Assembly (NCBI RefSeq): GCF_018873765.1
Contig: NC_057916.1
Location: 27,441,501-27,505,500 of the forward strand
Direction: 5' to 3'
Length of the DNA: 64,000 nt
Origin: Telopea speciosissima
Lineage: Eukaryota; Streptophyta; Magnoliopsida; Proteales; Proteaceae
This document shows positions 1 to 64,000 of this stretch, in pieces. Every line of letters starts with the position of its first letter. The first letter of the stretch is position 1. The position numbers were made by a program, and so were the translations under genes. The notes below the pieces were generated by a model. That model worked only from the letters and a program-made list of their open reading frames with translations, searched no databases and was not told where the DNA came from.

Positions 1-1173
1 ATTATTTCTCTTTTTAGAGAAAATCCACTAACTCTTTCTCCTCATTTAGATTGTTGGGCAAGGTTTAACTTTTTCTCTCCTTAGAAATACCCACTACATA
101 CTTTTTTCTAAGGTGTCTTTTGGTAGGCTTCATCTTGCTTAATGTCTTTAACCACCAACCATTTCCACTCATTTGAAAAATCTAATCTTGTTAACAACTC
201 CACTCTTCCACTTATTTGGAAGACTTCATTTTGCTTAATCTCTTCAACCACCAACCACTTCAACTCATTTGGATGACTTAATCTTGTTCAAGATTTCACT
301 CTTTCATCTAATTGGAAGACTCCACCTCGTTGAAAAATTTCACCTTGAAAGACTCCACTTCCCATTCAAATGGACAACCCAAACTAAACCATTGAACCAA
401 CCCATCAAATCAGTCTAGATAAAAAACACAAAACCCAACACTCATGAATTTGATGAAGTAGAAGTCGTGATTGCCATGGGGCCCTCTTAGAACCTGTGAT
501 AGAATAATCCATTTTGTTCAAAGAATCTGATAGAATCCCAACCTTCAAATCCCCCATTTAAAAGAAGAAAAAAGATGTATAGTGAATTCAAGCGTATCTT
601 GCAATCCCTTCTTAAAGCATTTTAGTTGTTCGAATTCATAAACACTGTAAAGCACCCCTTAAAAACGCATTTGAAGTGATAAAATTACCTTTTAATAAAA
701 GGTCTACCTTTCATGCTTTTCTATAATTTGTTTGTTATATGTACATGTCATGGACAAAGATACATTTCTAATCTAGCAGGTCTAGAGACTGGCATAAATA
801 TTTGCCACATGGCATATTGGATTGGATTGAAAATTTGTAGCTAAGTAAATCCCAAGGTCCTCTGCTCATATCTCAAGTTTCAAAAATGAAACTTTTCAAA
901 GAAGAAATTGACGATTGAAAATCCAAGGAAATATGCATATACATGGGAAGGCATATGATTGAATCTATCTAAAATTTAACATGTGACAATTGTAGACTAT
1001 ATCCAAGATAACCATACGGCTGAAATTGCCACATCACCTTCCAAATGACAAAACTGGATGTCGGTCTAAAGAGACCCATTATTCTTGCTGCTCTAGAAAA
1101 ACTTTTGCCTATTTTTTTAAAAAAAATTAGCGCAAAAGATTGATGTCTGGTCGCATGGTCCTTGCACTAGGTG
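1..1173. other. Gene-free left edge
   Basis: No coding region was recognised. The only structure seen is the tandem repeat at 129-320. The rest is AT-rich unique-looking sequence upstream of the first hAT element. Confidence 0.5.
129..320. repeat. 96-bp tandem repeat, 2 copies
   Basis: Two head-to-tail copies (129-224 and 225-320) start CTTCATCTTGCTTAAT and CTTCATTTTGCTTAAT and end TTGGAAGA. They are clearly homologous but have many substitutions, so the duplication is old. No coding function is seen. Confidence 0.7.
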
Positions 1174-1937
1174 TCAGGGTGTCAAAAGCAAACCGAAAAC
1201 GTTTACCGAAATCGAACCGAATCATTTAAACCGAAACCGTGAAACCTTTTAATAAATTGTTCGGTTATGGTTTCAAAATTGAGGCCGTTTAATTAAATGG
1301 TTCAAACTGAACCGGACCGTTTAACTCTCTTAAATGTAGGCCTGTAAACGGATCGGATTCGGCTCGGCTACGGATCGGATGTAATCGGATTCGGATATTT
1401 TCTGGTCGAATACGGATACCTCTAAATGGCTTCGGATGGATTCAGATGCGGATCGAATTCGGATTTTCAACCATCCGTTTAGACCTCTGCCTTGTGTAAC
1501 CCGAACATTCCTCCCCCTAGTGGATACAATTCACTCTCAATCCATAGTTTTAGATCATGATTCTCTTCTCCTTATATTCTAGAACCTGTTGAATCTTCAA
1601 AAACCCTCCAGATCATTATTTACTTAATTTTTTAAAATTAAATATTCGGATTCGGATTTTTATCGGAGTATTCGGATTTTGTTCCGGATATCTCTAATCG
1701 AATACGGATGCCCCAAATGGATACGGATGCGGATCGAATTCGGATTTTCGGTTGTCCATTTACAGCCCTACTTAAATGTACATAAATGTACCAAAAGCAA
1801 TCTGAAACCGTTTATTGAAACCGAATCGAATCATTTAAAACTGAAACCGTGAAACCGTTTAATAAATGGTTCAGTTATGGTTTCAAAATTGAGACCGTTT
1901 ACTTAAACAGTTTAAACCGGATCGTTTAACACCTTTA
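1174..1937. mobile_element. Non-autonomous hAT element (outer)
   Basis: The ends are TCAGGGTGTCAAA and, on the other strand, TAAAGGTGTTAAA. They are flanked by ACTAGGTG (1166-1173) and ACCAGGTG (1938-1945), an 8-bp TSD with one mismatch. An approximately 125-bp arm rich in AAACCG/CGGTTT motifs occurs as direct copies on both sides of the inner element (about 1201-1330 and 1800-1935). Short TIR, 8-bp TSD and repeated subterminal motifs are standard for hAT non-autonomous elements. No transposase is present. Confidence 0.7.
1337..1770. mobile_element. Non-autonomous hAT element nested in the previous one
   Basis: The TIRs are TAGGCCTGTAAACGGAT and, reverse-complemented from the right end, TAGGGCTGTAAATGGAC. 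The 8-bp TSD CTTAAATG is perfect (1329-1336 and 1771-1778). The interior is built of repeats of GGATTCGGAT and its variants. Insertion into the 1174-1937 element is shown directly by the interrupted outer sequence. Confidence 0.85.
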
Positions 1938-1976
1938 ACCAGGTGGGGGGGGGCAAATGAGAGTGCGTATAGATCT

Positions 1977-2141
1977 TTATCCTCTCAGGTTCCCTGTTCG
2001 GTACAGTTCGTACGATTCCTCTCATAGGGGAGCGAAAATGACCACCTTATCCCCTGCCCAAACACACTGCCCGGGTGGGTCCACCCCCCTCTTATTAGAG
2101 GCACTAGGGAACTGCACCAGATAGGGAACCTGAGAGGATAA
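1977..2141. mobile_element. GC-rich palindromic MITE, family 1 (copy A)
   Basis: A perfect 19-bp inverted repeat bounds the element: TTATCCTCTCAGGTTCCCT at 1977-1995 and its complement at 2123-2141. The core contains GACCACCTTATCCCCTGCCC, and a second inner inverted repeat has CCTCTCATAGGGG against CCCCTCTTATTAGAGG. Related copies lie at 9951, 12378 and 37597. No coding capacity. Confidence 0.7.
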
Positions 2142-3016
2142 TTTTTCGAGTGCGCACATGCACATTAATATGCATGGAATTTTTTTTTCGCACCTATGTT
2201 TAAGCACAAGATCTATGCGACCAAGCAACGTTCTTTTTTCCAAAAAAAAAATAATAAATAAAAAGAAGAATTCAAAGTACATATAGCCATCGTTTAGTAC
2301 CTTTTCTTTTTTCAAAAGATTCAAATCCAACTGAAAAATATTCCAGCTAATAAATAGTTTAAGAAACACAGGTCATTTGAAACCAATGTGAAATCTCTGC
2401 CTATCGTTTTAATAAATAATTTAGAAGGACATCTTCTATTTGGTATTGGATGTAATGTAAGAATCGTTGAAAAGATATGGGGAAAGCTTGACACGTAATG
2501 TTCATATGTTTAAGAATTGAGCTAGGCTTTCAAATTTGACATGTGACCTATTTAGGCCATTCTTCATCTACCCAACAGTTAGAATGGCCAAATAGATAGC
2601 CCATGTGGCAAAACAAATCGCTTCAGTTGGAGCCCATTCCCCTCTATACTTCACTAGGCTGCATTTACCCTTCAAAATCCAGCTTATATGGTGTGAAGAA
2701 TACAAATTGACAATGCTTCCTCACTGGCTCCATTAATATACACAGGGAAAAGAGGGAGATGCCTAAAAATATCATATGAATGCTTAAAAATGGGGCCTTT
2801 GCTAGCCTATTTATACATTTACAAATAACCATGAAATGAAGACAATTCATTGGAATTTGGAAAGCATATACTTCAATTAATATTTTAATTTGTAAGCTGT
2901 GGGAACATATTCTGCTTTAATTACAAACCTGTCAGGAATAGGAAGAGAGGCATATAAGTTACCAATTGCCAGGTCTGAGCAGGGATGCATTTTCATACTC
3001 CACTTCCACGAACTCA
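2142..3016. other. 3' flank of the kinase gene
   Basis: AT-rich sequence downstream of the minus-strand kinase. It presumably holds the kinase 3' UTR near 2900-3016. No other gene or clear transposon end was recognised. Confidence 0.4.
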
Positions 3017-3795
3017 TCACCAGGTCCTCACCAACCCTGGTGTCCAATTTCTCCAATCCAACTTCCCACTGGATCTATTTCTAAAGCTGACAATTTCCCT
3101 GAAATCAAATACCCTCTTCAGATAACTGCCCCCTTGCTTTGTTGATTCATTCTCTGCAACATTGTCTTCCTTCACAGGTTCGGTTTCTTTCATAGATTGT
3201 GAGACCCCACCATCTGATGTTGATGATGCCTCAGCAATGATCTGTCCCAGCATCTCAACCACTTCACTCATCTTGGGGCGAGATTTGGATTGCTTCATTA
3301 GACACTTGTTAGCAAGGGAAGCAAGTTTTTGAGCAGATTTTATGCAAGAACTGCCTTCTTCTAGTCGTGGATCTAGTATAAGGTGGAATTTCTTGGAGTC
3401 TGATACATATGGTTTCACCCATTCTAAAAGCTTCTGCTCACTCCTAGGTAGGTTTCTGTCCACTGACCGTCTTCCGGATATGAGTTCATAGAGGACCACT
3501 CCAAAGCTCCAAACATCACTCTTGGCAGTCAATCTCCCTGTTTGAATGTATTCTGGAGCAGCATAGCCCACTGTTCCCACAACCTGTTCAAAACTTTCCA
3601 ATGACGGTCAACAGACTTGAAAAAAACAAATTAGGAAGGCTCATAAAATAGATACTAGACACTTCAGAAAATAAACTCATGGAAGAACTATTAAATCAGC
3701 TGACTTTGGACAAAGTACCCAAGGGGAGAGAAGGCAGCAAAGTTCTCTTGAATCTCTTTTACTGCCCTATTGTGTCCATACTGTGTGTGTGTGTG

Positions 3796-3836
<41 letters not shown>

Positions 3837-6800
3837 GTGTTTGCATGCCTCCTCACTGTCCATGCATACATAAATGCCAGATGTATAACTAACCGATGTT
3901 GAAACATGGCCAAGTCCTTCAGTTGGACCCAGCCTAGCCAACCCGAAGTCTGAGAGCTTTGCATTGAAGTCCTCATCTAACAGAATGTTTGAAGATTTAA
4001 AATCCCGAAATATTAACTGCAACAAAACAAATGAAATAAACCTAGATCAAAACTGACAAAGCAGAGTGATTTTACATAATTTATAAAAAAAAAAAAATTT
4101 ATTGAGAATAGTCTGCAAACAATCAGGTAACCCACTAACCAATCAGGTTGAGGATTGTGCTTGTAAGTTGTAACCATATGAATTGTAGGAAAAGTGAGCT
4201 GTGGATGGTTAACAACAGGTCTAGGCTAAATTGACCTTGATTTGACTATTCCCCTTCATCACCAGGGAATCTTAAACTGCAAATGGATCAGGCTGAAATC
4301 TGTCAGACTATACCCCACTGGAAAGACTGCAAGTGCCAGCAGAAGCAGCAAGGATTAAATCCTCATTATGAAGTTGAAATTTCAAGAATCATTAGATTAA
4401 AAGTTCTAGTTGGTTCAAATGGGCAATGCCACACCTCCACCAACCAAAATTTAAAAAATTGGATTGGAATCAGCGGAGTTGACCGACATTGATTGCAATT
4501 AACCCTGATTATTCTTTGTCAACTGAGTCCAACCGAGTCTGTCTGATTCCAGGATGATTTGAATCAGAATTGATGGAGACTCATCCTATAACCGACACCA
4601 AGTTTTTAAACCTTGCCAACAACAGGAAAAGTGTGGGAAGGTTTTAGATTCAATAACTAATGTACGAGGGAAACAACCAATCTGCTTTGCTTACTAGGCT
4701 TTTTACCTTCATAAAGATTCCCGAACAGGAAAATAGAGGATAGGTAAAGAAATAATGAATAAGATTTTTAAACATTTATTGAACACAATTTACAGTTTTT
4801 CAATGAAACTGTTTTTTGTTTCAGGACTGGCAAAGAACTAAACTGGATCTCTGTTAAGATTTTAAACACCATCTTAAGAACAACGAATCCTTGTTAATAA
4901 GCTTCCTCTAGTAAGAAGATGAGTCACAAACCTTCTCATACACTAAAGAAACTATACAAGCATTTTAGTACCACATGGTGCAACCTCTCCAACATTTTTA
5001 GCTTATCACAGGATGACGCAACCTTGTCCAAGGTTAGTGAAGTCTATGGAGGTGCTTCTACTGACCAAGCCAAAACTTACCATCATCCAAACTGAACCAC
5101 TTACCTCTCTGGAAAAATAGTTCATAATGTTTCCTAATGTGTATAGTTGCCACAAAGGAAGATTTCCTGTGTAAACGGGAAATTGTTATAAGTGGGGATT
5201 TTCTCCTAAGTTCAGAAGTTTGATACCCAATATTTATTAAGCAAATAATCAAAACCAAACAACGATTCTTGAATTAGTTTACAGTTCTTCATCCCAAACA
5301 GGAAATCAAGACTTTCAACCTAATTTTACAGGTTTAGTCCCACGAGATCCCAACATACCTTCCTTGTGGTGGATAATCATTGACTGCATCGAATAGAATA
5401 GACCGTGAGATCTCAGTTGAGAAGCTGGGTGTCATTTAAATAATTTAGATTGCTCTAGGTAGACAATAAAACACTTATGGGCGATAGGTACAGAAGATAT
5501 AGTCATGGTAGTAAGGAAATTCGGAAATTTTCTGTCAAGCAAAGTTGGATTGGTCGATGACTGCAGAAAGGGTATGCCAACAATATGTGTGTGTGAATCA
5601 TCCACATCAAGGTAAAGAACTACTACCAAATGATGCCCCAAATATATTAAGTTCCTTGAGAGATGCAAAGGGTGCATGACTAGATCAGCCCTCAAATAAC
5701 AGCAGGCCAAGTAAGTTCGTTCAAGATCTAGGGATTGGTGATGAGTTGGTTCAATTGACACTTGGGTAATTGTGCAGCCTGAACATCACTCGCATGAACC
5801 AGGCGAAGTCAATTGATTGAATTGGGTAAAGGGCAGAGCAGGATATCAAGATAAAACAAAAATGATACCTTTTCCTTGAACTCAACAACTGCTTCTTTTG
5901 GTTTTGGCCCCAACCCATGTATGAGCTTGTGCTTGAATCAATTAAACACAAACTCAACCAGATTTAGTGTAAGTTCCAGGTGTCCCAGCTCATGTAAAAA
6001 CCGTTTATGTATTACAAAACAGCAATAGAACTCAGACAAATTAAGTAGATTTATAAAGAATGAAACTTATACCTGAAAATCCATTTCTTCATGAAGGTAT
6101 GCTAAACCACGTGCTGCATCTAGGGCAATTTTTAATCTCATTTCCCATGGAAGAGAAGATGGCATCCGAGCAAGAATATGGTCCTCCAAGCTTTTATTCC
6201 TCATAAGTTCATATACCAAAAGCCGTTGAATTCCTCTCTCATCATCTTCAGCACAATATCCTACTAATCTGACAAGATTTGGGTGCTTCACAACACCCAA
6301 ATAGTTTACTTCTGTAATCCATTCCTTATGTCCCTGAGTGGCAGAAAGGGGAAAGTGAACAGAGCATCAGACAAATGCAATATTTTAGATTGGACTCACC
6401 ATATTAGTATCCCAAAACTCTTGTACATGGCATGAAAATTAATCAGCCATAATATTCCTTAAAGGGACGGTCTTAGAAAGTTATCCAACAAAAAAGAATG
6501 AATGAATCACATCATAACTGTTGATAAAATCAGAAACCTAAAGAAAAGCTCCAAGCAAGCAAAACTTTAAAAAAATAATCTGTGTTTCCGGGAGTAAGAT
6601 CTTGCCCATCTGCTTGATTTATCTAGCAAACCAAGGTAAGCAATTGAGTCTAGAGAAAGTTATGGCAAATAAACCGGATAAAGTAGGGGTCCGGCCCTCG
6701 CGGGCACTGATCAAACGATCGCTAAAACAAATATTATTCTTCATAATAAACCATCATTAACCAAATCTCAAACATAAATTATTTTTCATGATAGTCAAAA

Positions 6801-8240
6801 CCATAAGAATCCTACTGGTGGCATCTAATGTTATTCAAAGTCATAAGAAATTAAAATCCCGAATATCAGAGTTTGCAATGCAGAAATTCCCTATTACATC
6901 CATCTAAAAGTAAAATAAACCAGCATGAACTGAAATCACATGCTCATGTCACCCTCGAGCAATTGAGTCCAGAGTGTTATGGCAAAAAAATTGATATAGT
7001 TTCAGTATGTGACAAAAGATATCTTGAAATTTGAATCATAGGAATCTAACTGAAGTCTGATCACACAAAGTACAAATAGAGGCATAACACTCTAGTGTGT
7101 GAAGAATTACCATGACCCTGCTGGTGGTCTAGTAGTGTTTTACAGATCTTCCAATACCACCTAGGTATGTTTCCAATTACTCTGAAGTGATTATAGCGAA
7201 TTCTACCATCGCCACAGATTTGACTAAGCGGTTTAAGAAATTCGGTAAGATTAGCTAAATTCAGTGCAAAAGTGAGCCATGATTTTATATTAACCACTCA
7301 CGAGTCGCAACTATATATTTCAGAAGACAGCAGTGGATCAATTTTTAAGAGTAGGCTCCACTTGCAACCTCCAAATCCTGGGCCGTCACGGAGAATGGGA
7401 AACAAAATTGATATTTTGTTCACATTTTATTCTCTTTCTCCCTCTTGAATTAATAGTGAAAATGCTTGTCTATCATGATTCATGGTGCTGTAACCAGTAA
7501 TAAAAGAATTTCAATGTAAAACACCAGAACGGAAACCGAAATAAACCAAAAATGGCTAACATTTCACATTAACACTCAAGCTCAACAAAACTTTGTTTTA
7601 TACACAGGAAACAAAATCTCTTCCTGTATTCCCCTCCCCACATCCCAACCTTTTCCCTGGGATCAAGAGGGAGGAAAAGGGGAGTGGGTAGTTCCGTTGT
7701 TTGGATTTTGGAATTACATGAATTCCTTCTATTTTTATCGAATGAGAGACATCCACGAAAATTTCTCAATCAAATTTAGAAAGGAAAAGAAAAGAAAAAA
7801 AAGAGTGTGTTTTCTGTGTCTCACACAGAGAGAAAGAGGGGAGAGGAAGAACTTGCCTGCAAACCATTCCGATTCAACTGTTTGATAGCAACATGCATCT
7901 TGGCATCAGGATCATCATCAGAAACCGTAACAATCGCTCTATAAACACAACCAAAACCTCCCTCGCCAATCATGAGCGCACGACTGAATCCTCTGGTAGC
8001 CGATCTCAGCTCAGAGAAAGAAAAGACTCGTAGATCATTAGGTCTCCTCTGGGAGAAGAAGTCGTGAAAACTCAGAGACTCGGAGAAATCCCTTGACTCC
8101 GAACCAAACTCGGATCGCCTAACATCCGCAGTGCTGGAAGCTATGCTCAAGGAACGGGCCCAGGATACTCTAGAAACCCTGGACATAACGCCATGTTCTT
8201 CCTCTCTCTTCTCTCCATTAGAGAAATGAAAACACTTCAT
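3017..8240 (-). CDS. Receptor-like cytoplasmic kinase, RLCK-VII (PBL19/PCRK-like)
   Basis: Serine/threonine kinase of the cytoplasmic RLCK-VII group, whose members relay signals from plasma-membrane immune receptors. Four exons on the minus strand: 8240-7857, 6333-6073, 4016-3894 and 3583-3017, all junctions in phase 0, giving 444 aa. Landmarks in order: N-terminal MKC (a likely acylation Cys), Gly loop GEGGFGCVY, catalytic Lys in VAIKQL, GHKEW at the exon 1/2 junction, [16 protein letters not shown], catalytic loop [12 protein letters not shown] in [25 protein letters not shown] across the exon 3/4 junction, and [12 protein letters not shown]. All kinase residues I can check are present, so it should be active. 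The start is the first in-frame ATG giving the family MKCF N-terminus. Introns 2 and 3 have GT-AG ends; intron 1 appears to have a GC donor. Exact subgroup (PBL19, PBL20 or PCRK1/2) is uncertain. Confidence 0.93.
3584..3893 (-). other. Kinase intron 3 with (AG)n microsatellite
   Basis: GT-AG intron: donor TCG|GTTAGT, acceptor AACAG|GTTG. It contains a (GT)n run followed by an (AG)n run of about 35 bp at 3798-3832. On the transcribed strand this is CT followed by AC repeats. Confidence 0.85.
6334..7856 (-). other. Kinase intron 1, probable GC-AG type
   Basis: On the minus strand the donor reads CAG|GCAAGT (GC at 7856-7855) and the acceptor CACTCAG|GGACAT. The joined codons give LNRNGLQ-GHKEW, exactly the family sequence, so the phase is fixed. 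No GT within a few bases gives an in-frame join. The surrounding bases are the strong consensus expected of GC donors. Confidence 0.8.
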
Positions 8241-8458
8241 ATCTTAAATGGAGACAAACGCGAATAAAACTGTAGGTGATGGAGAAGAACCCAAAAACTC
8301 CGCCGAAGCAGACATGAAGAAGACAAAGAAGAAGAATTTAAAATCTTTGACAGACAAGGGAAGCGGTAGTTGAGATAGAAACATAGGAGGAGACCGAGTG
8401 TGGGCCGTGTGGCTGAGTCAAAATGGGAGGGGCTGCTGCTGAGACCAGGTTTGTTCAT
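8237..8458 (-). other. Possible upstream ORF of the kinase mRNA
   Basis: An ATG at 8458 opens a 73-codon frame (starting MNKPGLSSSP). Its TGA (8239-8237) overlaps the kinase ATG as ATGA. If transcription starts upstream of 8458, this is a uORF whose termination sits on the main start codon. No conserved peptide is recognised. Confidence 0.3.
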
Positions 8459-8518
8459 CAGATCAACCACCTCTCTCTCCACTCTCTCCTTCAACTATGA
8501 AACTATTGTGTGTGTGTG

Positions 8519-8522
<4 letters not shown>

Positions 8523-8557
<35 letters not shown>
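8523..8557. repeat. (AG)n microsatellite in the kinase 5' region
   Basis: About 35 bp of AG repeat, read as CT in the kinase direction, roughly 280 bp upstream of its ATG. CT-rich 5' leaders are common in plant genes. Function is not shown. Confidence 0.8.
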
Positions 8558-8558
<1 letters not shown>

Positions 8559-8560
<2 letters not shown>

Positions 8561-9950
8561 TATGATTGGGCGTAGCCGTTGAGTGGAATTTAATAGAAAA
8601 ACTAAAGGGACCCAGGAGATGTGAGCGCAGGTTTGGGACTTTGGGTTTGTTCTTTTGTTCTCTCTTCTCACAGTCGCACAGTCTGACCCTTCATTGGCAA
8701 TTTTTTATTTTTGGTCATAAGCCTTTGAAAGACCGTTTGAGCACATTGATAAAGAGAGAAGAAACTCAGAAAGATACCCGCTAGCGCAGTCTTCAGGACG
8801 GCGGGACCATCTAGTAAGGTAAGCCGTGGTCCAATTTCCCGTTCCAACTGCCACAAACCACGTTCAACCATCCATCTTACAGTTTTCCCGGATTTTCATC
8901 CTCTCATCAAGTATGGTCGGTGGTTCGGTGCGATGCGATTCAGTACATATTTAAAGTGCATTGGATGATTGACATTGTATTTGAGAAGATAAAAATTCGT
9001 CCCGTTTTTTGCATTAGATTTTACCAATCCAAACCAAGGTTTAAGAACTTTGGATTCGTTTTGATTTGATCAATTCTGATTTGGTTATGATAAGAATTAA
9101 TCATGAATGAGAAAATCGTTCGGATCCATACATACGTAATCTTAGTTTTCATACAAAGATCAGAGGAATTGGATCAGCCGGAATTCAGATTAATGATCAT
9201 GATTCTTGAAACCCTCTCTAAACTCTTAAGGTGTTAATTGGTTTGGCTTTGTTTTTAAGTTTGATTTTAATTCTATTTTTATTCGGTTTCATCGAGTTCA
9301 ATTCGTATAAGGTTTTAATGTAATTTACTAAAACAAATAAAGTTAGGATGAAAATTCCAACTTCTTGAAGATATTTTATCAAAAAAACTTCTTGAAGATA
9401 CAATATCAAATCTGATATTTTCATTTTTTTTTACACTATTTAAAAAAAAAAAACATAGTAATAATTTCAGACAACTCAACAAAAGACATGATTTTAGGGT
9501 TTAGCATGATTTAGATTCGGTTTGAGTTTGATATATCCAGTTTGGTCCGGTCCGATTCAAATTGATAATTTCTAGTATACAACTGAAAATGAACCAAACT
9601 GAATGATTTTTTCTTTTTCAAATTTGAACAACTGGCTTCGATTCTAATAATGAGTGAAGACTCAGGGTTCAAAGGTGAGAGTAATTTGGAGAAAATATGA
9701 ACACGCAATTCTTGAGTCATTGAGTGGGACCCATCTAATTTTGGGGCCTGTTTTCTTTTTGGTGTTTTTTTTAATATAGATATACAAGAGAAACGTGTTT
9801 TCTATTTTGTAACAACTAACAAAATGTTGAATTTGATAGGGTAAATTGGTCAAATTTTAATTATCTATCACAATCAATATTGGGCTTAATGGCTGTCCCC
9901 AATGAATGAGATGTGGATTCTCGTCTTCTAGATGATTGCCATTGTCCACG
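8559..9950. other. Intergenic, degenerate repeats
   Basis: No gene recognised. From about 9225 to 9640 the sequence has the GGTTTGG/GGTTCGGTTT wording of decayed hAT-type elements, but I could not define ends or a TSD. Confidence 0.4.
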
Positions 9951-10120
9951 GATCTTTGTCCCCTCTAGTTTCTTGCCCGGCCAGTTTCCCAGTGCCTATA
10001 ATAAGGGGGTTCGTAATGACCATCCTACCCTTGCGCGAACACTCTGCCTGGGTGGGGTCCACCCCCCTTTTTACAAGCACTGAGGGACCTGGGCCAGGCA
10101 GAGAACTGGAGGAGATGATT
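9951..10120. mobile_element. GC-rich palindromic MITE, family 1 (copy B)
   Basis: The arms carry CTAGTTTCTTGCCCGGCCAG on the left and CTGGGCCAGGCAGAGAACTGG on the right as an imperfect inverted repeat. The core contains AATGACCATCCTACCCTTGC and a GGGTGGGGTCCACCCCCC palindrome. Same family as copies at 1977, 12378 and 37597. Confidence 0.6.
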
Positions 10121-10304
10121 TTCCCACTGTCCACCATACTGAAAAAACTTGTATCAAACAGGAGTTAGAGGAGAGGATTAGGCTGGTCTTTCTTCAACCT
10201 GGTTCAGACTAGGTTTGGCTATTGCAAGCCCTATATGGGGAACGGTCAAGTAGCAATTTAAGAGAATGATTTCAGTTCAACCCAATATGTGTAGTTGGTT
10301 CAGT

Positions 10305-10765
10305 TAAGGATGTAAATCGGTTCCATGAGTGCTGGTGTGATCCGGAATCAAACTGAGAACCAAATCGATTCTGAAACTCAATTCAAACCGAACCTATTTG
10401 GTTTGGGTTTTGAAATTCGGTTTCTGGATCTCGTACTTGATGCATAGACTATTATATACAATCTATAGTATAATATTATAGTTATAGTATAGTAGTATTA
10501 TAAAATCTAATACTAACATTAGTAATATATATTATAATATATTAGTATAATAATATATTAATATGCTATAATATACTAATATTATAATGTAGTAATATAC
10601 TTAATATACGAGTATTAAAATTCGGTTTCAGTTCCTGTGTTGGATTTAGAATCGAGCTGAGAATCGAATCATTCTAAAATCAAATTGAATTTTATTCGAT
10701 TCGATTTGATATGGTTTGACTTATTCAGTCTGGTTTTCAATTTCGATTTGAATTCGACACCCTTA
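10305..10765. mobile_element. Non-autonomous hAT element
   Basis: The ends are TAAGGATGTAAATCGG and (right, complemented) TAAGGGTGTCGAATTC. The TSD is GGTTCAGT (10297-10304) against GGTTCAAT (10766-10773), 7 of 8 identical. The centre (about 10440-10620) is almost pure A/T with TATTA/TAATA motifs. Confidence 0.7.
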
Positions 10766-11470
10766 GGTTCAATCCTTTTCAGTTTGTCCACTCCAATACC
10801 CAATCTAGCTTTTAAAAATATGGTTACACCAGCATTTTCCAATCGATTCTACACATCCATTGTCTTAACAACGTGAGAGCTAATTAAAGCTTCAACTGAT
10901 GGAACGAGATGCTTCTTTTGGTTGTTGTGTCACTTTTGGGATCATCATAAGGGTTTACAGATATATAAAGCACACCACACTAAATGAAAATTATGAAACA
11001 CCTCATTATAAACAAGGAGACGTAACAAATCAGTAACAATAATAACTGGTAATCAATCACTTTCTTTTTCTTTCTTTCCTTCCTTCAGACTTAAGCCAAC
11101 TTCTAATGTAGTGATAAGTAAAACATTTAGGAATTATCCATCATAACGAATAGGAGTGTGAATTTATTATTGGGTCCACCCAAATGAATCAGCTGGTTTG
11201 ATTAGGTTGGGTTTACATAAACATTCCCCCCATTATCCAAATCATGGTTTTAGAAGAATAGCCAATTTCTCCTTTGGAAATTGAATTGGAGGGAGAATGT
11301 AGAGAGTCGTGAGGTTCTCGCCACTGTGGTAGTGTGGGTTCTGGGGAGGAGGGTCATAATGTATGCAGTCTTACCCCAAATTTATGGAGAGACGGTTTCC
11401 CGAGAAAAGGATTTTTAATATGTCAATTAAAATTTCTAAACATGGTTAATCTGCAAATGAAGTCTTAAGT

Positions 11471-12217
11471 TAAGGGTGTCAATTTAGGATTAGAACTAGA
11501 AATTAATTAGATGAGAACCACTCCACCCATTAGTTATTGGTTTGGCTCTCAACTTGGATTTTGGATTCAATTAAGTAAATAAGACAGGTCTTTCAATTGC
11601 TAGGACCCATTTAAAACTTTTATAATCATATATTTGGTATTGGTGATCTGGATTTTGAAAATTTCAATTTATTGGTGTACTTAATAGTAGATTTCATGTT
11701 AAGTATCTTGGTTAGGACTTTTATTTGTATGCTTATGGATGTTTGGTTATTTTTACGTTTAGGAATGAGTAATTTTAATTATTTATGTACTTAGAAACGA
11801 ATATTTAGTTATTTGTAATTTTATACACTTAAATAATAAAAATTGGAATTTTGAGACATTGTAATAGTGCCCGAAACCAATTAAGAACCAGATGGGTTAG
11901 GTATTGTTCCTCCAATAATTGGAGTCTCGAGCTCTAATATGATCAAATATATAAATAAGCATCTCTTACAAAATATGAGCAACACCAAAATCTTCTGGAG
12001 TCCAAACTTCTATTTCTCCTACCTTTTGTCTCTCCTGCTTGGCCCTTCCTCTAAGGGGTGGTTGTGTAACAAGTATATAACGTCTCTTCCATTTGGGATC
12101 TTTAGGTTTGGAATCGATTAGATAAACAAGCCAGTTTTGCTCCTCACCGGCCCCTTAGAATCAAAACTGATTAAAAATCAGATCGTTTACCCAGAACCGG
12201 ATCGGTTTACACCCTTA
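11471..12217. mobile_element. Non-autonomous hAT element
   Basis: The left end is TAAGGGTGTCAATTTAGG. The right end is GGTTTACACCCTTA, whose complement is TAAGGGTGTAAACC. The TSD is TCTTAAGT (11463-11470) against TCGTAAGT (12218-12225), 7 of 8. No coding region. Confidence 0.7.
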
Positions 12218-12377
12218 TCGTAAGTACCAAGGAGGAGACACTACTGTCTGCCAGAGAATCAATGATGGTAGCCATAAAAACCAGAAGGGAACCAATTAAT
12301 TGTTGTTTGTCTGACAATATGATTGTTGGGCCATTCAGGTTTCATACTGAATTAACCGTGAGCTTGTATTTGGAGTT

Positions 12378-12529
12378 TTCCAATTCCTGTCCGTTCCAAT
12401 TCCTCACATAGGAGCGGAAATGACCATCTTATTCACTACCCAAACACACTGCCCAAGGTGGGGTAGGGTGGTCATTTCTGCTCCTATCTGAGGGATTGAA
12501 GGGAATTGAAGCGGGCAGCGAATTGGAGG
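12378..12529. mobile_element. GC-rich palindromic MITE, family 1 (copy C)
   Basis: This is a near-complete palindrome. AGGAGCGGAAATGACCATC on the left pairs with the sequence ending GGTGGTCATTTCTGCTCCT on the right, and outer arms TCCAATTC pair with GAATTGGA. It could fold into one long hairpin. Confidence 0.65.
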
Positions 12530-12920
12530 TGATAAAAATTCGGATACAACTAGATCATAAACTTAGAAACCCTATTATCTCACCAAAGCTAACAAATCTA
12601 ATGAGAGTTCTTGCCATTTCTTTGATAATGGGTGGTTTTCATAGTAAGCATATTCCACTCACCATCAGTATTGTCACTAATTAACAAAATAACTATTTCA
12701 TCTTATAGGTTTAGAAGATCCAAAGATGACCTCTCCACTTAATCAATGTTCCAAAGTGGGTCGGTTCAAAGTTTTCAAGTTCAAATTTTCAGTACAAAAA
12801 ACCCAAGAAAAATTGAAAGAGCTCTCCAGTTTCCATGGGCCATGTTTCTTGAATTTCATAAAATGATGAGAAGAATCCCATTGATCATGTGTATATGATT
12901 CATAAAAATGTTTCTATATA

Positions 12921-15900
12921 TCAGAAACCACTTTGCTTCCATCCTCCTAACTCTTCTTCATTAAGGTCCAATCCCCTTTCCGCCTGTGGAAATTAAACAC
13001 CAAGAACAAGAATTAATGTTCATAATAATTAGTTCCATATTATGAATCTCTCTAGATAATTAAGGAATCACTCGTGTCTTGGTACATACCGATGGAGTGA
13101 AAGTAAAACCAACTTTAATCTCTCCACAATAAGTTTGGTCAGTCTTGACGACACTATACTTGTTGGGATGTAACTGAGCTCCTCCATTTTCAACGCCCAT
13201 TGCAATTATATCCTTCAAGTGGATCCTATGCATTCAAATTTACTATAAGATCTCATGAATTCACACGAAGAGGTTTGAGTCTGTGTTGGTTTTAGTTAGC
13301 TATGAGAATGAAGAAGAAGAAGAAGAAGAAGAAGAAGAATATCTATTATACTTACGTGGCTTCTCCAACAAAGTCATCGGCGGAGAAGGTGTCCTTGTCC
13401 ATGATTCTGAGGAAAAGCTTGTACTGGTCATCTGCACCAGGGTACTCCACTCGGAAAGTGAATTTCTCATTCCAAACTGGGTTGCTACCTTCTCCTGCAT
13501 CCAAAGATGTTAACACACTTGACACTTGCATATAATTTGGGCCTGCCTAACCCTAAGCCCAAGCCCAAGACAAACAAAAATGTAAGAGATTTGGTATGGT
13601 TCCTATTTCAAATTGATTTCATGAAATAGTCAACAAATAGATTTTTTGTCAAGAAATTGAAATCATCAATCTGAAATATTTCAAGAATAAGAAATCTATT
13701 TGATAATTCAATTTTTAAGAATAAATTCTCTATATGTTTTTGGGAGAGGTTGGTGGTAGTGGTGGTGGTGGCAGCATGGTGATGATGAAACCATAAGGAG
13801 AAGAAGAAAAGCGTGTTTTTATTCTTAATAAGAAATTACTGCTTTGCCCATCAAATTAACCATGTTCTTACTAAAGAACAAGAGTGAAATCAATTTCAAT
13901 TTCAAAATTGAAACAACTCCTCCGTTATTTCAGAATTTCTATTTCATTTGACTTTTATTTCACTGAAATATGGTGCAAAAATCAAATCAAACGATTGTCG
14001 AAATAGAAATCACCCTCTGAAATTGAATTTAAAATCATACCAAATCAGACAAGTGCACCTCAAGTCTGTCCCTAATTTAAATTCTCAAACCCAGACCAGG
14101 TATGTCAAAAATAAGACAAGACAGGACTGATTGAACTGATCAAAATCAATTGGATCCAACTAAAATGACCGACCAAACTTTCTACTGGTTCGGTATTGGT
14201 TTTTAGTTTTAGAAACCGTTTAAATATCAAAACCAATTGGATTAACACCACAAGACTGACTGAAACCAGACAAAATAAAACCCCGATAAAAACTGGGAAT
14301 AAAAAATCCATATATTTTTACTTTTTTCATTTGAAAAATCAAGACCAGACAAATTATATACCGATAAGGGGCTATTAAAAGATTGATAGTTACCCGTTTG
14401 GATTTTGTTTTTGTAAACTAAACATCTTATCAGTGTCTGTTTGATTTTTTTTTGGTGAAACACCCCAAAAAGTATTTGATAAACATGTTTCTTTAGATAA
14501 CACTCCAAAGAAATGCGTTTTTTCTGTTCTAAGAAACTAAAAAATACCCCAAAAAGTATTTGATAAACACGTTTCGTTTCTATTGTTTCTTGAAACATAA
14601 ATTAAAATTTATGGGTCAGAGAACGGGTTTGACGAAACAAGTATGACTTGTTTTTCTGTTTTTTGAAACAATTTGAAAGAAAAACTTGTGCCCGATAAAA
14701 AGCTCTAGTGCCATCGACTCTCCTCCAACCTCAAGCTCCATCGCCATCATCTCCATCTCAATTCTCCTCCAAACTCAAGCTCCAACACAATTTCGACTCT
14801 CTTCCAACCTCAAGCTCCATCGCTCAAGAGCTCCTACCGTCTACAACTCGCCATCGCTAGCTAGTGTTAGTTTTACTATTGCTTTCTTCTTCTTCTTTTT
14901 ACCTAGATTTGGGATTTTGAAATGAAAACCCAAATCTCTCCGTTTCATCTTCAAAATAGGGTGTGCAGGTTCTGGAATCGTCTACGAAACAGGTTTACCA
15001 TACGCTTTTGAACACCCCCAAAACTATATCATAATATAGAAACAGAAAAAACTGTTTCTACTATTTCTCAGCATAAAAACAAAAGAAACGTTATCAAACG
15101 GTGCCTCAGTTCGACTAACAACAACAACAACTCAACCTTATCCCAACTAAATGAGTTTGACTACATGAATCCTTACCCTCCCATCACATCCTAACCTGAC
15201 GTGCAAAAAACCAAAATACCAATGGAAATTGAACTGAACCCAAATCTTCAACAGTAGGTCCAGATTAATCTCCCGTTTGGGCCATAGAGTATATTTTGAA
15301 TGTAGGCCCATGGATGGTACTGAACCCGAACATTTTTACAACGACCCATTTGAAAGGTCAAATGTTCTAGATGACCTTGATTACTCAATTTATCATATTC
15401 ATTAGGTATTCCCCAGTAGCTAAAACCAACCTTCAAGCCTCCTATGTCACTTATATGATCCATCATTTTATAGATTCAATAATAAATTGGCAAATCAAGA
15501 TTGAATCAATAAATGGCTAATATGACAATTCACACAAATTTTCTGGTTTGTTCCTCTTGAGGCCAGAACCGATTAGGAACAGGTCCAATTGACACTCATT
15601 CAATGACCCATGGAAGGGTAGTCATCGGAACATTGGCAGTACGGAACAGAATTTAGCTCGTCTCCAGGGGGGATCCAGCGGTTGAGCTGTGCCGCACACA
15701 TCTTGGCGTACGCTTAGGGCTGTGTGCGGTACAGCCCAATGGCTCGCGGCGCCTTGGGCGTTCCTTGCTCCCTGGAGACAATCTTGATCTGTACGAAATA
15801 TTGTTTGAGGAACTGGTATCGAATTGGGCGATTCATATCGGTACCAATGGAAACCGATATTGGCCGACCCCATATATTGGGTCGGTTTGGAAAGGGTAAA

Positions 15901-16682
15901 AATGTAAATGAATCTATTTAAAAAAAATAAAACAGGTGAAAATCTGACCGATCCAGACTGATACCAGATCGATATCGGATCGGTATCGATTACTAAAATC
16001 CTGATACGGATTGTAAGATTTTTTTTTTTTTTGGTGGGGGTTAGGACTGGGGAGGGAATCGTTGTGGGGAGGATCCAAATTGGGATCAAAATGAATGTAA
16101 CGAAGTTGCAGGTGGGATTTGACTGACCTCGACGGACGCTGCTCTTGCGTTCTTGACTCTTATACTGAATCAACACGTACGGATCCATTTGACCTGCTCC
16201 AAATAGAAGAAGAAAAACAAATAAGATTTAAGTTGGGAAGACGAAAAAGGGAAACGGGGACATTATTGATCATTTTTACTTTAAAAACGGAAAACTTCAA
16301 GGACGAACAAGTAATACGAATTCAAAAACCCTAAAAGAAGCATCGATTGGGATCCTAAATTCAAGGGCTCCGTTGATTCGAATTCCCCTCTAATCCACGA
16401 GAGAGAGAAGGTAGTTATGGCAGAAAAACCAGAGAAGATCGCCCTAAAAGGCCTGAACAAGCTTTAAGCTAATCAACAAATTCAGGCATTAAGATGGCAG
16501 ATGAAAACCATGTACAGAAGATAAAAAATTTAATTTATTATAAATCTTCTTCAACAAAGAGAGAAAGAAAGGGAGGATTGGGGGTTGGGGTGGGGGGTCT
16601 GCAGAGATGATATACCCCAGAAATCGGTCCCCTGTAAGCCTCGAGCATCGACAAGTAGCACCTCCAATATGCCGTTGACCAT
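12921..16682 (-). CDS. Single C2-domain protein, elicitor-responsive (ERG1/16-kDa phloem protein) type
   Basis: Small soluble C2 protein expected to bind phospholipid in a calcium-dependent way; family members respond to elicitors or move in phloem. Five minus-strand exons: 16682-16616, 16193-16128, 13494-13356, 13225-13090 and 12983-12921, all with GT-AG introns, joining to 156 aa. Exon 1 encodes MVNGILEVLLVDARGLQGTD, exon 2 QMDPYVLIQYKSQERKSSVR, exon 3 GSNPVWNEKFTF and the DKDTFSADDFVGEA loop, exon 4 GVENGGAQLHPNKYSVV and TYCGEIKVGFTF, and exon 5 ends in GGWKQSGF. The Asp residues that ligate calcium (DARGL, MDPY, DKD..ADD) are all present. Intron 2 is about 2.6 kb and full of transposon sequence. 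Intron 3 carries a (GAA)n run. Family length and ends fit, so the gene looks intact. Confidence 0.93.
13310..13339. repeat. (GAA)n repeat in C2-gene intron 3
   Basis: About ten GAA units between exons 3 and 4 of the C2 gene, close to the exon 3 donor. It yields spurious polyserine or polylysine frames that are not coding. Confidence 0.85.
14433..15105. mobile_element. MITE-like element in C2-gene intron 2
   Basis: The left end is GTGTCTGTTTGATT. The right end, complemented, is GGCACCGTTTGATAACGTTT. Both are flanked by TCA (14430-14432 and 15106-15108), a possible 3-bp target duplication. Inside, segments around CCCCAAAAAGTATTTGATAA are repeated (about 14461 and 14547). The superfamily is uncertain. 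Confidence 0.4.
15659..15780. mobile_element. GC-rich palindromic MITE in C2-gene intron 2
   Basis: GTCTCCAGGG at 15660-15669 pairs with CCCTGGAGAC at 15770-15779. Inside, GAGCTGTGCCGCACACA pairs with TGTGTGCGGTACAGC. It is short, GC-rich and hairpin-forming, of the same general design as the family 1 MITEs but with different arms. Confidence 0.6.
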
Positions 16683-16700
16683 CTTCTTCTCTCAGAGACA

Positions 16701-17075
16701 ATGGGGGAGGACAAGAAAAAGAGTACTGAAGACAGACTGGAAATAATTTCAGATTTCGAATTCACAAGTGAAAATGACAAATCGATTTCTGATGTTTCAA
16801 GGCGTGTTCCCTTCCAATGGGGGCCGGGGGATGAGGAGGAGGAGTTGGGTCAAATTCCCGTTCTTTATAAAGTCATGCCTTCCAAGCGATGTGGACAGAG
16901 GGACAGAAATGTTATTACACATTCCCCTTTCCCCATCCAATGGTTGAAGCCACTAGGGGTGCAAGTTTGGCCCTGTCGGCCGAACCCGCCCTGGCCCGCC
17001 CTTAACCCGAACAAGATTTGGGCTGAGATACCTGGCCTTGAGGGCGGGGTCAGGATTGTAAATTTCTGTCCTTGA
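16701..17075 (+). other. Unassigned ORF divergent from the C2 gene
   Basis: A 124-codon frame begins MGEDKKKSTEDRLEIISDFE, 19 bp from the C2-gene ATG on the opposite strand, so it would lie in that gene's 5' leader. The first half is acidic and has VPFQWGPGDEEEE. The second half, from about 16953, reads into GC-rich transposon-like sequence. It could be a decayed gene start or chance. I do not assign a function. Confidence 0.2.
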
Positions 17076-18387
17076 ATTAAGATGGGGTTGAGCCAGGCAG
17101 GATTGAGGCCTCGGCCCAGTCCGAACTTGTTTTAGGTTATACTATAAAAGATATATTAATATACTATATATATTTCTACCAAAAAAAAAAAAGATATACT
17201 ATATATATTATAAATTTTAAATGCCACACATATTTTGTTATGTAATATAATATATATGAAGATAATAAATGATAATATATTTTATTATAGTGTTATTTTA
17301 TGTAAAATTGATAATTTTCTCTCCAACCTAGCCCAACTTAGTCCAATCCATGCATCTCTCCAGTCCCTCACTCCATGATCAGGGCCAATCAGGGTCAGCC
17401 CAGTCCGACTCCCAGGGTAGGTCAAGGTTTGATTTTCTAGGTCCTGAGTTAGGATCGGGTCGGGCCTAGGCCTAACTAAGGGGACTCAAATTTGGGCTGG
17501 GGTTTTAAAAAGCTCGACCCATAATTTGGTCATTTTTGATTGATCCAAACCGATTTTGATCAATCTGGATTGGAATCAGCCATGATTGATCCCGAGTCCA
17601 ATATCTAGATTATGAACCTTCTCTTTTTTTCTAAATAAATAAGGACAAGAGACCATTGGCTGGTGTTTGCACAAGTGCACCAATACGAACCAATGAGAGC
17701 ATATGCAAGAATGCCAACATAAATGCGATATTTTATTTCATAGGCTCATACTTTCATGTGCTCCTTTTGTGTCTAGACGTAGGAGCCACACGATTATGTA
17801 GCGTTTTTTTTCCCCAATAAATAATTAAATAAATATAAGGGAAAAGAATGCTACCCGATCGCAAGGTGTGGCGACCACGCCTAGACACAAAAAGGGCCTT
17901 GGGTGCTTGGAAATTACCACCTTACCCCCATGTAAAAGCGGAATTAAATCGATTAGAAACCAATCCAATCTTTAGTTAAAAATCTCTTTAAAATTGACTC
18001 TTCCAAAAATTATTATCAGTTTCATCTATGAATCGCAGCTTGGTTATCAGTCAAACAGACTAAGTTTCCCTTGAGGACGGTTTATCCACCATTCTAGGGT
18101 TCACAAACCTTTCCTAGGGTTTTGATATATTCCAAATTACCCTCCCGATACCCATTCCCACCCTCTCCCGCCCCCCGGTGAATGGGATCTGTGGGTGCAG
18201 GAAAACTTGGTCCTTAAAAAATTATTATAATCTAAGCGGATATTTGCAAACTCATAGGAGATGGGGATTATTCCGTTTCAACGCATGTGTTTGCAGCTGC
18301 CCAGGTTGCAGGAATTTTCCGTTTTGGGCTGCCCTGATTAGAATTCTTCAGGTTTCTTTGTTCGAGATTGATGGAATGCTAGGACCT
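17076..18387. other. Intergenic, degenerate transposon sequence
   Basis: No gene. 16953-17530 has CCGAACCCGCCC/GGGTCGGGCC wording typical of hAT subterminal repeats, around an AT-rich centre. At 17758-17805 and 17849-17900 lie two opposite-facing ends of a MITE family with TGTGTCTAGAC/CTAGACACA and GTAGCG/GCTAC ends, related to the copy at 38671. Confidence 0.4.
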
Positions 18388-18527
18388 GGCTCTCCTCCAG
18401 CAGCCGTGGTTGGAGCTGGAGGATCCAGCCCAGCAAAAACAGGGAGGGCCCACTTGTGAAATGACCCAAATACCCCTGTTTTTGCTGGGCTGGATCCTTC
18501 AGCTCCCGCCACGGCTGGTGGAGAGCC
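18388..18527. repeat. 140-bp near-perfect hairpin (foldback MITE)
   Basis: A left arm of about 57 bp (18388-18444, starting GGCTCTCCTCCAGCAGCCG) pairs with a right arm of about 55 bp (18473-18527, ending CGGCTGGTGGAGAGCC). Only a few bases mismatch, and a loop of about 28 bp separates the arms. A transcript through it would form a long duplex of the kind processed into small RNAs. No TSD was identified. Confidence 0.75.
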
Positions 18528-19023
18528 GAATACGAATGTTATACCAGATGGAGATGAACGCTACAACTACTTACAAAAAATTGCAAAAAAATCATATCAA
18601 ATGGAGCAGTTTCAGGCGTGGTTGAAATGGGGTTTAATAGTCCACCGGGTCTGGCCCTATGCTCAAATCCAGCCCACTTAATAATTGGGCTGTCGAAATG
18701 AACCCTAACATGCACCAAGTTTACTAATTCGGGCCGGGGGGAGGCGTGTGTCCGGTGGGTTTCATTGGGCTGGCTGAAAATTTGAGCAACTTTTCTTGCT
18801 TACTTTGGACTAAAATTTGGTCATTGAGATGTATGTGAGATCCTTTAACACATGGATTAATCCATGTAATACCAAGTGGTAAATAGTGAAAAGTTATACT
18901 TCACCAAGCATCGTGACACCTAGAAGGATCAAACAAATAAACAAACAGTGGAAAATCTTATTTTACAACAAAATTTTCTTTTGCATGGAAATAAACAGAA
19001 ATGTACACATTGAAATCAGGATC

Positions 19024-19203
19024 CAGATCCTCTACGGTGCGCTGCCCATAGCGGCCTGTGCAGCGCAGACTTAGCCACACTGGCAAAAACTGCCTTACCC
19101 CTGCCCAAATGCCTTGCCCGAGCAGGGATAAGACGGTCATTACACGAGCGACCTAGTCTGCACCGCACAGACCGCTACGGGCAGCTGAGCCGTAGACGAT
19201 CTG
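19024..19203. mobile_element. GC-rich palindromic MITE, family 2 (copy E)
   Basis: CAGATCCTCTACGG at 19024 pairs with CCGTAGACGATCTG ending at 19203. The inner arms GCTGCCCATAGCGG and CCGCTACGGGCAGC also pair. The core has CTGCCTTACCCCTGCCC and GACGGTCATTACACG, closely resembling the family 1 core although the arms differ. Confidence 0.65.
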
Positions 19204-19454
19204 AATTGTTGAAATCAACCTCACATAAAATCCTAAGGTCTTTATGAAGCAATGTGAAATGAGGCTGCTGCAATGATGCATCACTCTCCAGGTTGAATAT
19301 GAAGAAACATGGATGACCCACATAAAGGCCTTTGAAAGACTTCCATATATAAAATGTCTGGTTACAATCAAATGCAACAAACCATGACCTTCTTCCCTTA
19401 CTTCTTTGTCTCAAATTGATGGATAAAATTAGGGGTCATGTTCTCTGTGCCGCA

Positions 19455-19575
19455 GCGCAGACTATTCCCAGATACATGGGTCTACCACTCAGGGGGCAAG
19501 GTGGTTATTGCGCCCACCCCCATGTGTCTGGCGCAGCCTGCTGTGCCCCCGGCAACCCCATGTGTCTAGGCGCTT
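19455..19575. mobile_element. Probable GC-rich palindromic MITE fragment
   Basis: CAGATACATGGG pairs with CCCATGTGTCTGG, and GGGGGCAAGGTGGTTATTGCG resembles the core of the neighbouring palindromic MITEs. The outer limits are not clear. Confidence 0.35.
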
Positions 19576-19591
19576 CCTATTTAACAACTAA

Positions 19592-19879
19592 TGGTCCATT
19601 TAGGTAAAAGTGAAGTGAAGTACAAAAATTTCCATTGGCTGTAAATGAAATGAATGGACGTGACTGAGTGAGTGAAAATAATAAAAAACTGAAGTGAAAA
19701 GAAGAATTTATATAAAAAATTAACTTCCCATTCATATACACCCAATGTGTTTTCCATAGTACATCACATCAACTTTACTCCTAACCAAACACTGTTTATA
19801 TATTTTTCTGGTATTGTTTTACTTTAATTCATTTCACAACTGAGAACATTTTTCACTTCACTTCTAACCAAACAAGGGC
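19592..19879. mobile_element. Tourist-like (PIF/Harbinger) MITE
   Basis: The left end is TGGTCCATTTAGGTAAAAG. The right end, complemented, is GCCCTTGTTTGGTTAGAAG, followed on both sides by GTGAAGTGAA. TAA flanks both ends (19589-19591 and 19880-19882), as expected for PIF/Harbinger insertion. Confidence 0.5.
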
Positions 19880-20106
19880 TAAGGTTTTCAAGAAAATGCT
19901 ACTGTTAATAAGTTTCTAATCAAGGTACCGTGAAAAAATTATTCTAAAACAGAAGCAAGGGTATGATGAAGAATCATAAAACACTACATTATAATCAGAC
20001 AGATTGAAATTAACTGAAAATAAATCTCTTCCATTTTTCGAAAGAATAACGATGTAACCGACACCATGAAAGTTGTAAAAAGAGGAAAACAACCTCTTGT
20101 GTCAGG

Positions 20107-20398
20107 CTCCTCCACCTCACTATTCTTCACATGTTCAAGAGGCTAGGTCTTTTTCTTCTTACATGTAACTCATGATCAGGCATCTTTCAGCCGGTCTTTT
20201 TGCGCTAAGTTGTGTCTAGGGGCAGGTACCTATGAGGGTACAACACTGGTTAGCGTGCTCCTCCACTCACTATTCACATGTTCGAGAGGCTAGGTCTTTT
20301 TCTTACATGTAACTGATCAGGCATCTTTCAGCTGGTCTTTTCGCATTGGGTTGTGTCTGTGTGCAGGTAAACACCCAGACACAACACACCAGTTAGCG
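20107..20398. repeat. Tandem duplication, unit about 140-150 bp
   Basis: Units 20107-20257 and 20258-20398 share CACATGTTC, AGAGGCTAGGTCTTTTTCTT, CAGGCATCTTTCAGC and GGTTAGCG/AGTTAGCG. Unit 2 contains a GTTGTGTCTG...CAGACACAAC palindrome. Probably two copies of a MITE inserted or duplicated in tandem. Confidence 0.65.
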
Positions 20399-20607
20399 AT
20401 CCATTTCCGTAAAAGTATTTAATAACATAAAGTTTCATAAAATTGACTCTTTTCTATTTTGTTTTTTCGGTTTTCCTCCCATAAGACCAGTTTTTTTTTC
20501 ATGAGTTTTTGGGCAATACATTGGTAGTGGAAGGAGAAATGATAGAGGCATTTGCATACATGCATACTTGAGTCGTATTGTGGTAGTATGATGTGGTGTA
20601 TAGTGTA

Positions 20608-21093
20608 TAGAGATGTAAACGGATCGAATTCGAATCGGATTGGGTACTATCCGAATTCGAATTCGTTTACAATTCCGCTATCCGAATTCGATCCGAATAT
20701 CCGCCGAATATAATAACACAATACCAAATTCGAATTTGACTTGTTAAACGGATTCCGGTTATTATCCGGTTCGATTCGTTTAGCAACGGATATCAAATAT
20801 CCGAATGTTTCTATCCGATTACCATCCGATTGTCCGTTTACTGTTTTCTATATATTGAACTTTATTTCTTCTTAGAAATGACTTCATTACACTCTGTTTT
20901 TCAAATCGACTTGATATCATGTATCACATAATACATAAAATGCAAGGAATATAATAAAACAGAAAAGCTTGATTTAAAACCCAACCAAACCTGCAGTATC
21001 CGAATATGGAACAACCCAACAAATATAAAGTAATAGGTGATATTGTAGATAAGACTAATGACAAATCCAACATACAACAACCAGATTCATATA

Positions 21094-21130
<37 letters not shown>

Positions 21131-21305
21131 AGAATCTGAAAGATAGAAACTCATGTAAAGCTATTGCCGACAGACTTGAGATCGACAACCTAAACAATGA
21201 GTTCTGGGACTTTAGAGGACGATCCAAGAGATGGATTAGCTAGAAATTAGAATGATAGAAATGGCATCAGGGGTAATGCTATAAAGAAGAAAACGATGCA
21301 TATGA

Positions 21306-21373
<68 letters not shown>

Positions 21374-22138
21374 CTTTGATAGTTGCTACTGGTGATTGCG
21401 CATGCAAAACGATGTCTCTTGTAACAACGAAGATGTGCGCAAAAAGGCATGAAACAATATGTATATGAAACCAGAGAGAGAGAGGGATTGTAGATTTGTA
21501 GTCACAGCGAATGGAAGGCAAAGAGAACGTTGAGCTTTAGGGTTATACTTGAGAGTCTTGAGAGTTGAGAGTTGAGAGACCGAGAATCCGAGATTCCAGT
21601 TTTCAAAGAGGTTTTTGGCTTTCCAAGTTTCCATCGAGACTTTTGGTTTTCCTATCTTTTTTTGTCTTATTTACATTTTTACTTGTGGCTTTCCATCTAA
21701 ACTTTTGGCTTTCCTAATTCCTTTTTTTGGTCTTATTTACATTTTTTATGTTTTTCTACTTTTTGGTTTGTTTTTATATGTTTTTCTAATAGATATATGA
21801 TAACATCTATCTTAGTCAAATAGTAATATATATAGAACAATCATATTTTCTAACTTACTAGCTACTACGTTATAAATATAAATAAAATACAAAATTCAAG
21901 AAGGCAACTTAATCGGATAGACGGATACGAATATTTTATTTCGGATATTTTATTACCATCGGATAGCTAAACGAATTGGATAATAATCGATCGGAAACAT
22001 GGATTACCATATTTGTATTTGATTAGTTTCGGACGAATTCGGATAGTTTTCGGATAGTGAATTTCCGAATACGAATCCTCATAAACGAATACGAACCCGA
22101 ATCAAATACGGATTTTTAACTATCCGTTTACATCTCTA
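20608..22138. mobile_element. Non-autonomous hAT element, 1.5 kb
   Basis: TAGAGATGTAAACGGAT at the left and its near-complement ending CCGTTTACATCTCTA at the right form the TIRs. The 8-bp TSD ATAGTGTA is perfect (20600-20607 and 22139-22146). Both subterminal regions are dense in ATCCGAAT/ATTCGGAT. The interior holds an A run of about 30 bp (21097) and a (GA)n run of 58 bp (21311-21368). No transposase. Confidence 0.85.
21311..21368. repeat. (GA)n microsatellite, 58 bp
   Basis: Uninterrupted GA repeat inside the 20608-22138 hAT element. A second short GA run lies at about 21474-21484. Confidence 0.9.
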
Positions 22139-22146
22139 ATAGTGTA

Positions 22147-22495
22147 TTTATTTTTTGTTCAAAGTTGGCCGGTTCAAAGTTGATTCGGTCTTGAATCATT
22201 CTTTGGTTCAAAATTGGCATGGTTTTTGGCTTTGTCACATATTAATCCTTTTTGGATTTAATTAATTAACAAAGTTTTACGTAATGGACATATCTCTGTA
22301 AAGAGACATCCATTTGCATAGGTGCATTCATAGCATTTGGATTGAAATCTTTTAATCCAATCCATTGGAATCAAGAGTCACATCGGCCTACACCACGGGG
22401 TATCTTCAAGAGACATTTATAAATGAGTGCTTGGATTAGAATCTTTTAATCTTATCCATTCGAATCAATGGAGGCACTCATTCCATGGGGTGTCG
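22147..22495. other. Intergenic stretch with a diverged short duplication
   Basis: No gene. Two diverged copies around AAATCTTTTAATC[C/T]AATCCATT[G/C]GAATCAA occur at about 22346 and 22441. Their origin is unclear. Confidence 0.4.
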
Positions 22496-23122
22496 TAAGG
22501 GTGTTAAACGGTTCGATTTTGGTTAAACAGTTCGGATCAGTTCGATTTTGACTGCTTGAGGGTAGAAACCGTAACCAGACCGTTTAACTAAACGGTCTCA
22601 TAATCAAAACCTAAACCGTTTGGTAAACAGTTTCGATTAAATGGTTTTTAAACGATTTTACACGGTTTTGGTTAGACGGTTACTTAGATGGTTTCATAAA
22701 CCATTTGCTAAGTCTAATTTACACTGGTTACTTGCTGCATTTTTTAATATAAAATGGGGGCCTTTGGCAGTGCACATAATCATTAAGGAAGACGCATATA
22801 AAAATTAAGAATGAAATAGGAACAACAGAAACCATGGTTAGAGCTTTAAAATACAGAGACCCAGAAGCACATAACAGTACAAATTAATAACTCCCCTAAA
22901 ACTGAGGTTTTGAAACGGTTTGATGGTTTGGTTATGATCGGTTTTAATTTGATTACACGGTTTGAAACCGTTGGATTAATCGATCTAAATCAAATCAATT
23001 AAATAAACGGTGTCATTTCTAAAATCATAATCGGACCATTTAACTAAACGGTCTACCGATTTTAATTTAAACGGTTCAATTCGATTTCAATAAACGATTT
23101 CGGTTTGATTTTGACACCCTTA
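22496..23122. mobile_element. Non-autonomous hAT-like element
   Basis: The left end is TAAGGGTGTTAAACGGTTCG. The right end, complemented, is TAAGGGTGTCAAAATC. The interior is full of AAACGGTTT/AAACCGTTT motifs. The flanking 8-mers GGGTGTCG and CGGTGCCC match at only 5 of 8, so a TSD is not convincing. Confidence 0.6.
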
Positions 23123-23150
23123 CGGTGCCCTGCATGGGTGCATCCACCAT

Positions 23151-23158
23151 TATAAATA
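23151..23158 (+). promoter_or_regulatory. Candidate TATA box for the FPF1-like gene
   Basis: TATAAATA lies 545 bp before the FPF1-like ATG and is followed by a CT-rich stretch at about 23200-23216, a common plant core-promoter and leader pattern. The implied leader of about 520 bp is long for this family, so the assignment is tentative. Confidence 0.3.
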
Positions 23159-23702
23159 AAGGTTGTGGGTGCCTTCAAATTCAATGCATAATTTTGTGCT
23201 CTCTCTCTCTCTCTCATACTGTTTTTTTGGTAAAGTCTCTCTCATACTGTTATGCTGCCTGTTTATTGAAGAATCGCTGGAGTTTTTCCGCTTGCATTGC
23301 ATACAAGGTTAGCTTGAGTACAACTTAGAGGTTCTCGAAAGGGTTTGTAGCAGCGGAGTGCAGCGTTACTACTGGAAACCAACAAGGCTATTGTACCTTG
23401 GAGACCTACTCGCACCTAGTTGTTGCACCTACTGGGGTTCAGGGTCAATAAAGTTATAAAGAAGAGTGCCCATTGGTACACCTCAGCCAACTTTGTCATC
23501 ATCCCGAATTTTTCAATTACACTTCAAGATCTCATTCTCAAGTACATCTGTCTTAATTAGTTAAGTGACATCATTTGGAGCTACACACAACACCTCGGCC
23601 TTACCCTTCAAATTAACCTCACCTCTCCTGACCTTCCTATTTCCTTCACTTCTGTTACCTTTTTATCTGTGGGAGTGATCAGTGAAGCAACACCGGCCAT
23701 TA

Positions 23703-24191
23703 ATGTCGGGTGTTTGGTTGTTCAACAAAAAGGGTGTGGTTCAGTTGGTGACAAACCCAACAAGAGAGGCGTTTGAGTTTAAAGACACGATGGGTCAACC
23801 AGGGATGGAGACTGCACCGGGTGCCCGTCTCCGGTCCTTAGTGTATGCACCAACTAACCAAGTGATCAAATCACACGAAGAACTGGAGGAGCATCTGGTG
23901 GCGCTTGATTGGAAACGCTACAACAACAGCGGACAACTACTAAACGATCTGATACAGTACCACCGTTCCGATGAAACGGTGAATCTCATTTCTCTTCCCA
24001 AAAATTTCGCCAACCTCAAGTCCATTCATTTCTATGACATCGCCGTCAAGAATCGCTCCTTCTTCGAGATCCGTGACTGCACCAAGCAAAAAAAGGTCGT
24101 ACCTAATGCAAGGCTCCCGCGTTTAGCAGGGTTTGGGGAAGATCACATGTATGCAGCCCCTGTTTCTAAAGAGACTGTTTCTAGGACTTGA
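23703..24191 (+). CDS. FPF1-like (flowering-promoting factor 1 family) protein with altered C-terminus
   Basis: Small plant protein of the FPF1/FLP family, linked to flowering time, gibberellin response and root growth. Family members are usually single-exon genes of about 110-130 aa. This frame gives 162 aa, starting MSGVWLFNKKGVVQLV. Family landmarks are SLVYAPTNQVIKSHEELEEH, LDWKRYN, LIQYHRSDETVNLISLPKNF and SIHFYDIAVKNRSFFEIRD. ATG 23703 is chosen because MSGVW is the conserved start; the seven in-frame codons before it lack ATG. After IRDCTKQ the last 34 codons (KKVVPNARL to SRT) come from an antisense SINE. The ancestral ending CTKQ-stop survives beyond the insertion at 24252-24263, implying 129 aa before insertion. 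The core domain is whole, so function may survive. Confidence 0.88.
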   Translation: MSGVWLFNKKGVVQLVTNPTREAFEFKDTMGQPGMETAPGARLRSLVYAPTNQVIKSHEELEEHLVALDWKRYNNSGQLLNDLIQYHRSDETVNLISLPKNFANLKSIHFYDIAVKNRSFFEIRDCTKQKKVVPNARLPRLAGFGEDHMYAAPVSKETVSRT

Positions 24192-24242
24192 AACCAAGTT
24201 TTCAGCAAGTGAACACTTGACCATCGCGCCAAGCACGACCTT
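24089..24242 (-). mobile_element. Au-type SINE, antisense insertion in the FPF1-like gene
   Basis: On the minus strand the sequence has a pol III box A (TGGCGCGATGG), box B (GGTTTCAAGTCC), CTAGAAACAGTCTC, GGGGCTGCATACA, AACGCGGGAGCCTTG and a terminal T run, the order and wording of plant Au SINEs. It is flanked by a perfect 17-bp TSD, CGTGACTGCACCAAGCA, at 24072-24088 and 24243-24259. Insert plus duplication is 171 bp, a multiple of three, but the SINE brings its own in-frame stop at 24189. Confidence 0.8.
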
Positions 24243-24263
24243 CGTGACTGCACCAAGCAGTGA

Positions 24264-24680
24264 TGATCCATACTATAAATAGAGACATGGATCGTATGGT
24301 ATTGTCACCCTTCAGTCATAACAGTCTTTACGTTTCCTTTCCTTCCTTCATTCCGAGTTTGTGGTTTTGTTGCTGTTGTCGTGTCCTTAAGAGTACTTTC
24401 TTTCTTTCTCTGTGAAGTGTGTGAAGTGTGGAGCAGATAGTTCAGTTACTTAGCTAGCTACTTATCTTATTTGTTTACTTGGGCTAGCTACCTTTACATG
24501 TAACTTTCTGTGGAGATGGTCTACGCATTTCCATTTTTGTGTTAAGGAGCCGTTTCATTGTATTGTTATCCTTTTTCCTTGATCAAGACGTTTCCTAAGC
24601 CCAAATGGTTAAAACGGGCAGATTTATTATCTAGGCATTTCCCCCTCCCCCCCCCCCCCAATCGTTATCCTCTCTTGTTA
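24264..24680. other. 3' flank of the FPF1-like gene
   Basis: Contains TATAAATAGAG at about 24275 with no ORF behind it, CT-rich stretches, and a C run at about 24645-24659. It probably includes the 3' UTR. No separate gene was recognised. Confidence 0.35.
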
Positions 24681-24802
24681 CTGCACGGTGTAGTACTGCA
24701 TCGTGCGGCGCAGTAGAGGCCATGTGGCACAACGAGCCCCACATGACGAGCCCCACATGGTGCACATGGCCTTTGCAGTCGCCACACGATGCAGTACTGC
24801 AC
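24681..24802. mobile_element. GC-rich palindromic MITE (copy H)
   Basis: TGTAGTACTGCATCGTG at the left pairs with CACGATGCAGTACTGCA at the right, and GAGGCCATGTG pairs with CACATGGCC inside. A 14-bp GAGCCCCACATGACG-like direct repeat sits at the centre. Confidence 0.6.
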
Positions 24803-25321
24803 AGGATTCTCCCCTCCCCCCACTCCTCCAAGGGGAGGGATCCATCAATGTGAATTGGGTGTCAAAATCTAATCAGAACTGGTGAAACCAGTTTGAACCA
24901 ATAAGGATCGGCTTTGGGCGGGCTGGGTAGTGCACATCTAAAACCAAATAAATCAAACCGAAGCCGACTTAACTTGAAATCGTGTAAAAAAATCGGATTG
25001 ATGAAATCAAATCGATATAACTTGATACCAGCCAGAAACTCATTAAGAAAAATGTATTTTCTCCCATAATTTTGCATACATATATGTCAAACCGAACCCA
25101 AACCAGTTTGATAATAAACTGATAAGAACCTAAAACAAAACCAAACCGATCGAAAGTAATTGAAACCGAAGCTTTCCTTATTGATTTGGTTTTAGGATTC
25201 AACCTTAATTACCACACCGAAACCGATTCAGCCCAGGCTAAAAGCAGCCCGAACCGACCAATTAACGCCCCTAATCTTGGCTCATGCATGGACGTTTTGT
25301 TCCGTCATGGATCACATTACC
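24803..25321. other. Intergenic, decayed hAT-like sequence
   Basis: From about 24857 (GGGTGTCAAAATC) to about 25275 (CCAATTAACGCCCC) the text is rich in AACCGAA/AACCGAT as in hAT subterminal regions, but no TSD was found. No gene. Confidence 0.4.
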
Positions 25322-25603
25322 TAAGGCTTTGTTTGGTTGCAAGGGGAATGTAAATTTTTTATATAAAGTGAAACTTTTTTCCCAAGGGTTATAATTTTAG
25401 GTGTTTGGTTGCTAGGGAATTGTTTTTCCCATGGAGAATAAATTTCACTTTTGAGGTAAGATTGCAATTTTTATTTTCCGACAAAAAACGCAAGTAGATT
25501 CAAAACCCGAGAATAATAGACTTCGAGCCTTGGAGGCATTGTGCATTGTTTTGTCGATTGAAAGCGTTGGAGAATCTTTCAAAGCGTTTGAGAACATCAA
25601 AAG

Positions 25604-25980
25604 CCCTAACGTCTCTGGTGCTGGTTCAGTCTCTCTGAGAAGGCTTCAAAGCTCTAAGCAAGTGGTGGTGGTTGTCTCTTTGAGAAGCTCCGAAGCTCTC
25701 ATCTCTCCGAACGAAGGTACTCTCATATCCTTCTTCCTCTTCTCTGGTTTTGCTCACAAGGCAATTTCTAGTATGAGATCTAGGTATTTCTAACGTCTCG
25801 ACCTAGTGCTGGTTCAGTCTCTCTGAAAAGCTGCAAAGCTTTGAGCAAACGGTGGTGGTTGTCTCTTTGAGAAGCTCCGAAGCTCTCATCTCTCTGAACC
25901 TCTGGAAGGTAATCTCATTTCCTTTTGCTTCGTCTCTGGTTTTGTTCACAAGGCAATTTCTAGTATGACATTTAGGTATT
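25604..25980. repeat. Tandem duplication, unit about 185-190 bp
   Basis: Units 25604-25787 and 25788-25980 both run from TAACGTCTC through GGTTGTCTCTTTGAGAAGCT and AAGGCAATTTCTAGTATGA to TAGGTATTTC. It lies in the left part of the Harbinger-like element. The frame at 25530-25793 spans it but shows no known domain. Confidence 0.7.
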
Positions 25981-27306
25981 TCTATCTATACCTTGATCTG
26001 TTACTACATGTGTTCTGTAATTTTGAACCCTGGCATTTATACTCTGTCTTGGATCAAAAACAAAAAAGACAGTGATGCAAAGCCTAGTTCTCACAAGTCC
26101 CAACGGTACAATGCTTAAGGGTTGAGGTTCCAGGGCTTTGGTCGCCCATGGAAGGGCTACCTTCAACCCAAGTTTGAGAGAGAAAGACAGAAGAAATAGA
26201 GATAAATGTCCAGCAAAAGAGTACCGCTGGTGTCTTTAGGGCAGAACAGAAACGGAAAAAACAGAGAAAATAGGAATGTTTGATCTACTCAAGGCTCAAA
26301 TTGATTTTGAATCATTTCACATAAGGAAGTGAGTAATTCTGACTTCAAAGTTTTAAACTCTTCTTACCCAAGGCATACATGAACAAAGGACTTGAACTGA
26401 TCATATTTAAATGCTAGAAGTTCATATAAATTACTCAGATACACAAGGAAAAAATTACCGTAGCCATCGAATTGGACTAAATATATTAGCTAGTAGTCAC
26501 AGTCACACAGATACATAAGGAAAAAATTACAAAAGAAGCAGAGATCGATAACTATAACAATTTTCCATTTTAAGAAATTAAACCATATAAATATCAACCG
26601 AACCTAGCTTCAATAATTCCCACAATCAATTAAACCATGGAGATTGCTGCTGTTCAAATACAAGCTGTGGCAGTTTTTCTCTCCTATCCTCCTGTCCCCA
26701 CCATCTCCTCCCTCTTCCTTTCTTCTTTCATTCAACAATGAATGTTGTCTTTGAATTCAATCCCCCACTTCTTCCACACTCCATGACTCCCACTTATGAA
26801 CCTCATCTCTCATTCTCTCTCACTTTTCTCTCTCCCTCCTACCAAATATTATATTAACATATGACCACCCTCGGGAATCTGCAACTACTATCATCAACCC
26901 CCCCACCCCATTAAGGGAAATGCACACACCCCAACTCAAAAACAAAAATAAAATAAAAAATAAAAAAAAATCCAAAACTCTACAACAACCATGGTCAATT
27001 CACTCTTAAAATCCTCCCACCCAAAAAAAAAAAAGTGAGAATTGTGAGAGTTGTTGTTCTTGTCATCCTTTACCCAAGAGTAACTGTTTAGCTTTCTCCT
27101 TTTGCCTAGAGTTTGCACTTGCTCTGTTTCACTTTGTGGTTTCTACTCATAATTTTGAATTGACCGGGGGGGGGGGGGGGGGCGGGCGCGGTTGGGTTGG
27201 GGAAATCTTAATTACATATTTATACCCAAAGTTGGAACCCCTTCAGTTAATTTGCTGCTATTTTTTCTTTTGAGGTTGAAGGGTTAATTTTGAGTGAAGT
27301 GAGAAG
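25981..27306. other. Left interior of the Harbinger-like element
   Basis: No coding region recognised. CT-rich stretches occur at about 26690-26840, an A-rich run at about 26940, and an uninterrupted G run of about 19 at 27164-27182. Confidence 0.4.
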
Positions 27307-27840
27307 TGTTAGAATTATATATGGAATATAATTTCATATTCTCTATTATGGACTAATATTAAATAAAGTAAAACTCAGGCTAATTATGGTATTGGTCTAA
27401 TTAAGGGGGTCATTGAGTTATATTAGGAATCCTATGTGGACTGGCTTTAGTGTGGGCAGATAGATTCCTATTAGAACTGTGATGAGTCAGACCCTATAAG
27501 AATTACTATATAAAAAGAGCTAGGTCCCCCCTCTACCCATGACAACTTATTATTCTCAATTGCTATTGAGGAGTGCATTCTTGAAAGAGAGGGAGGGATT
27601 CAGTGTTCATCGTCCATGCGCATTCGGTATTCTCATCAAGCCAGTTACTTTGGGAATAGAGGGGAAGCACCTAGATCTTTGGTCTTTATTTTCCGCTGCA
27701 ATCATCGTCACTATGGATGCGAATCAAGGTTGGTGGTTCTATCCTTGTTTTCTATTATTTATTTGGTTGTGTTCTTGAATGCCCTATGGAGATCCTGGCT
27801 TTTGGGATTTTGTCCCTATTCGGATTGATTTAATATAACA
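27307..27840 (+). repeat. Copia 5' LTR
   Basis: Starts TGTTAGAATTATATATGG and ends TATAACA, giving TG...CA ends. TATATAAA at 27507-27514 is the likely LTR promoter. The first approximately 410 bp match 35102-35513. Confidence 0.88.
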
Positions 27841-27842
27841 TG

Positions 27843-27854
27843 TGGTATTAGAAC
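27843..27854 (+). other. Copia primer-binding site (initiator tRNA-Met type)
   Basis: TGGTATTAGAAC lies two bases after the LTR and matches the plant initiator-Met primer site TGGTATCAGAGC except at two positions. Confidence 0.8.
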
Positions 27855-29309
27855 CTCCATAGATCCGTTCTTGAACCTATATGGGTTCAAAATAATAGAT
27901 CATGCTAAGGGAATCGAAATTTTTTCGGTTTGATTCAAGGTTTTTAGGGTTTTTTCTAGTTTTGAAAAAATCCATATGGACACAGGCTTACTGCCATTTT
28001 TTTAGCCGGTGAAAGTCGAAACAGAGGACATAGACGGATAGAGCATGAAGTTTCAAAAATTTTGGTGGGTGGATCGCCGCCGGCCGCCACTGAAGGCGCC
28101 CTCACGCGCCTCCGTCAACGGCGGGTGATCTCACTCGCCGTTTAGGTTTAAAAAAAAAAAGGAATTTTCTATCGTGCGTCAGGCACAGCTGTAAAGCAGT
28201 GCTAACGTGCGCCGATTGGGTCGGGTCCACCTATTTATCGGTCTAAAAACCCGACCCGGATTTTGGGTTGACCCAAACCCGATTGGGCCGGAGGTTGAAC
28301 AGTTGAGTTGAACCGTCAGTGAACCAGACCGATTCTGGGTAACCCATAATGAACCGAACCGGGTCTAGTGAGCCATAAAAAATCGGCCCAGAACCAGGCC
28401 TAACCTTGGCCCGACCAGCCCTGATCCAGTATGTTTCGGCCGGTCCCTAAGTGAACCAGTAAACCGTACCTAATTGAACCGGGCTGGACTGAGCCAATGC
28501 AATTGAACCAAAATTGTTTGGTTGGACCAAACAGTACTGGTCAACCCAATATCGCCTTTTTGGCTACATCTTTGATCGGCTTTTCTGGGAGCTACGAGAC
28601 TCCGTTTGGGGTTCCGTTTTTTACCTTGACTATGTTTTTTTGTGCTCTACGCAGTGGTACCATCTGTTTTTATCAGATATACATATTTTAAATATTTTTG
28701 GTATTCTTTTAATGCATATCCTTTTCTGGAATTTATCGGTTCGTTCTATTGGGAACCGAACTAATTTTCTGACTTGCTGGAATACCTACTTTGATGAATA
28801 GTACTGCTGGTATATTTGTATTAATTTTGAGACATTAAACCCCTTGTCATAAGTTGTAAAATAACACAAATTGTTTAAGGATGTAAGTAATTTTTGAAAA
28901 TCTCAAGAGAGGGTTCCATGGGTTCGACAGGATATAGTTGCCAAAGCGACCTTTTTTATTGGATTTGTGAAACACCGGTCTCATACAGTTGTGGGATGTC
29001 CTTCAACTCTGATGTATGGTCATATACCCAAAGGTGGTGATCATGTATTAGTACTTGAAGGGGTATATATACAGTATGCATGTGAATAGGCTGACCCTAG
29101 AATTCTACACACCCAAAGGTGGTGGATTTTGAAAATTGAGTTGCATTCCCATGGCCACTAGTATGTAAAGATTTTTACAATTGCATGTTGGGAATTCATC
29201 CCAAAGGTGTTTTCACAATGATGTGTGTAAAATTCTCATTTGCTTATGAGGTTCTAAGCTATACTTGCATCATGTTGATTATTGTACTGTTCATTGTTTA
29301 AATTTTTAG
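27855..29309 (+). other. Copia untranslated leader
   Basis: About 1.4 kb without a coding frame of known type. 28085-28140 is GC-rich, and 28210-28500 is dense in AACCGGGT/CCGACC-type motifs, perhaps an older insertion into the leader. Confidence 0.45.
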
Positions 29310-30282
29310 TCACCTTTTCTGTCTAACAATAATATTGTCACTATTGAGATTTTTATTGGGTCAAATTTTAAGAAGTGGAAAGAGAGCATTATGTTTGCCA
29401 TGGAGATGACAGATGTGCATACGTCCCTTGTTATAGATAAATCAATGGACCTATCAGCTGATAGTACTGACGATGAAAAATCTGTGCATTCTGTATGGAA
29501 AAAGAATAATCGCTTAGCTGTACTGTCTATAAAGAGGTCAATACCAGAACACCTTAAAAGTGGTATGCTTGATAAATGTACTGTCAGGGAGTTGTTGGAT
29601 GTAATTTTCAAGAGATACCAAGTTTCATCAAATGCTGAGATTGGGAGACTTCTACAAGGGCTATTTAATATGGAATATCATGGTTTTGGAGGTGTTAGGG
29701 ATTATATTGTTTGGATGATTGATTATCAAACCAAAATCAAAGCCTTGAATATTGTTCTTCCGGATGTCTTGATTGTTCATCAAGTTTTTAATACCCTACC
29801 TTCTGAGTTTAACATCATCAAAACCGACTACTTTTCCCAGGATGATGTCTGGAGTATTAATGACCTTATTTCTAGGGTTGTATCCGAGGAAGAGAAACTA
29901 AAGAAAGATAAAGTCCACACTGCCCCTTTTACTTCCACATCCCATAAGAGTGAAAAAGTCTAAAAACCATACTCATAAGTCTATCAATAAAGAGTACGAC
30001 CAGATTAACAATTTGGGACCCAAGAAAGACTCTTTTAAGAAAGAGAGTGATCGCTGCTTCTTTTGCAAGAAGAAAGGTCACATAAAGAAGGACTGCAACA
30101 AATATAAGACTTGGTTATCAAAACCCAAGCCATCAGGTAAGGATTCTTTGGCTTTTGTTTGTGAATCCAATCTATCAGAAGATTCATCCAATTCTTGGAG
30201 GCTAGATGGCGAGGCAACTAACTATGTTGCTTTTACCTTGGGGCGACTAACTAAGTTGCTTTTACCATACAGGGATTCATAA
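29310..30282 (+). pseudogene. Copia gag remnant with zinc knuckle
   Basis: Frame 1 (open through 29391-29963) contains the UBN2/gag type sequence NFKKWKESIMFAMEMTDVHT, KSVHSVWKKNNRLAVLSIKR and YDVIF-like RELLDVIFKRYQ. The frame shifts at about 29950 into one with the CCHC knuckle CFFCKKKGHIKKDC at about 30055-30096. It is broken by the shift and by later stops, so no functional Gag is made. Confidence 0.8.
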
Positions 30283-30353
30283 ACCTAAGGAGGCCAAATC
30301 AGGATGAATCAAGGCATGTCGTAGAGAACGATGGATATATTGATGTAGAGTTC

Positions 30354-33060
30354 ATGGGAGATATCATTTTATTACTAGTTTCTAGTTTTAATTTGACTTT
30401 AAAGAACATTTTCTATGTACTGTCCTTCAGGCGAAATTTAATTTCGATTTCAGTGTTGGACATTGGTAGTTACCATTTTGAAATAAAGAACAGTATGGTG
30501 AATTTATTTTTTAATTCAAGTAAAGTTGGTTCCTGCATTATGTCCAATGGATTATATAGACTGTGTTTATCTCCCAATGATATCTATGCCTCCTATAAAG
30601 TTGAAAACATTGTTTTCAAAAGATTCTTACTTGAAGAACGATCTTTCACATTATGGCACAAGAGGCTAGGTCATATTTCCAAGGCAAGAGTGGAAATGCT
30701 GATAAAGTCTGACATCCTATCTACTCTCGAAAGTGATCTTGAAACTTGTGTAGACTGTTGTAAGGGAAAGATGACCAAGATAAAGAAGAAAACTATAATC
30801 CGTAGTTTTGACCTGTTGGAGGTCATTTATACTGACATTAGTGGTCCCCATTCAGCCACATTGTGTAGAATTTTTTTTGTTTCATCACTTTTACAGACGA
30901 CTATTCCCGATATGGCTATCTGTTCTTAATTAAAGAAAAGTCTGAATCTCTTGACAAGTTCAAGATTTTTAGGACTGAAGTTGAGAAATAGCTGGGAAAA
31001 GTTATTAAAATTGTTAGATCCTATCATGGGGGTGAGTATTATGGTAGACATGGCGATGTTGGATAGCTTAAAGGCCTGTTCGCCAAATACCTAGAGGACT
31101 CTAGGATAGTTGGTCAGTTTACTATGCCAGAAAGTCCTGAGGAAAATGGTGTCGTCGAAAGGCATAACCGCACTGGTGAGGAGTATGGTTAGTAAGACAA
31201 ATTTACCTAAGTTCTTATGGGAGAGGTTTTAAAAATTACTCTTCATATCCTTAACCATGTAGCTGCTAAACCCAGTTTAAACCATCTTAGAGTTTGGGGG
31301 TGCCCTGCAGAAGTAAAACTATATTATCCAACTTTGAACCAGTTGGATCCCAGGACTACTCGTTACTATTTTGTTAATTACCCAGATCATTCGAATGGAT
31401 ATAAATTTTATAATCCTTGCGAGACACTAGAATTATGGACTTATAGACAGCGAAGTTTCTGGAATTTGATGTGACAAAAAAGAATGATTGTTCTTAGACT
31501 GTTCAAGATAGTGACATGGTTGGTACATCAGTATCTATTCTTTTACCTATTCAGACGGATGTGGGGCATACTACGTCATTGGTTACACCTGCTGGAGTTC
31601 AGGAGCCTGATATTGATATGGTCTTTGACATTCATGTAGTACCTAATGAGATTCCTCTTAATCAGGATGCGGTTGAGGATCCTATCATTAATGCAGTTCC
31701 AACTGAGATTCCTCAGATTTAAGGTGATGCAGTGGTAGCACCATTACGAAAATCCATCAGGGAGGAAAATTCAGAAACACCATCTATCTATGAGGTCTAT
31801 CTGGGAGAACATGACTATGACATAGGTTATGTGGTTAATCCAGTTACTTATTCGAGCTTTGTTTATAGTTCTCAATTAGATTTGTGGTTAGATGTGATGA
31901 GAGATAGGGTGCAATAGATGAAACATAATGTTGTTTGGGAGCTTGTTGATTTAAACCTGAGGGTTTTATGGTGGATGGTTTAAACCATCTTGTGTTGACT
32001 CAAGAAGTCTATTTATAGTCTTAAGCAAGCTTCCAGGCAGTGGTATTTGAAGTTCGACAGTGTCGTGACTTCATTCGATTTTGTGAAAAATAAAGTGAAT
32101 TAGTGTATATATCACAAGATCAGTGGGAGCAAATTCTGCATCCTCATATTTTATGTGGATGATATCCTGCTTGCTAGCAGTGGCCTAGGAATGTTGCATA
32201 ACTGAAAACAACTATTATCTAGGGAATTTGACATGAAGGACTTTGGTGAGGTTTCTTTTGTCCTTTGAGATCTATAGGGATCGTTCTCGCCGTTTACTAA
32301 GTTTTTCTCAGAGAGCTTATGTTGATCGTATTCAGGAGAGGTTCAGTATGCTGGATTAAAATTTGGGAATGTTCTTGTTCTTAGGGGTGACAAACTGAGC
32401 TCGATACAATGTCTGAAAAATGAAGCCGAGAAGGATGAAATAATGAGGTGCCTTATGCTAGTGCACTAGGTAGTATCATGGATGCTCAGGATTGTACCAG
32501 ACCGGATATTGCCTTTGTGACGGGTCTTCTTAGCAGATATCAGTAAGGTCCTGGTCTTAGCCACTGGGTTGCTGCCAAGAAAGTATTGAGGTACTCGAAG
32601 GGGATAAAAGATTATATGCAACATAAAGACATGTTCCTGAACTCAAGCTAGTGGGTCATACAGATTCCGACCTTGTTGGCTGTGAGGATGATAGGAGGTC
32701 CACGTTTGGTTATGTTTTCCTGATGGCAGGAAGGACAGTATCATGGAACAGTACAAAACAGACATTGGTAACCATTTTGACTATAGGGTTGCTATTCAGG
32801 CTATTTGACTAAAGAATCTCATAAAGTAGTTGACCATTTTAGATTTTGTGGATAGACCCATCCAGATATATAGTGATAACAACTCTATTGTGTTGTTTAT
32901 AAATAATAATAAAGAACTTAGAGGGTCTATACACATGGAGGTCAAGTATTTGACCATAAAAGAGACATTAAAGAAAGGTGACATTACAGTGGGGCATATT
33001 GGTACAGATGATATGGTTATAGATCCCGTAACCTAAGGTCTTCGCCCTTGTGTTTTGAAA
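30354..33060 (+). pseudogene. Copia pol remnant (PR-INT-RT-RNase H)
   Basis: Landmarks in order: protease-region residues VLSFRRNLISISVL, GAG-pre-integrase LWHKRLGHISKARVE, a zinc finger with HKRLGH..CVDCCKGK, integrase PEENGVVERHNRT (about 31125), LNHLRVWGCPAEVKLY, RT front LDLWLDVM..MQ and WELVDL, then a gap, then SLKQASRQWYLKF and YVDDILLASS (about 32150), and RNase H IYSDNNSIVLFINN with GLRPCVLKDM at the end. There are many stops and frameshifts, and most of the RT palm between WELVDL and SLKQ is deleted. It is inactive. Confidence 0.82.
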
Positions 33061-33189
33061 GACATGTCATAAGCATGGGCTTAGGTGCATCATGGGATGT
33101 AGTTGGTTAGTAGGAGTTGTTTTTACTCCATTGTAAAATGAAGTTTCTTTTCATCTGTAATTTTTACCGTGTGGTAAACTTTGGCTTAT

Positions 33190-34496
33190 TGTAAGTACCG
33201 TGGTTCTCAGGATGAGGGTTCCTCAGCCTCTTGGCGACAAGAATTGGCTTCGATGAATAACGACGTATCATTCTGATATATCATCATGGGGATTGGGATC
33301 ATGCTTTATAAAGGAATGGAGTCACCACCTAGGATTAGGGCCTAGGACCCAATGGGTGTAGCCCCATCCGGGGTTAACGAAAAGGGCTACGTGATTCCAT
33401 ATGGTCTGGTCAGAGATTCAGGGTAAGTAGTCAGGTTACGAGGGTGGGAAGGTGTTAAGCACCCACCTCACCCGGATAAACCAGTCTTTCTACTAGATGC
33501 TGGTTTTCGAATATTCTTCCTTGATAATATATCTTATACTAACATGTAAGGCTAAGTTATGATGCACTAATCTTGACAAAGAAAGAAAAAATCATTTATT
33601 ATGTACACTACACGAGTTGCTTTAATTGTCTACATTATGCTAAAAATAATGAGAGGAAAAGAGACAGATACCTGTCTAGAAATGCAAGAAATAAATGAAA
33701 GCGCACCGAAGGCAAAATATGTGATGTCCCACGGCTCAGGTGGAGATGGATGATCTGCTTGTCTCTCTCTTGTCGGACAGAATGAGGCCATACGAGATGA
33801 GTTTTGTCACTCAGACTTTGGGCAAAATAACGGCTATATAAGAGATTCTCGTTATCTGTATACAGACAGAATAATGGCTGTGAAGGGGGGTTTTTCGTTA
33901 TTCGTACACTGACGGGATAATAATACCTAAGAGCAGAATCACTCTATGTTTGGATGGGTAACCGAAGGATCTACCCAGGTTGAAGAACTTCACTCACTCA
34001 CATACTCATGAGGAAAAGACGGGAGAAAAGAGGGTGGAAAGGGGGCAAAACAAGCCTTGGAGGGTCTCCTTACCTGAGAAAAGCTTTAGAAATTAGGGAG
34101 GGGGACCCTCCAATTTATAAGGAGGGGGACCCTCACCCTTGGCGGATAAGACCTCCACGGCACCGTGGAAATGTCCACGATGCCGTGGGGACTTTTTCAC
34201 TGTGTCGTGGGAGATGTCAAGAGTGATGTCACACCCCTTCATGGCGTCGTAGAAATCAAGTACCACTTTTCCTTATTTTTTGAGTTTTTGGGGGTGCCGT
34301 AGCGAGACCGCCGTGGTGGGGGAGGGTGAGCAGTACCTCCTTTAGCGTTTAGTAAAGGGTCTGATAAGTCATTTTAGGGATGTTAGGGTGATTTGGTTCA
34401 GATGTAGGGACAAGAGTCCTTCTTGAAAGAGATACCGATGTCTATCCGTGTCCTGTTGTCATCATCACCGGGAGGTGATAAAATTCAGCGTCTACA
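33190..34496. mobile_element. Probable solo LTR inserted in the copia 3' region
   Basis: The segment starts TGTAAGTACCGTGG and ends GCGTCTACA (TG...CA). It is flanked by CTTAT (33185-33189) and GTTAT (34497-34501), a 5-bp TSD with one mismatch. Internal wording (GGAGTCACCACCTAG, AAGGTGTTAAGCACCCACC, then a terminal TCAGCGTCTACA) is that of a common plant LTR type. No internal coding region is present, fitting LTR-LTR recombination. Confidence 0.6.
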
Positions 34497-34501
34497 GTTA
34501 T

Positions 34502-35101
34502 ATATATCAGTTGTCATTGCATGCAAGTTTCTTTTGAACACATGTGTATTTCATTTATTGACATGATGTATATATATCTGGTTTTAAAGACTTAAGGAAT
34601 GTGTTAACCTTAAGCAAAGTTGGGGCATTAAGTTATTAGCCTAAAGGTATGTCTTGTAACATATAAAATAAAACTCGAGTTATTCAAGATGAGACATACA
34701 GATTCGTTGGAATCATAAAGTTTATTTCTCTAGTGAGTCTGTGCCACGTAAAGAAGAGAAATTTTGGACTGACAAATGGATATTACTTAAGGAATCATTA
34801 TGTGAGTATTATTTCATTGCCTCACTATCACATTACATCCATGTTAGTAGAGTTGAGGGCTCTCGTGATCATGAAAGGCTCTGTGTCGCTTGATCATAGA
34901 TGCAGTTACCGCCATGATTCGGTGTCTAAAACTCTATGGGATAGGATTGATTTTCTAATACAACCTCTAGACCAATTTATTTTTAAAAATATGCACATAA
35001 AATTTTCTTAAAGGATTGTTAGCCTGTGATTTGTTTTGGTCAAAACTGTTTTTAAATCTCTTTAACAAATGAGTAATTTAATATAAGTCCAAGTGGGAGA
35101 A
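34502..35101 (+). other. Copia 3' untranslated region
   Basis: Non-coding sequence that resumes copia after the solo LTR and ends with the polypurine tract next to the 3' LTR. Confidence 0.5.
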
Positions 35102-35513
35102 TGTTAGAATTATATATGGAATATAATTTCATATTCCCTATTATGGACTAATATTAAATAAAGTAAAACTCAGGCTAATTATGGTATTGGTCTAATTAAG
35201 GGAGTCATTGAGTTATATTAGGAATCCTATATGGACTGGCTTTAGTGTGGGCAGATAGATTCCTATTGGGACTATGATAAGTTAGACCCTATAGGAATTA
35301 TTAGATAAAGAGAGCTAGGTCCACCCTCTACCCATGACAACTTATTATTCTCAATTGCTATTGAGGAGTGCATTCTTGAAAGAGAGGGAGGGATTCAGTG
35401 TTCATCGTCCCTGCGCATTCGGTATTCTCATCAAGCCAGTTACTTTGGGAATAGAGAGCAAGCACCTAGATCTTTGGTCTTTATTTTTCGCTGCGATCAT
35501 CGTCACTATGGAG
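35102..35513 (+). repeat. Copia 3' LTR, truncated
   Basis: Matches the first approximately 410 bp of the 5' LTR, then breaks off after CGTCACTATGGA. The missing part includes the LTR end. Confidence 0.85.
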
Positions 35514-37006
35514 GTAGAGACATCTAGGAATTGTTGTTGTTTTGATTTTCTTGGATAAGAACTTGAAACTAGATTTGAAATTACAGGTTTCAGAAAATTC
35601 TAATGAGAAAAGGACTCCTGAAAATCGATGTATAATTTGGATCTTGAGTACTCTAAGAGACCCCACATGTTTAGTGGAACAGGTGGAACTGCTACCTGGT
35701 TAAGGTTGTTTCAAAAGTGAGCTCAAACAAACTCAAATACACATCAATGCTCTTGTTACTGAAACACTCTTTAGTTGTGCTCTCTACACTTTGTTTATTG
35801 TATAACTCATTGAATGTCAGGTTGGAAATTTCCAGCCCAAGCCAAACTTGAGGTCTGAAAATGCCAAGCCACCTTTAGGTTGGGTTGAGGGGAACTGAGT
35901 TGCAGCCTTACCAACAATATATTCCAGCTTTCTAACCACTCTTTAAATATTTCTGAGACTGCTTTTGGATCAATGGATATTGGTCAATTAAGTCTCTTTC
36001 TCTGTATATGTTGATTGGGTTGTGCTTAAATGATCCATTAAACATAAGACTCTACTGCTGTTGCTTCTTGGAGTTCTATTGAATGTTGAAGAGGAATTGA
36101 TCTTTATTTTTTGTTTTTTTTCACCTTGTAGCAGCTCCTTTCTCTGTATCTCATCGTAATTGTTCATAGGCTTGATGCTGATTTTTGAAGAGAAAGGGAA
36201 AGACTGAAAGAACCCTTTGTTTTTCCCCCTGCAGGGATAGAGGTATTCAGGGAGTGTTCTTATATGTGTTTCTCTTCTTGGTGCAGGAAGCTCTTCCTAG
36301 AGCCATTACTTGATTGAAAATGGATGCGTTTCTTTCAAAGTCATGGCCAGATTAAAAAGCTTGATGGGATAAATCAACCAGAGTTTTTCAGAGAATGTCC
36401 AAGGGCCAGATGCATTTCTTTCAAAGTCATGGCCAAATTAAAAAGCTTGATGGGATAAATCAACCGGAGTTTTTCAGAGAATGGCCAAGGGCCAGATACA
36501 TATCTTTCAAAGTCATGGCCAGATGCCATTTCTCTTCTTGGTGTAGGAAGCTCTTCCTAGAGCCTTTTTTTTTTTTTGTTGTTGTTGTTTTTCACCTTGT
36601 ACTCTTTGGTTGATTGAGGAAAAATCCAACCAGTTGTGGATAGAATTTCTTTTATCCAGCTTGTCATTGGAAATCGTTTTATTTTTATCTTCCACACAAG
36701 GTTGGAGAAATGCAGAAGAGGAATGTTGAATGTTTGCATTTTGAATCATTAGGGTAGAATTTACAGCTTGGTTTTGCTTCAATGGTCATTAATTACTATA
36801 AATGTCTGCCCACCTATTTATGAATGTCCGATAATATCCCCCCATTGATGTGCGATACCCTCTCCTGACCATCCAAATTATTAGAATTCAGAGGCTCTCT
36901 AATTGCCTAAGCACATTTGAGTGTGGGTCTCAATGGGGTAGCGATGATGTGTTTTCAAACATTATTTCAAATTCAGCAAAATTCTGTTATATATAACAAA
37001 AGCTTG
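35514..37006. other. Right interior of the Harbinger-like element
   Basis: No gene recognised. Contains the 86-bp tandem repeat at 36325-36527. Confidence 0.4.
36325..36527. repeat. 86-bp tandem repeat, about 2.4 copies
   Basis: Units start at 36325, 36411 and 36497 with TTTCAAAGTCATGGCCA and GGATAAATCAACC. The copies differ at only a few bases. The tract is itself flanked by a direct repeat, TTTCTCTTCTTGGTG...GAAGCTCTTCCTAGAGCC, at about 36269 and 36528, so a larger segment was duplicated. Confidence 0.85.
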
Positions 37007-37065
37007 AAATGACCGACGCACCCCCTTGGTCTTTTTCACCTTTTCAGAGGGTGCGTCAGTCATTT
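37007..37065. repeat. Short palindrome with the MITE core
   Basis: AAATGACCGACGCACCC pairs with GGGTGCGTCAGTCATTT. It resembles the ATGACC/GGTCAT core shared by the palindromic MITEs and sits in the right subterminal part of the Harbinger-like element. Confidence 0.5.
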
Positions 37066-37537
37066 CGCGGGCGGCTATGCCTGGGCGTAGGTACACGCCG
37101 TGCTACAATACGGGTTAGTATTCCTTTTTCCATAAATTATTAAGAAAGAGCCTTAATAAGTGAAAGTTAGTAAAATGGGTTAGATTACAAATTTAAAAAA
37201 ATTTTACATTAATTTCACAGACAACCAAACAACTTAGCAAAATTAATTTCACTTTACTTCCTTTACAACCAAACGACTTAAAAGGGAAAAAAAAATTCCC
37301 ATCACTTCTCTTCCCTTTCCCATTTTCCTTGCAACCAAACAAAGCCTAAGGTATTTCATAACATGTTGTACATGTAAGTTTTTGCTGTATTGAATCTGAA
37401 TTATATACCTCTTCTCATACGCTTGCATATCTATATCTACATATGTAGTTAGATGACGATGACACTTGTCCTTTTTATTTCCGTGAATGTCTCTTTACGC
37501 AGAGTGGGTGAAACAAATGTCATTACCTGACCTTACA

Positions 37538-37554
<17 letters not shown>

Positions 37555-37581
<27 letters not shown>
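37555..37581. repeat. (GT)n-(GA)n compound microsatellite
   Basis: A GT run (about 37539-37556) passes directly into a GA run ending at about 37581, next to the palindromic MITE. Confidence 0.8.
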
Positions 37582-37596
37582 GGGTATGGAGGAAAA

Positions 37597-37760
37597 TTAT
37601 CTCCTCCAGTTCCCTGCACGGCCAGTTCTCCAGTTCCTCTAATAGGAAGGTGGTGGACCCCACTTGGGCAGAGAGTTCTGGCAGGGGTAGGGTGGTCATT
37701 CCAACCCTCCTTGTTAGAGGTACTGGGCAACTCGGCCAGGCAGGGAACTGAAGGGGATAA
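37597..37760. mobile_element. GC-rich palindromic MITE, family 1 (copy D)
   Basis: TTATCTCCTCCAGTTCCCTG at 37597 pairs with the complement ending GAACTGAAGGGGATAA at 37760. The core has GGTGGTGGACCCCACTTGGG and GGTAGGGTGGTCATTCC. It is oriented opposite to copies A and B. Confidence 0.65.
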
Positions 37761-38354
37761 AGATTCGGGGTATGAGCACTATTAGGCATCGATACCGGTT
37801 TACGATCACTCTCTCCCAATGGTTGAACTAATCTACAAGCACCCTTGATCCCCTTGATCTGGGAAAGGAAGGGAATTCTTTCTTTTCAAAAAAGAAATTA
37901 CGGGTGAGATAGAACCAAAATAGGAGCGAGATGAAGGGTTGAGATTAAAATGGAATTTGAGATGTTTAGAGATTCAAAAAAAATCGATCTGATCTAGGTC
38001 ATAATCCATATGGGACTCTCAAAGGTTTTAATAGAGGATAGATCACAAGGTATTGAAGAATAACAGATTAATGTACAAAAAAAGTTTAATAAGAAATTGA
38101 ATCTCCTATCGGGGAAAAGAAAAAAAGGCAAGTAAGAAAGATTGAGAAGTATAATTTCTCTTGTAATGTTTTTCTCATATAAAACATCAATCAATTTAAT
38201 AATAATAATAATAGAAATATACAATAGAATAGTAATAATTCTATAATATGAAAACCAAGAGACTGATCCTCTACCAAGGTATTAAATAAAAGCTATGTGA
38301 TCATTACCAAAAAACAAAGAACAATAAAAGTAATGTAGCACTCAATGATACATG
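37761..38354. other. 5' flank of the tRNA gene
   Basis: AT-rich with short TAA/ATA repeats at about 38200. CAATGATA lies 6-13 bp before the tRNA, giving the upstream CAA motif usual for plant tRNA genes. Confidence 0.4.
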
Positions 38355-38427
38355 GCCGTCTTAGCTCAGCTGGTAGAGCGCATGGCTTTTAACCATGTGG
38401 TCGTGGGTTCGATTCCCACAGACGGCG
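38355..38427 (+). tRNA. tRNA-Lys (anticodon UUU)
   Basis: 73-nt cloverleaf without intron: acceptor GCCGTCT pairs with AGACGGC, discriminator G. Box A is TAGCTCAGCTGG and box B GGTTCGATTCC. The anticodon stem CATGG/CCATG encloses the loop CTTTTAA, so the anticodon is TTT. All stems pair. It is a nuclear-type gene, alone in an intergenic region, and looks functional. Confidence 0.96.
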
Positions 38428-38670
38428 ATTCTGATTTACACTCTCAGTTAGACAGGATTTTGGATAAATGAAGTTTTCCATTTGTTATTATATACAGCCA
38501 TGCAGGGCTTGAAAATCGGCAGTTTGCCGTCCTTTTTCTTTCATGTCTCTTGTTTTTTTTTTTTTTTTTTTTTTCTTTTCTCTTTTCGATTCTCACATGA
38601 TAAATAAATTATTTTTTTCATTAATCCATTTTAATATGACCCATCATTTTCAATTCACGGGAAAGAGAAA
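38428..38670. other. tRNA 3' flank
   Basis: AT-rich with a T run of about 23 at 38551-38574. No gene. Confidence 0.4.
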
Positions 38671-38834
38671 GCTACATGATTGCGTGCAGCATGACTTTTG
38701 TGTCTAGACACAAGACCGTGTGAAATGACCGTCACATCCTCAGGGATTTCCACCTTTCTATGGGGACACGATGATCATTTCATGTGACCCTCTGTCTAGG
38801 TGCAGGAGGCGCACTCCGCACATGACCAGGTAGC
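38671..38834. mobile_element. Palindromic MITE with CTAGACACA motif
   Basis: GCTACATGATTGCGTG and GTGTCTAGACACA at the left pair imperfectly with CTGTCTAGGTGCAGG and ACATGACCAGGTAGC at the right. The core has GAAATGACCGTCACATCC against GATGATCATTTCATG. Fragments of the same family lie at about 17758-17900. Confidence 0.5.
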
Positions 38835-39481
38835 ATTTTTTCCCCCTCATATATTTTAGTTAATCCCAAGACATTTTACTTATTTTATGTGTCAAGTATG
38901 ATTCAACAATTATTGCTTATTAAATTAATTATTATTTTCTTAATTAACCAAATTGATGCGTGGGCTAGTATTCGAGTGAGATATACCAATTTTTATTTGA
39001 TTTAGTGCTGTCAGTTTTGTGGTGCAAATCAAAACCTAACCGGACAGAAAACCTATGAAATCTAAACTGGATCATTTTTCTACGGTGCAGTCATATGGAA
39101 TTCACATAGGACCGCATGTTTTTATTTTTTGGTAAGATACATAGGACCACATGATCAAAATAGAAGAAAGTGTAATGTACTTGGGAAAGGGAAGGGATGG
39201 GAGGCCAACAGGCCACCCGTATTTGCAATTTGTTTTCTCGTGACTAATATCTTCTTCTGAGTTAAAAAAGAAGATGTTGATGATAATCTTTCAATTTAGT
39301 AGTAACACACCGTGATACCAGGCCCACTGTTTATCTAATGGTCTTGTGGTTCTAGTAGTAATTATTCCAATCTAATTGTAATTAAGGCCAGGTCCCTAGG
39401 AATTATCAATATCGATGAAGAGCGATAAATTCTTCAGTACACCCTCTTCACGCTGCCTATCTTGCGTGCTACGCAAGCATA

Positions 39482-39560
39482 GGGCTGCGTGCAATGATCG
39501 CCTTACCCTTACTTGGGCAAGGTGCTCAGGCAAGGGTAAGGTAGTCATTGCGCGTGGCCC
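39482..39560. mobile_element. GC-rich palindromic MITE (copy J)
   Basis: GGGCTGCGTGCAATGATCGC followed by CTTACCCTT pairs with AAGGGTAAG followed by GTAGTCATTGCGCGTGGCCC. The arms are about 29 bp with few mismatches around a central TTGGGCAAGGTGCTCAGG. Confidence 0.65.
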
Positions 39561-40280
39561 TGTGTCTGCACAGTTAACTATTAAGTAATAATCAAACCCA
39601 TAACAACCAAGAATCTTTTTTCCGCCTACTATGGAACCCCAACAATATCCTCTCGAGTTCGGGTTCCCAGGCCTTGGCTTTCCCCCAAGTTTGGCTTGCC
39701 ACAACCTTGGCTCTACTTGTTAGAGACTTGGGTGGAACCCATCCTTAAAAGCTAATAAAGAGGGTGCTCAAGTACTTATTAACCCACCCACATCATCATT
39801 CATATCCGATGTGGGATTATTTTTTTCGCCTACCGTTGTACCGCATGGAACCCCAACACATTTCACTCACCCCTTGTCAGGGTACAGAAGTGGTGTCTGG
39901 CACGATCAAGTGGCGTTCTTTCTCACAAACTACAAATAGACAAGATTGAAGATAAATAATTACCTCCTACTACATTGGGGGCATTCATTTAGTGGGCCGA
40001 AGGAGATTCTATTACTGAAAGATGCATTGGATCTTTAATAGCATTTGGAATGAAATTAGGGATGTATGCTCTTATTTCTTTCACTTTGTTTTTCAATTGC
40101 GTGAAGATACAAACAATGTAAGTAATAATTCATTTATTTTCTGGTTTTACTTTTAAATTGTAATAGAGCCAAGTCCAGCCCAGGGTTGAGATATCCCAGC
40201 CTATCTCCTCAGCCCCAGCCTAATTATCTCGGGCCAGGACGGGACTAGACTAATCATTAGGGACCACAGGCTGATCTAAC

Positions 40281-40412
40281 GCGACATGGTGTGTAGCGTC
40301 CATCCGATGGCCTGCAACATATGGGTATACAATCCAACAACCCCCTTGTGTGTTGGGCAACGTGCCTGAGCATGTAGGGCGGTTAGATGGTGCGCTACAC
40401 ACCATGTCGTGC
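40281..40412. mobile_element. Palindromic MITE (copy K)
   Basis: GCGACATGGTGTGTAGCG (40281-40298) pairs with CGCTACACACCATGTCG (40393-40409) almost perfectly. The inner half is weakly palindromic and includes TTGGGCAACGTGCCTGAGC. Confidence 0.6.
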
Positions 40413-41837
40413 TACGGAGGACCTAAATCCGCCTGGTTGCACTCTTGATCGGAATTGGGCAGATCGATGGAATCCTCACCTGGCTATATATGTGCTATCC
40501 TGGAAGAAGGTTTTTGGCCTTTTGGGACATGAACCCGGTTGGCCCAGCCGCCTTTTGACCAGCCTAGGCTACATCTTGGGGGCCAGGCATCAGCCTATCC
40601 TCTAAGAACACTATGGTCTATTTATGTTTACTCTGAATTTAGCTTTGGGTAAGGTTTAGACATTGGAAGAAGGTATTTGACCTTGTTCTCACTATATCTC
40701 TGTTCTAATCTATTATAGCTGTGAGTGATGTAGTAAATTGCTAGACCAACAAACTTTTAATGAAGGTCCAAAACCACCTTTTCTTGGTCAGAACTCTATA
40801 ATTCCCTTCTTACTAGTGCATCTTCCCTTTTGAGAGCTGGATATACCAGAAATAGACCGCTGAGCACTCTTTGAGTAGAAGGAGACGTATTGTGGTGTTC
40901 CTTCAGTATTCCTCCTATTAAGGGTGGAACTGTTCTGGTTCTTAATAGGTCCTAGGCATTGTTCCAATATATATCTAAAATTCCCAAATTCATTCCTAAA
41001 AAGAAATCTATTCCTTGGCATATAAATAAAGCTATGATCTAAATACTAATTAAACACAGAAATCTCCTTTCCTAACCTCATAAATAATCCAAATTTTCAA
41101 AATCCATATCACCAAATAAACACCATAATCGGTTCCTACTCAGTCATTCAGTTCCTATTTAGTTATTTGATTCTGGAACCGGTGGTGTCCCAATTATTAA
41201 TTGGGTGACAGTTCCAGTTTACTTTGGTTTGATTCCAAGAGTCCCGAGGGATGTGATCCCAAATTGACACCCTTTATGTGGCAAAATTTTGAAAAAAGTA
41301 AAAAGAAATAAGGGTTAATTTCAGAGACACCCCCTGTATGTATATGAAATATCACGGACATATCAAACTTCGGAAAAATATCAACCTTCCCTCTAACGAT
41401 AAGTACAGTTAGCACTCAAAATTGAAATGTCCATTTTAACCCCAAAGTAGTTCTTTAAATAAAAGGTAAAATACACGTACTCCCCCTTAGAATGCACCCA
41501 ATATTCCTCGTACCCCCTAAGCGGCTCAATATTCCACGTAGCACCCTTGCTTAACATCCCAAATGCCATTTAAGTCCACACCAGGTATTAAATGCTATAA
41601 AATGATCAAGCTACCTTTTCTTCTATCTTTTCTAAAATTTGAAAAGACCTAATTACCTTGAGTTATTTGCTAAAATTTAAAAAAACTAAAATGCCCTCAT
41701 CTTCCCCAAATCACCATCTTCTTTTACATACCCACCACCACCACCACCATCACCACCACCACCACCAAATCATCATCTTTAGATAACGAGCTGATGATAC
41801 TGAATCAGTTTGACAAGGACGACGACACGTCCGAGTT

Positions 41838-43234
41838 TTATCTCCGCTCCCATGACTCGGCCAAATTGGTAAACGCAGTCTTTGACGATCCACCTTCAGC
41901 CCATGAAGCCAAGGCCTTCTCCCTCATTTCCCTACACCGCTCTCTCATCTCTGTTCCCTCCTCCGAGTCCATCAACGCTCTGACTCGCTTCTCAACCTCG
42001 GCAGCCACCACAATCCCATCCTCCTCCGCCACCTCCATTGGCATAGCTAACTTCATCTCCTCCAACAAAACCACCTTATTCACTTCCTGTTCTGCATAGA
42101 GCGGCCAAGCCAGCAATGGCACCCCAGCGCACACCGCTTCTAAAACCAAGTTCCACCCACAGTGAGTCACGAATCCACCCACCGATTCTCGACTCAACAC
42201 CTCAACCTGCGGCGCCCACGACTTCACCGCCAGTCCCCTGTCTCTGGTCCGATCAAGAAACCCCTCCGGCATCACAGCGTTAAGATCGAAATCATCCGTG
42301 GCCGATAACAAAGACCGTCTGTCACTATTGGAGGACTTCGCACCACCCACAAGAACCTCTGGCCACTCCTCTCAAGCCCCGCGGCGATCTCTGCAATCTG
42401 TTTCGCCGGGAAAACGCCGCGGCTTACGAAGCTCAAGAACACAATGCTTCGACTCGGTTGCACGTCAAGCCACTTCAAGCAATCTGACTCACTAGATTGA
42501 TCTATGGGTTGTACAACTAATGGTCCAATACAGAAAAAAGCCGGCATTTGTTCTCTGACCGCCTCGATTACTCTAGGCTCTAGTGCTTCAAAGCTGTTTG
42601 ATATAATTCCCCTTGATTTGGTGAGATGGTTTGACAAGTCCAACATATCATCGTAGAACTCATTGTTCCGATCAAGTAAAACTTGCGGCATCTGTGCAGC
42701 ACGAATTGGGGGCAAGCCTGGGATGTCGAGATTTGTGTTGCCAAGCTCCCTGAGGCTCTTGTCAGTCTGGTTATGAATCGTTGTAAGGTAAAGGAAGACG
42801 GAGAGACCAGAGGCACCGCTCGGCACGTAGTTGTAAAGAGGGATGTTTAGGTCGGCGGCAATAGGGAAGGCAGAGTTGCAGAAGAAATCGATCACAAGGG
42901 CTGCAATGGAGGAAGAGTTGGAGATGGTTTGGAGGGTGTGGAGGAGGTTTGGATTGTTGCGGTGGATGATTTGGAAGATGGTGGGGGATGAAGATTCAAT
43001 TTTGGGAAGAGCAGGGAAGCGGTGGAAGACGATTGATGGGTCTGTTTGGGAGACATGATCGATGTAAGAATCTACAGCCGGGATGTTGAATGAGTCGCCT
43101 GACATGAGGAGGACTGTGACGGAGAAGCGGTGGCGTTGGTGGTGGTGTCGGTGGTGGTGGTGGTGGTGGGTATGCAAAAGAAGATGATGATTAGGGAAAG
43201 ATGAGGGTACTTTAATCTTTTCAAATTTTAGCAA
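41838..43234 (-). pseudogene. UGT88-like glycosyltransferase pseudogene inside the Pack-MULE
   Basis: Family 1 UDP-glycosyltransferases of the UGT88 group glucosylate small phenolics in the cytosol. Seen here: IPLYNYVPSGASGLSVFLYL, DIPGLPPIRAAQMPQVLLDR, GIISNSFEALEPRVIEAV, GQRFLWVVRSPP, and a PSPG box from WAPQVEVLSRESVGGF through HCGWNLVLE to WPLYAEQ (Ser to Leu at HCGWN-S). The reading frame 43234-42272 breaks at about 42345 by loss of one base and continues in 42350-41838, ending ESWERR-stop. The true N-terminus with the catalytic His (GIGH region) is missing. The first approximately 27 codons are read from the MULE TIR, then a His tract from GTG/CAC repeats. FGSRG is FVSRG. It is a chimeric, inactive copy. 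Confidence 0.88.
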
Positions 43235-43864
43235 ATAGGTCAGGGCAATTAGGTCTTTTCAAATTTTAGAAAAGATAGAAGAAAGGATAGTTTGATCATT
43301 TTATAACATTTAATACCTGATGTGGTAGGGGTGTCAATAATACCGGCTGGCCCGAACCGCCCGAACCCCCCGAGCGGCCCGAACCCGACCCCGATCTGCA
43401 GAAGGGCGGGTCGAGGTTGAGATTTTGGCTGACCCTCGGCGAGGGTCGGGTCGGGTCGGGTCGGGCTCAACATGGCGGGCCTAGCCGGCCCCCCCTGACC
43501 CACTGAATTCTTTATAAGCCTTTATATGGCTGAAAATACCAAAATACCCCTAAGAGTGATAAATAACCCTAATCCCATATGGCCATATTCCTTTTTGTTT
43601 TCACTTTTCACATTTTCGGTCTTCCCATTCTTCTTCTTCATCCACGAGAAGCGAGAAAGCCGCCGCTCGACGACTAGCCCCTTCTTCTTCCTCGGTTCCT
43701 CCTTCCCAAATTCGCATCAAGGAGTCAAGGACTCAAGGTATGTTCTAATATTCAGCACTTCATTCTTATTTGGGTCTTTCCCCATCCTCGCAAGCAGTCT
43801 TGCTAGTACTCAAAATCAATTTATTGTCTGAACTACTCAAAATCAATTTATTGTCTTCAATGAA

Positions 43865-44520
43865 TCATGATTGAGAAAGAAAGTAGACCTGAAGATGTAG
43901 ATTGTAAAACACTACGCCCTGATGAAGCAGAGGCTGAAACATTAGACACTTCAAGGCCCTCTTCTTCCAAATTAAGCAAAACCTCTGGACAGTGAACTTC
44001 TCATGTTCGACTCCCACATATCTGAATCATTACTTCTCTTTCTTCAATTTGACTCACGAAACACTTGGTAATGATCTTCGAACAATCCCATTACTTTGAT
44101 TAGTATCGATGTGGATTTGATCTCCTTTCTTGTGAATACTTGATAGGATGTCCTGTTTTCTCTGTTTCAGCTTCTCAACTTGTTTTTGCAGCTCGGGTAT
44201 GTATTTTAAAACCCGAGAAATCGTCGCGAATGCTTAGTTTCTCTGCAATTTTACCCAATTGAAAAATATACCATTAGAACTTTGGGAACTAAAGCATAAC
44301 CAAAGGCAATTAGATTAAGAAAAGTTTTAATTTTTTTTTAAAGTACCGTTTGATCAGCCCACGGAAGTATTGATCTAAGAGAAGCATAGAGAGTGTTTAA
44401 TTTCTTGCGGCGATCACGTTCGCTGGCATTATGATTCAGCTTCTTGATTAAGGATGGATCAATATTGGTAATGGCACTAGGCTTAGGTACCCTTTGTAAA
44501 TGGGAAGGATGCAAGAACAT
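43865..44520 (-). pseudogene. Subgroup Ib bHLH transcription factor remnant (bHLH38/39/100/101-like)
   Basis: Subgroup Ib bHLH proteins control iron-uptake genes with FIT. Exon 1 (44520 to about 44347) encodes [20 protein letters not shown] and [13 protein letters not shown], the basic region and helix 1, ending at a GT donor. After an intron, 44247 down to about 43990 encodes KLSI, then with one base lost ATISRVLKYIPELQKQVEKL, the helix 2 end. A further stretch to 43889 has SQIEEREVMIQIC, LEEEGLEVSNVSASASSG and, after another lost base, FYNLHLQ. Frameshifts and a stop make it a pseudogene. Intron position is kept, so capture was from DNA, not mRNA. Confidence 0.85.
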
Positions 44521-45179
44521 TTGAAGTATTTATTTGGATCCCTTGCATAGCAGCTCACGAAATGGAAAGAGCTTTGAATGCATAAAAAATAAATGAAAAC
44601 TCATCAACTTTCTTTTTGTGTCCCTTCTCTCTTCTAGCTAACTGCCTCTTCTTGTAATGTTATGAGCTTCCTTTCTATGTATAGGTTGAAGATTGAAGGT
44701 AAACCTCTCTTTGGAGGTTGCAAACATTGCCACTCCTATGAATGGGGCTTAAGCCAAACAATATGACTTATTCTAAGAAAATGAGTATTCTTTTGCGATA
44801 ATATAATTTGGGTTTTGGTTTAATGATTTCACTTATGAACCAGACAAAAAACAAAAAAAAACAAAACTTATGTGTTCAGGAAAAGACTGTTTTGGGGCAT
44901 AATATGTTGGTGTTTTAAAGTTTCAAAACATCTTCTCCCCCTTGTGCTCACTTATTTCGTGTCTTTAGTTCTCTTGTGCTACTTTTTGAATAGTCCCACA
45001 TTGAAAACTTGAGAAAGTTTGATGGGGGTATATATGTAGGAATTAATCTTAATTGGACATAGGGTTTTGGAGGCCGGGAAGTCTCCCTCCTCTCTTGAGT
45101 TGGGTTTGGGGTACTTTTTAAATTGCAAACCGAGCTCGGTCAGGCCAAGGCCAAATCAAGGTCAAGTGTGGGCGTGGAT

Positions 45180-45192
45180 TAGGGGTGTCAAT
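45180..45192 (+). repeat. Internal copy of the hAT left terminus
   Basis: TAGGGGTGTCAAT followed by GATACCCGGC closely matches the outer left end at 43326 (followed by AATACCGGC) and has the same orientation. The bHLH remnant lies between the two left ends. Confidence 0.8.
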
Positions 45193-46407
45193 GATACCCG
45201 GCTGTCCATGAATTCTGCTGGCCTTGAATTCTGCTGGCCTTCTTGGCTCATCTTTTTTTCTTCCAAAGGCCAGTAGCCATAGGTAGTTGGATACAAAGAA
45301 GAAGTAGAAGAAGAAAGGGCCAACATGATTGTTTAATCTGTTGTTGTATGGGTAATTGATAGGATTGAAACTTTTGTTTTAGGGGTAATTAAAGAGGTTA
45401 GAAGATGCTTTGGAACTCCTCTGGGAAGTAAGATGAGCCAATATGGAATTCATATTTATACCCTATGATTATCATATCTTGACTTGTAATGAAATGGGAA
45501 ATATATTAAAATAAATGATAGTTTCTTTTATTTATTTTTTAAATTTAATAGTTGAAAATCTATACATTGAATGTAAGCAATCTGATAATTGGTTTTTCTT
45601 CTTGTTTAATAGTTGGTGAGGCCATGGACCCCACTCCCATAACCTCTGTTCGGAATATGTTGTCTCGAAAATTAACAATAAATAAATAAAATAAAAGGTG
45701 TTTCATTGCATAAGCGTATATATGTATATACAATGTGAATTGAATTAATAAACTTGTCTATTATATTATTTGAAACAAGTATCCCGTGCTTGATACGTAA
45801 ATAATCCAAGTGTTCAAGTACGTTAGGTGGTTTCCTACAATTTCTTCAAGTAAACCAGGGTCTGTAGGATAGATTTCTTCTAACAGAAATCATAAATGAT
45901 GGAGTTAAGGGAAGCAGCAAAAGGAGAAGTTAGAATGAAAGGGTACCCCGAATTTATCATCTTGGCTTAGGACTTCATTAAAATCACCAATAATCATAAA
46001 AGGGTAGGTTAGATTTACAAGAAACTATGATGAGATCACTTTTAATTTTTTTAAAGGATTTGTTTTGTTATACTCTTAGATGATAGATATAGAGTCAAAG
46101 TATCGAGACTTTGGCACCACTTTCTAGTGTTTAGTAGTAAATTTACACTAGTAAATTAATTTAACTTAGGGAAAATTACATCCCCTCCCCTGTACTTTGT
46201 CTTAATTACACGTTCTTCCCTTTGATGTATCAATGAGTGGGAGCAAGTCTCCTTCTTCTTCATTAATGTATCAATCGAGTGGGAGCTCATCACTCACACC
46301 ATGTATCAATCATATAGAGCAAGTCTCCTTCTTCTTCACTATTTTCTTCAACTTATTGTTTCAAAGATCTTACACATGTCTGAATTTTTGAATTTGTACA
46401 GATCTCA

Positions 46408-48468
46408 ATGGAGGAAAACTCAAATCCAAGGCAGCCAAACTCAAGTTCAAATCATCCAAATTCAAATCCAGTTGAATCAAGCTCTAAGGATCCTGTGACA
46501 AGCTCTACAAAGGCACAACCAAACTCTAATGCGTCCGAGGTATCTTCTAATCCCCTCACTATAGGGTCATCTAGTGTTTGGAATCACTTCACTAAAGTTA
46601 TACCTCCTAGTGGTTCAAAAGCTACTAAGTGTACATGCAAGTATTGCCACAAGGAATTTGGTTGTGCAAGTGAACATGGTACTAGTTCACTAAAACGACA
46701 TTTGGATAGATGTCTTACGTGTCCAAGTAGTGAAAAAATAAGAAGCAAAAACTTTTGGATTTTAAAGTTGACACGAGTGATGGTAAGAGTACAATCACTA
46801 GTATCTTAGCTTGGAAATTTGATTATGAATTGTGTAGAAAGGCGCTTGCTCGCATGATTATTATGGATGAATTACCATTTATATTTGTAGAGCGGGACGG
46901 GTTTAGAGATTTTTGTAAGGCTTTACAGCCTAGGTTTAATACTTTGACCCGTATCTCGTGGCACAAGATTGCTTGCAATTGTATCGGGGAGAAAAAGAAG
47001 TTGCAAGATTTGTTTAAGAGAAGCGCTCAACGGGTGTCCCTCACCACGAGATATGTGGACTTCTATCCAAAATCTTGGTTATTTGTGCCTCACGCACATT
47101 ACATTGACCAAAATTGGAAATTGCAAAAGAAAATCATTAACTTTTGCGTAGTCCCATCACCACATCTTGGTGAAGCAATTAGTAATGCCCTTGAGCTGTG
47201 TTTGATTGATTGGGGTTGGATAAAGCGTGTAGTATTATGTGGACAATGCAAGCGATAATGATGTTGCAATTCGAAATTTAAAGAGAAGATTTAATAAGAA
47301 AAATGGGTTATTGTTGGGTGGTGAGTTTTTTCATATGAGATGTGCTGCCCATATTTTGAATTTGATTGTCAAGAAAGGTCTTGAGGATTGTGGAGATGTT
47401 GTAAGTAGAGTTCGTTTGTAGTGAAGTATGTAAGGAGTTCACCATCAAGGTCACTGCAGTTTAGATTGTGTTATAAGCAAGAAAAGATTGAGTGTAAGAA
47501 AGCTTTGAGTTTAGATGTTTCTACTCGTTGGAACTCTACATATCTTATGTTGCAAACTGCTTTGGAGTTTCAAAAGCTTTTGAATGTGTAGAAGATAGAG
47601 ACCCAAACTTTACTATGGAGTGCAAGGATGGGGTCCCAACTACTCAAGATTGGGAGAGAGCTAAAGTTTTATGCAAGATGTTGGAGTTTTTTACAATGCA
47701 ACTACAAGATTGTGCAGGTCTCTTTTACTACTTCAAATCTTTACTTCAAAGAGATTAGTGTGATTGAATCACGAGTTGAACAAGTGGTCAAGAAGTGAAG
47801 ATGACATGATTCGGGATATGTCATTGGCAATGAAAGAAAAATTTGACAAATATTGGGGTGGTAGTGGCTGACAAAATGAATATTATGTTGGTTGTTGCTC
47901 GTGTTCTTGATCCACGATTTAAGTTGAGATATGTGAAATATTGCTATTCAAAATTATATTCTCAACATGAGGTGGAAGAGAAAATTGAGAGGATTAAAAA
48001 TGTCATGGATCGTCTCTTGAGACATTACCAAATGCGGGGGTCGACAAGTAGTACAGGAGAGTTGATTCATCTACAACCTCTTTTGATGGTTCATCAATAG
48101 ATGATGATGACAAGTGAATTTTCAGAAAGGGGTTTTCATAATGCATTAGAAGAGGAGGAGCGTTTCCATGTGACATCGACTTAGACAAATATTTGTTGGA
48201 AGGTATTGAGAAGGAGGATAAACTCAATTCTTTTGACATCTTGAATTGGTGGAAGGTCAATAGTACACGATTTGTGGTTCTAAATAAGATGGCAAGGGAT
48301 GTTTTGGCGATTCTGTCTCAAGTGTTGCTTGAGTGTGCTTTTAGCACCGGTGGTAGGATTTTAGACCCATTCCGTAGCTCTTTGACACCTACGATGGTAG
48401 AGGCATTGGTATGTACACAAGATTGGCTACGACAGACCCGGTTTCAATTGATGTTGAAGAGAACTTAA
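46408..48468 (+). pseudogene. hAT transposase remnant (RICESLEEPER-like BED/hATC)
   Basis: Fragments in order: BED zinc finger with SVWNHFTKVIPP, CTCKYCHKEF and SLKRHLDRC (46408-46740); MIIMDELPFIFVERDGFRDF (46850-46920), the conserved stretch before the catalytic core; ISNALELCLIDWG and VDNASDND (47180-47250); HMRCAAHILNLIVKKGL; and the C-terminal hATC dimerisation block ECAFSTGGRILDPFRSSLTP with EALVCTQDWLR (48330-48430). The pieces lie in at least three frames, with stops such as after VVSRVRL at 47419, so no full transposase is made. Confidence 0.88.
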
Positions 48469-49598
48469 TTGACCTTGAGATGATCGAATCAGGTAACAAC
48501 CTTTTAAATTCCCTTATATCATTTAATTACAATAATAATAATAACATTATGAATGATGATTAAGTTTATTGATTTGTTCATTTGTTAAATGTGTTTTTTT
48601 CAGCTACTAACAATGATTGTGGTGATGCAACTATAACTTTGACTTGATGGATGATAATGCATACTTATTTGGCGTGAATCGTAAGGACTTGTATCCAAAC
48701 AATAGTTCTTATTAGCTAATATTTTCTTTGACATCTGTTTGTATTAATAGAGTTTTTCCCTCATTTTGGGCATTTTTTTTCCGGAATCCCATTCAAGCAT
48801 ATCATGGAGATGGATCATGGATCTTTTTGTGATTGATGGTTGATTGTGGCAGTATTTTTATTCATGGATGATTGTACATGAGTATTTTTATGGATGTTTG
48901 TAGCGTATTTATATGGATATTTGTGGTAGATTATTATGGATGATTGTGGTGAGTATTTTTATGATGTTTGTGGAAGTATTTTATTTATGGATGTTTGTGA
49001 GAGTATTTTTATTTATGGATGTTTATGGTAATATTTTTATTTATGGATTTTTATAGATGTTTATGAATTATTTTTATTTAAATTTACAAGTCCCTCTCTC
49101 CCTCCCTCTCCTTCCCATCTTATTCTTATTATTTGAATTTTTCGGTTTTTTTAGATATATTCTTTGATATATATCAATCGGGTCAAGACGGGGTTAAAAC
49201 AGGGTCAAGACAGGTCAATCGGGGCCGACCCGACCCTGCCCGACCTATCGAGGTAGTCGGTCGGGCCGGGCCGGGCGAGAAAACCCCAGCGGGTCGGGTC
49301 GGGTTGAGGGTTTCTTGGCCCGCCAGGGTGGGTCGGGTCGGGGTCGTGGTTTAGACCTCTAGGGTCGGGTCGGGTTTTGGTAGGCCCGGCCCAACCCGAC
49401 CCATTGACACCCTATGATGTGGACTTAAATGGCATTTGGAGTGTAAAACAAGGGTGGTACGTGAAATATTGAAGCCGCTTAGGGGTACGAGGAATATTTG
49501 GTGCATTCTAGGGATACTTGTACTTTACCCTTAAATAAATTAATTAAAGAATGAAATCCCATCCTCCCATCTTCTTCAACTTTCTTTCTTTTTTTTTT

Positions 49599-50030
49599 GG
49601 GTTTTTAACCATTACCACCCCCAAAACTTTAGTATCTACCATTACCCACCCAAAAACTTTGAAACAACTGTTACCACCCGTGCTGCATACTAATAACCAA
49701 CTAGCCCCCACCGTTATAGACCTGTAACGGTGGGGGTTAGTCGTGAGGGTTTGCCGTTGTCACGATTTTATTAGGACCAAAATACCCTTAGTAGTGAAAT
49801 AAACCATTGTCACAGATTTGTGAGGACTAAAATGCCCTTAGTAGTGAAATAAGCCCTAGTTCAAAGAATATCTTCACTTTCTCTTCACTTCATCCTCTTC
49901 GATTCAACTGTTGCAGCAAACCAAAGGAAGAAGAAGAACTTCGGCTCAGCCCTCTTCTCAGGCCACCATTTCTTCCACCGTATAGAGAGGTGCCACCGTT
50001 AAAGCTCTCGAAGCAGGACAGAAGGAAAAA
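49599..50030. repeat. Left TIR of the 10.2-kb MULE
   Basis: About 430 bp matching the complement of 59355-59791 with scattered differences and one approximately 18-bp CTTCACTTCATCCTCTTC duplication in the right copy. Inside is a direct repeat of about 47 bp (about 49757 and 49809) around CCCTTAGTAGTGAAATAA. The inner end looks like a promoter and leader (CT-rich, ATG-free). Confidence 0.85.
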
Positions 50031-50207
50031 ATACAGTTTAGCGCAGAGAGAACCGAGAAAGGGTACAAAGGTATATTTTTCGGCTCAAACTCGCTAAGAA
50101 CTAAGGTTTTTCGACTCAAATTTCTCTTCATTTTGAATTTTTTGAAAAGATTCTGTCAATTTATTGCTACCATGTCTCTGCATCATAAGCCGCGTCATAG
50201 GCAAAAG

Positions 50208-50237
50208 GAGGAGGAGGAGGAGGAGGAGGAGGAGGAG
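50208..50237. repeat. (GGA)n repeat
   Basis: About ten GGA units just inside the left MULE TIR. The frame through it (ATG 50172) encodes a Glu tract and then WEMGMDRETIYCQF, which I do not recognise. Confidence 0.7.
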
Positions 50238-50714
50238 GGTAATGGGGATTGGGAGATGGGTATGGATAGGGAAACGATTTACTGTCAATTTGTTGTAGAT
50301 AGAGATCCTAAGTCATACCTTGTTTGTCAACATCTTAACCTTCGATTCTCAACTAAAACCATTTGCCTAAAATGTAGTGTCTTCAGTGAAAGATTAAAGA
50401 GGGTTCAACTACATTAAGAGAAGCTGATGGTATATACAATATGCAAAGAATACAAATTTCTATTTCCTTCCCTCCCCCCCCCCCTCCCCCTCCCCCTCTT
50501 GCCCTCCTCCATTTCCAATGAACCGGATATATATCCACCTGACTGAACATTTAGAAAGCCGCATTTTCCTCTTCAGCCAGCTTCCCACAAATACAATGAA
50601 CATTTACAAACATTAAATCAAAAAAAAAAAAAAAAAAATAGGGCAACAACGACAAAATTGAGAGCCAACAGACAACTAATACACATTGTACATTGGTGTG
50701 ATTAGATTCAATTG

Positions 50715-51309
50715 TTAAGCTCCATTAAGCTTTGCTTGAAACTGGTTGAGATTGTATTCCTCGTTGTGTGATTGATCCCAAAGCTCCTCTAGTCCACCAA
50801 GTATAGCTTTCAACCCCTTCCCACCACCAACTGATTTTGGGTCTCCGTCAAAGCTACCGTCCGAGCTCTTTGAAACAGTAGCACCCTGATTGATCCAATA
50901 ATGTCCAAAATTTTGGCAAGGTGAGAGTGAGAATTAGCAACATCTCAACTGTGGCTAAAGAATTCAATATCTAGTCTTCCTCACCAAGTGGGAGAGATTT
51001 GCATTTGTGCTTTAAATCCATAAAAGAATCATGGGTATATTCAGGTTTTAATTATGCCTCATCCGAAAAAACCAAAGTAACTTATTTTTCCGGTGCAGTT
51101 ATGTAACAATTTTCTTCATTTATTAAAATGTAATATAAAATGTAGAGAGTGGTCAAGATTATATTTCTGCTGGTTTGGGCTGATGTGAATAGATCAAGCA
51201 ACTGGTCTGTATTCATTGTCTCTAAATTGGTGTTCTCTGCATTAATAACTGCATTAGCAACTGAAACTTTGAACTTTTGGAGGCTCATAACTTTCTCTTC
51301 CAGAGTTCC
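50715..51309 (-). pseudogene. BTAF1/MOT1 (RGD3) C-terminus captured by the MULE
   Basis: BTAF1/MOT1 is a SWI2/SNF2 ATPase that removes TBP from DNA. Only the tail is here. The first block, 51309 to about 51167, encodes GTLEEKVMSLQKFKVSVANA, VINAENTNLETMNTDQLLDL and FTSAQTS. The last exon, 50885-50715, follows an ATCAG acceptor and encodes KSSDGSFDGDPKSVGGGKGL, KAILGGLEELWDQS and EEYNLNQFQAKLNGA-stop. The intron between is kept but its 5' splice site lacks GT. Upstream exons including the ATPase are absent. Antisense to the transposase. Confidence 0.8.
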
Positions 51310-52043
51310 ATAGTAATTCTATCAAAGTGTTGGGGTTTGTCTTGTTTTAGGGATGGCTGTGGGGTATGCAATAGCTATAGTAACCTTCAATTAAAGCACA
51401 AGGATGGATGGTTTCCTTTTCATGTGGTTCCAAGGGGAACAAACCCAACAGAATCTTATGGGGCAGTCCTTGACTCTTTATAGGTGGACCATCTACATCA
51501 CCTTCTGATTGCCTTCTCCCGTTATCTTACTTGCAAAACCTTTATCTTTTATTTTCCATGCATATGTGGCCCATAGAGGGCTTGGTTGGTTGGTTGCCTT
51601 TGAGATCTCATATTTTCCCTATTAATGTGTCATTCCCAAAGCATGAGCCATTCTTTCATGCATGTTCAATATAATCACTCATGAAAGTACTCCAATTTCT
51701 ACAAGAAACCTTGCAGCATATCTTTCACTCATAATAGTTCATCAAATGGAAGTCCAACCATGTTACCTCATCTTTTTAATATTTTCTTTTTTGGTCCCCA
51801 GTTATTAAAAGATGTCACATTAATAAGCTTTACATCATGTGACTGATTTTTCTGTTAAGTTTTATATTAATACTTGGATGTAATTTGTCAAACTTGAATT
51901 TTAATGAATGTTCTTGACTAATGTGATGTTTCTCCCACTTTTCTATAAAATCCATAACCATGCAGCCAAACAGTCTATAATCTTCAAGATGACAACAACT
52001 AAAGTATAGTACCACTATCTTCAAGGGACATTTACAAATATTA

Positions 52044-55000
52044 TTGATGTTGAACGATTATGGTTACCTAGATATGATATCTGACATATATAATTCACTT
52101 TTGAGTACTGTTCCCAAAGGGAGATCTATGGACTTCAATGTCAAATATGTGACAGTTGACAAGATGAAAGATATGGTAGTGAAGACAGATAAAGATGTGA
52201 TGGAAATGGTAGACATACTTGGTACTCAAGTGGATTGTATCCACATGTATGTCTATAATGTCCAAGTTGGTAACAACACTGATACTGTTACCATCAATGG
52301 ACACTATGTCAAGTTTTTGGGTGATATTGCAAAAAATAGACCAGAGATTGGAGCACCATATCCAGCTATTCCCCTTATTGATATGTCTACAAGTACTAGG
52401 CCAAAAGCTAATATAAGAAGGGGTGGCCTCAGTAATCCTCAAAGAGATGGTGGCAGAAATATTCAAAGGGATGGTGACATGAATGTTCAGAAGGGTGTGC
52501 TATTTTGATGCATAATAGCAGTTAGACTGCTGTTCTTGGGTCAACTAGTGCATCTCATAACCGAGTCACATTTGACAATAGGAGTTCTGCAGTTATGCAT
52601 GATAGTGGGGTTGCTTTTACTGAAGTTGGTATGTCTAGTAGGTGTAGGAGTGCTAGTATTGTGAGATCTACTACAACTACTACTACCACTATAGATTTGG
52701 GAAGTAATGATGCAATCATTCCATCATCTGATCCAACCAATCCATCAGCTAGCAGGGTACTTGAGGGTGAGGTACAGGAAGTGAACAATGACACATCAGA
52801 TTCTGATTATGTAGCTGGAGAATCTGATGATTTAAGTGATAGTTCAGAGAGTTGTGATGAAGACTATGAAGAATTTGGAAGTGATGTAGAAAAGGAAGAG
52901 AACAGTAAAGAGGGATCAAATGGTAAGGAAGAGGATTATGACACTCAGTTTGATATACTGAGGGATCCAAGCAATATGATCCATTTGACAGTTGGACAAT
53001 TGTTCAGGAATGGACAGCACTTCAAAGAAGTTCTGAAGGATTATGAAGTGCAAGAATGTTTTAAGACATTGAAGATAAAAAATGAGGGCAAAAAGGTGAG
53101 TGCAATTTGTACAGGAAAATGGTGTCCATGGAAGATATATGCTTCACATTTAAAAGATGGCATTACATTTGCTATCAAGACATTTACTCCCACTCACATG
53201 TGTATGAAATTGGTTAGAAATGAGGGAGTAAGTGCACGTTGGATAGCAGGAAAGATTGGGTCCAAAATTATATTGGACCCAGATATGAGTCTGAAAACCA
53301 TGGAACAACTGTTGAGTGATCAGTATTCATTGGACACCTGCAATATGCAATTGTATAGGGCTAAATGGATTGCCCTAGGGGAAGATAGTTCAAGTCATAA
53401 AAAAGCATTTAGGAGACTGGAAAGTTATGCAGACGGGATAATGAGAGCAAATGTTGGGAATCAAGTAGCGATAGAATATCAGAATGGATTCCAACATGGA
53501 CTAGTAGAGAGTGAATTCTTCAGAGATGAATACAGAGTAGATCGTCAATTCAGGAGTTCATTTGTATGTTTTAATGCTTGTGTTCTAGGTTTTTTAAAGG
53601 GATGCAGGCCATTCTTGGGCCTTGATGGATGTCATTTGAAGGGAATATATGGGAAAGTTCTTGTATCTGCTGTTTCAATGGATGGAAACAATGGCATGTA
53701 TCCAGTTGCTTATGGTGTGCTTGAGAATGAATCCACTGACAGTTGGTTATTCTTTCTCAGTTGCTTACGTGATGCCATAGGTCCAGTCACACTTACAGGA
53801 CTTCCATATACATTTATGACAGATAAACAGAAGGTATGACTAATATCATTGACATTATATTTGTGATTTTATGACATGATGTTTAGGTTTTTGACTGGTG
53901 AATATTCTTTTCATATATAGAGTCTTATTGAAGCTATTGCAAAATTATTCCCTGAGGCACACCATAGGCATTGCTGCAGACACCTATACAATAACTTCAA
54001 GTCACGATGGGGTAGTGGCATTCAACTGAGGAGTTAGTTCTGGGCTGCATGCAAATTATATAATGCCTATGGATTCTAAAAGGCTATGAATGAAATGAAG
54101 GAAGATAATGAAGGGGCATATGATTGATTGATGAAGACACCAGTACCGATGTGGGCAAGACATGCTTTTGATCATAGAGCCAAAAGTGACCACATCACCA
54201 ACAACTGTACTGAGTCATTCAATCACACAAGGACCCTTGAGGTCCAATGCCTAATTCGGTGATGATCTTAGAGTGAAGATGATGAAAAGGTTACATAAAG
54301 GTTGAGAGTGGTTTGAGGCAAGGTGTACCAACAATTTGTGAGAAATCGAGGCAAGTAGAGGAGAGTGTTTGAGATACAAGATGGATCTGGCCTAAGATAT
54401 GTTGTTAACATGACTGAGTCAACTTGTGAGTGTGGGGTGTGGGTAGCAACGGGGTTACCTTGTAAACATGTTGGAGTTTGCATTCCAAATTATAGGGGAA
54501 CTTTAGAGGACTATTGTGATCCAGCTTACACCACAGAAAGATATTTAATGACCTATCAAAAAATCATTTACCCAATGAGTGATCTTAGTACACTGCAAGA
54601 GACTGACTTGCTTCCTCCAATATTAAAGAGAGGGATTGATAGACCTAGTATGATTAGGAGAAGAGAACCAGATGAGGCAGCCCCATGCAATTCAAGGAAG
54701 AAGAGAAGGAGTATCAAATGTCAACTCTGTGGAGATACTGATCATAACAAGAGGACTTGCAAGTATAAAGACAAGAGACCATCCACTTCTTGCAGTGCTC
54801 CTAAGATATGGCATGATAACATACTCAATGTCATATTTAGTTTTACATGATAAAACTATGTAGAATGTAATGTTTTTGTTTTTGTCTTTTTTTAGAGAAA
54901 GAGAAACAACAGGGATGATGATGCTACCTCTACACAGAGGGTAACCAGGTCCTCACAGCAATCTACTACAACTTCAGACATTGTGTGTGCACAAGAGAAG

Positions 55001-55069
55001 GTGAAGGGAAAAATGGCTGCCAAGTCTGCAAAGGTTATAGCATTCAGAAGAGTAAACCCTCAACAATAA
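52044..55069 (+). pseudogene. MURA-type Mutator transposase remnant
   Basis: The N-terminal MULE domain is in 52044-52508 (DYGYLDMISDIYNSL, DVMEMVDILGTQVDCIHMYV). A frameshift at about 52510 leads to the long exon 52595-53836 with an acidic spacer, FKTLKIKNEGKKVSAICTGK, and the DDE core from PFLGLDGCHLKGIYGKVLVS to FMTDKQK. A GT-AG intron (53836-53920) precedes SLIEAIAKLFPEAHHRHCCR, then stops at TAG, TAA and TGA codons between 54033 and 54129 (one is YD-stop-LMK where Trp is expected). The SWIM finger CECGVWVATGLPCKHV is at about 54427, a zinc knuckle CQLCGDTDHNKRTC at about 54722, and the tail ends at 55067. It is inactive. Confidence 0.9.
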
Positions 55070-56832
55070 TGGTATGAGTCCTACTAATTATCAATGGGGT
55101 GTAAAACTTGATTAATTTGATTTGTTTAAAACAAACATTTAACATTTACTTAAGTATAGTTGGTCACTTGGAATTTGTTTCATCACTTGTAGGTATGGTG
55201 AGGTGATCTTGAGCTGAGGAGCCAACTTCAATGAGATGCTGCAATCATGTCTTTCAAATTTACAATTATGTCTTGGGGTTGGGCTGGTATTAAGGTGCAG
55301 GGTCATAGGTTGTTTGTAACATTTTTAAGTACAATGGGTCTTTGTAATTTCATTGTGACTTTTTTAGAGAGACTATTTACATGTACTCCTACTGGGGTTC
55401 TTGACTTATTTGGGGCTTGACTGCTATCCTGCCCTTAGGACTTGATTTTTAGTAACTTTATTTGTGAATCTCTGTGTTTGAGGTTCTCTGTGCTGTTTTT
55501 TATTTGCTGTTCAAGGACAATCATGAATTGAGCTGTTGATTTTCAAGTTTTTTTAGAGAGACTATTTACTTGTTTTTTTAACCCTCTTGCAGAACATTTT
55601 TCTGCCTTTACACTTTTTTTTCTGTTAGATCTATTGTTTTGTCAAAACTAAAACAAGGGAAGCTGCACATATGACCAATATAGACTACAGCTCCTTCTGA
55701 TAAGGAACCTTCAAAGCAAAAGGTCTTGCTTGTATATGGGTACTACCCATCTACATATGGACAGATTTGGATTAATTGCAAGAAGAAAAATCTGCCAGAA
55801 AATTTTCAGACAGATTTGAGGGAACTGCAGACATGAGATTTCACATCTTTGTGAAACAAATTTCATGCAACAATGCATTTTTCTAGGTTGCTGTTGCTGC
55901 AACAATGCATTTTCTAGGTTGATCCATCTTTGACCTGAAAATGTGTATTTACAGAACAAATTTCCTATTCTGTTGTTTTGTATTCATTCCACCTTATTTG
56001 TTTATACTCTTAAAAACTTGAAATTTACTTCCTACTTTAGTGGTAGTGATTCATCGCACTTTGTTCTTTTGCTTGATCAAAGTTGAGGCATATTCCCTCT
56101 TTTGCATTTCTTCTTCTTTTTTTTACCCAAAAAGATTGCAAGTGGAAAATTGTAAGTGCCCGATCAGATCAGGGTAGGTTATTGCTATCAATGTATAAAA
56201 TTGCTACTTTGAATTGGGAGTTGAAAATAGACTCCTCTCTCTCTCTCTCTAAAAAAAGGCATGCTGATGCGCATACACCAGTTATAGCATCAATCAGTAC
56301 TTTTCTTTTCATCATGCTGTTAAAGCCTTCAATACCTTCTATATTTGTAGTGAACATCGATATAATATTCACCAATTGTCCTCCATCCTTCTCAACCATA
56401 TTTGTAGGATCTATAGTGGCAAAATTGCTTAAAGATTTTTTCTAGAGAGAAACAAATCCCAATACAAACCTATCTAATGAAACTAATTATAACAGCTATA
56501 AGAGTCCTCTGCTGGTATTCAATTCAAAAGCAGCCCCTCTTTAAATCATTAGCACAATGCACTTCCATCAGGGGCTGATCTTTTGATTCTCATGACATTA
56601 AAGTGGGCAAAATGGCTACAGGAAGAAGTTCACAAGATGCAACTTTACTACACAAGATGCTACTTTACTACATATTCTAATAACAGAGAACAGTTCACAA
56701 GATGCTACTTTACTACAATATTCAACCATAATTAACATCCATCATTACAACCCAAAACTAAAAAACACCCATGATTACAACCCAAGACTAACCAAAATAA
56801 ACTTCAACAAAATGACTTTGATATTCCCAAAC
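55070..56832. other. Interior of the MULE between its convergent genes
   Basis: No known coding region. It contains T-rich stretches likely to hold the 3' ends of both transcripts, and short direct repeats of TTCACAAGATGCTACTTTACT at about 56629-56715. Confidence 0.4.
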
Positions 56833-57216
56833 TTAAATCACTACGTTCCAAATACAGTACAATACAATCAGAACTATTACTACTTGATTTGTGATCTTCA
56901 TTCTTGCTATAGTCTTCTCCACAGTATTCAATCTAATATTTAGACTACCAATCTCTTCACTTCTCTGCTGCTCTATTTCACCCTCATTGTTTGGTGCATC
57001 ACTAGCATGCACAGATTGGCTTGTTTCACCAATGGGTACTGCCCATCTGAAGAATTTGCAACCACCATTGTCTCTGTTGAAACAAATATAATACAGCCTA
57101 TCTGGGTTGTCCATTGACTCTGATATCCTCACAGCAGATCTCCTTCGGCAATAACATTCCATGTTTTGGAACCTCACCCACCTTGCACAGCTGCTATTCA
57201 CACTCCCAGATGACAT
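56833..57216 (-). CDS. GRF-type zinc-finger small membrane protein of the MULE
   Basis: Intact 127-codon ORF. Residues about 20-60 form a GRF zinc finger: ECYCRRRSAVRISES, DNPDRLYYICFNRDNGGCKF and FRWAVP (CxC...C...C with the F-R-W signature). The middle is acidic, then NIRLNTVEKTIARMK can form a coiled coil, and VVIVLIVLYCIWNVVI at the end is a transmembrane helix. GRF fingers bind nucleic acid in other proteins. Small GRF plus TM proteins are abundant in plant genomes; I infer that this one is an accessory MULE gene because it lies between the TIRs, is antisense and convergent to MURA, and is the only unbroken ORF there. Start is ATG 57216. Role unproven. Confidence 0.65.
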   Translation of the reverse strand: MSSGSVNSSCARWVRFQNMECYCRRRSAVRISESMDNPDRLYYICFNRDNGGCKFFRWAVPIGETSQSVHASDAPNNEGEIEQQRSEEIGSLNIRLNTVEKTIARMKITNQVVIVLIVLYCIWNVVI

Positions 57217-57455
57217 CTTACCTGCGGTAACATTTTTGTTTTGGATGTTCAGATGGGAAACACAACAATAAAGTTAGATAAAATTGTGGAAATCATCTAT
57301 GAGATGATGCTTTTCATTTTAGTATTTAGCTTGAGAGATGGGTTCTACTATCTTGTATGTATACCATTCCTGCAACAGTGTGGGGGTTACTTCCATCCCT
57401 CATTTACATTTACTTCAGGTGTGATAAAATTATTGTTTGCTTTCTATTTGCGTAG

Positions 57456-57917
57456 AATGCAGCTTACCTTATGGAGTATCAGGGTTTAAGTGTAATTGAT
57501 GTAGTTTTTGATTCCTTAGACAAGTCTGGTTACAATAACCAGACAATCCTAAAAGTAATGATCCAGTCCACCAATGCTTGCTCGAAGGTATTTAAGGAGA
57601 AAACTAGTTATGAACTTGTATACTAGGTTGATGAAACTATCCGTGATGCCCTTAACTCATCCATCGAAGGCATAAAGGGATTTGCCCATTCTGTGTCCCT
57701 CACCAAGGAGACCATCTTTCCAAAAAATTAGGCCTTTTTCTTCACTGGTGCTACTGAAATTGTAAAGAAGCTTCAGTCGTATAACATTTCAATCTATGTA
57801 AATTTGTTTACTAATGAGTTTGTATCTTAAGCATGGGACTTCTTCTCAGACTCAATGGTGGAGATAAATACATTTGTTAGCTCAACTAATATTGATGGAG
57901 TCGTCACTGAATTCCCA
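57456..57917 (+). pseudogene. SHV3/GDPDL-like exon captured by the MULE
   Basis: GDPDL/SHV3 proteins are GPI-anchored glycerophosphodiesterase-like proteins needed for cell-wall organisation. One exon of exactly 154 codons lies between an acceptor (TTGCGTAG|AATGCA) and a donor (TTCCCA|GTAAGT). It encodes NAAYLMEYQGLSVIDVVFDS, SGYNNQTILKVMIQSTN, EKTSYELVY, SSIEGIKGFAHSV, FFTGATEIVKKLQS, NISIYVNLFTNEFVS, AWDFFSDSMVEINTFV and NIDGVVTEFP. Stops interrupt it after ELVY, after FPKN and after EFVS. Its neighbouring exons are not seen. Confidence 0.8.
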
Positions 57918-58099
57918 GTAAGTATGCATCCTAAAAATGCCTTCAATTTAAAGTGTGCCAGAATGTCTAATACTTTAAAAATCACTATGTTCATGGTAGG
58001 GTTTTGGAAGAGAAAAACCATTAAGAAGTGTCTTCAATTTCTCATTAATAAAAACAAGGACAAGGATACCGGGAGTAGAAGACTAATTAGATGGGCTGG

Positions 58100-59091
58100 T
58101 AAGGGTGTCAATAATGCCCGACTGGCCCGAACCCGCCCTGAGCCCGGACCGGACCCGACCCTGATCTACCAGCCCGAAGGGCGGGTCAGGGTTAAATTTT
58201 TGGCTGACCCTGGCAGGGTCGGGTCGGGTCGGGTCCGGGATAAGACCCCGAGCTTAGCCCGGCCCTGCCCGGACCCGACCCTGTATAAGTTATACCCATT
58301 TATAGGGATCCCACGATTCTCATCAACTAATACCTGATGAGAAGCATAGGGTTGCAGAGGCTCTCTATCTCACACATTCACACATCTTTCTCATCTTTTC
58401 CTAATTCATCAAAATATTCTTTGCTTGCTTGCGATTGCAGCAAACCCTACCCTATTATTTTTTTTTTTTGTTCCCCAAGATTTATCGCTCCTGGAGATCC
58501 GATAAACTCCCCCGGCCAGAGAGAGAGGCGAGGCAGCCATGGCAGAATCCCACAACGGAGGTAGTTTCTACAGGTGCTCAACAAGTCCAAAGCTGAAAGT
58601 GTCTCCTCCGTCTCAATCTGAGCTCTACAACCAGAGATGAGACCTGGGAATCTTAAAATTTGCCCTTCACTGGATGGATCTATCTCTAAAATCTTAAATC
58701 TGTCAAATCTCATCAGTTTATTGATTGCCTTGTGTCAGTTTATTCTTCTACATTGTTGGTCTTTCGTTGTGGATATTTATTCCATCTTGTCTTTATCGAT
58801 GGGCCATTGATGGATTATCTGATAAGCTTCTTTTGTAGATACAGAATTTTATTTTTTCAGTTTCAGGGATAGAGAGATTCACACTCCTAATGAACCAAAC
58901 CCCTTTCTCCTTGCTTAATTCTCTTTTAAGACTATTTTCTCAACCTCCTGGAGGCAACATTAGGGTCGGGTCGGGTCAGAGAAAACCCTGGCAGGGTCGG
59001 GTCAGGGTTTAGGGTTTCTTGGCCCTGCCAGGGTTGGGTCAGGGTCAGGGTTTAGGCAGGCCCGGCCTAACTTGATGCATTGACACCCCTA
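58100..59091. mobile_element. 1-kb non-autonomous hAT inside the MULE
   Basis: The ends are TAAGGGTGTCAAT and (complemented) TAGGGGTGTCAAT. The 8-bp TSD TGGGCTGG is perfect (58092-58099 and 59092-59099). Subterminal GGGTCGGGTCGGGTC repeats match the 6.1-kb hAT at 43326, a plausible source of transposase in the past. The interior has no transposase but contains gene-like leader sequence at 58330-58640. Confidence 0.92.
58539..58640 (+). other. 33-codon ORF inside the 1-kb hAT
   Basis: An ATG in good context (GCAGCCATGGC) opens a frame reading MAESHNGGSFYRCSTSPKLK and ending SELYNQR-stop, preceded by a CT-rich leader-like stretch. It could be a captured first exon. No family is recognised. Confidence 0.25.
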
Positions 59092-59354
59092 TGGGCTGGG
59101 TAATTTCATTTACAGCAAACATCAAAAGGGTACAGCAAGACATTGTGATTTTATGCCCTAATCGAAGAGAGAAAATAAGGAGAAGAAGACGTGAATGTAT
59201 TACCTTAACTTCGCCGAAAATTACAATGTCACCTGAGGCGATGGAGATAGTTAAACCAGAGAGGGCTAAATTGTGGCCTGAGAAGAGGGCTGAGATAAGT
59301 TCTTCTTCTTCCTTCGGTTTCACTTCTCTCTTCCCTTCTCAGAGAGCAATTAAC

Positions 59355-59791
59355 TACATTTTTTCCTTTAACGATGGCACCTCTCTATACGGTGGAAGAA
59401 ATGGTGGCCTGAGAAGAGGGCTGAGCCGAAGTTCTTCTTCTTCCTCTGGGTTGCTGCAACAATTGAATCGAAGAGGATGAAGTGAAGAGGATGAGGTGAA
59501 GAGAAAGTGAAGATATCCTTTGAACTAGGGTTTATTTCACTATTAAGGGCATTTTAGTCCTAACAAATCTGTGACAATGGTTTATTTCACTACTAAGGGT
59601 ATTTTGATCCTAATAAAATTGTGACAACGGCAAACCCTCACGACTAACCCCCACCATTACAGGTCTGTAAAGGCGGGGGCCAGTTGGTTATTAGTATGCA
59701 GCACGGGGGGGTAACAGTTGTTTCAAAGTTTTTTTTGTGGGGGGGTAATGGTAGATAGTAAAGTTTTTGGGGTGGTAATGGTAAAAAACCC
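59355..59791. repeat. Right TIR of the 10.2-kb MULE
   Basis: Complement of the left TIR. It begins CCTCTCTATACGGTGGAAGA on the inner side and ends TAATGGTAAAAAACCC. A partial repeat of its inner part (GAGAAGAGGGCTGAG) lies at 59279. Confidence 0.85.
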
Positions 59792-59937
59792 TTTCTTTTT
59801 TTTTTTTTTTAAATTCTTAAAATATTCCCGCTTACGGTAGAAAATCAGACAGCAACTCCGCCGTTACCTAACCCCCCGGCGGTAAAGTCAAATACGCGAG
59901 ATCGGTGGTTCTTAGCATTTGTTTGTATTGTGTTCAT

Positions 59938-59997
<60 letters not shown>

Positions 59998-60746
59998 AGT
60001 GGAGAACCCCTCGGAGTCTGGAGATGGCCTTCGGTATAGGTCTTTCAATTCCTAAAGAGAAAAGGAAAGATTTCCAGATTCATGGATCCTGGAAACCAAT
60101 GACACCGTCGTCGTCGCTACTCCTCCTTTCTCCCCCTGCTGTCCCATTCTTCCCATCTTCCTTCAGCTGTTCCCAATGAAGAAGAGTGGAGCCAAAAAAG
60201 GGGCGATTTTGTCATTCTATATATGGTATCGACCACCAACGTATAGCGTAGTCCAAAAAAGTCTTATGTTATATGAAACAGAAAAAGGAAACAAACACAG
60301 AATACTCTGCCCATCTGCCATTGCCATCTGCCAGATGAAAACGAAAGCAAAGGTTGTAGATTGGCGATAGACGGAGAGGAACACAAACAGAATTTACCAA
60401 TTTCATCACAACAAAAGGAAAACACAGAAAGAGTGGAGACTAGACTGTAGAACACATGCATATAGAGCAAATACTTTTTTCAGCCATTTCCTACTTTTTC
60501 TTGCTCCACCCACCAGAAACTTTGTTCTGTTCTTCCCATCGGCAAGAATTCAAAATTTAAAAATAAAAAATGAATAAGTGGAGAGAGAGAGAGAGAGAGT
60601 CCTTTCATCATATTTTGATTTTTAATACTATATTTGAATGAAAAACACCGACTAAAACAAGTAGTAATTTTGTAGAAAATTGCAAGAATCAAATTGATAA
60701 AAACAGTAGAAGTAATCCTTATCGGAAATCCTCTTGTGGGGAAATG

Positions 60747-60806
<60 letters not shown>

Positions 60807-60812
60807 CTAACC
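59792..60812. other. Interior of the outer MULE, left of the captured fragment
   Basis: Microsatellites (AG)n at 59939-59990, (GA)n at 60578-60599, and (GT)n-(GA)n at 60750-60802. ATG 60024 opens MAFGIGLSIPKEKRKDFQIH..., ending at 60179. It has no known domain and may be captured or chance. Confidence 0.4.
59939..59990. repeat. (AG)n microsatellite, about 52 bp, followed by G8
   Basis: Pure AG repeat then a G run in the outer MULE. It creates spurious RERERE and SLSLSL frames. Confidence 0.9.
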
Positions 60813-61209
60813 CTCTTGAGGGTTCAAGGCACCTAGTGAAGCCGAATAGGAGGAGTTTCTGCAATTCCGCTCCAAGTTCCTAACGGCGGCAGTGGGCGTG
60901 GCATTATGGTACGAAGAAATTAAACGTAGTGGGACAGCTCAAGGAGGTGATCTGATGAAGCTGAATCTCGCAAAAACAAAGGATTGTGTCGCATGTCGCG
61001 TTGGGCTGTGGAATGTGGATGTTGCGACTGAGAAGCGACGTTTGCAGCGAATTCACACATTTCTGCGAATCGTCCGGCATCATAGGCCCATCCGATGACG
61101 ACACCAGAGCTGGTGCCAGAACCTGCAACACCAACTTAGCATGCGTCGCAAATAGCCATGCCACTAGAAAGGGACAATAACGGCTACTATCCAGAGACTC
61201 CCTCTGCAA
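60813..61209 (-). pseudogene. At4g28100-like GPI-anchored protein fragment in the outer MULE
   Basis: One internal exon of a plant cell-surface protein family with a conserved Cys pattern. The minus strand reads RYCPFLVAWLFATHAKL, MMPDDSQKCVNSLQTSLLSR, IHIPQPNATCDTILCFCEIQ, LHQITSLSCPTTFNF, then after a frameshift NATPTAAVRNLERNCRNSSY. A CATTTGCAG acceptor lies just upstream (about 61210) and a G|GTTAGT donor at the end (about 60812). The frameshift, the stop after FFVP and missing flanking exons make it a dead fragment. Exon borders kept means capture from genomic DNA. Confidence 0.75.
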
Positions 61210-61289
61210 ATGGGGCAGTACCCTTAAGGGTATTATGGTAAGTTCACCCTGTGGTAAGGATAATTTCGTTATTATAAAAGAATTAACAA

Positions 61290-62070
61290 CAACTTTTTTT
61301 TTTTTGGTTGGAAGAAAATTTATTGAGAAGAACGGGAAACACTCCTACTGACTGAATCAACAACCTCAGTCAAGCAGGGATCGGAGTTGGGCGGGCCAAA
61401 CCATCCTTCCAGAAACGGACAGTGCCCTCCTGGCAAGGCAATCTGCTATGGAGTTAGCAGTCCTTGAAATATAAGAAAAATTACAATTTTCCAAATAAGA
61501 GGCAATATGCCTGATATCCTCCAGAATTGGCAGCACTCTAATGCCAGGGGCTCCAAGATATCTCCAAAAGTCATCGGGTTTGAGACTGCAATACAACAAC
61601 TGCCCAAATGATCACGGATAAGAAACCCCACACTACTTAGCTCCGAACTTGGATCAAAGGAAGCATCGCAATTAAGCTTGTAGGAGCCTGGAGGGGGAGG
61701 GAACCAAGAACCTTGAGCCAAAGTTGGATCCACCCCCCTATAAGAAATATGAGACTCAGAAGCGCTACAGGCCTCCAAAAACGTCGAACAAGCTTTATGG
61801 ACAGCCTGGATCACCTCCTCCCTTGACCAAACTTTTCCATTAAAGAGAAAATCGTTCCTAGAAGCCCACAGGTACCAAAGAACGTAGCAGCACCCTGCCG
61901 TTATTTCCTTGAAAACCCTCTTGCCCTGAGACGAGAGCCCTTTCCAATTAAGCAAGAATTGAAACAGCTTAAAGTTAGGATCAGGCGCAATTAAAGAGTT
62001 CAAGCTGCAACCGAACCAAATAGCACAAGCAAAGGTACAATGGAGGAGGATATGCTCGATGGTTTCATTG
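61290..62070 (-). mobile_element. 5'-truncated LINE (zf-RVT plus RNase H end)
   Basis: The minus strand starts inside the zinc-finger RVT region (ETIEHILLHCTFACAIWF), then FKEITAGCCYVLWYLWASRN and the RNase H-like domain FPPPPGSYKLNCDASFDPSS with SVGFLIRDHLG. After a frameshift at about 61590 it reads FSYISRTANSIADCLARRAL and ends in a stop at 61366. AATAAA and a poly(A) tail (T run at 61291-61302 on plus) follow. ACAACAACTT repeats on both sides (about 61283 and 62071-62080) as the TSD. Dead copy. Confidence 0.85.
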
Positions 62071-62404
62071 ACAACAACTTAACTGCATAGACCTAACGAG
62101 TGGACCAAGTTGAAATAAAAACATGACATGAAGTAAGGGTAGTCTATGATATTTTTCCAAAGTTTGGCATGTCCGTGATATTTCATATACTTACAAGGGG
62201 TGTCCGTGAAATTAACCCAAGAAAAAAAAATACCAATTACTCACTTGATCGGATCAGGTCAAATGCCAAAAATGGTTCTAGAGTGCAGTTTCCCTTTGGA
62301 TTTTTGTATTTATTAATTTTCGATTATTTTCTGAATATGCAAGTCTAATGTGAATGATACTGAGGTTTTTTTTTTTTCTTGCTCTTGGAATTGGTTAAGC
62401 AATT

Positions 62405-62639
62405 CGACTCTTCTACTTCTGTTTGCCCCTACTGCCGTGTGTGCCCCACACACAAGCAAAGCGGAATGTACCGCCTTATCCCTGTCCAAGCGGAATGTAC
62501 CGTCTTATCCCTGCCCAAGCGGAATGTACCGCCTTATCCCTGCCCGAGCGCCTTACCTAAACGGGGGTAAGGCAGTACTTTCCACCGCACTTGTGTGGGG
62601 GTGCACGATAGTACCGAGCAAGCGGAAGTAGAGGAGTCG
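62405..62639. mobile_element. Palindromic MITE with internal 29-bp repeats (copy L)
   Basis: CGACTCTTCTACTTCTGTTT at 62405 pairs with the complement ending AAGTAGAGGAGTCG at 62639. The core CCGCCTTATCCCTGCCC is shared with the other palindromic MITEs. Three 29-bp units starting AAGCGGAATGTACCG lie at 62459, 62488 and 62517. Confidence 0.65.
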
Positions 62640-62867
62640 GATGTCAATTACTTAGAGGTGATGCAATAATTAATGTTGTGGGCCACTACTCAATTCAGAT
62701 AGGTCCACTTTTCAATCTCAACTGTGAAGTTGGATGGCCATCATAACTTTCATGACCCAACCCAGCTATGAAATTAGAAGGCAATCATGTAAATAAGGCA
62801 GGCCATCACAACTTTGATATTGACTGTGAAGATGGAAGGACAACACAAGTTTGTATGAAGATACAAG
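62640..62867. other. Intergenic
   Basis: No gene. Short diverged repeats of AACTGTGAAG and GGCCATCA occur. Confidence 0.35.
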
Positions 62868-62998
62868 GATCGAGCTCGTCTGTGGTTTGGGGTTGAGAGC
62901 GTTCTGTCGACCCTTTTATCGACATGAAATCCATGTGGTGGTCTGTGACTTGAGCGCAACACGATGGTCTCTCAACCCCAGGCTGCAAACGAGCTCAA
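62868..62998. mobile_element. Small palindromic MITE
   Basis: ATCGAGCTCGTCTG and GGGGTTGAGAGCG at the left pair with CTCTCAACCCC and AAACGAGCTCAAT at the right. Length about 130 bp. Confidence 0.5.
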
Positions 62999-64000
62999 TC
63001 CGAAATTACAATCATATTTGATGCATTGTGCGGTAAGAAAAACGTGAACAGATACATTAATACATTTATTTACTTATTCCCCCCTTATTGTCCGGTATAA
63101 ATTGTTGATTGCTTTATCGATTTAGGATCATCTCATGGATGCTTTGGAGCATCGATTTCAGATGCGGTTTCACATTGGAAATTAAGGAATTTTAATCCCA
63201 TTCAACAATGAGAAGACCTATTATTTTAAGAAGAATTCAACCCTTTCGACAGAAATAAGGAAGAGAACAAAGAGTGCCATTATTTTCCTACCTCTAATGA
63301 AAAAACCAAAGTGTTCTAAAGAGGATTGTGATACGGTGTTTGCTGCTTCATCCTGGTATAGTATTGTAATGCAAATCATTTTGATCAAAATGATTATGAA
63401 CCCAATAACTCTTGTTCTTAGATATAACATTTTGATCAAAACTTGTTATGAACCCCCCCCTATACTGTTTGTTCTTAAGACACCATTTTGATCAGAACTT
63501 GTTATGAACCAGGCCAATACTCTTGGATAAAAGAAGTTTTACATTTGTATTTATATCCAGGGCTTCAAAATCCAGCAATCTAGATCAATCTAACAAACTT
63601 AACAAATACTTGAAGAGAGAGCCTCCCCCAACCCCAAACCCCCAATTGAACATTGTAAAAAAATTTGGAAGCCAATCCACAACATTTGCATTAATAGGAT
63701 AAAAAAAATAAAAGGGAGCCATTTCAAATAACATAAGCATAGAAAACAAAAATACAAAGTAGGAACAGAAATTAATCACATTAAAAATAAATCAGATACC
63801 CCATCAAAACAACTGTTGTCCACAAACAAACAAACCAAACCCCCTTCCACTCTCTCTCTCTCTCTCTCTCTCTACCAAGAAATTGGTGTGAACCAGATGG
63901 GCGGAGACAGAGAAGAAGATGAATGTGAATCATTTGAAAAAAAAGGTTCAATGCTGTTATCTTCAAAGTGAAACACACCCAAATCATGGCAAGTTGTTGG
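62999..64000. other. Right edge, no recognised gene
   Basis: AT-rich. It holds the 63377 tandem repeat and a (CT)n run at about 63850-63874, which would be a CT-to-AG leader of a minus-strand gene beginning near the window edge, but no recognisable coding exon is seen. Confidence 0.35.
63377..63525. repeat. Tandem repeat, unit about 51-56 bp, 3 copies
   Basis: Units at 63377, 63428 and 63484 begin CATTTTGATCA(A/G)AA, continue TTATGAACC and carry CTCTTGTTCTTA or CTGTTTGTTCTTA. Each unit contains the small palindrome TTTTGATCAAAA in whole or part. Confidence 0.7.

Follow-up and report, generated by a model that had tools for sequence, protein, structure and literature searches.

Results

Composition of the nest

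The window (the whole stretch analysed, 64,000 nucleotides) holds at 41312-62218 six mobile elements nested in 21 kb, five of them with pieces of host genes. We searched the genome (823 Mb, 11 chromosome-sized contigs) for sister copies and donor loci, and the features are listed below with their strand and main evidence.

41312..62218, unstranded: outer Pack-MULE, carrier of the GPI-type cargo (72-bp TIRs, TSD, sisters)
41464..49530, unstranded: UGT Pack-MULE inside the outer element (TSD 9/9, empty site in five outer sisters, C7 sister)
41781..43134, minus: UGT fragment covering most of the CDS, its stop and the 3' flank (97% to C10:11960850-11962208)
43326..49414, plus: big hAT in the UGT Pack-MULE, degenerate transposase (8-bp TSD, empty C7 sister, Pfam)
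43830..44478, minus: bHLH cargo, part 1 (97% to donor C7:17892840-17893496; HLH by Pfam)
44475..45179, unstranded: second acquired segment (94% to C9:18661159-18661874)
45217..45804, minus: bHLH cargo, part 2 (94% to donor C7:17893603-17894194)
46384..48468, plus: hAT transposase remnants, BED, RNase-H-like and dimerisation (Pfam; several broken frames)
49599..59791, plus: transposase-bearing 10.2-kb MULE in the outer element (long TIRs, empty in five outer sisters, multi-copy)
50292..51310, minus: BTAF1 cargo, two exons with the intervening intron plus a 3' region (92-93% to C11:4440625-4441716)
51304..51844, unstranded: putatively acquired segment (91% to C3:12154223-12154756)
52526..54850, plus: MULE transposase, broken (Mutator DNA-binding, MULE and SWIM by Pfam)
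56833..57273, minus: ORF with GRF zinc finger in the MULE (Pfam)
57228..58005, plus: GDPDL cargo with intron sequence (79-83% to the C9 donor)
58100..59091, unstranded: small hAT in the 10.2-kb MULE, a Pack-hAT (8-bp TSD, ten empty sister MULEs, termini)
58360..58909, plus: host-gene-like cargo of the small hAT, ATG frame at 58539 (88% to C8:59607178-59607737)
60024..60103, plus: start of an ORF fragment (MAFGRG...) that extends further in sister elements, putatively of host origin
60233..61218, minus: GPI-type cargo with an intron and part of an exon (90% to the donor at C1:44.59 Mb)
61296..62067, minus: 5'-truncated LINE in the outer element (Pfam, target repeat, empty in sisters)

The outer Pack-MULE

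MULE-type TIRs (72 bp, 90% identity), a 9-bp TSD, host-gene cargo and the lack of transposase when uninvaded class the outer element as a Pack-MULE. Its own TSD, AAGAAATAA/AAGAAAAAA, matches at 8 of 9 positions in A-rich DNA; those of the four sisters checked (L046, L047, L048, L049) match at 9/9. Uninvaded sisters measure about 2.1 kb (2103 bp in L046), and reading positions 1-2300 of L030 revealed no transposase and one 140-aa frame without Pfam match. Of 11 non-window loci, five are complete sisters with all segments present (L030, L032, L033, L034, L036), and all five are contiguous across 41463|49531, 49598|59792 and 61295|62067. The LINE combines RNase H (RVT_3, over the Pfam cut-off) and zf-RVT (under the cut-off) with a T-run, read as its poly-A end, and a target repeat, TTAACAACAACTT/TTGACAACAACTT, which matches at 12 of 13 positions, as expected of its class.

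The GPI-type cargo matches exon and intron of a gene with two open exons at C1:44.59 Mb. We rejected C9:9.697 Mb as donor (79-86% identity, without the intron): it is better read as a paralog, since the C1 locus matches both exon and intron. The six states common to donor and paralog are kept in none of 11 element copies, and two one-base deletions are common to all 11 copies aligned. No Pfam model matched the window ORF, and the gene is presumably GPI-type (the earlier note's name) and At4g28100-like; what we found is that the fragment is homologous to a gene with open exons elsewhere in this genome. A 31-bp repeat flanks the segment on both sides in 6/6 outer-family sisters examined, whereas a search allowing up to 7 mismatches detected it in neither donor nor paralog. 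At least seven places related to the outer family (best 40 of 45 candidates) are without the GPI segment by our match limits, three of which also carry 61219-61295, about 110 bp on. The segment also occurs in a second family with TIRs largely different from those of the outer one (L051, L056); in a tree of GPI copies this second group has 99% support, and the branches nesting it among outer-family copies 21-56%. The MAFGRG fragment had no Pfam match.

The UGT Pack-MULE and the big hAT

With its TIRs, a 9-bp TSD (TTAAATAAA) and a host gene fragment, the UGT element is a Pack-MULE of about 2 kb once its hAT is discounted; its C7 sister has its own 9-bp TSD and is without the big hAT. The C10 donor is one uninterrupted 463-aa ORF. 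The window fragment has a 4-bp deletion and no donor ATG; the Pfam UGT domain was found in its 3' ORF only, and its 328-aa ORF matched no Pfam family. Fifteen variants private to one C10 gene are present in the window copy, which shares five with the next gene and none with two others, and eight derived sites are common to the window and C7 copies. Non-synonymous changes make up 19 of 37 coding changes in the window copy (51%) and 43 of 71 in the C7 copy (61%), the selection-free expectation being about 77%; part of this change may have happened while still in the gene, though constraint on the copies may also have contributed. The C7 copy has two stops.

One Pack-MULE TIR family holding many different cargos is a familiar situation. 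Here, six elements of the UGT TIR family for which both TIRs were located have five different interiors, of which ELO was the one identified besides UGT; two of the seven non-window loci initially considered (L003, L004) were excluded, having no full second TIR within 3.2 kb. The further interiors of this family that we queried, like the MAFGRG and MAESHNGG fragments, received no name from Pfam, NCBIfam or PDB. The earlier idea of capture-prone elements is thus supported for this family only. A UGT paralog (L045) shows one 21-bp match to the element TIR.

An 8-bp TSD (TGATGTGG, 8/8), a short TIR and a BED/dimerisation transposase place the big hAT in the hAT superfamily. Its bHLH donor on C7 is known from matches among the best 40 of 640 candidates. 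Segment 44475-45179 sits where the donor locus has about 107 bp, and it was unmatched in three bHLH-carrying hATs among these best 40. By match limits, at least five hATs among the same best 40 of 640 are without bHLH (C8:57564653, C3:65024162, C1:87323936, C3:47494832, C11:38428254).

The 10.2-kb MULE and the small hAT

Long TIRs and DBD_Tnp_Mut, MULE and SWIM domains identify the 10.2-kb element as Mutator-like; its TSD at the 49599/59791 ends (8/9) lies within a poly-T run and is ambiguous. Four PDB sequences (among them 6g7e) that bear the name 'Helicase-like protein', and which we take to be Mot1, match one of the BTAF1 exons; the other (last) exon had no PDB match. For the neighbouring 51304-51844, C3:12154223-12154756 is the sole match outside BTAF1-carrying MULEs among the best 40 of 137 candidates. 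The GDPDL donor exon matches GDPD by Pfam; no family matched the 55-aa piece in the window, and a PDB search with the donor was likewise negative. At least 23 places among the best 40 of 137 candidates match the MULE from 51864 on and are cargo-free by match limits (e.g., C4:59758318, C2:21205947).

The 10.2-kb MULE and the big hAT are transposase-derived elements with cargo; they are not Pack-TYPE elements, in the sense of the available text of PMC8903248, because both hold transposase domains. The small hAT, with an 8-bp TSD (TGGGCTGG, 8/8) and termini resembling those of the big one, is by contrast a Pack-hAT, because it measures 992 bp, shows no transposase and has a donor-like match on C8. 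Ten sister MULEs span its site and are empty (all candidates scored). Its cargo has further matches at C8:59.599-59.628 Mb and no Pfam match.

Cargo in sister elements

Carriers were counted as places elsewhere, with window, donor and paralogs excluded. We found at least one for UGT (best 40 of 60 candidates; short or weaker matches such as C1:61908675 and C2:50650952 excluded), at least 15 for GPI (best 40 of 608; C11:31935790, C4:9276301, C4:28371919 and C4:57483830 likewise excluded), at least 11 for BTAF1, and at least six for bHLH (best 40 of 640; C11:15154131 and C2:22214240 likewise excluded). With all candidates scored, there were 12 for GDPDL, and seven full plus two partial for the small-hAT cargo.

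Discussion

We are very confident that the nest is real and that its cargo was captured before arrival here. The earlier note described a nested MULE/hAT complex at 41312-62218 and proposed looking for sister copies with empty sites; we recovered such copies for each of the five inner insertions. An assembly artefact is unlikely, since the same element ends recur in sister copies. The elements it named were all present, but a LINE and four further acquired or gene-like segments, one of them inside the small hAT, had been overlooked, and its four levels are three nested tiers unless the host is included. TSDs are intact, as it stated, in the UGT Pack-MULE and both hATs; that of the outer element matches at 8/9 in A-rich DNA and is not strictly intact, and that of the 10.2-kb MULE (8/9 in poly-T) is ambiguous, so that these two TSDs are weak taken alone. 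Its order, from outer Pack-MULE to UGT Pack-MULE and 10.2-kb MULE to one hAT in each, is supported by the empty sites. The outer MULE received the UGT-MULE, the 10.2-kb MULE and the LINE, in any order among the three, and each inner MULE then one hAT.

The parental-gene search that it also proposed gave donor loci for all five named genes and bore them out at family level: UGT on C10, GPI-type on C1, BTAF1 on C11, GDPDL on C9 and bHLH on C7. Identities are at family level, UGT88, Ib bHLH and At4g28100-like being putative labels, the first two from the earlier note. Capture at the DNA level, claimed from introns, agrees with the intron sequence kept in the GPI-type, BTAF1, GDPDL and bHLH pieces. 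Since the five donors are unlinked, on five chromosomes, the captures were independent, as claimed.

Captures as events of this locus did not stand: we rejected capture at 41312-62218 itself, since sister elements elsewhere hold the same cargo. Therefore, capture came first, amplification second and nesting last; multi-copy class II families would have taken up host DNA elsewhere beforehand. The earlier note also suggested a preferred landing zone; chromatin or target features common to the outer element's end might underlie one. Two MULEs 68 bp apart within one outer element would fit, but no landing zone is indicated because both invaded sites are empty in 5/5 complete outer sisters, and even with so small a sample we consider this reading highly improbable. 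Finding several captures together does not imply that they happened there; the empty-site and sister-copy test decides.

Judged from their sequence, the captured fragments look like passive cargo. For UGT, this reading follows from the missing ATG and 4-bp deletion in the window copy and the two stops in the C7 sister. Some pieces could instead be expressed or selected, for instance as a shuffled gene or in an antisense regulatory role. Several cargos do lie opposite in sense to the transposase of their element, within multi-copy elements, and the UGT copies hold fewer non-synonymous changes than neutral; however, with both UGT copies damaged and two one-base deletions common to the 11 aligned GPI copies, we find expression or selection very unlikely.

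For the acquisitions, we moderately favour gap repair in which the template switches to an unlinked donor and an internal stretch of the element would be replaced or interrupted; transposase from the same family or a related one would then mobilise the altered element. The 31-bp repeat flanking the GPI segment, donors without TIR and junction overlaps may be counted for gap repair. No element TIR was found at the UGT, GPI, BTAF1 and GDPDL donors in 6, 6, 2 and 1.4 kb, respectively. At two junctions the alignments of neighbouring sources share 4 and 7 bp, such BLAST overlaps being only an approximation of microhomology; at two further ones there is a gap instead, of about 20 bp ahead of 51864 and about 48 bp beyond 58005. 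The fusion of two neighbouring insertions would equally leave flanking repeats and a loss of internal stretches. In this Pack-CACTA model, two copies flank host DNA, lose their facing ends, and the hybrid moves with the DNA between. It predicts element repeat or loss around the cargo, as found at the GPI segment and the bHLH hAT, and is presented in the available texts of PMC13317346 and PMC8903248, the latter preferring it for all superfamilies it studied. Against it, the four donors lack an adjoining TIR over the stretches given above, although old insertions could since be lost; no hAT-end match lies near the bHLH donor among the best 40 of 640 candidates, for a query without the hAT's first 154 bp; and several unlinked loci would each have needed paired insertions on both sides of part of a gene. 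We thus regard fusion as unlikely.

Beyond gap repair as the favoured route, captured DNA might, tentatively and with somewhat less than even confidence, be a currency that lineages hand on and edit, with transposase-bearing hAT and MULE families acquiring and re-acquiring internal segments by template switching. The GPI segment would have crossed from the outer Pack-MULE family into the second one (L051, L056), and therefore nests may be places of cargo exchange.

Comparison with known systems

The acquisition of unlinked gene pieces by DNA transposons is still debated. The most useful part of this nest is its staged sibling series (no cargo, cargo, further altered cargo), which is good for testing capture models. 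By match limits, at least two families, the hAT with bHLH and the 10.2-kb MULE with BTAF1 and GDPDL, have donors and siblings with and without cargo in one genome, so that junctions would be directly readable.

The nest is a known kind of system. Like rice, maize and Arabidopsis Pack-MULEs and Pack-TYPE elements (PMC8903248, as far as the available text describes them), it consists of multi-copy TIR elements with superfamily-typical TSDs and host coding DNA, hAT included; we see no categorical difference from that description, the particularity here being five cargo-bearing class II elements in one nest. Animal Pack-TIRs formed by gap filling and template switching (PMC8277862, available part) are likewise multi-copy elements with donors and short shared bases expected at breakpoints. 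These are given there as 1-36 bp (median 2 bp), and our 31-bp GPI-flanking repeat falls close to the upper limit. In contrast, the host here is a plant and the donors are unlinked, whereas the animal single-copy cases lie mostly near the parental copy. The transposase-bearing, transduplicating elements of grapevine (PMC2528002, available part) also include hAT and MULE families that hold exon and intron pieces of genes: copies of Hatvine-6 have transposase and TIRs in common and differ in one variable region, and a MULE carries cellulose synthase pieces. Compared with these, cargo-free, cargo-bearing and altered-cargo siblings can here be aligned, by match limits, within one genome.

Structure of the nest and order of insertion

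We searched the whole genome (822,943,500 bases in 1287 contigs; the window is G000:C1:27441501-27505500) and set element boundaries with a TIR/TSD scan. The nest described in the earlier note is real and ordered, as seen from its TIR/TSD ends and empty sites, but a sixth insertion, a LINE, had been overlooked.

Insertions forming the nest
41312-62218, outer MULE, TSD 8/9
41464-49530, MULE with UGT cargo, TSD 9/9
43326-49414, big hAT, TSD 8/8
49599-59791, 10.2-kb MULE, TSD ambiguous (poly-T site)
58100-59091, small hAT, TSD 8/8
61296-62067, minus strand, 5'-truncated LINE with an RNase H match, a below-cut-off zf-RVT match, a T-run, and a target repeat of 12/13

For the first-tier insertions, we compared 11 loci outside the window, five of which held all outer segments (L030, L032, L033, L034, and L036). 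The three first-tier sites were uninterrupted in all five, including both MULE sites, and a preferred landing zone, as once suggested, was not borne out. The LINE site was also contiguous in L031 and L040. The four outer sisters with both ends read (L046, 2103 bp; L047, 3053 bp; L048, 2074 bp; L049, 2116 bp) presented 9/9 TSDs.

At the inner level, the sister of the UGT element on C7 has its own 9-bp TSD and lacks the hAT. With the small-hAT flanks joined, the match spans the junction in ten GDPDL-carrying MULEs, and three more MULE matches begin at position 54 of 250. Identity to sisters was 93-95% for the outer element (60233-61218), 96.5% for the UGT copy, 92-96% for the 10.2-kb MULE (best 40 of 137 candidates), 95-97% for the small hAT, and 98% for the big hAT against the one copy matching in full (best 40 of 640 candidates). 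These values fit the insertion order obtained from empty sites.

Within the 10.2-kb MULE, a GRF zinc-finger ORF (56833-57273, minus strand; Pfam) lies opposite to the transposase and could be a second gene of the MULE or yet another acquisition.

Donor genes and coding state

Donors were found for all five captured pieces listed earlier, and four more acquired or gene-like segments had been overlooked.

Further segments
51304-51844, in the 10.2-kb MULE, 91% to C3:12.154 Mb (best 40 of 137 candidates)
44475-45179, in the big hAT, 94% to C9:18.66 Mb (best 40 of 640 candidates)
Small-hAT interior, candidate host-gene cargo, 88% to C8:59.607 Mb
Outer element, start of an ORF fragment of candidate host origin

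Pfam gave no match for the last two. The UGT donor is a gene cluster at C10:11.85-11.98 Mb, where the best gene is 97.3% identical and has an open 463-aa ORF; the window copy has 15 variants in common with it that are private among the four genes, and five with the next gene. The capture begins in the 3' flank and ends within the start of the coding region, and therefore left out the donor ATG. The GPI-type donor (C1:44.59 Mb) consists of two open exons plus an intron. For BTAF1, the donor is at C11:4.44 Mb (92-93%), and another locus, C11:41.74 Mb, matches at 86-92%; a PDB sequence search of one exon found chains carrying the name 'Helicase-like protein', which we take to be Mot1, and no match was found for the other. 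The GDPDL donor (C9:3.32 Mb, 79-83%) has an exon matching GDPD (6e-08), and the bHLH donor (C7:17.89 Mb) matches two cargo parts at 97% and 94%.

Compared with the donor, the window UGT copy presents 18 synonymous and 19 non-synonymous changes and a 4-bp deletion, and the C7 copy 28 synonymous, 43 non-synonymous, and two stops; counted over all possible changes, 23% would be synonymous. This synonymous excess may be partly older, from the gene itself, and alone is no proof of constraint. Judging from sequence, the captured fragments are most likely passive cargo.

Captures before arrival and possible exchange of cargo

A reading of the captures as events at this locus did not hold, as each cargo is also in sister elements elsewhere. 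Leaving aside the window, donors, and paralogs, other carriers number at least 15 for the GPI segment (best 40 of 608 candidates), at least one for UGT (best 40 of 60), at least 11 for BTAF1, 12 for GDPDL (ten adjoining a BTAF1 carrier), and at least six for bHLH (best 40 of 640); small-hAT cargo has seven full and two partial copies. Window and C7 UGT copies have eight derived sites in common. When 11 GPI element copies were aligned with donor and paralog, none kept the six states common to the latter two. GPI carriers also vary in extent, the part from the last exon being absent in L051, L055, and L056. The captures appear to have preceded the arrival of the elements here.

Siblings staged by match limits (best 40 of 640 candidates for the hAT, of 137 for the MULE, and of 45 for the outer family) display successive states. 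In at least five big-hAT siblings, the match covers the leftmost 329 bp of the query and resumes at 2325, skipping bHLH; at least three bear bHLH without the 0.7-kb segment; and those at C7:62.15, C5:36.40, and C10:6.17 Mb have all or part of it, as in the window. The bHLH donor has about 107 bp in its place. At no fewer than 23 places, the match to the 10.2-kb MULE starts only at 51864, leaving out BTAF1 as well as the C3 segment; two of these places also match 49900-50173 nearby. At least seven outer-family-related places match the early part with no GPI segment matched; in three, 61219-61295 is matched about 110 bp further on.

All GPI element copies join at 87%, separate from donor and paralog. 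Carriers L051, L054, L055, and L056 group at 99% support with five states in common, and the remaining seven have no state of their own. The TIRs of L051 and L056 (77 and 82 bp) match the outer TIR over some 25-29 bp only. This suggests that one captured segment may have passed from the outer family into another, with nesting branches at 21-56% support. Three GPI carriers on C8 (60834199, 60876836, and 60918987) are spaced about 42 kb apart, which suggests a large tandem duplication including the element.

Capture mechanism

The proposal of capture-prone elements, also made earlier, gained support for the UGT TIR family only: among the six elements with both TIRs in hand, only L002 and L008 have similar interiors, which makes five kinds in all, and that of L007 (C8:51878058-51881295) encodes an ELO fatty-acid elongase fragment (5e-20).

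A 31-bp repeat lies on both sides of the GPI segment in all six outer-family sisters examined; the window and three second-family carriers have one copy each, and none was found in the GPI donor or paralog. Element TIRs were sought in 6, 6, 2, and 1.4 kb of the UGT, GPI, BTAF1, and GDPDL donor regions, respectively, and none were found. Neighbouring sources overlap by 4 and 7 bp at two junctions. Because the elements are multi-copy, the donors unlinked and TIR-free over those stretches, the GPI segment flanked by the 31-bp repeat, and these overlaps present, we lean towards gap filling with template switching, following the model in PMC8277862, as the probable route: here the element interior would be refilled from unlinked donor DNA. 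Against it, two other junctions show no overlap but a gap, of about 20 bp in one and about 48 bp in the other. Fusion of neighbouring insertions, as modelled in PMC13317346 and PMC8903248, seems a less likely source of the cargo. Gap filling stays our preferred reading.

Other features of the window

At 27307-35410, direct repeats of about 310 bp (96%, 7.8 kb apart) enclose copia-type gag and gag-pre-integrase matches, an arrangement that resembles a degenerate copia LTR retrotransposon. A protein kinase domain ORF (3017-3607, minus strand; Pfam) is probably an ordinary host gene. We also observed a tRNA-Lys(TTT) gene (38355-38427, plus strand; Rfam, 76 bits) and short tandem duplications at 25640-25984 (about 190 bp) and 36323-36494 (86 bp).

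Comparison with known systems

A literature search largely without subscription journals found no Pack-MULE paper on Telopea. Genic exons and introns within hAT and MULE families of grapevine had been described in 2008 (PMC2528002). The nest is well explained as an already-known type of system.
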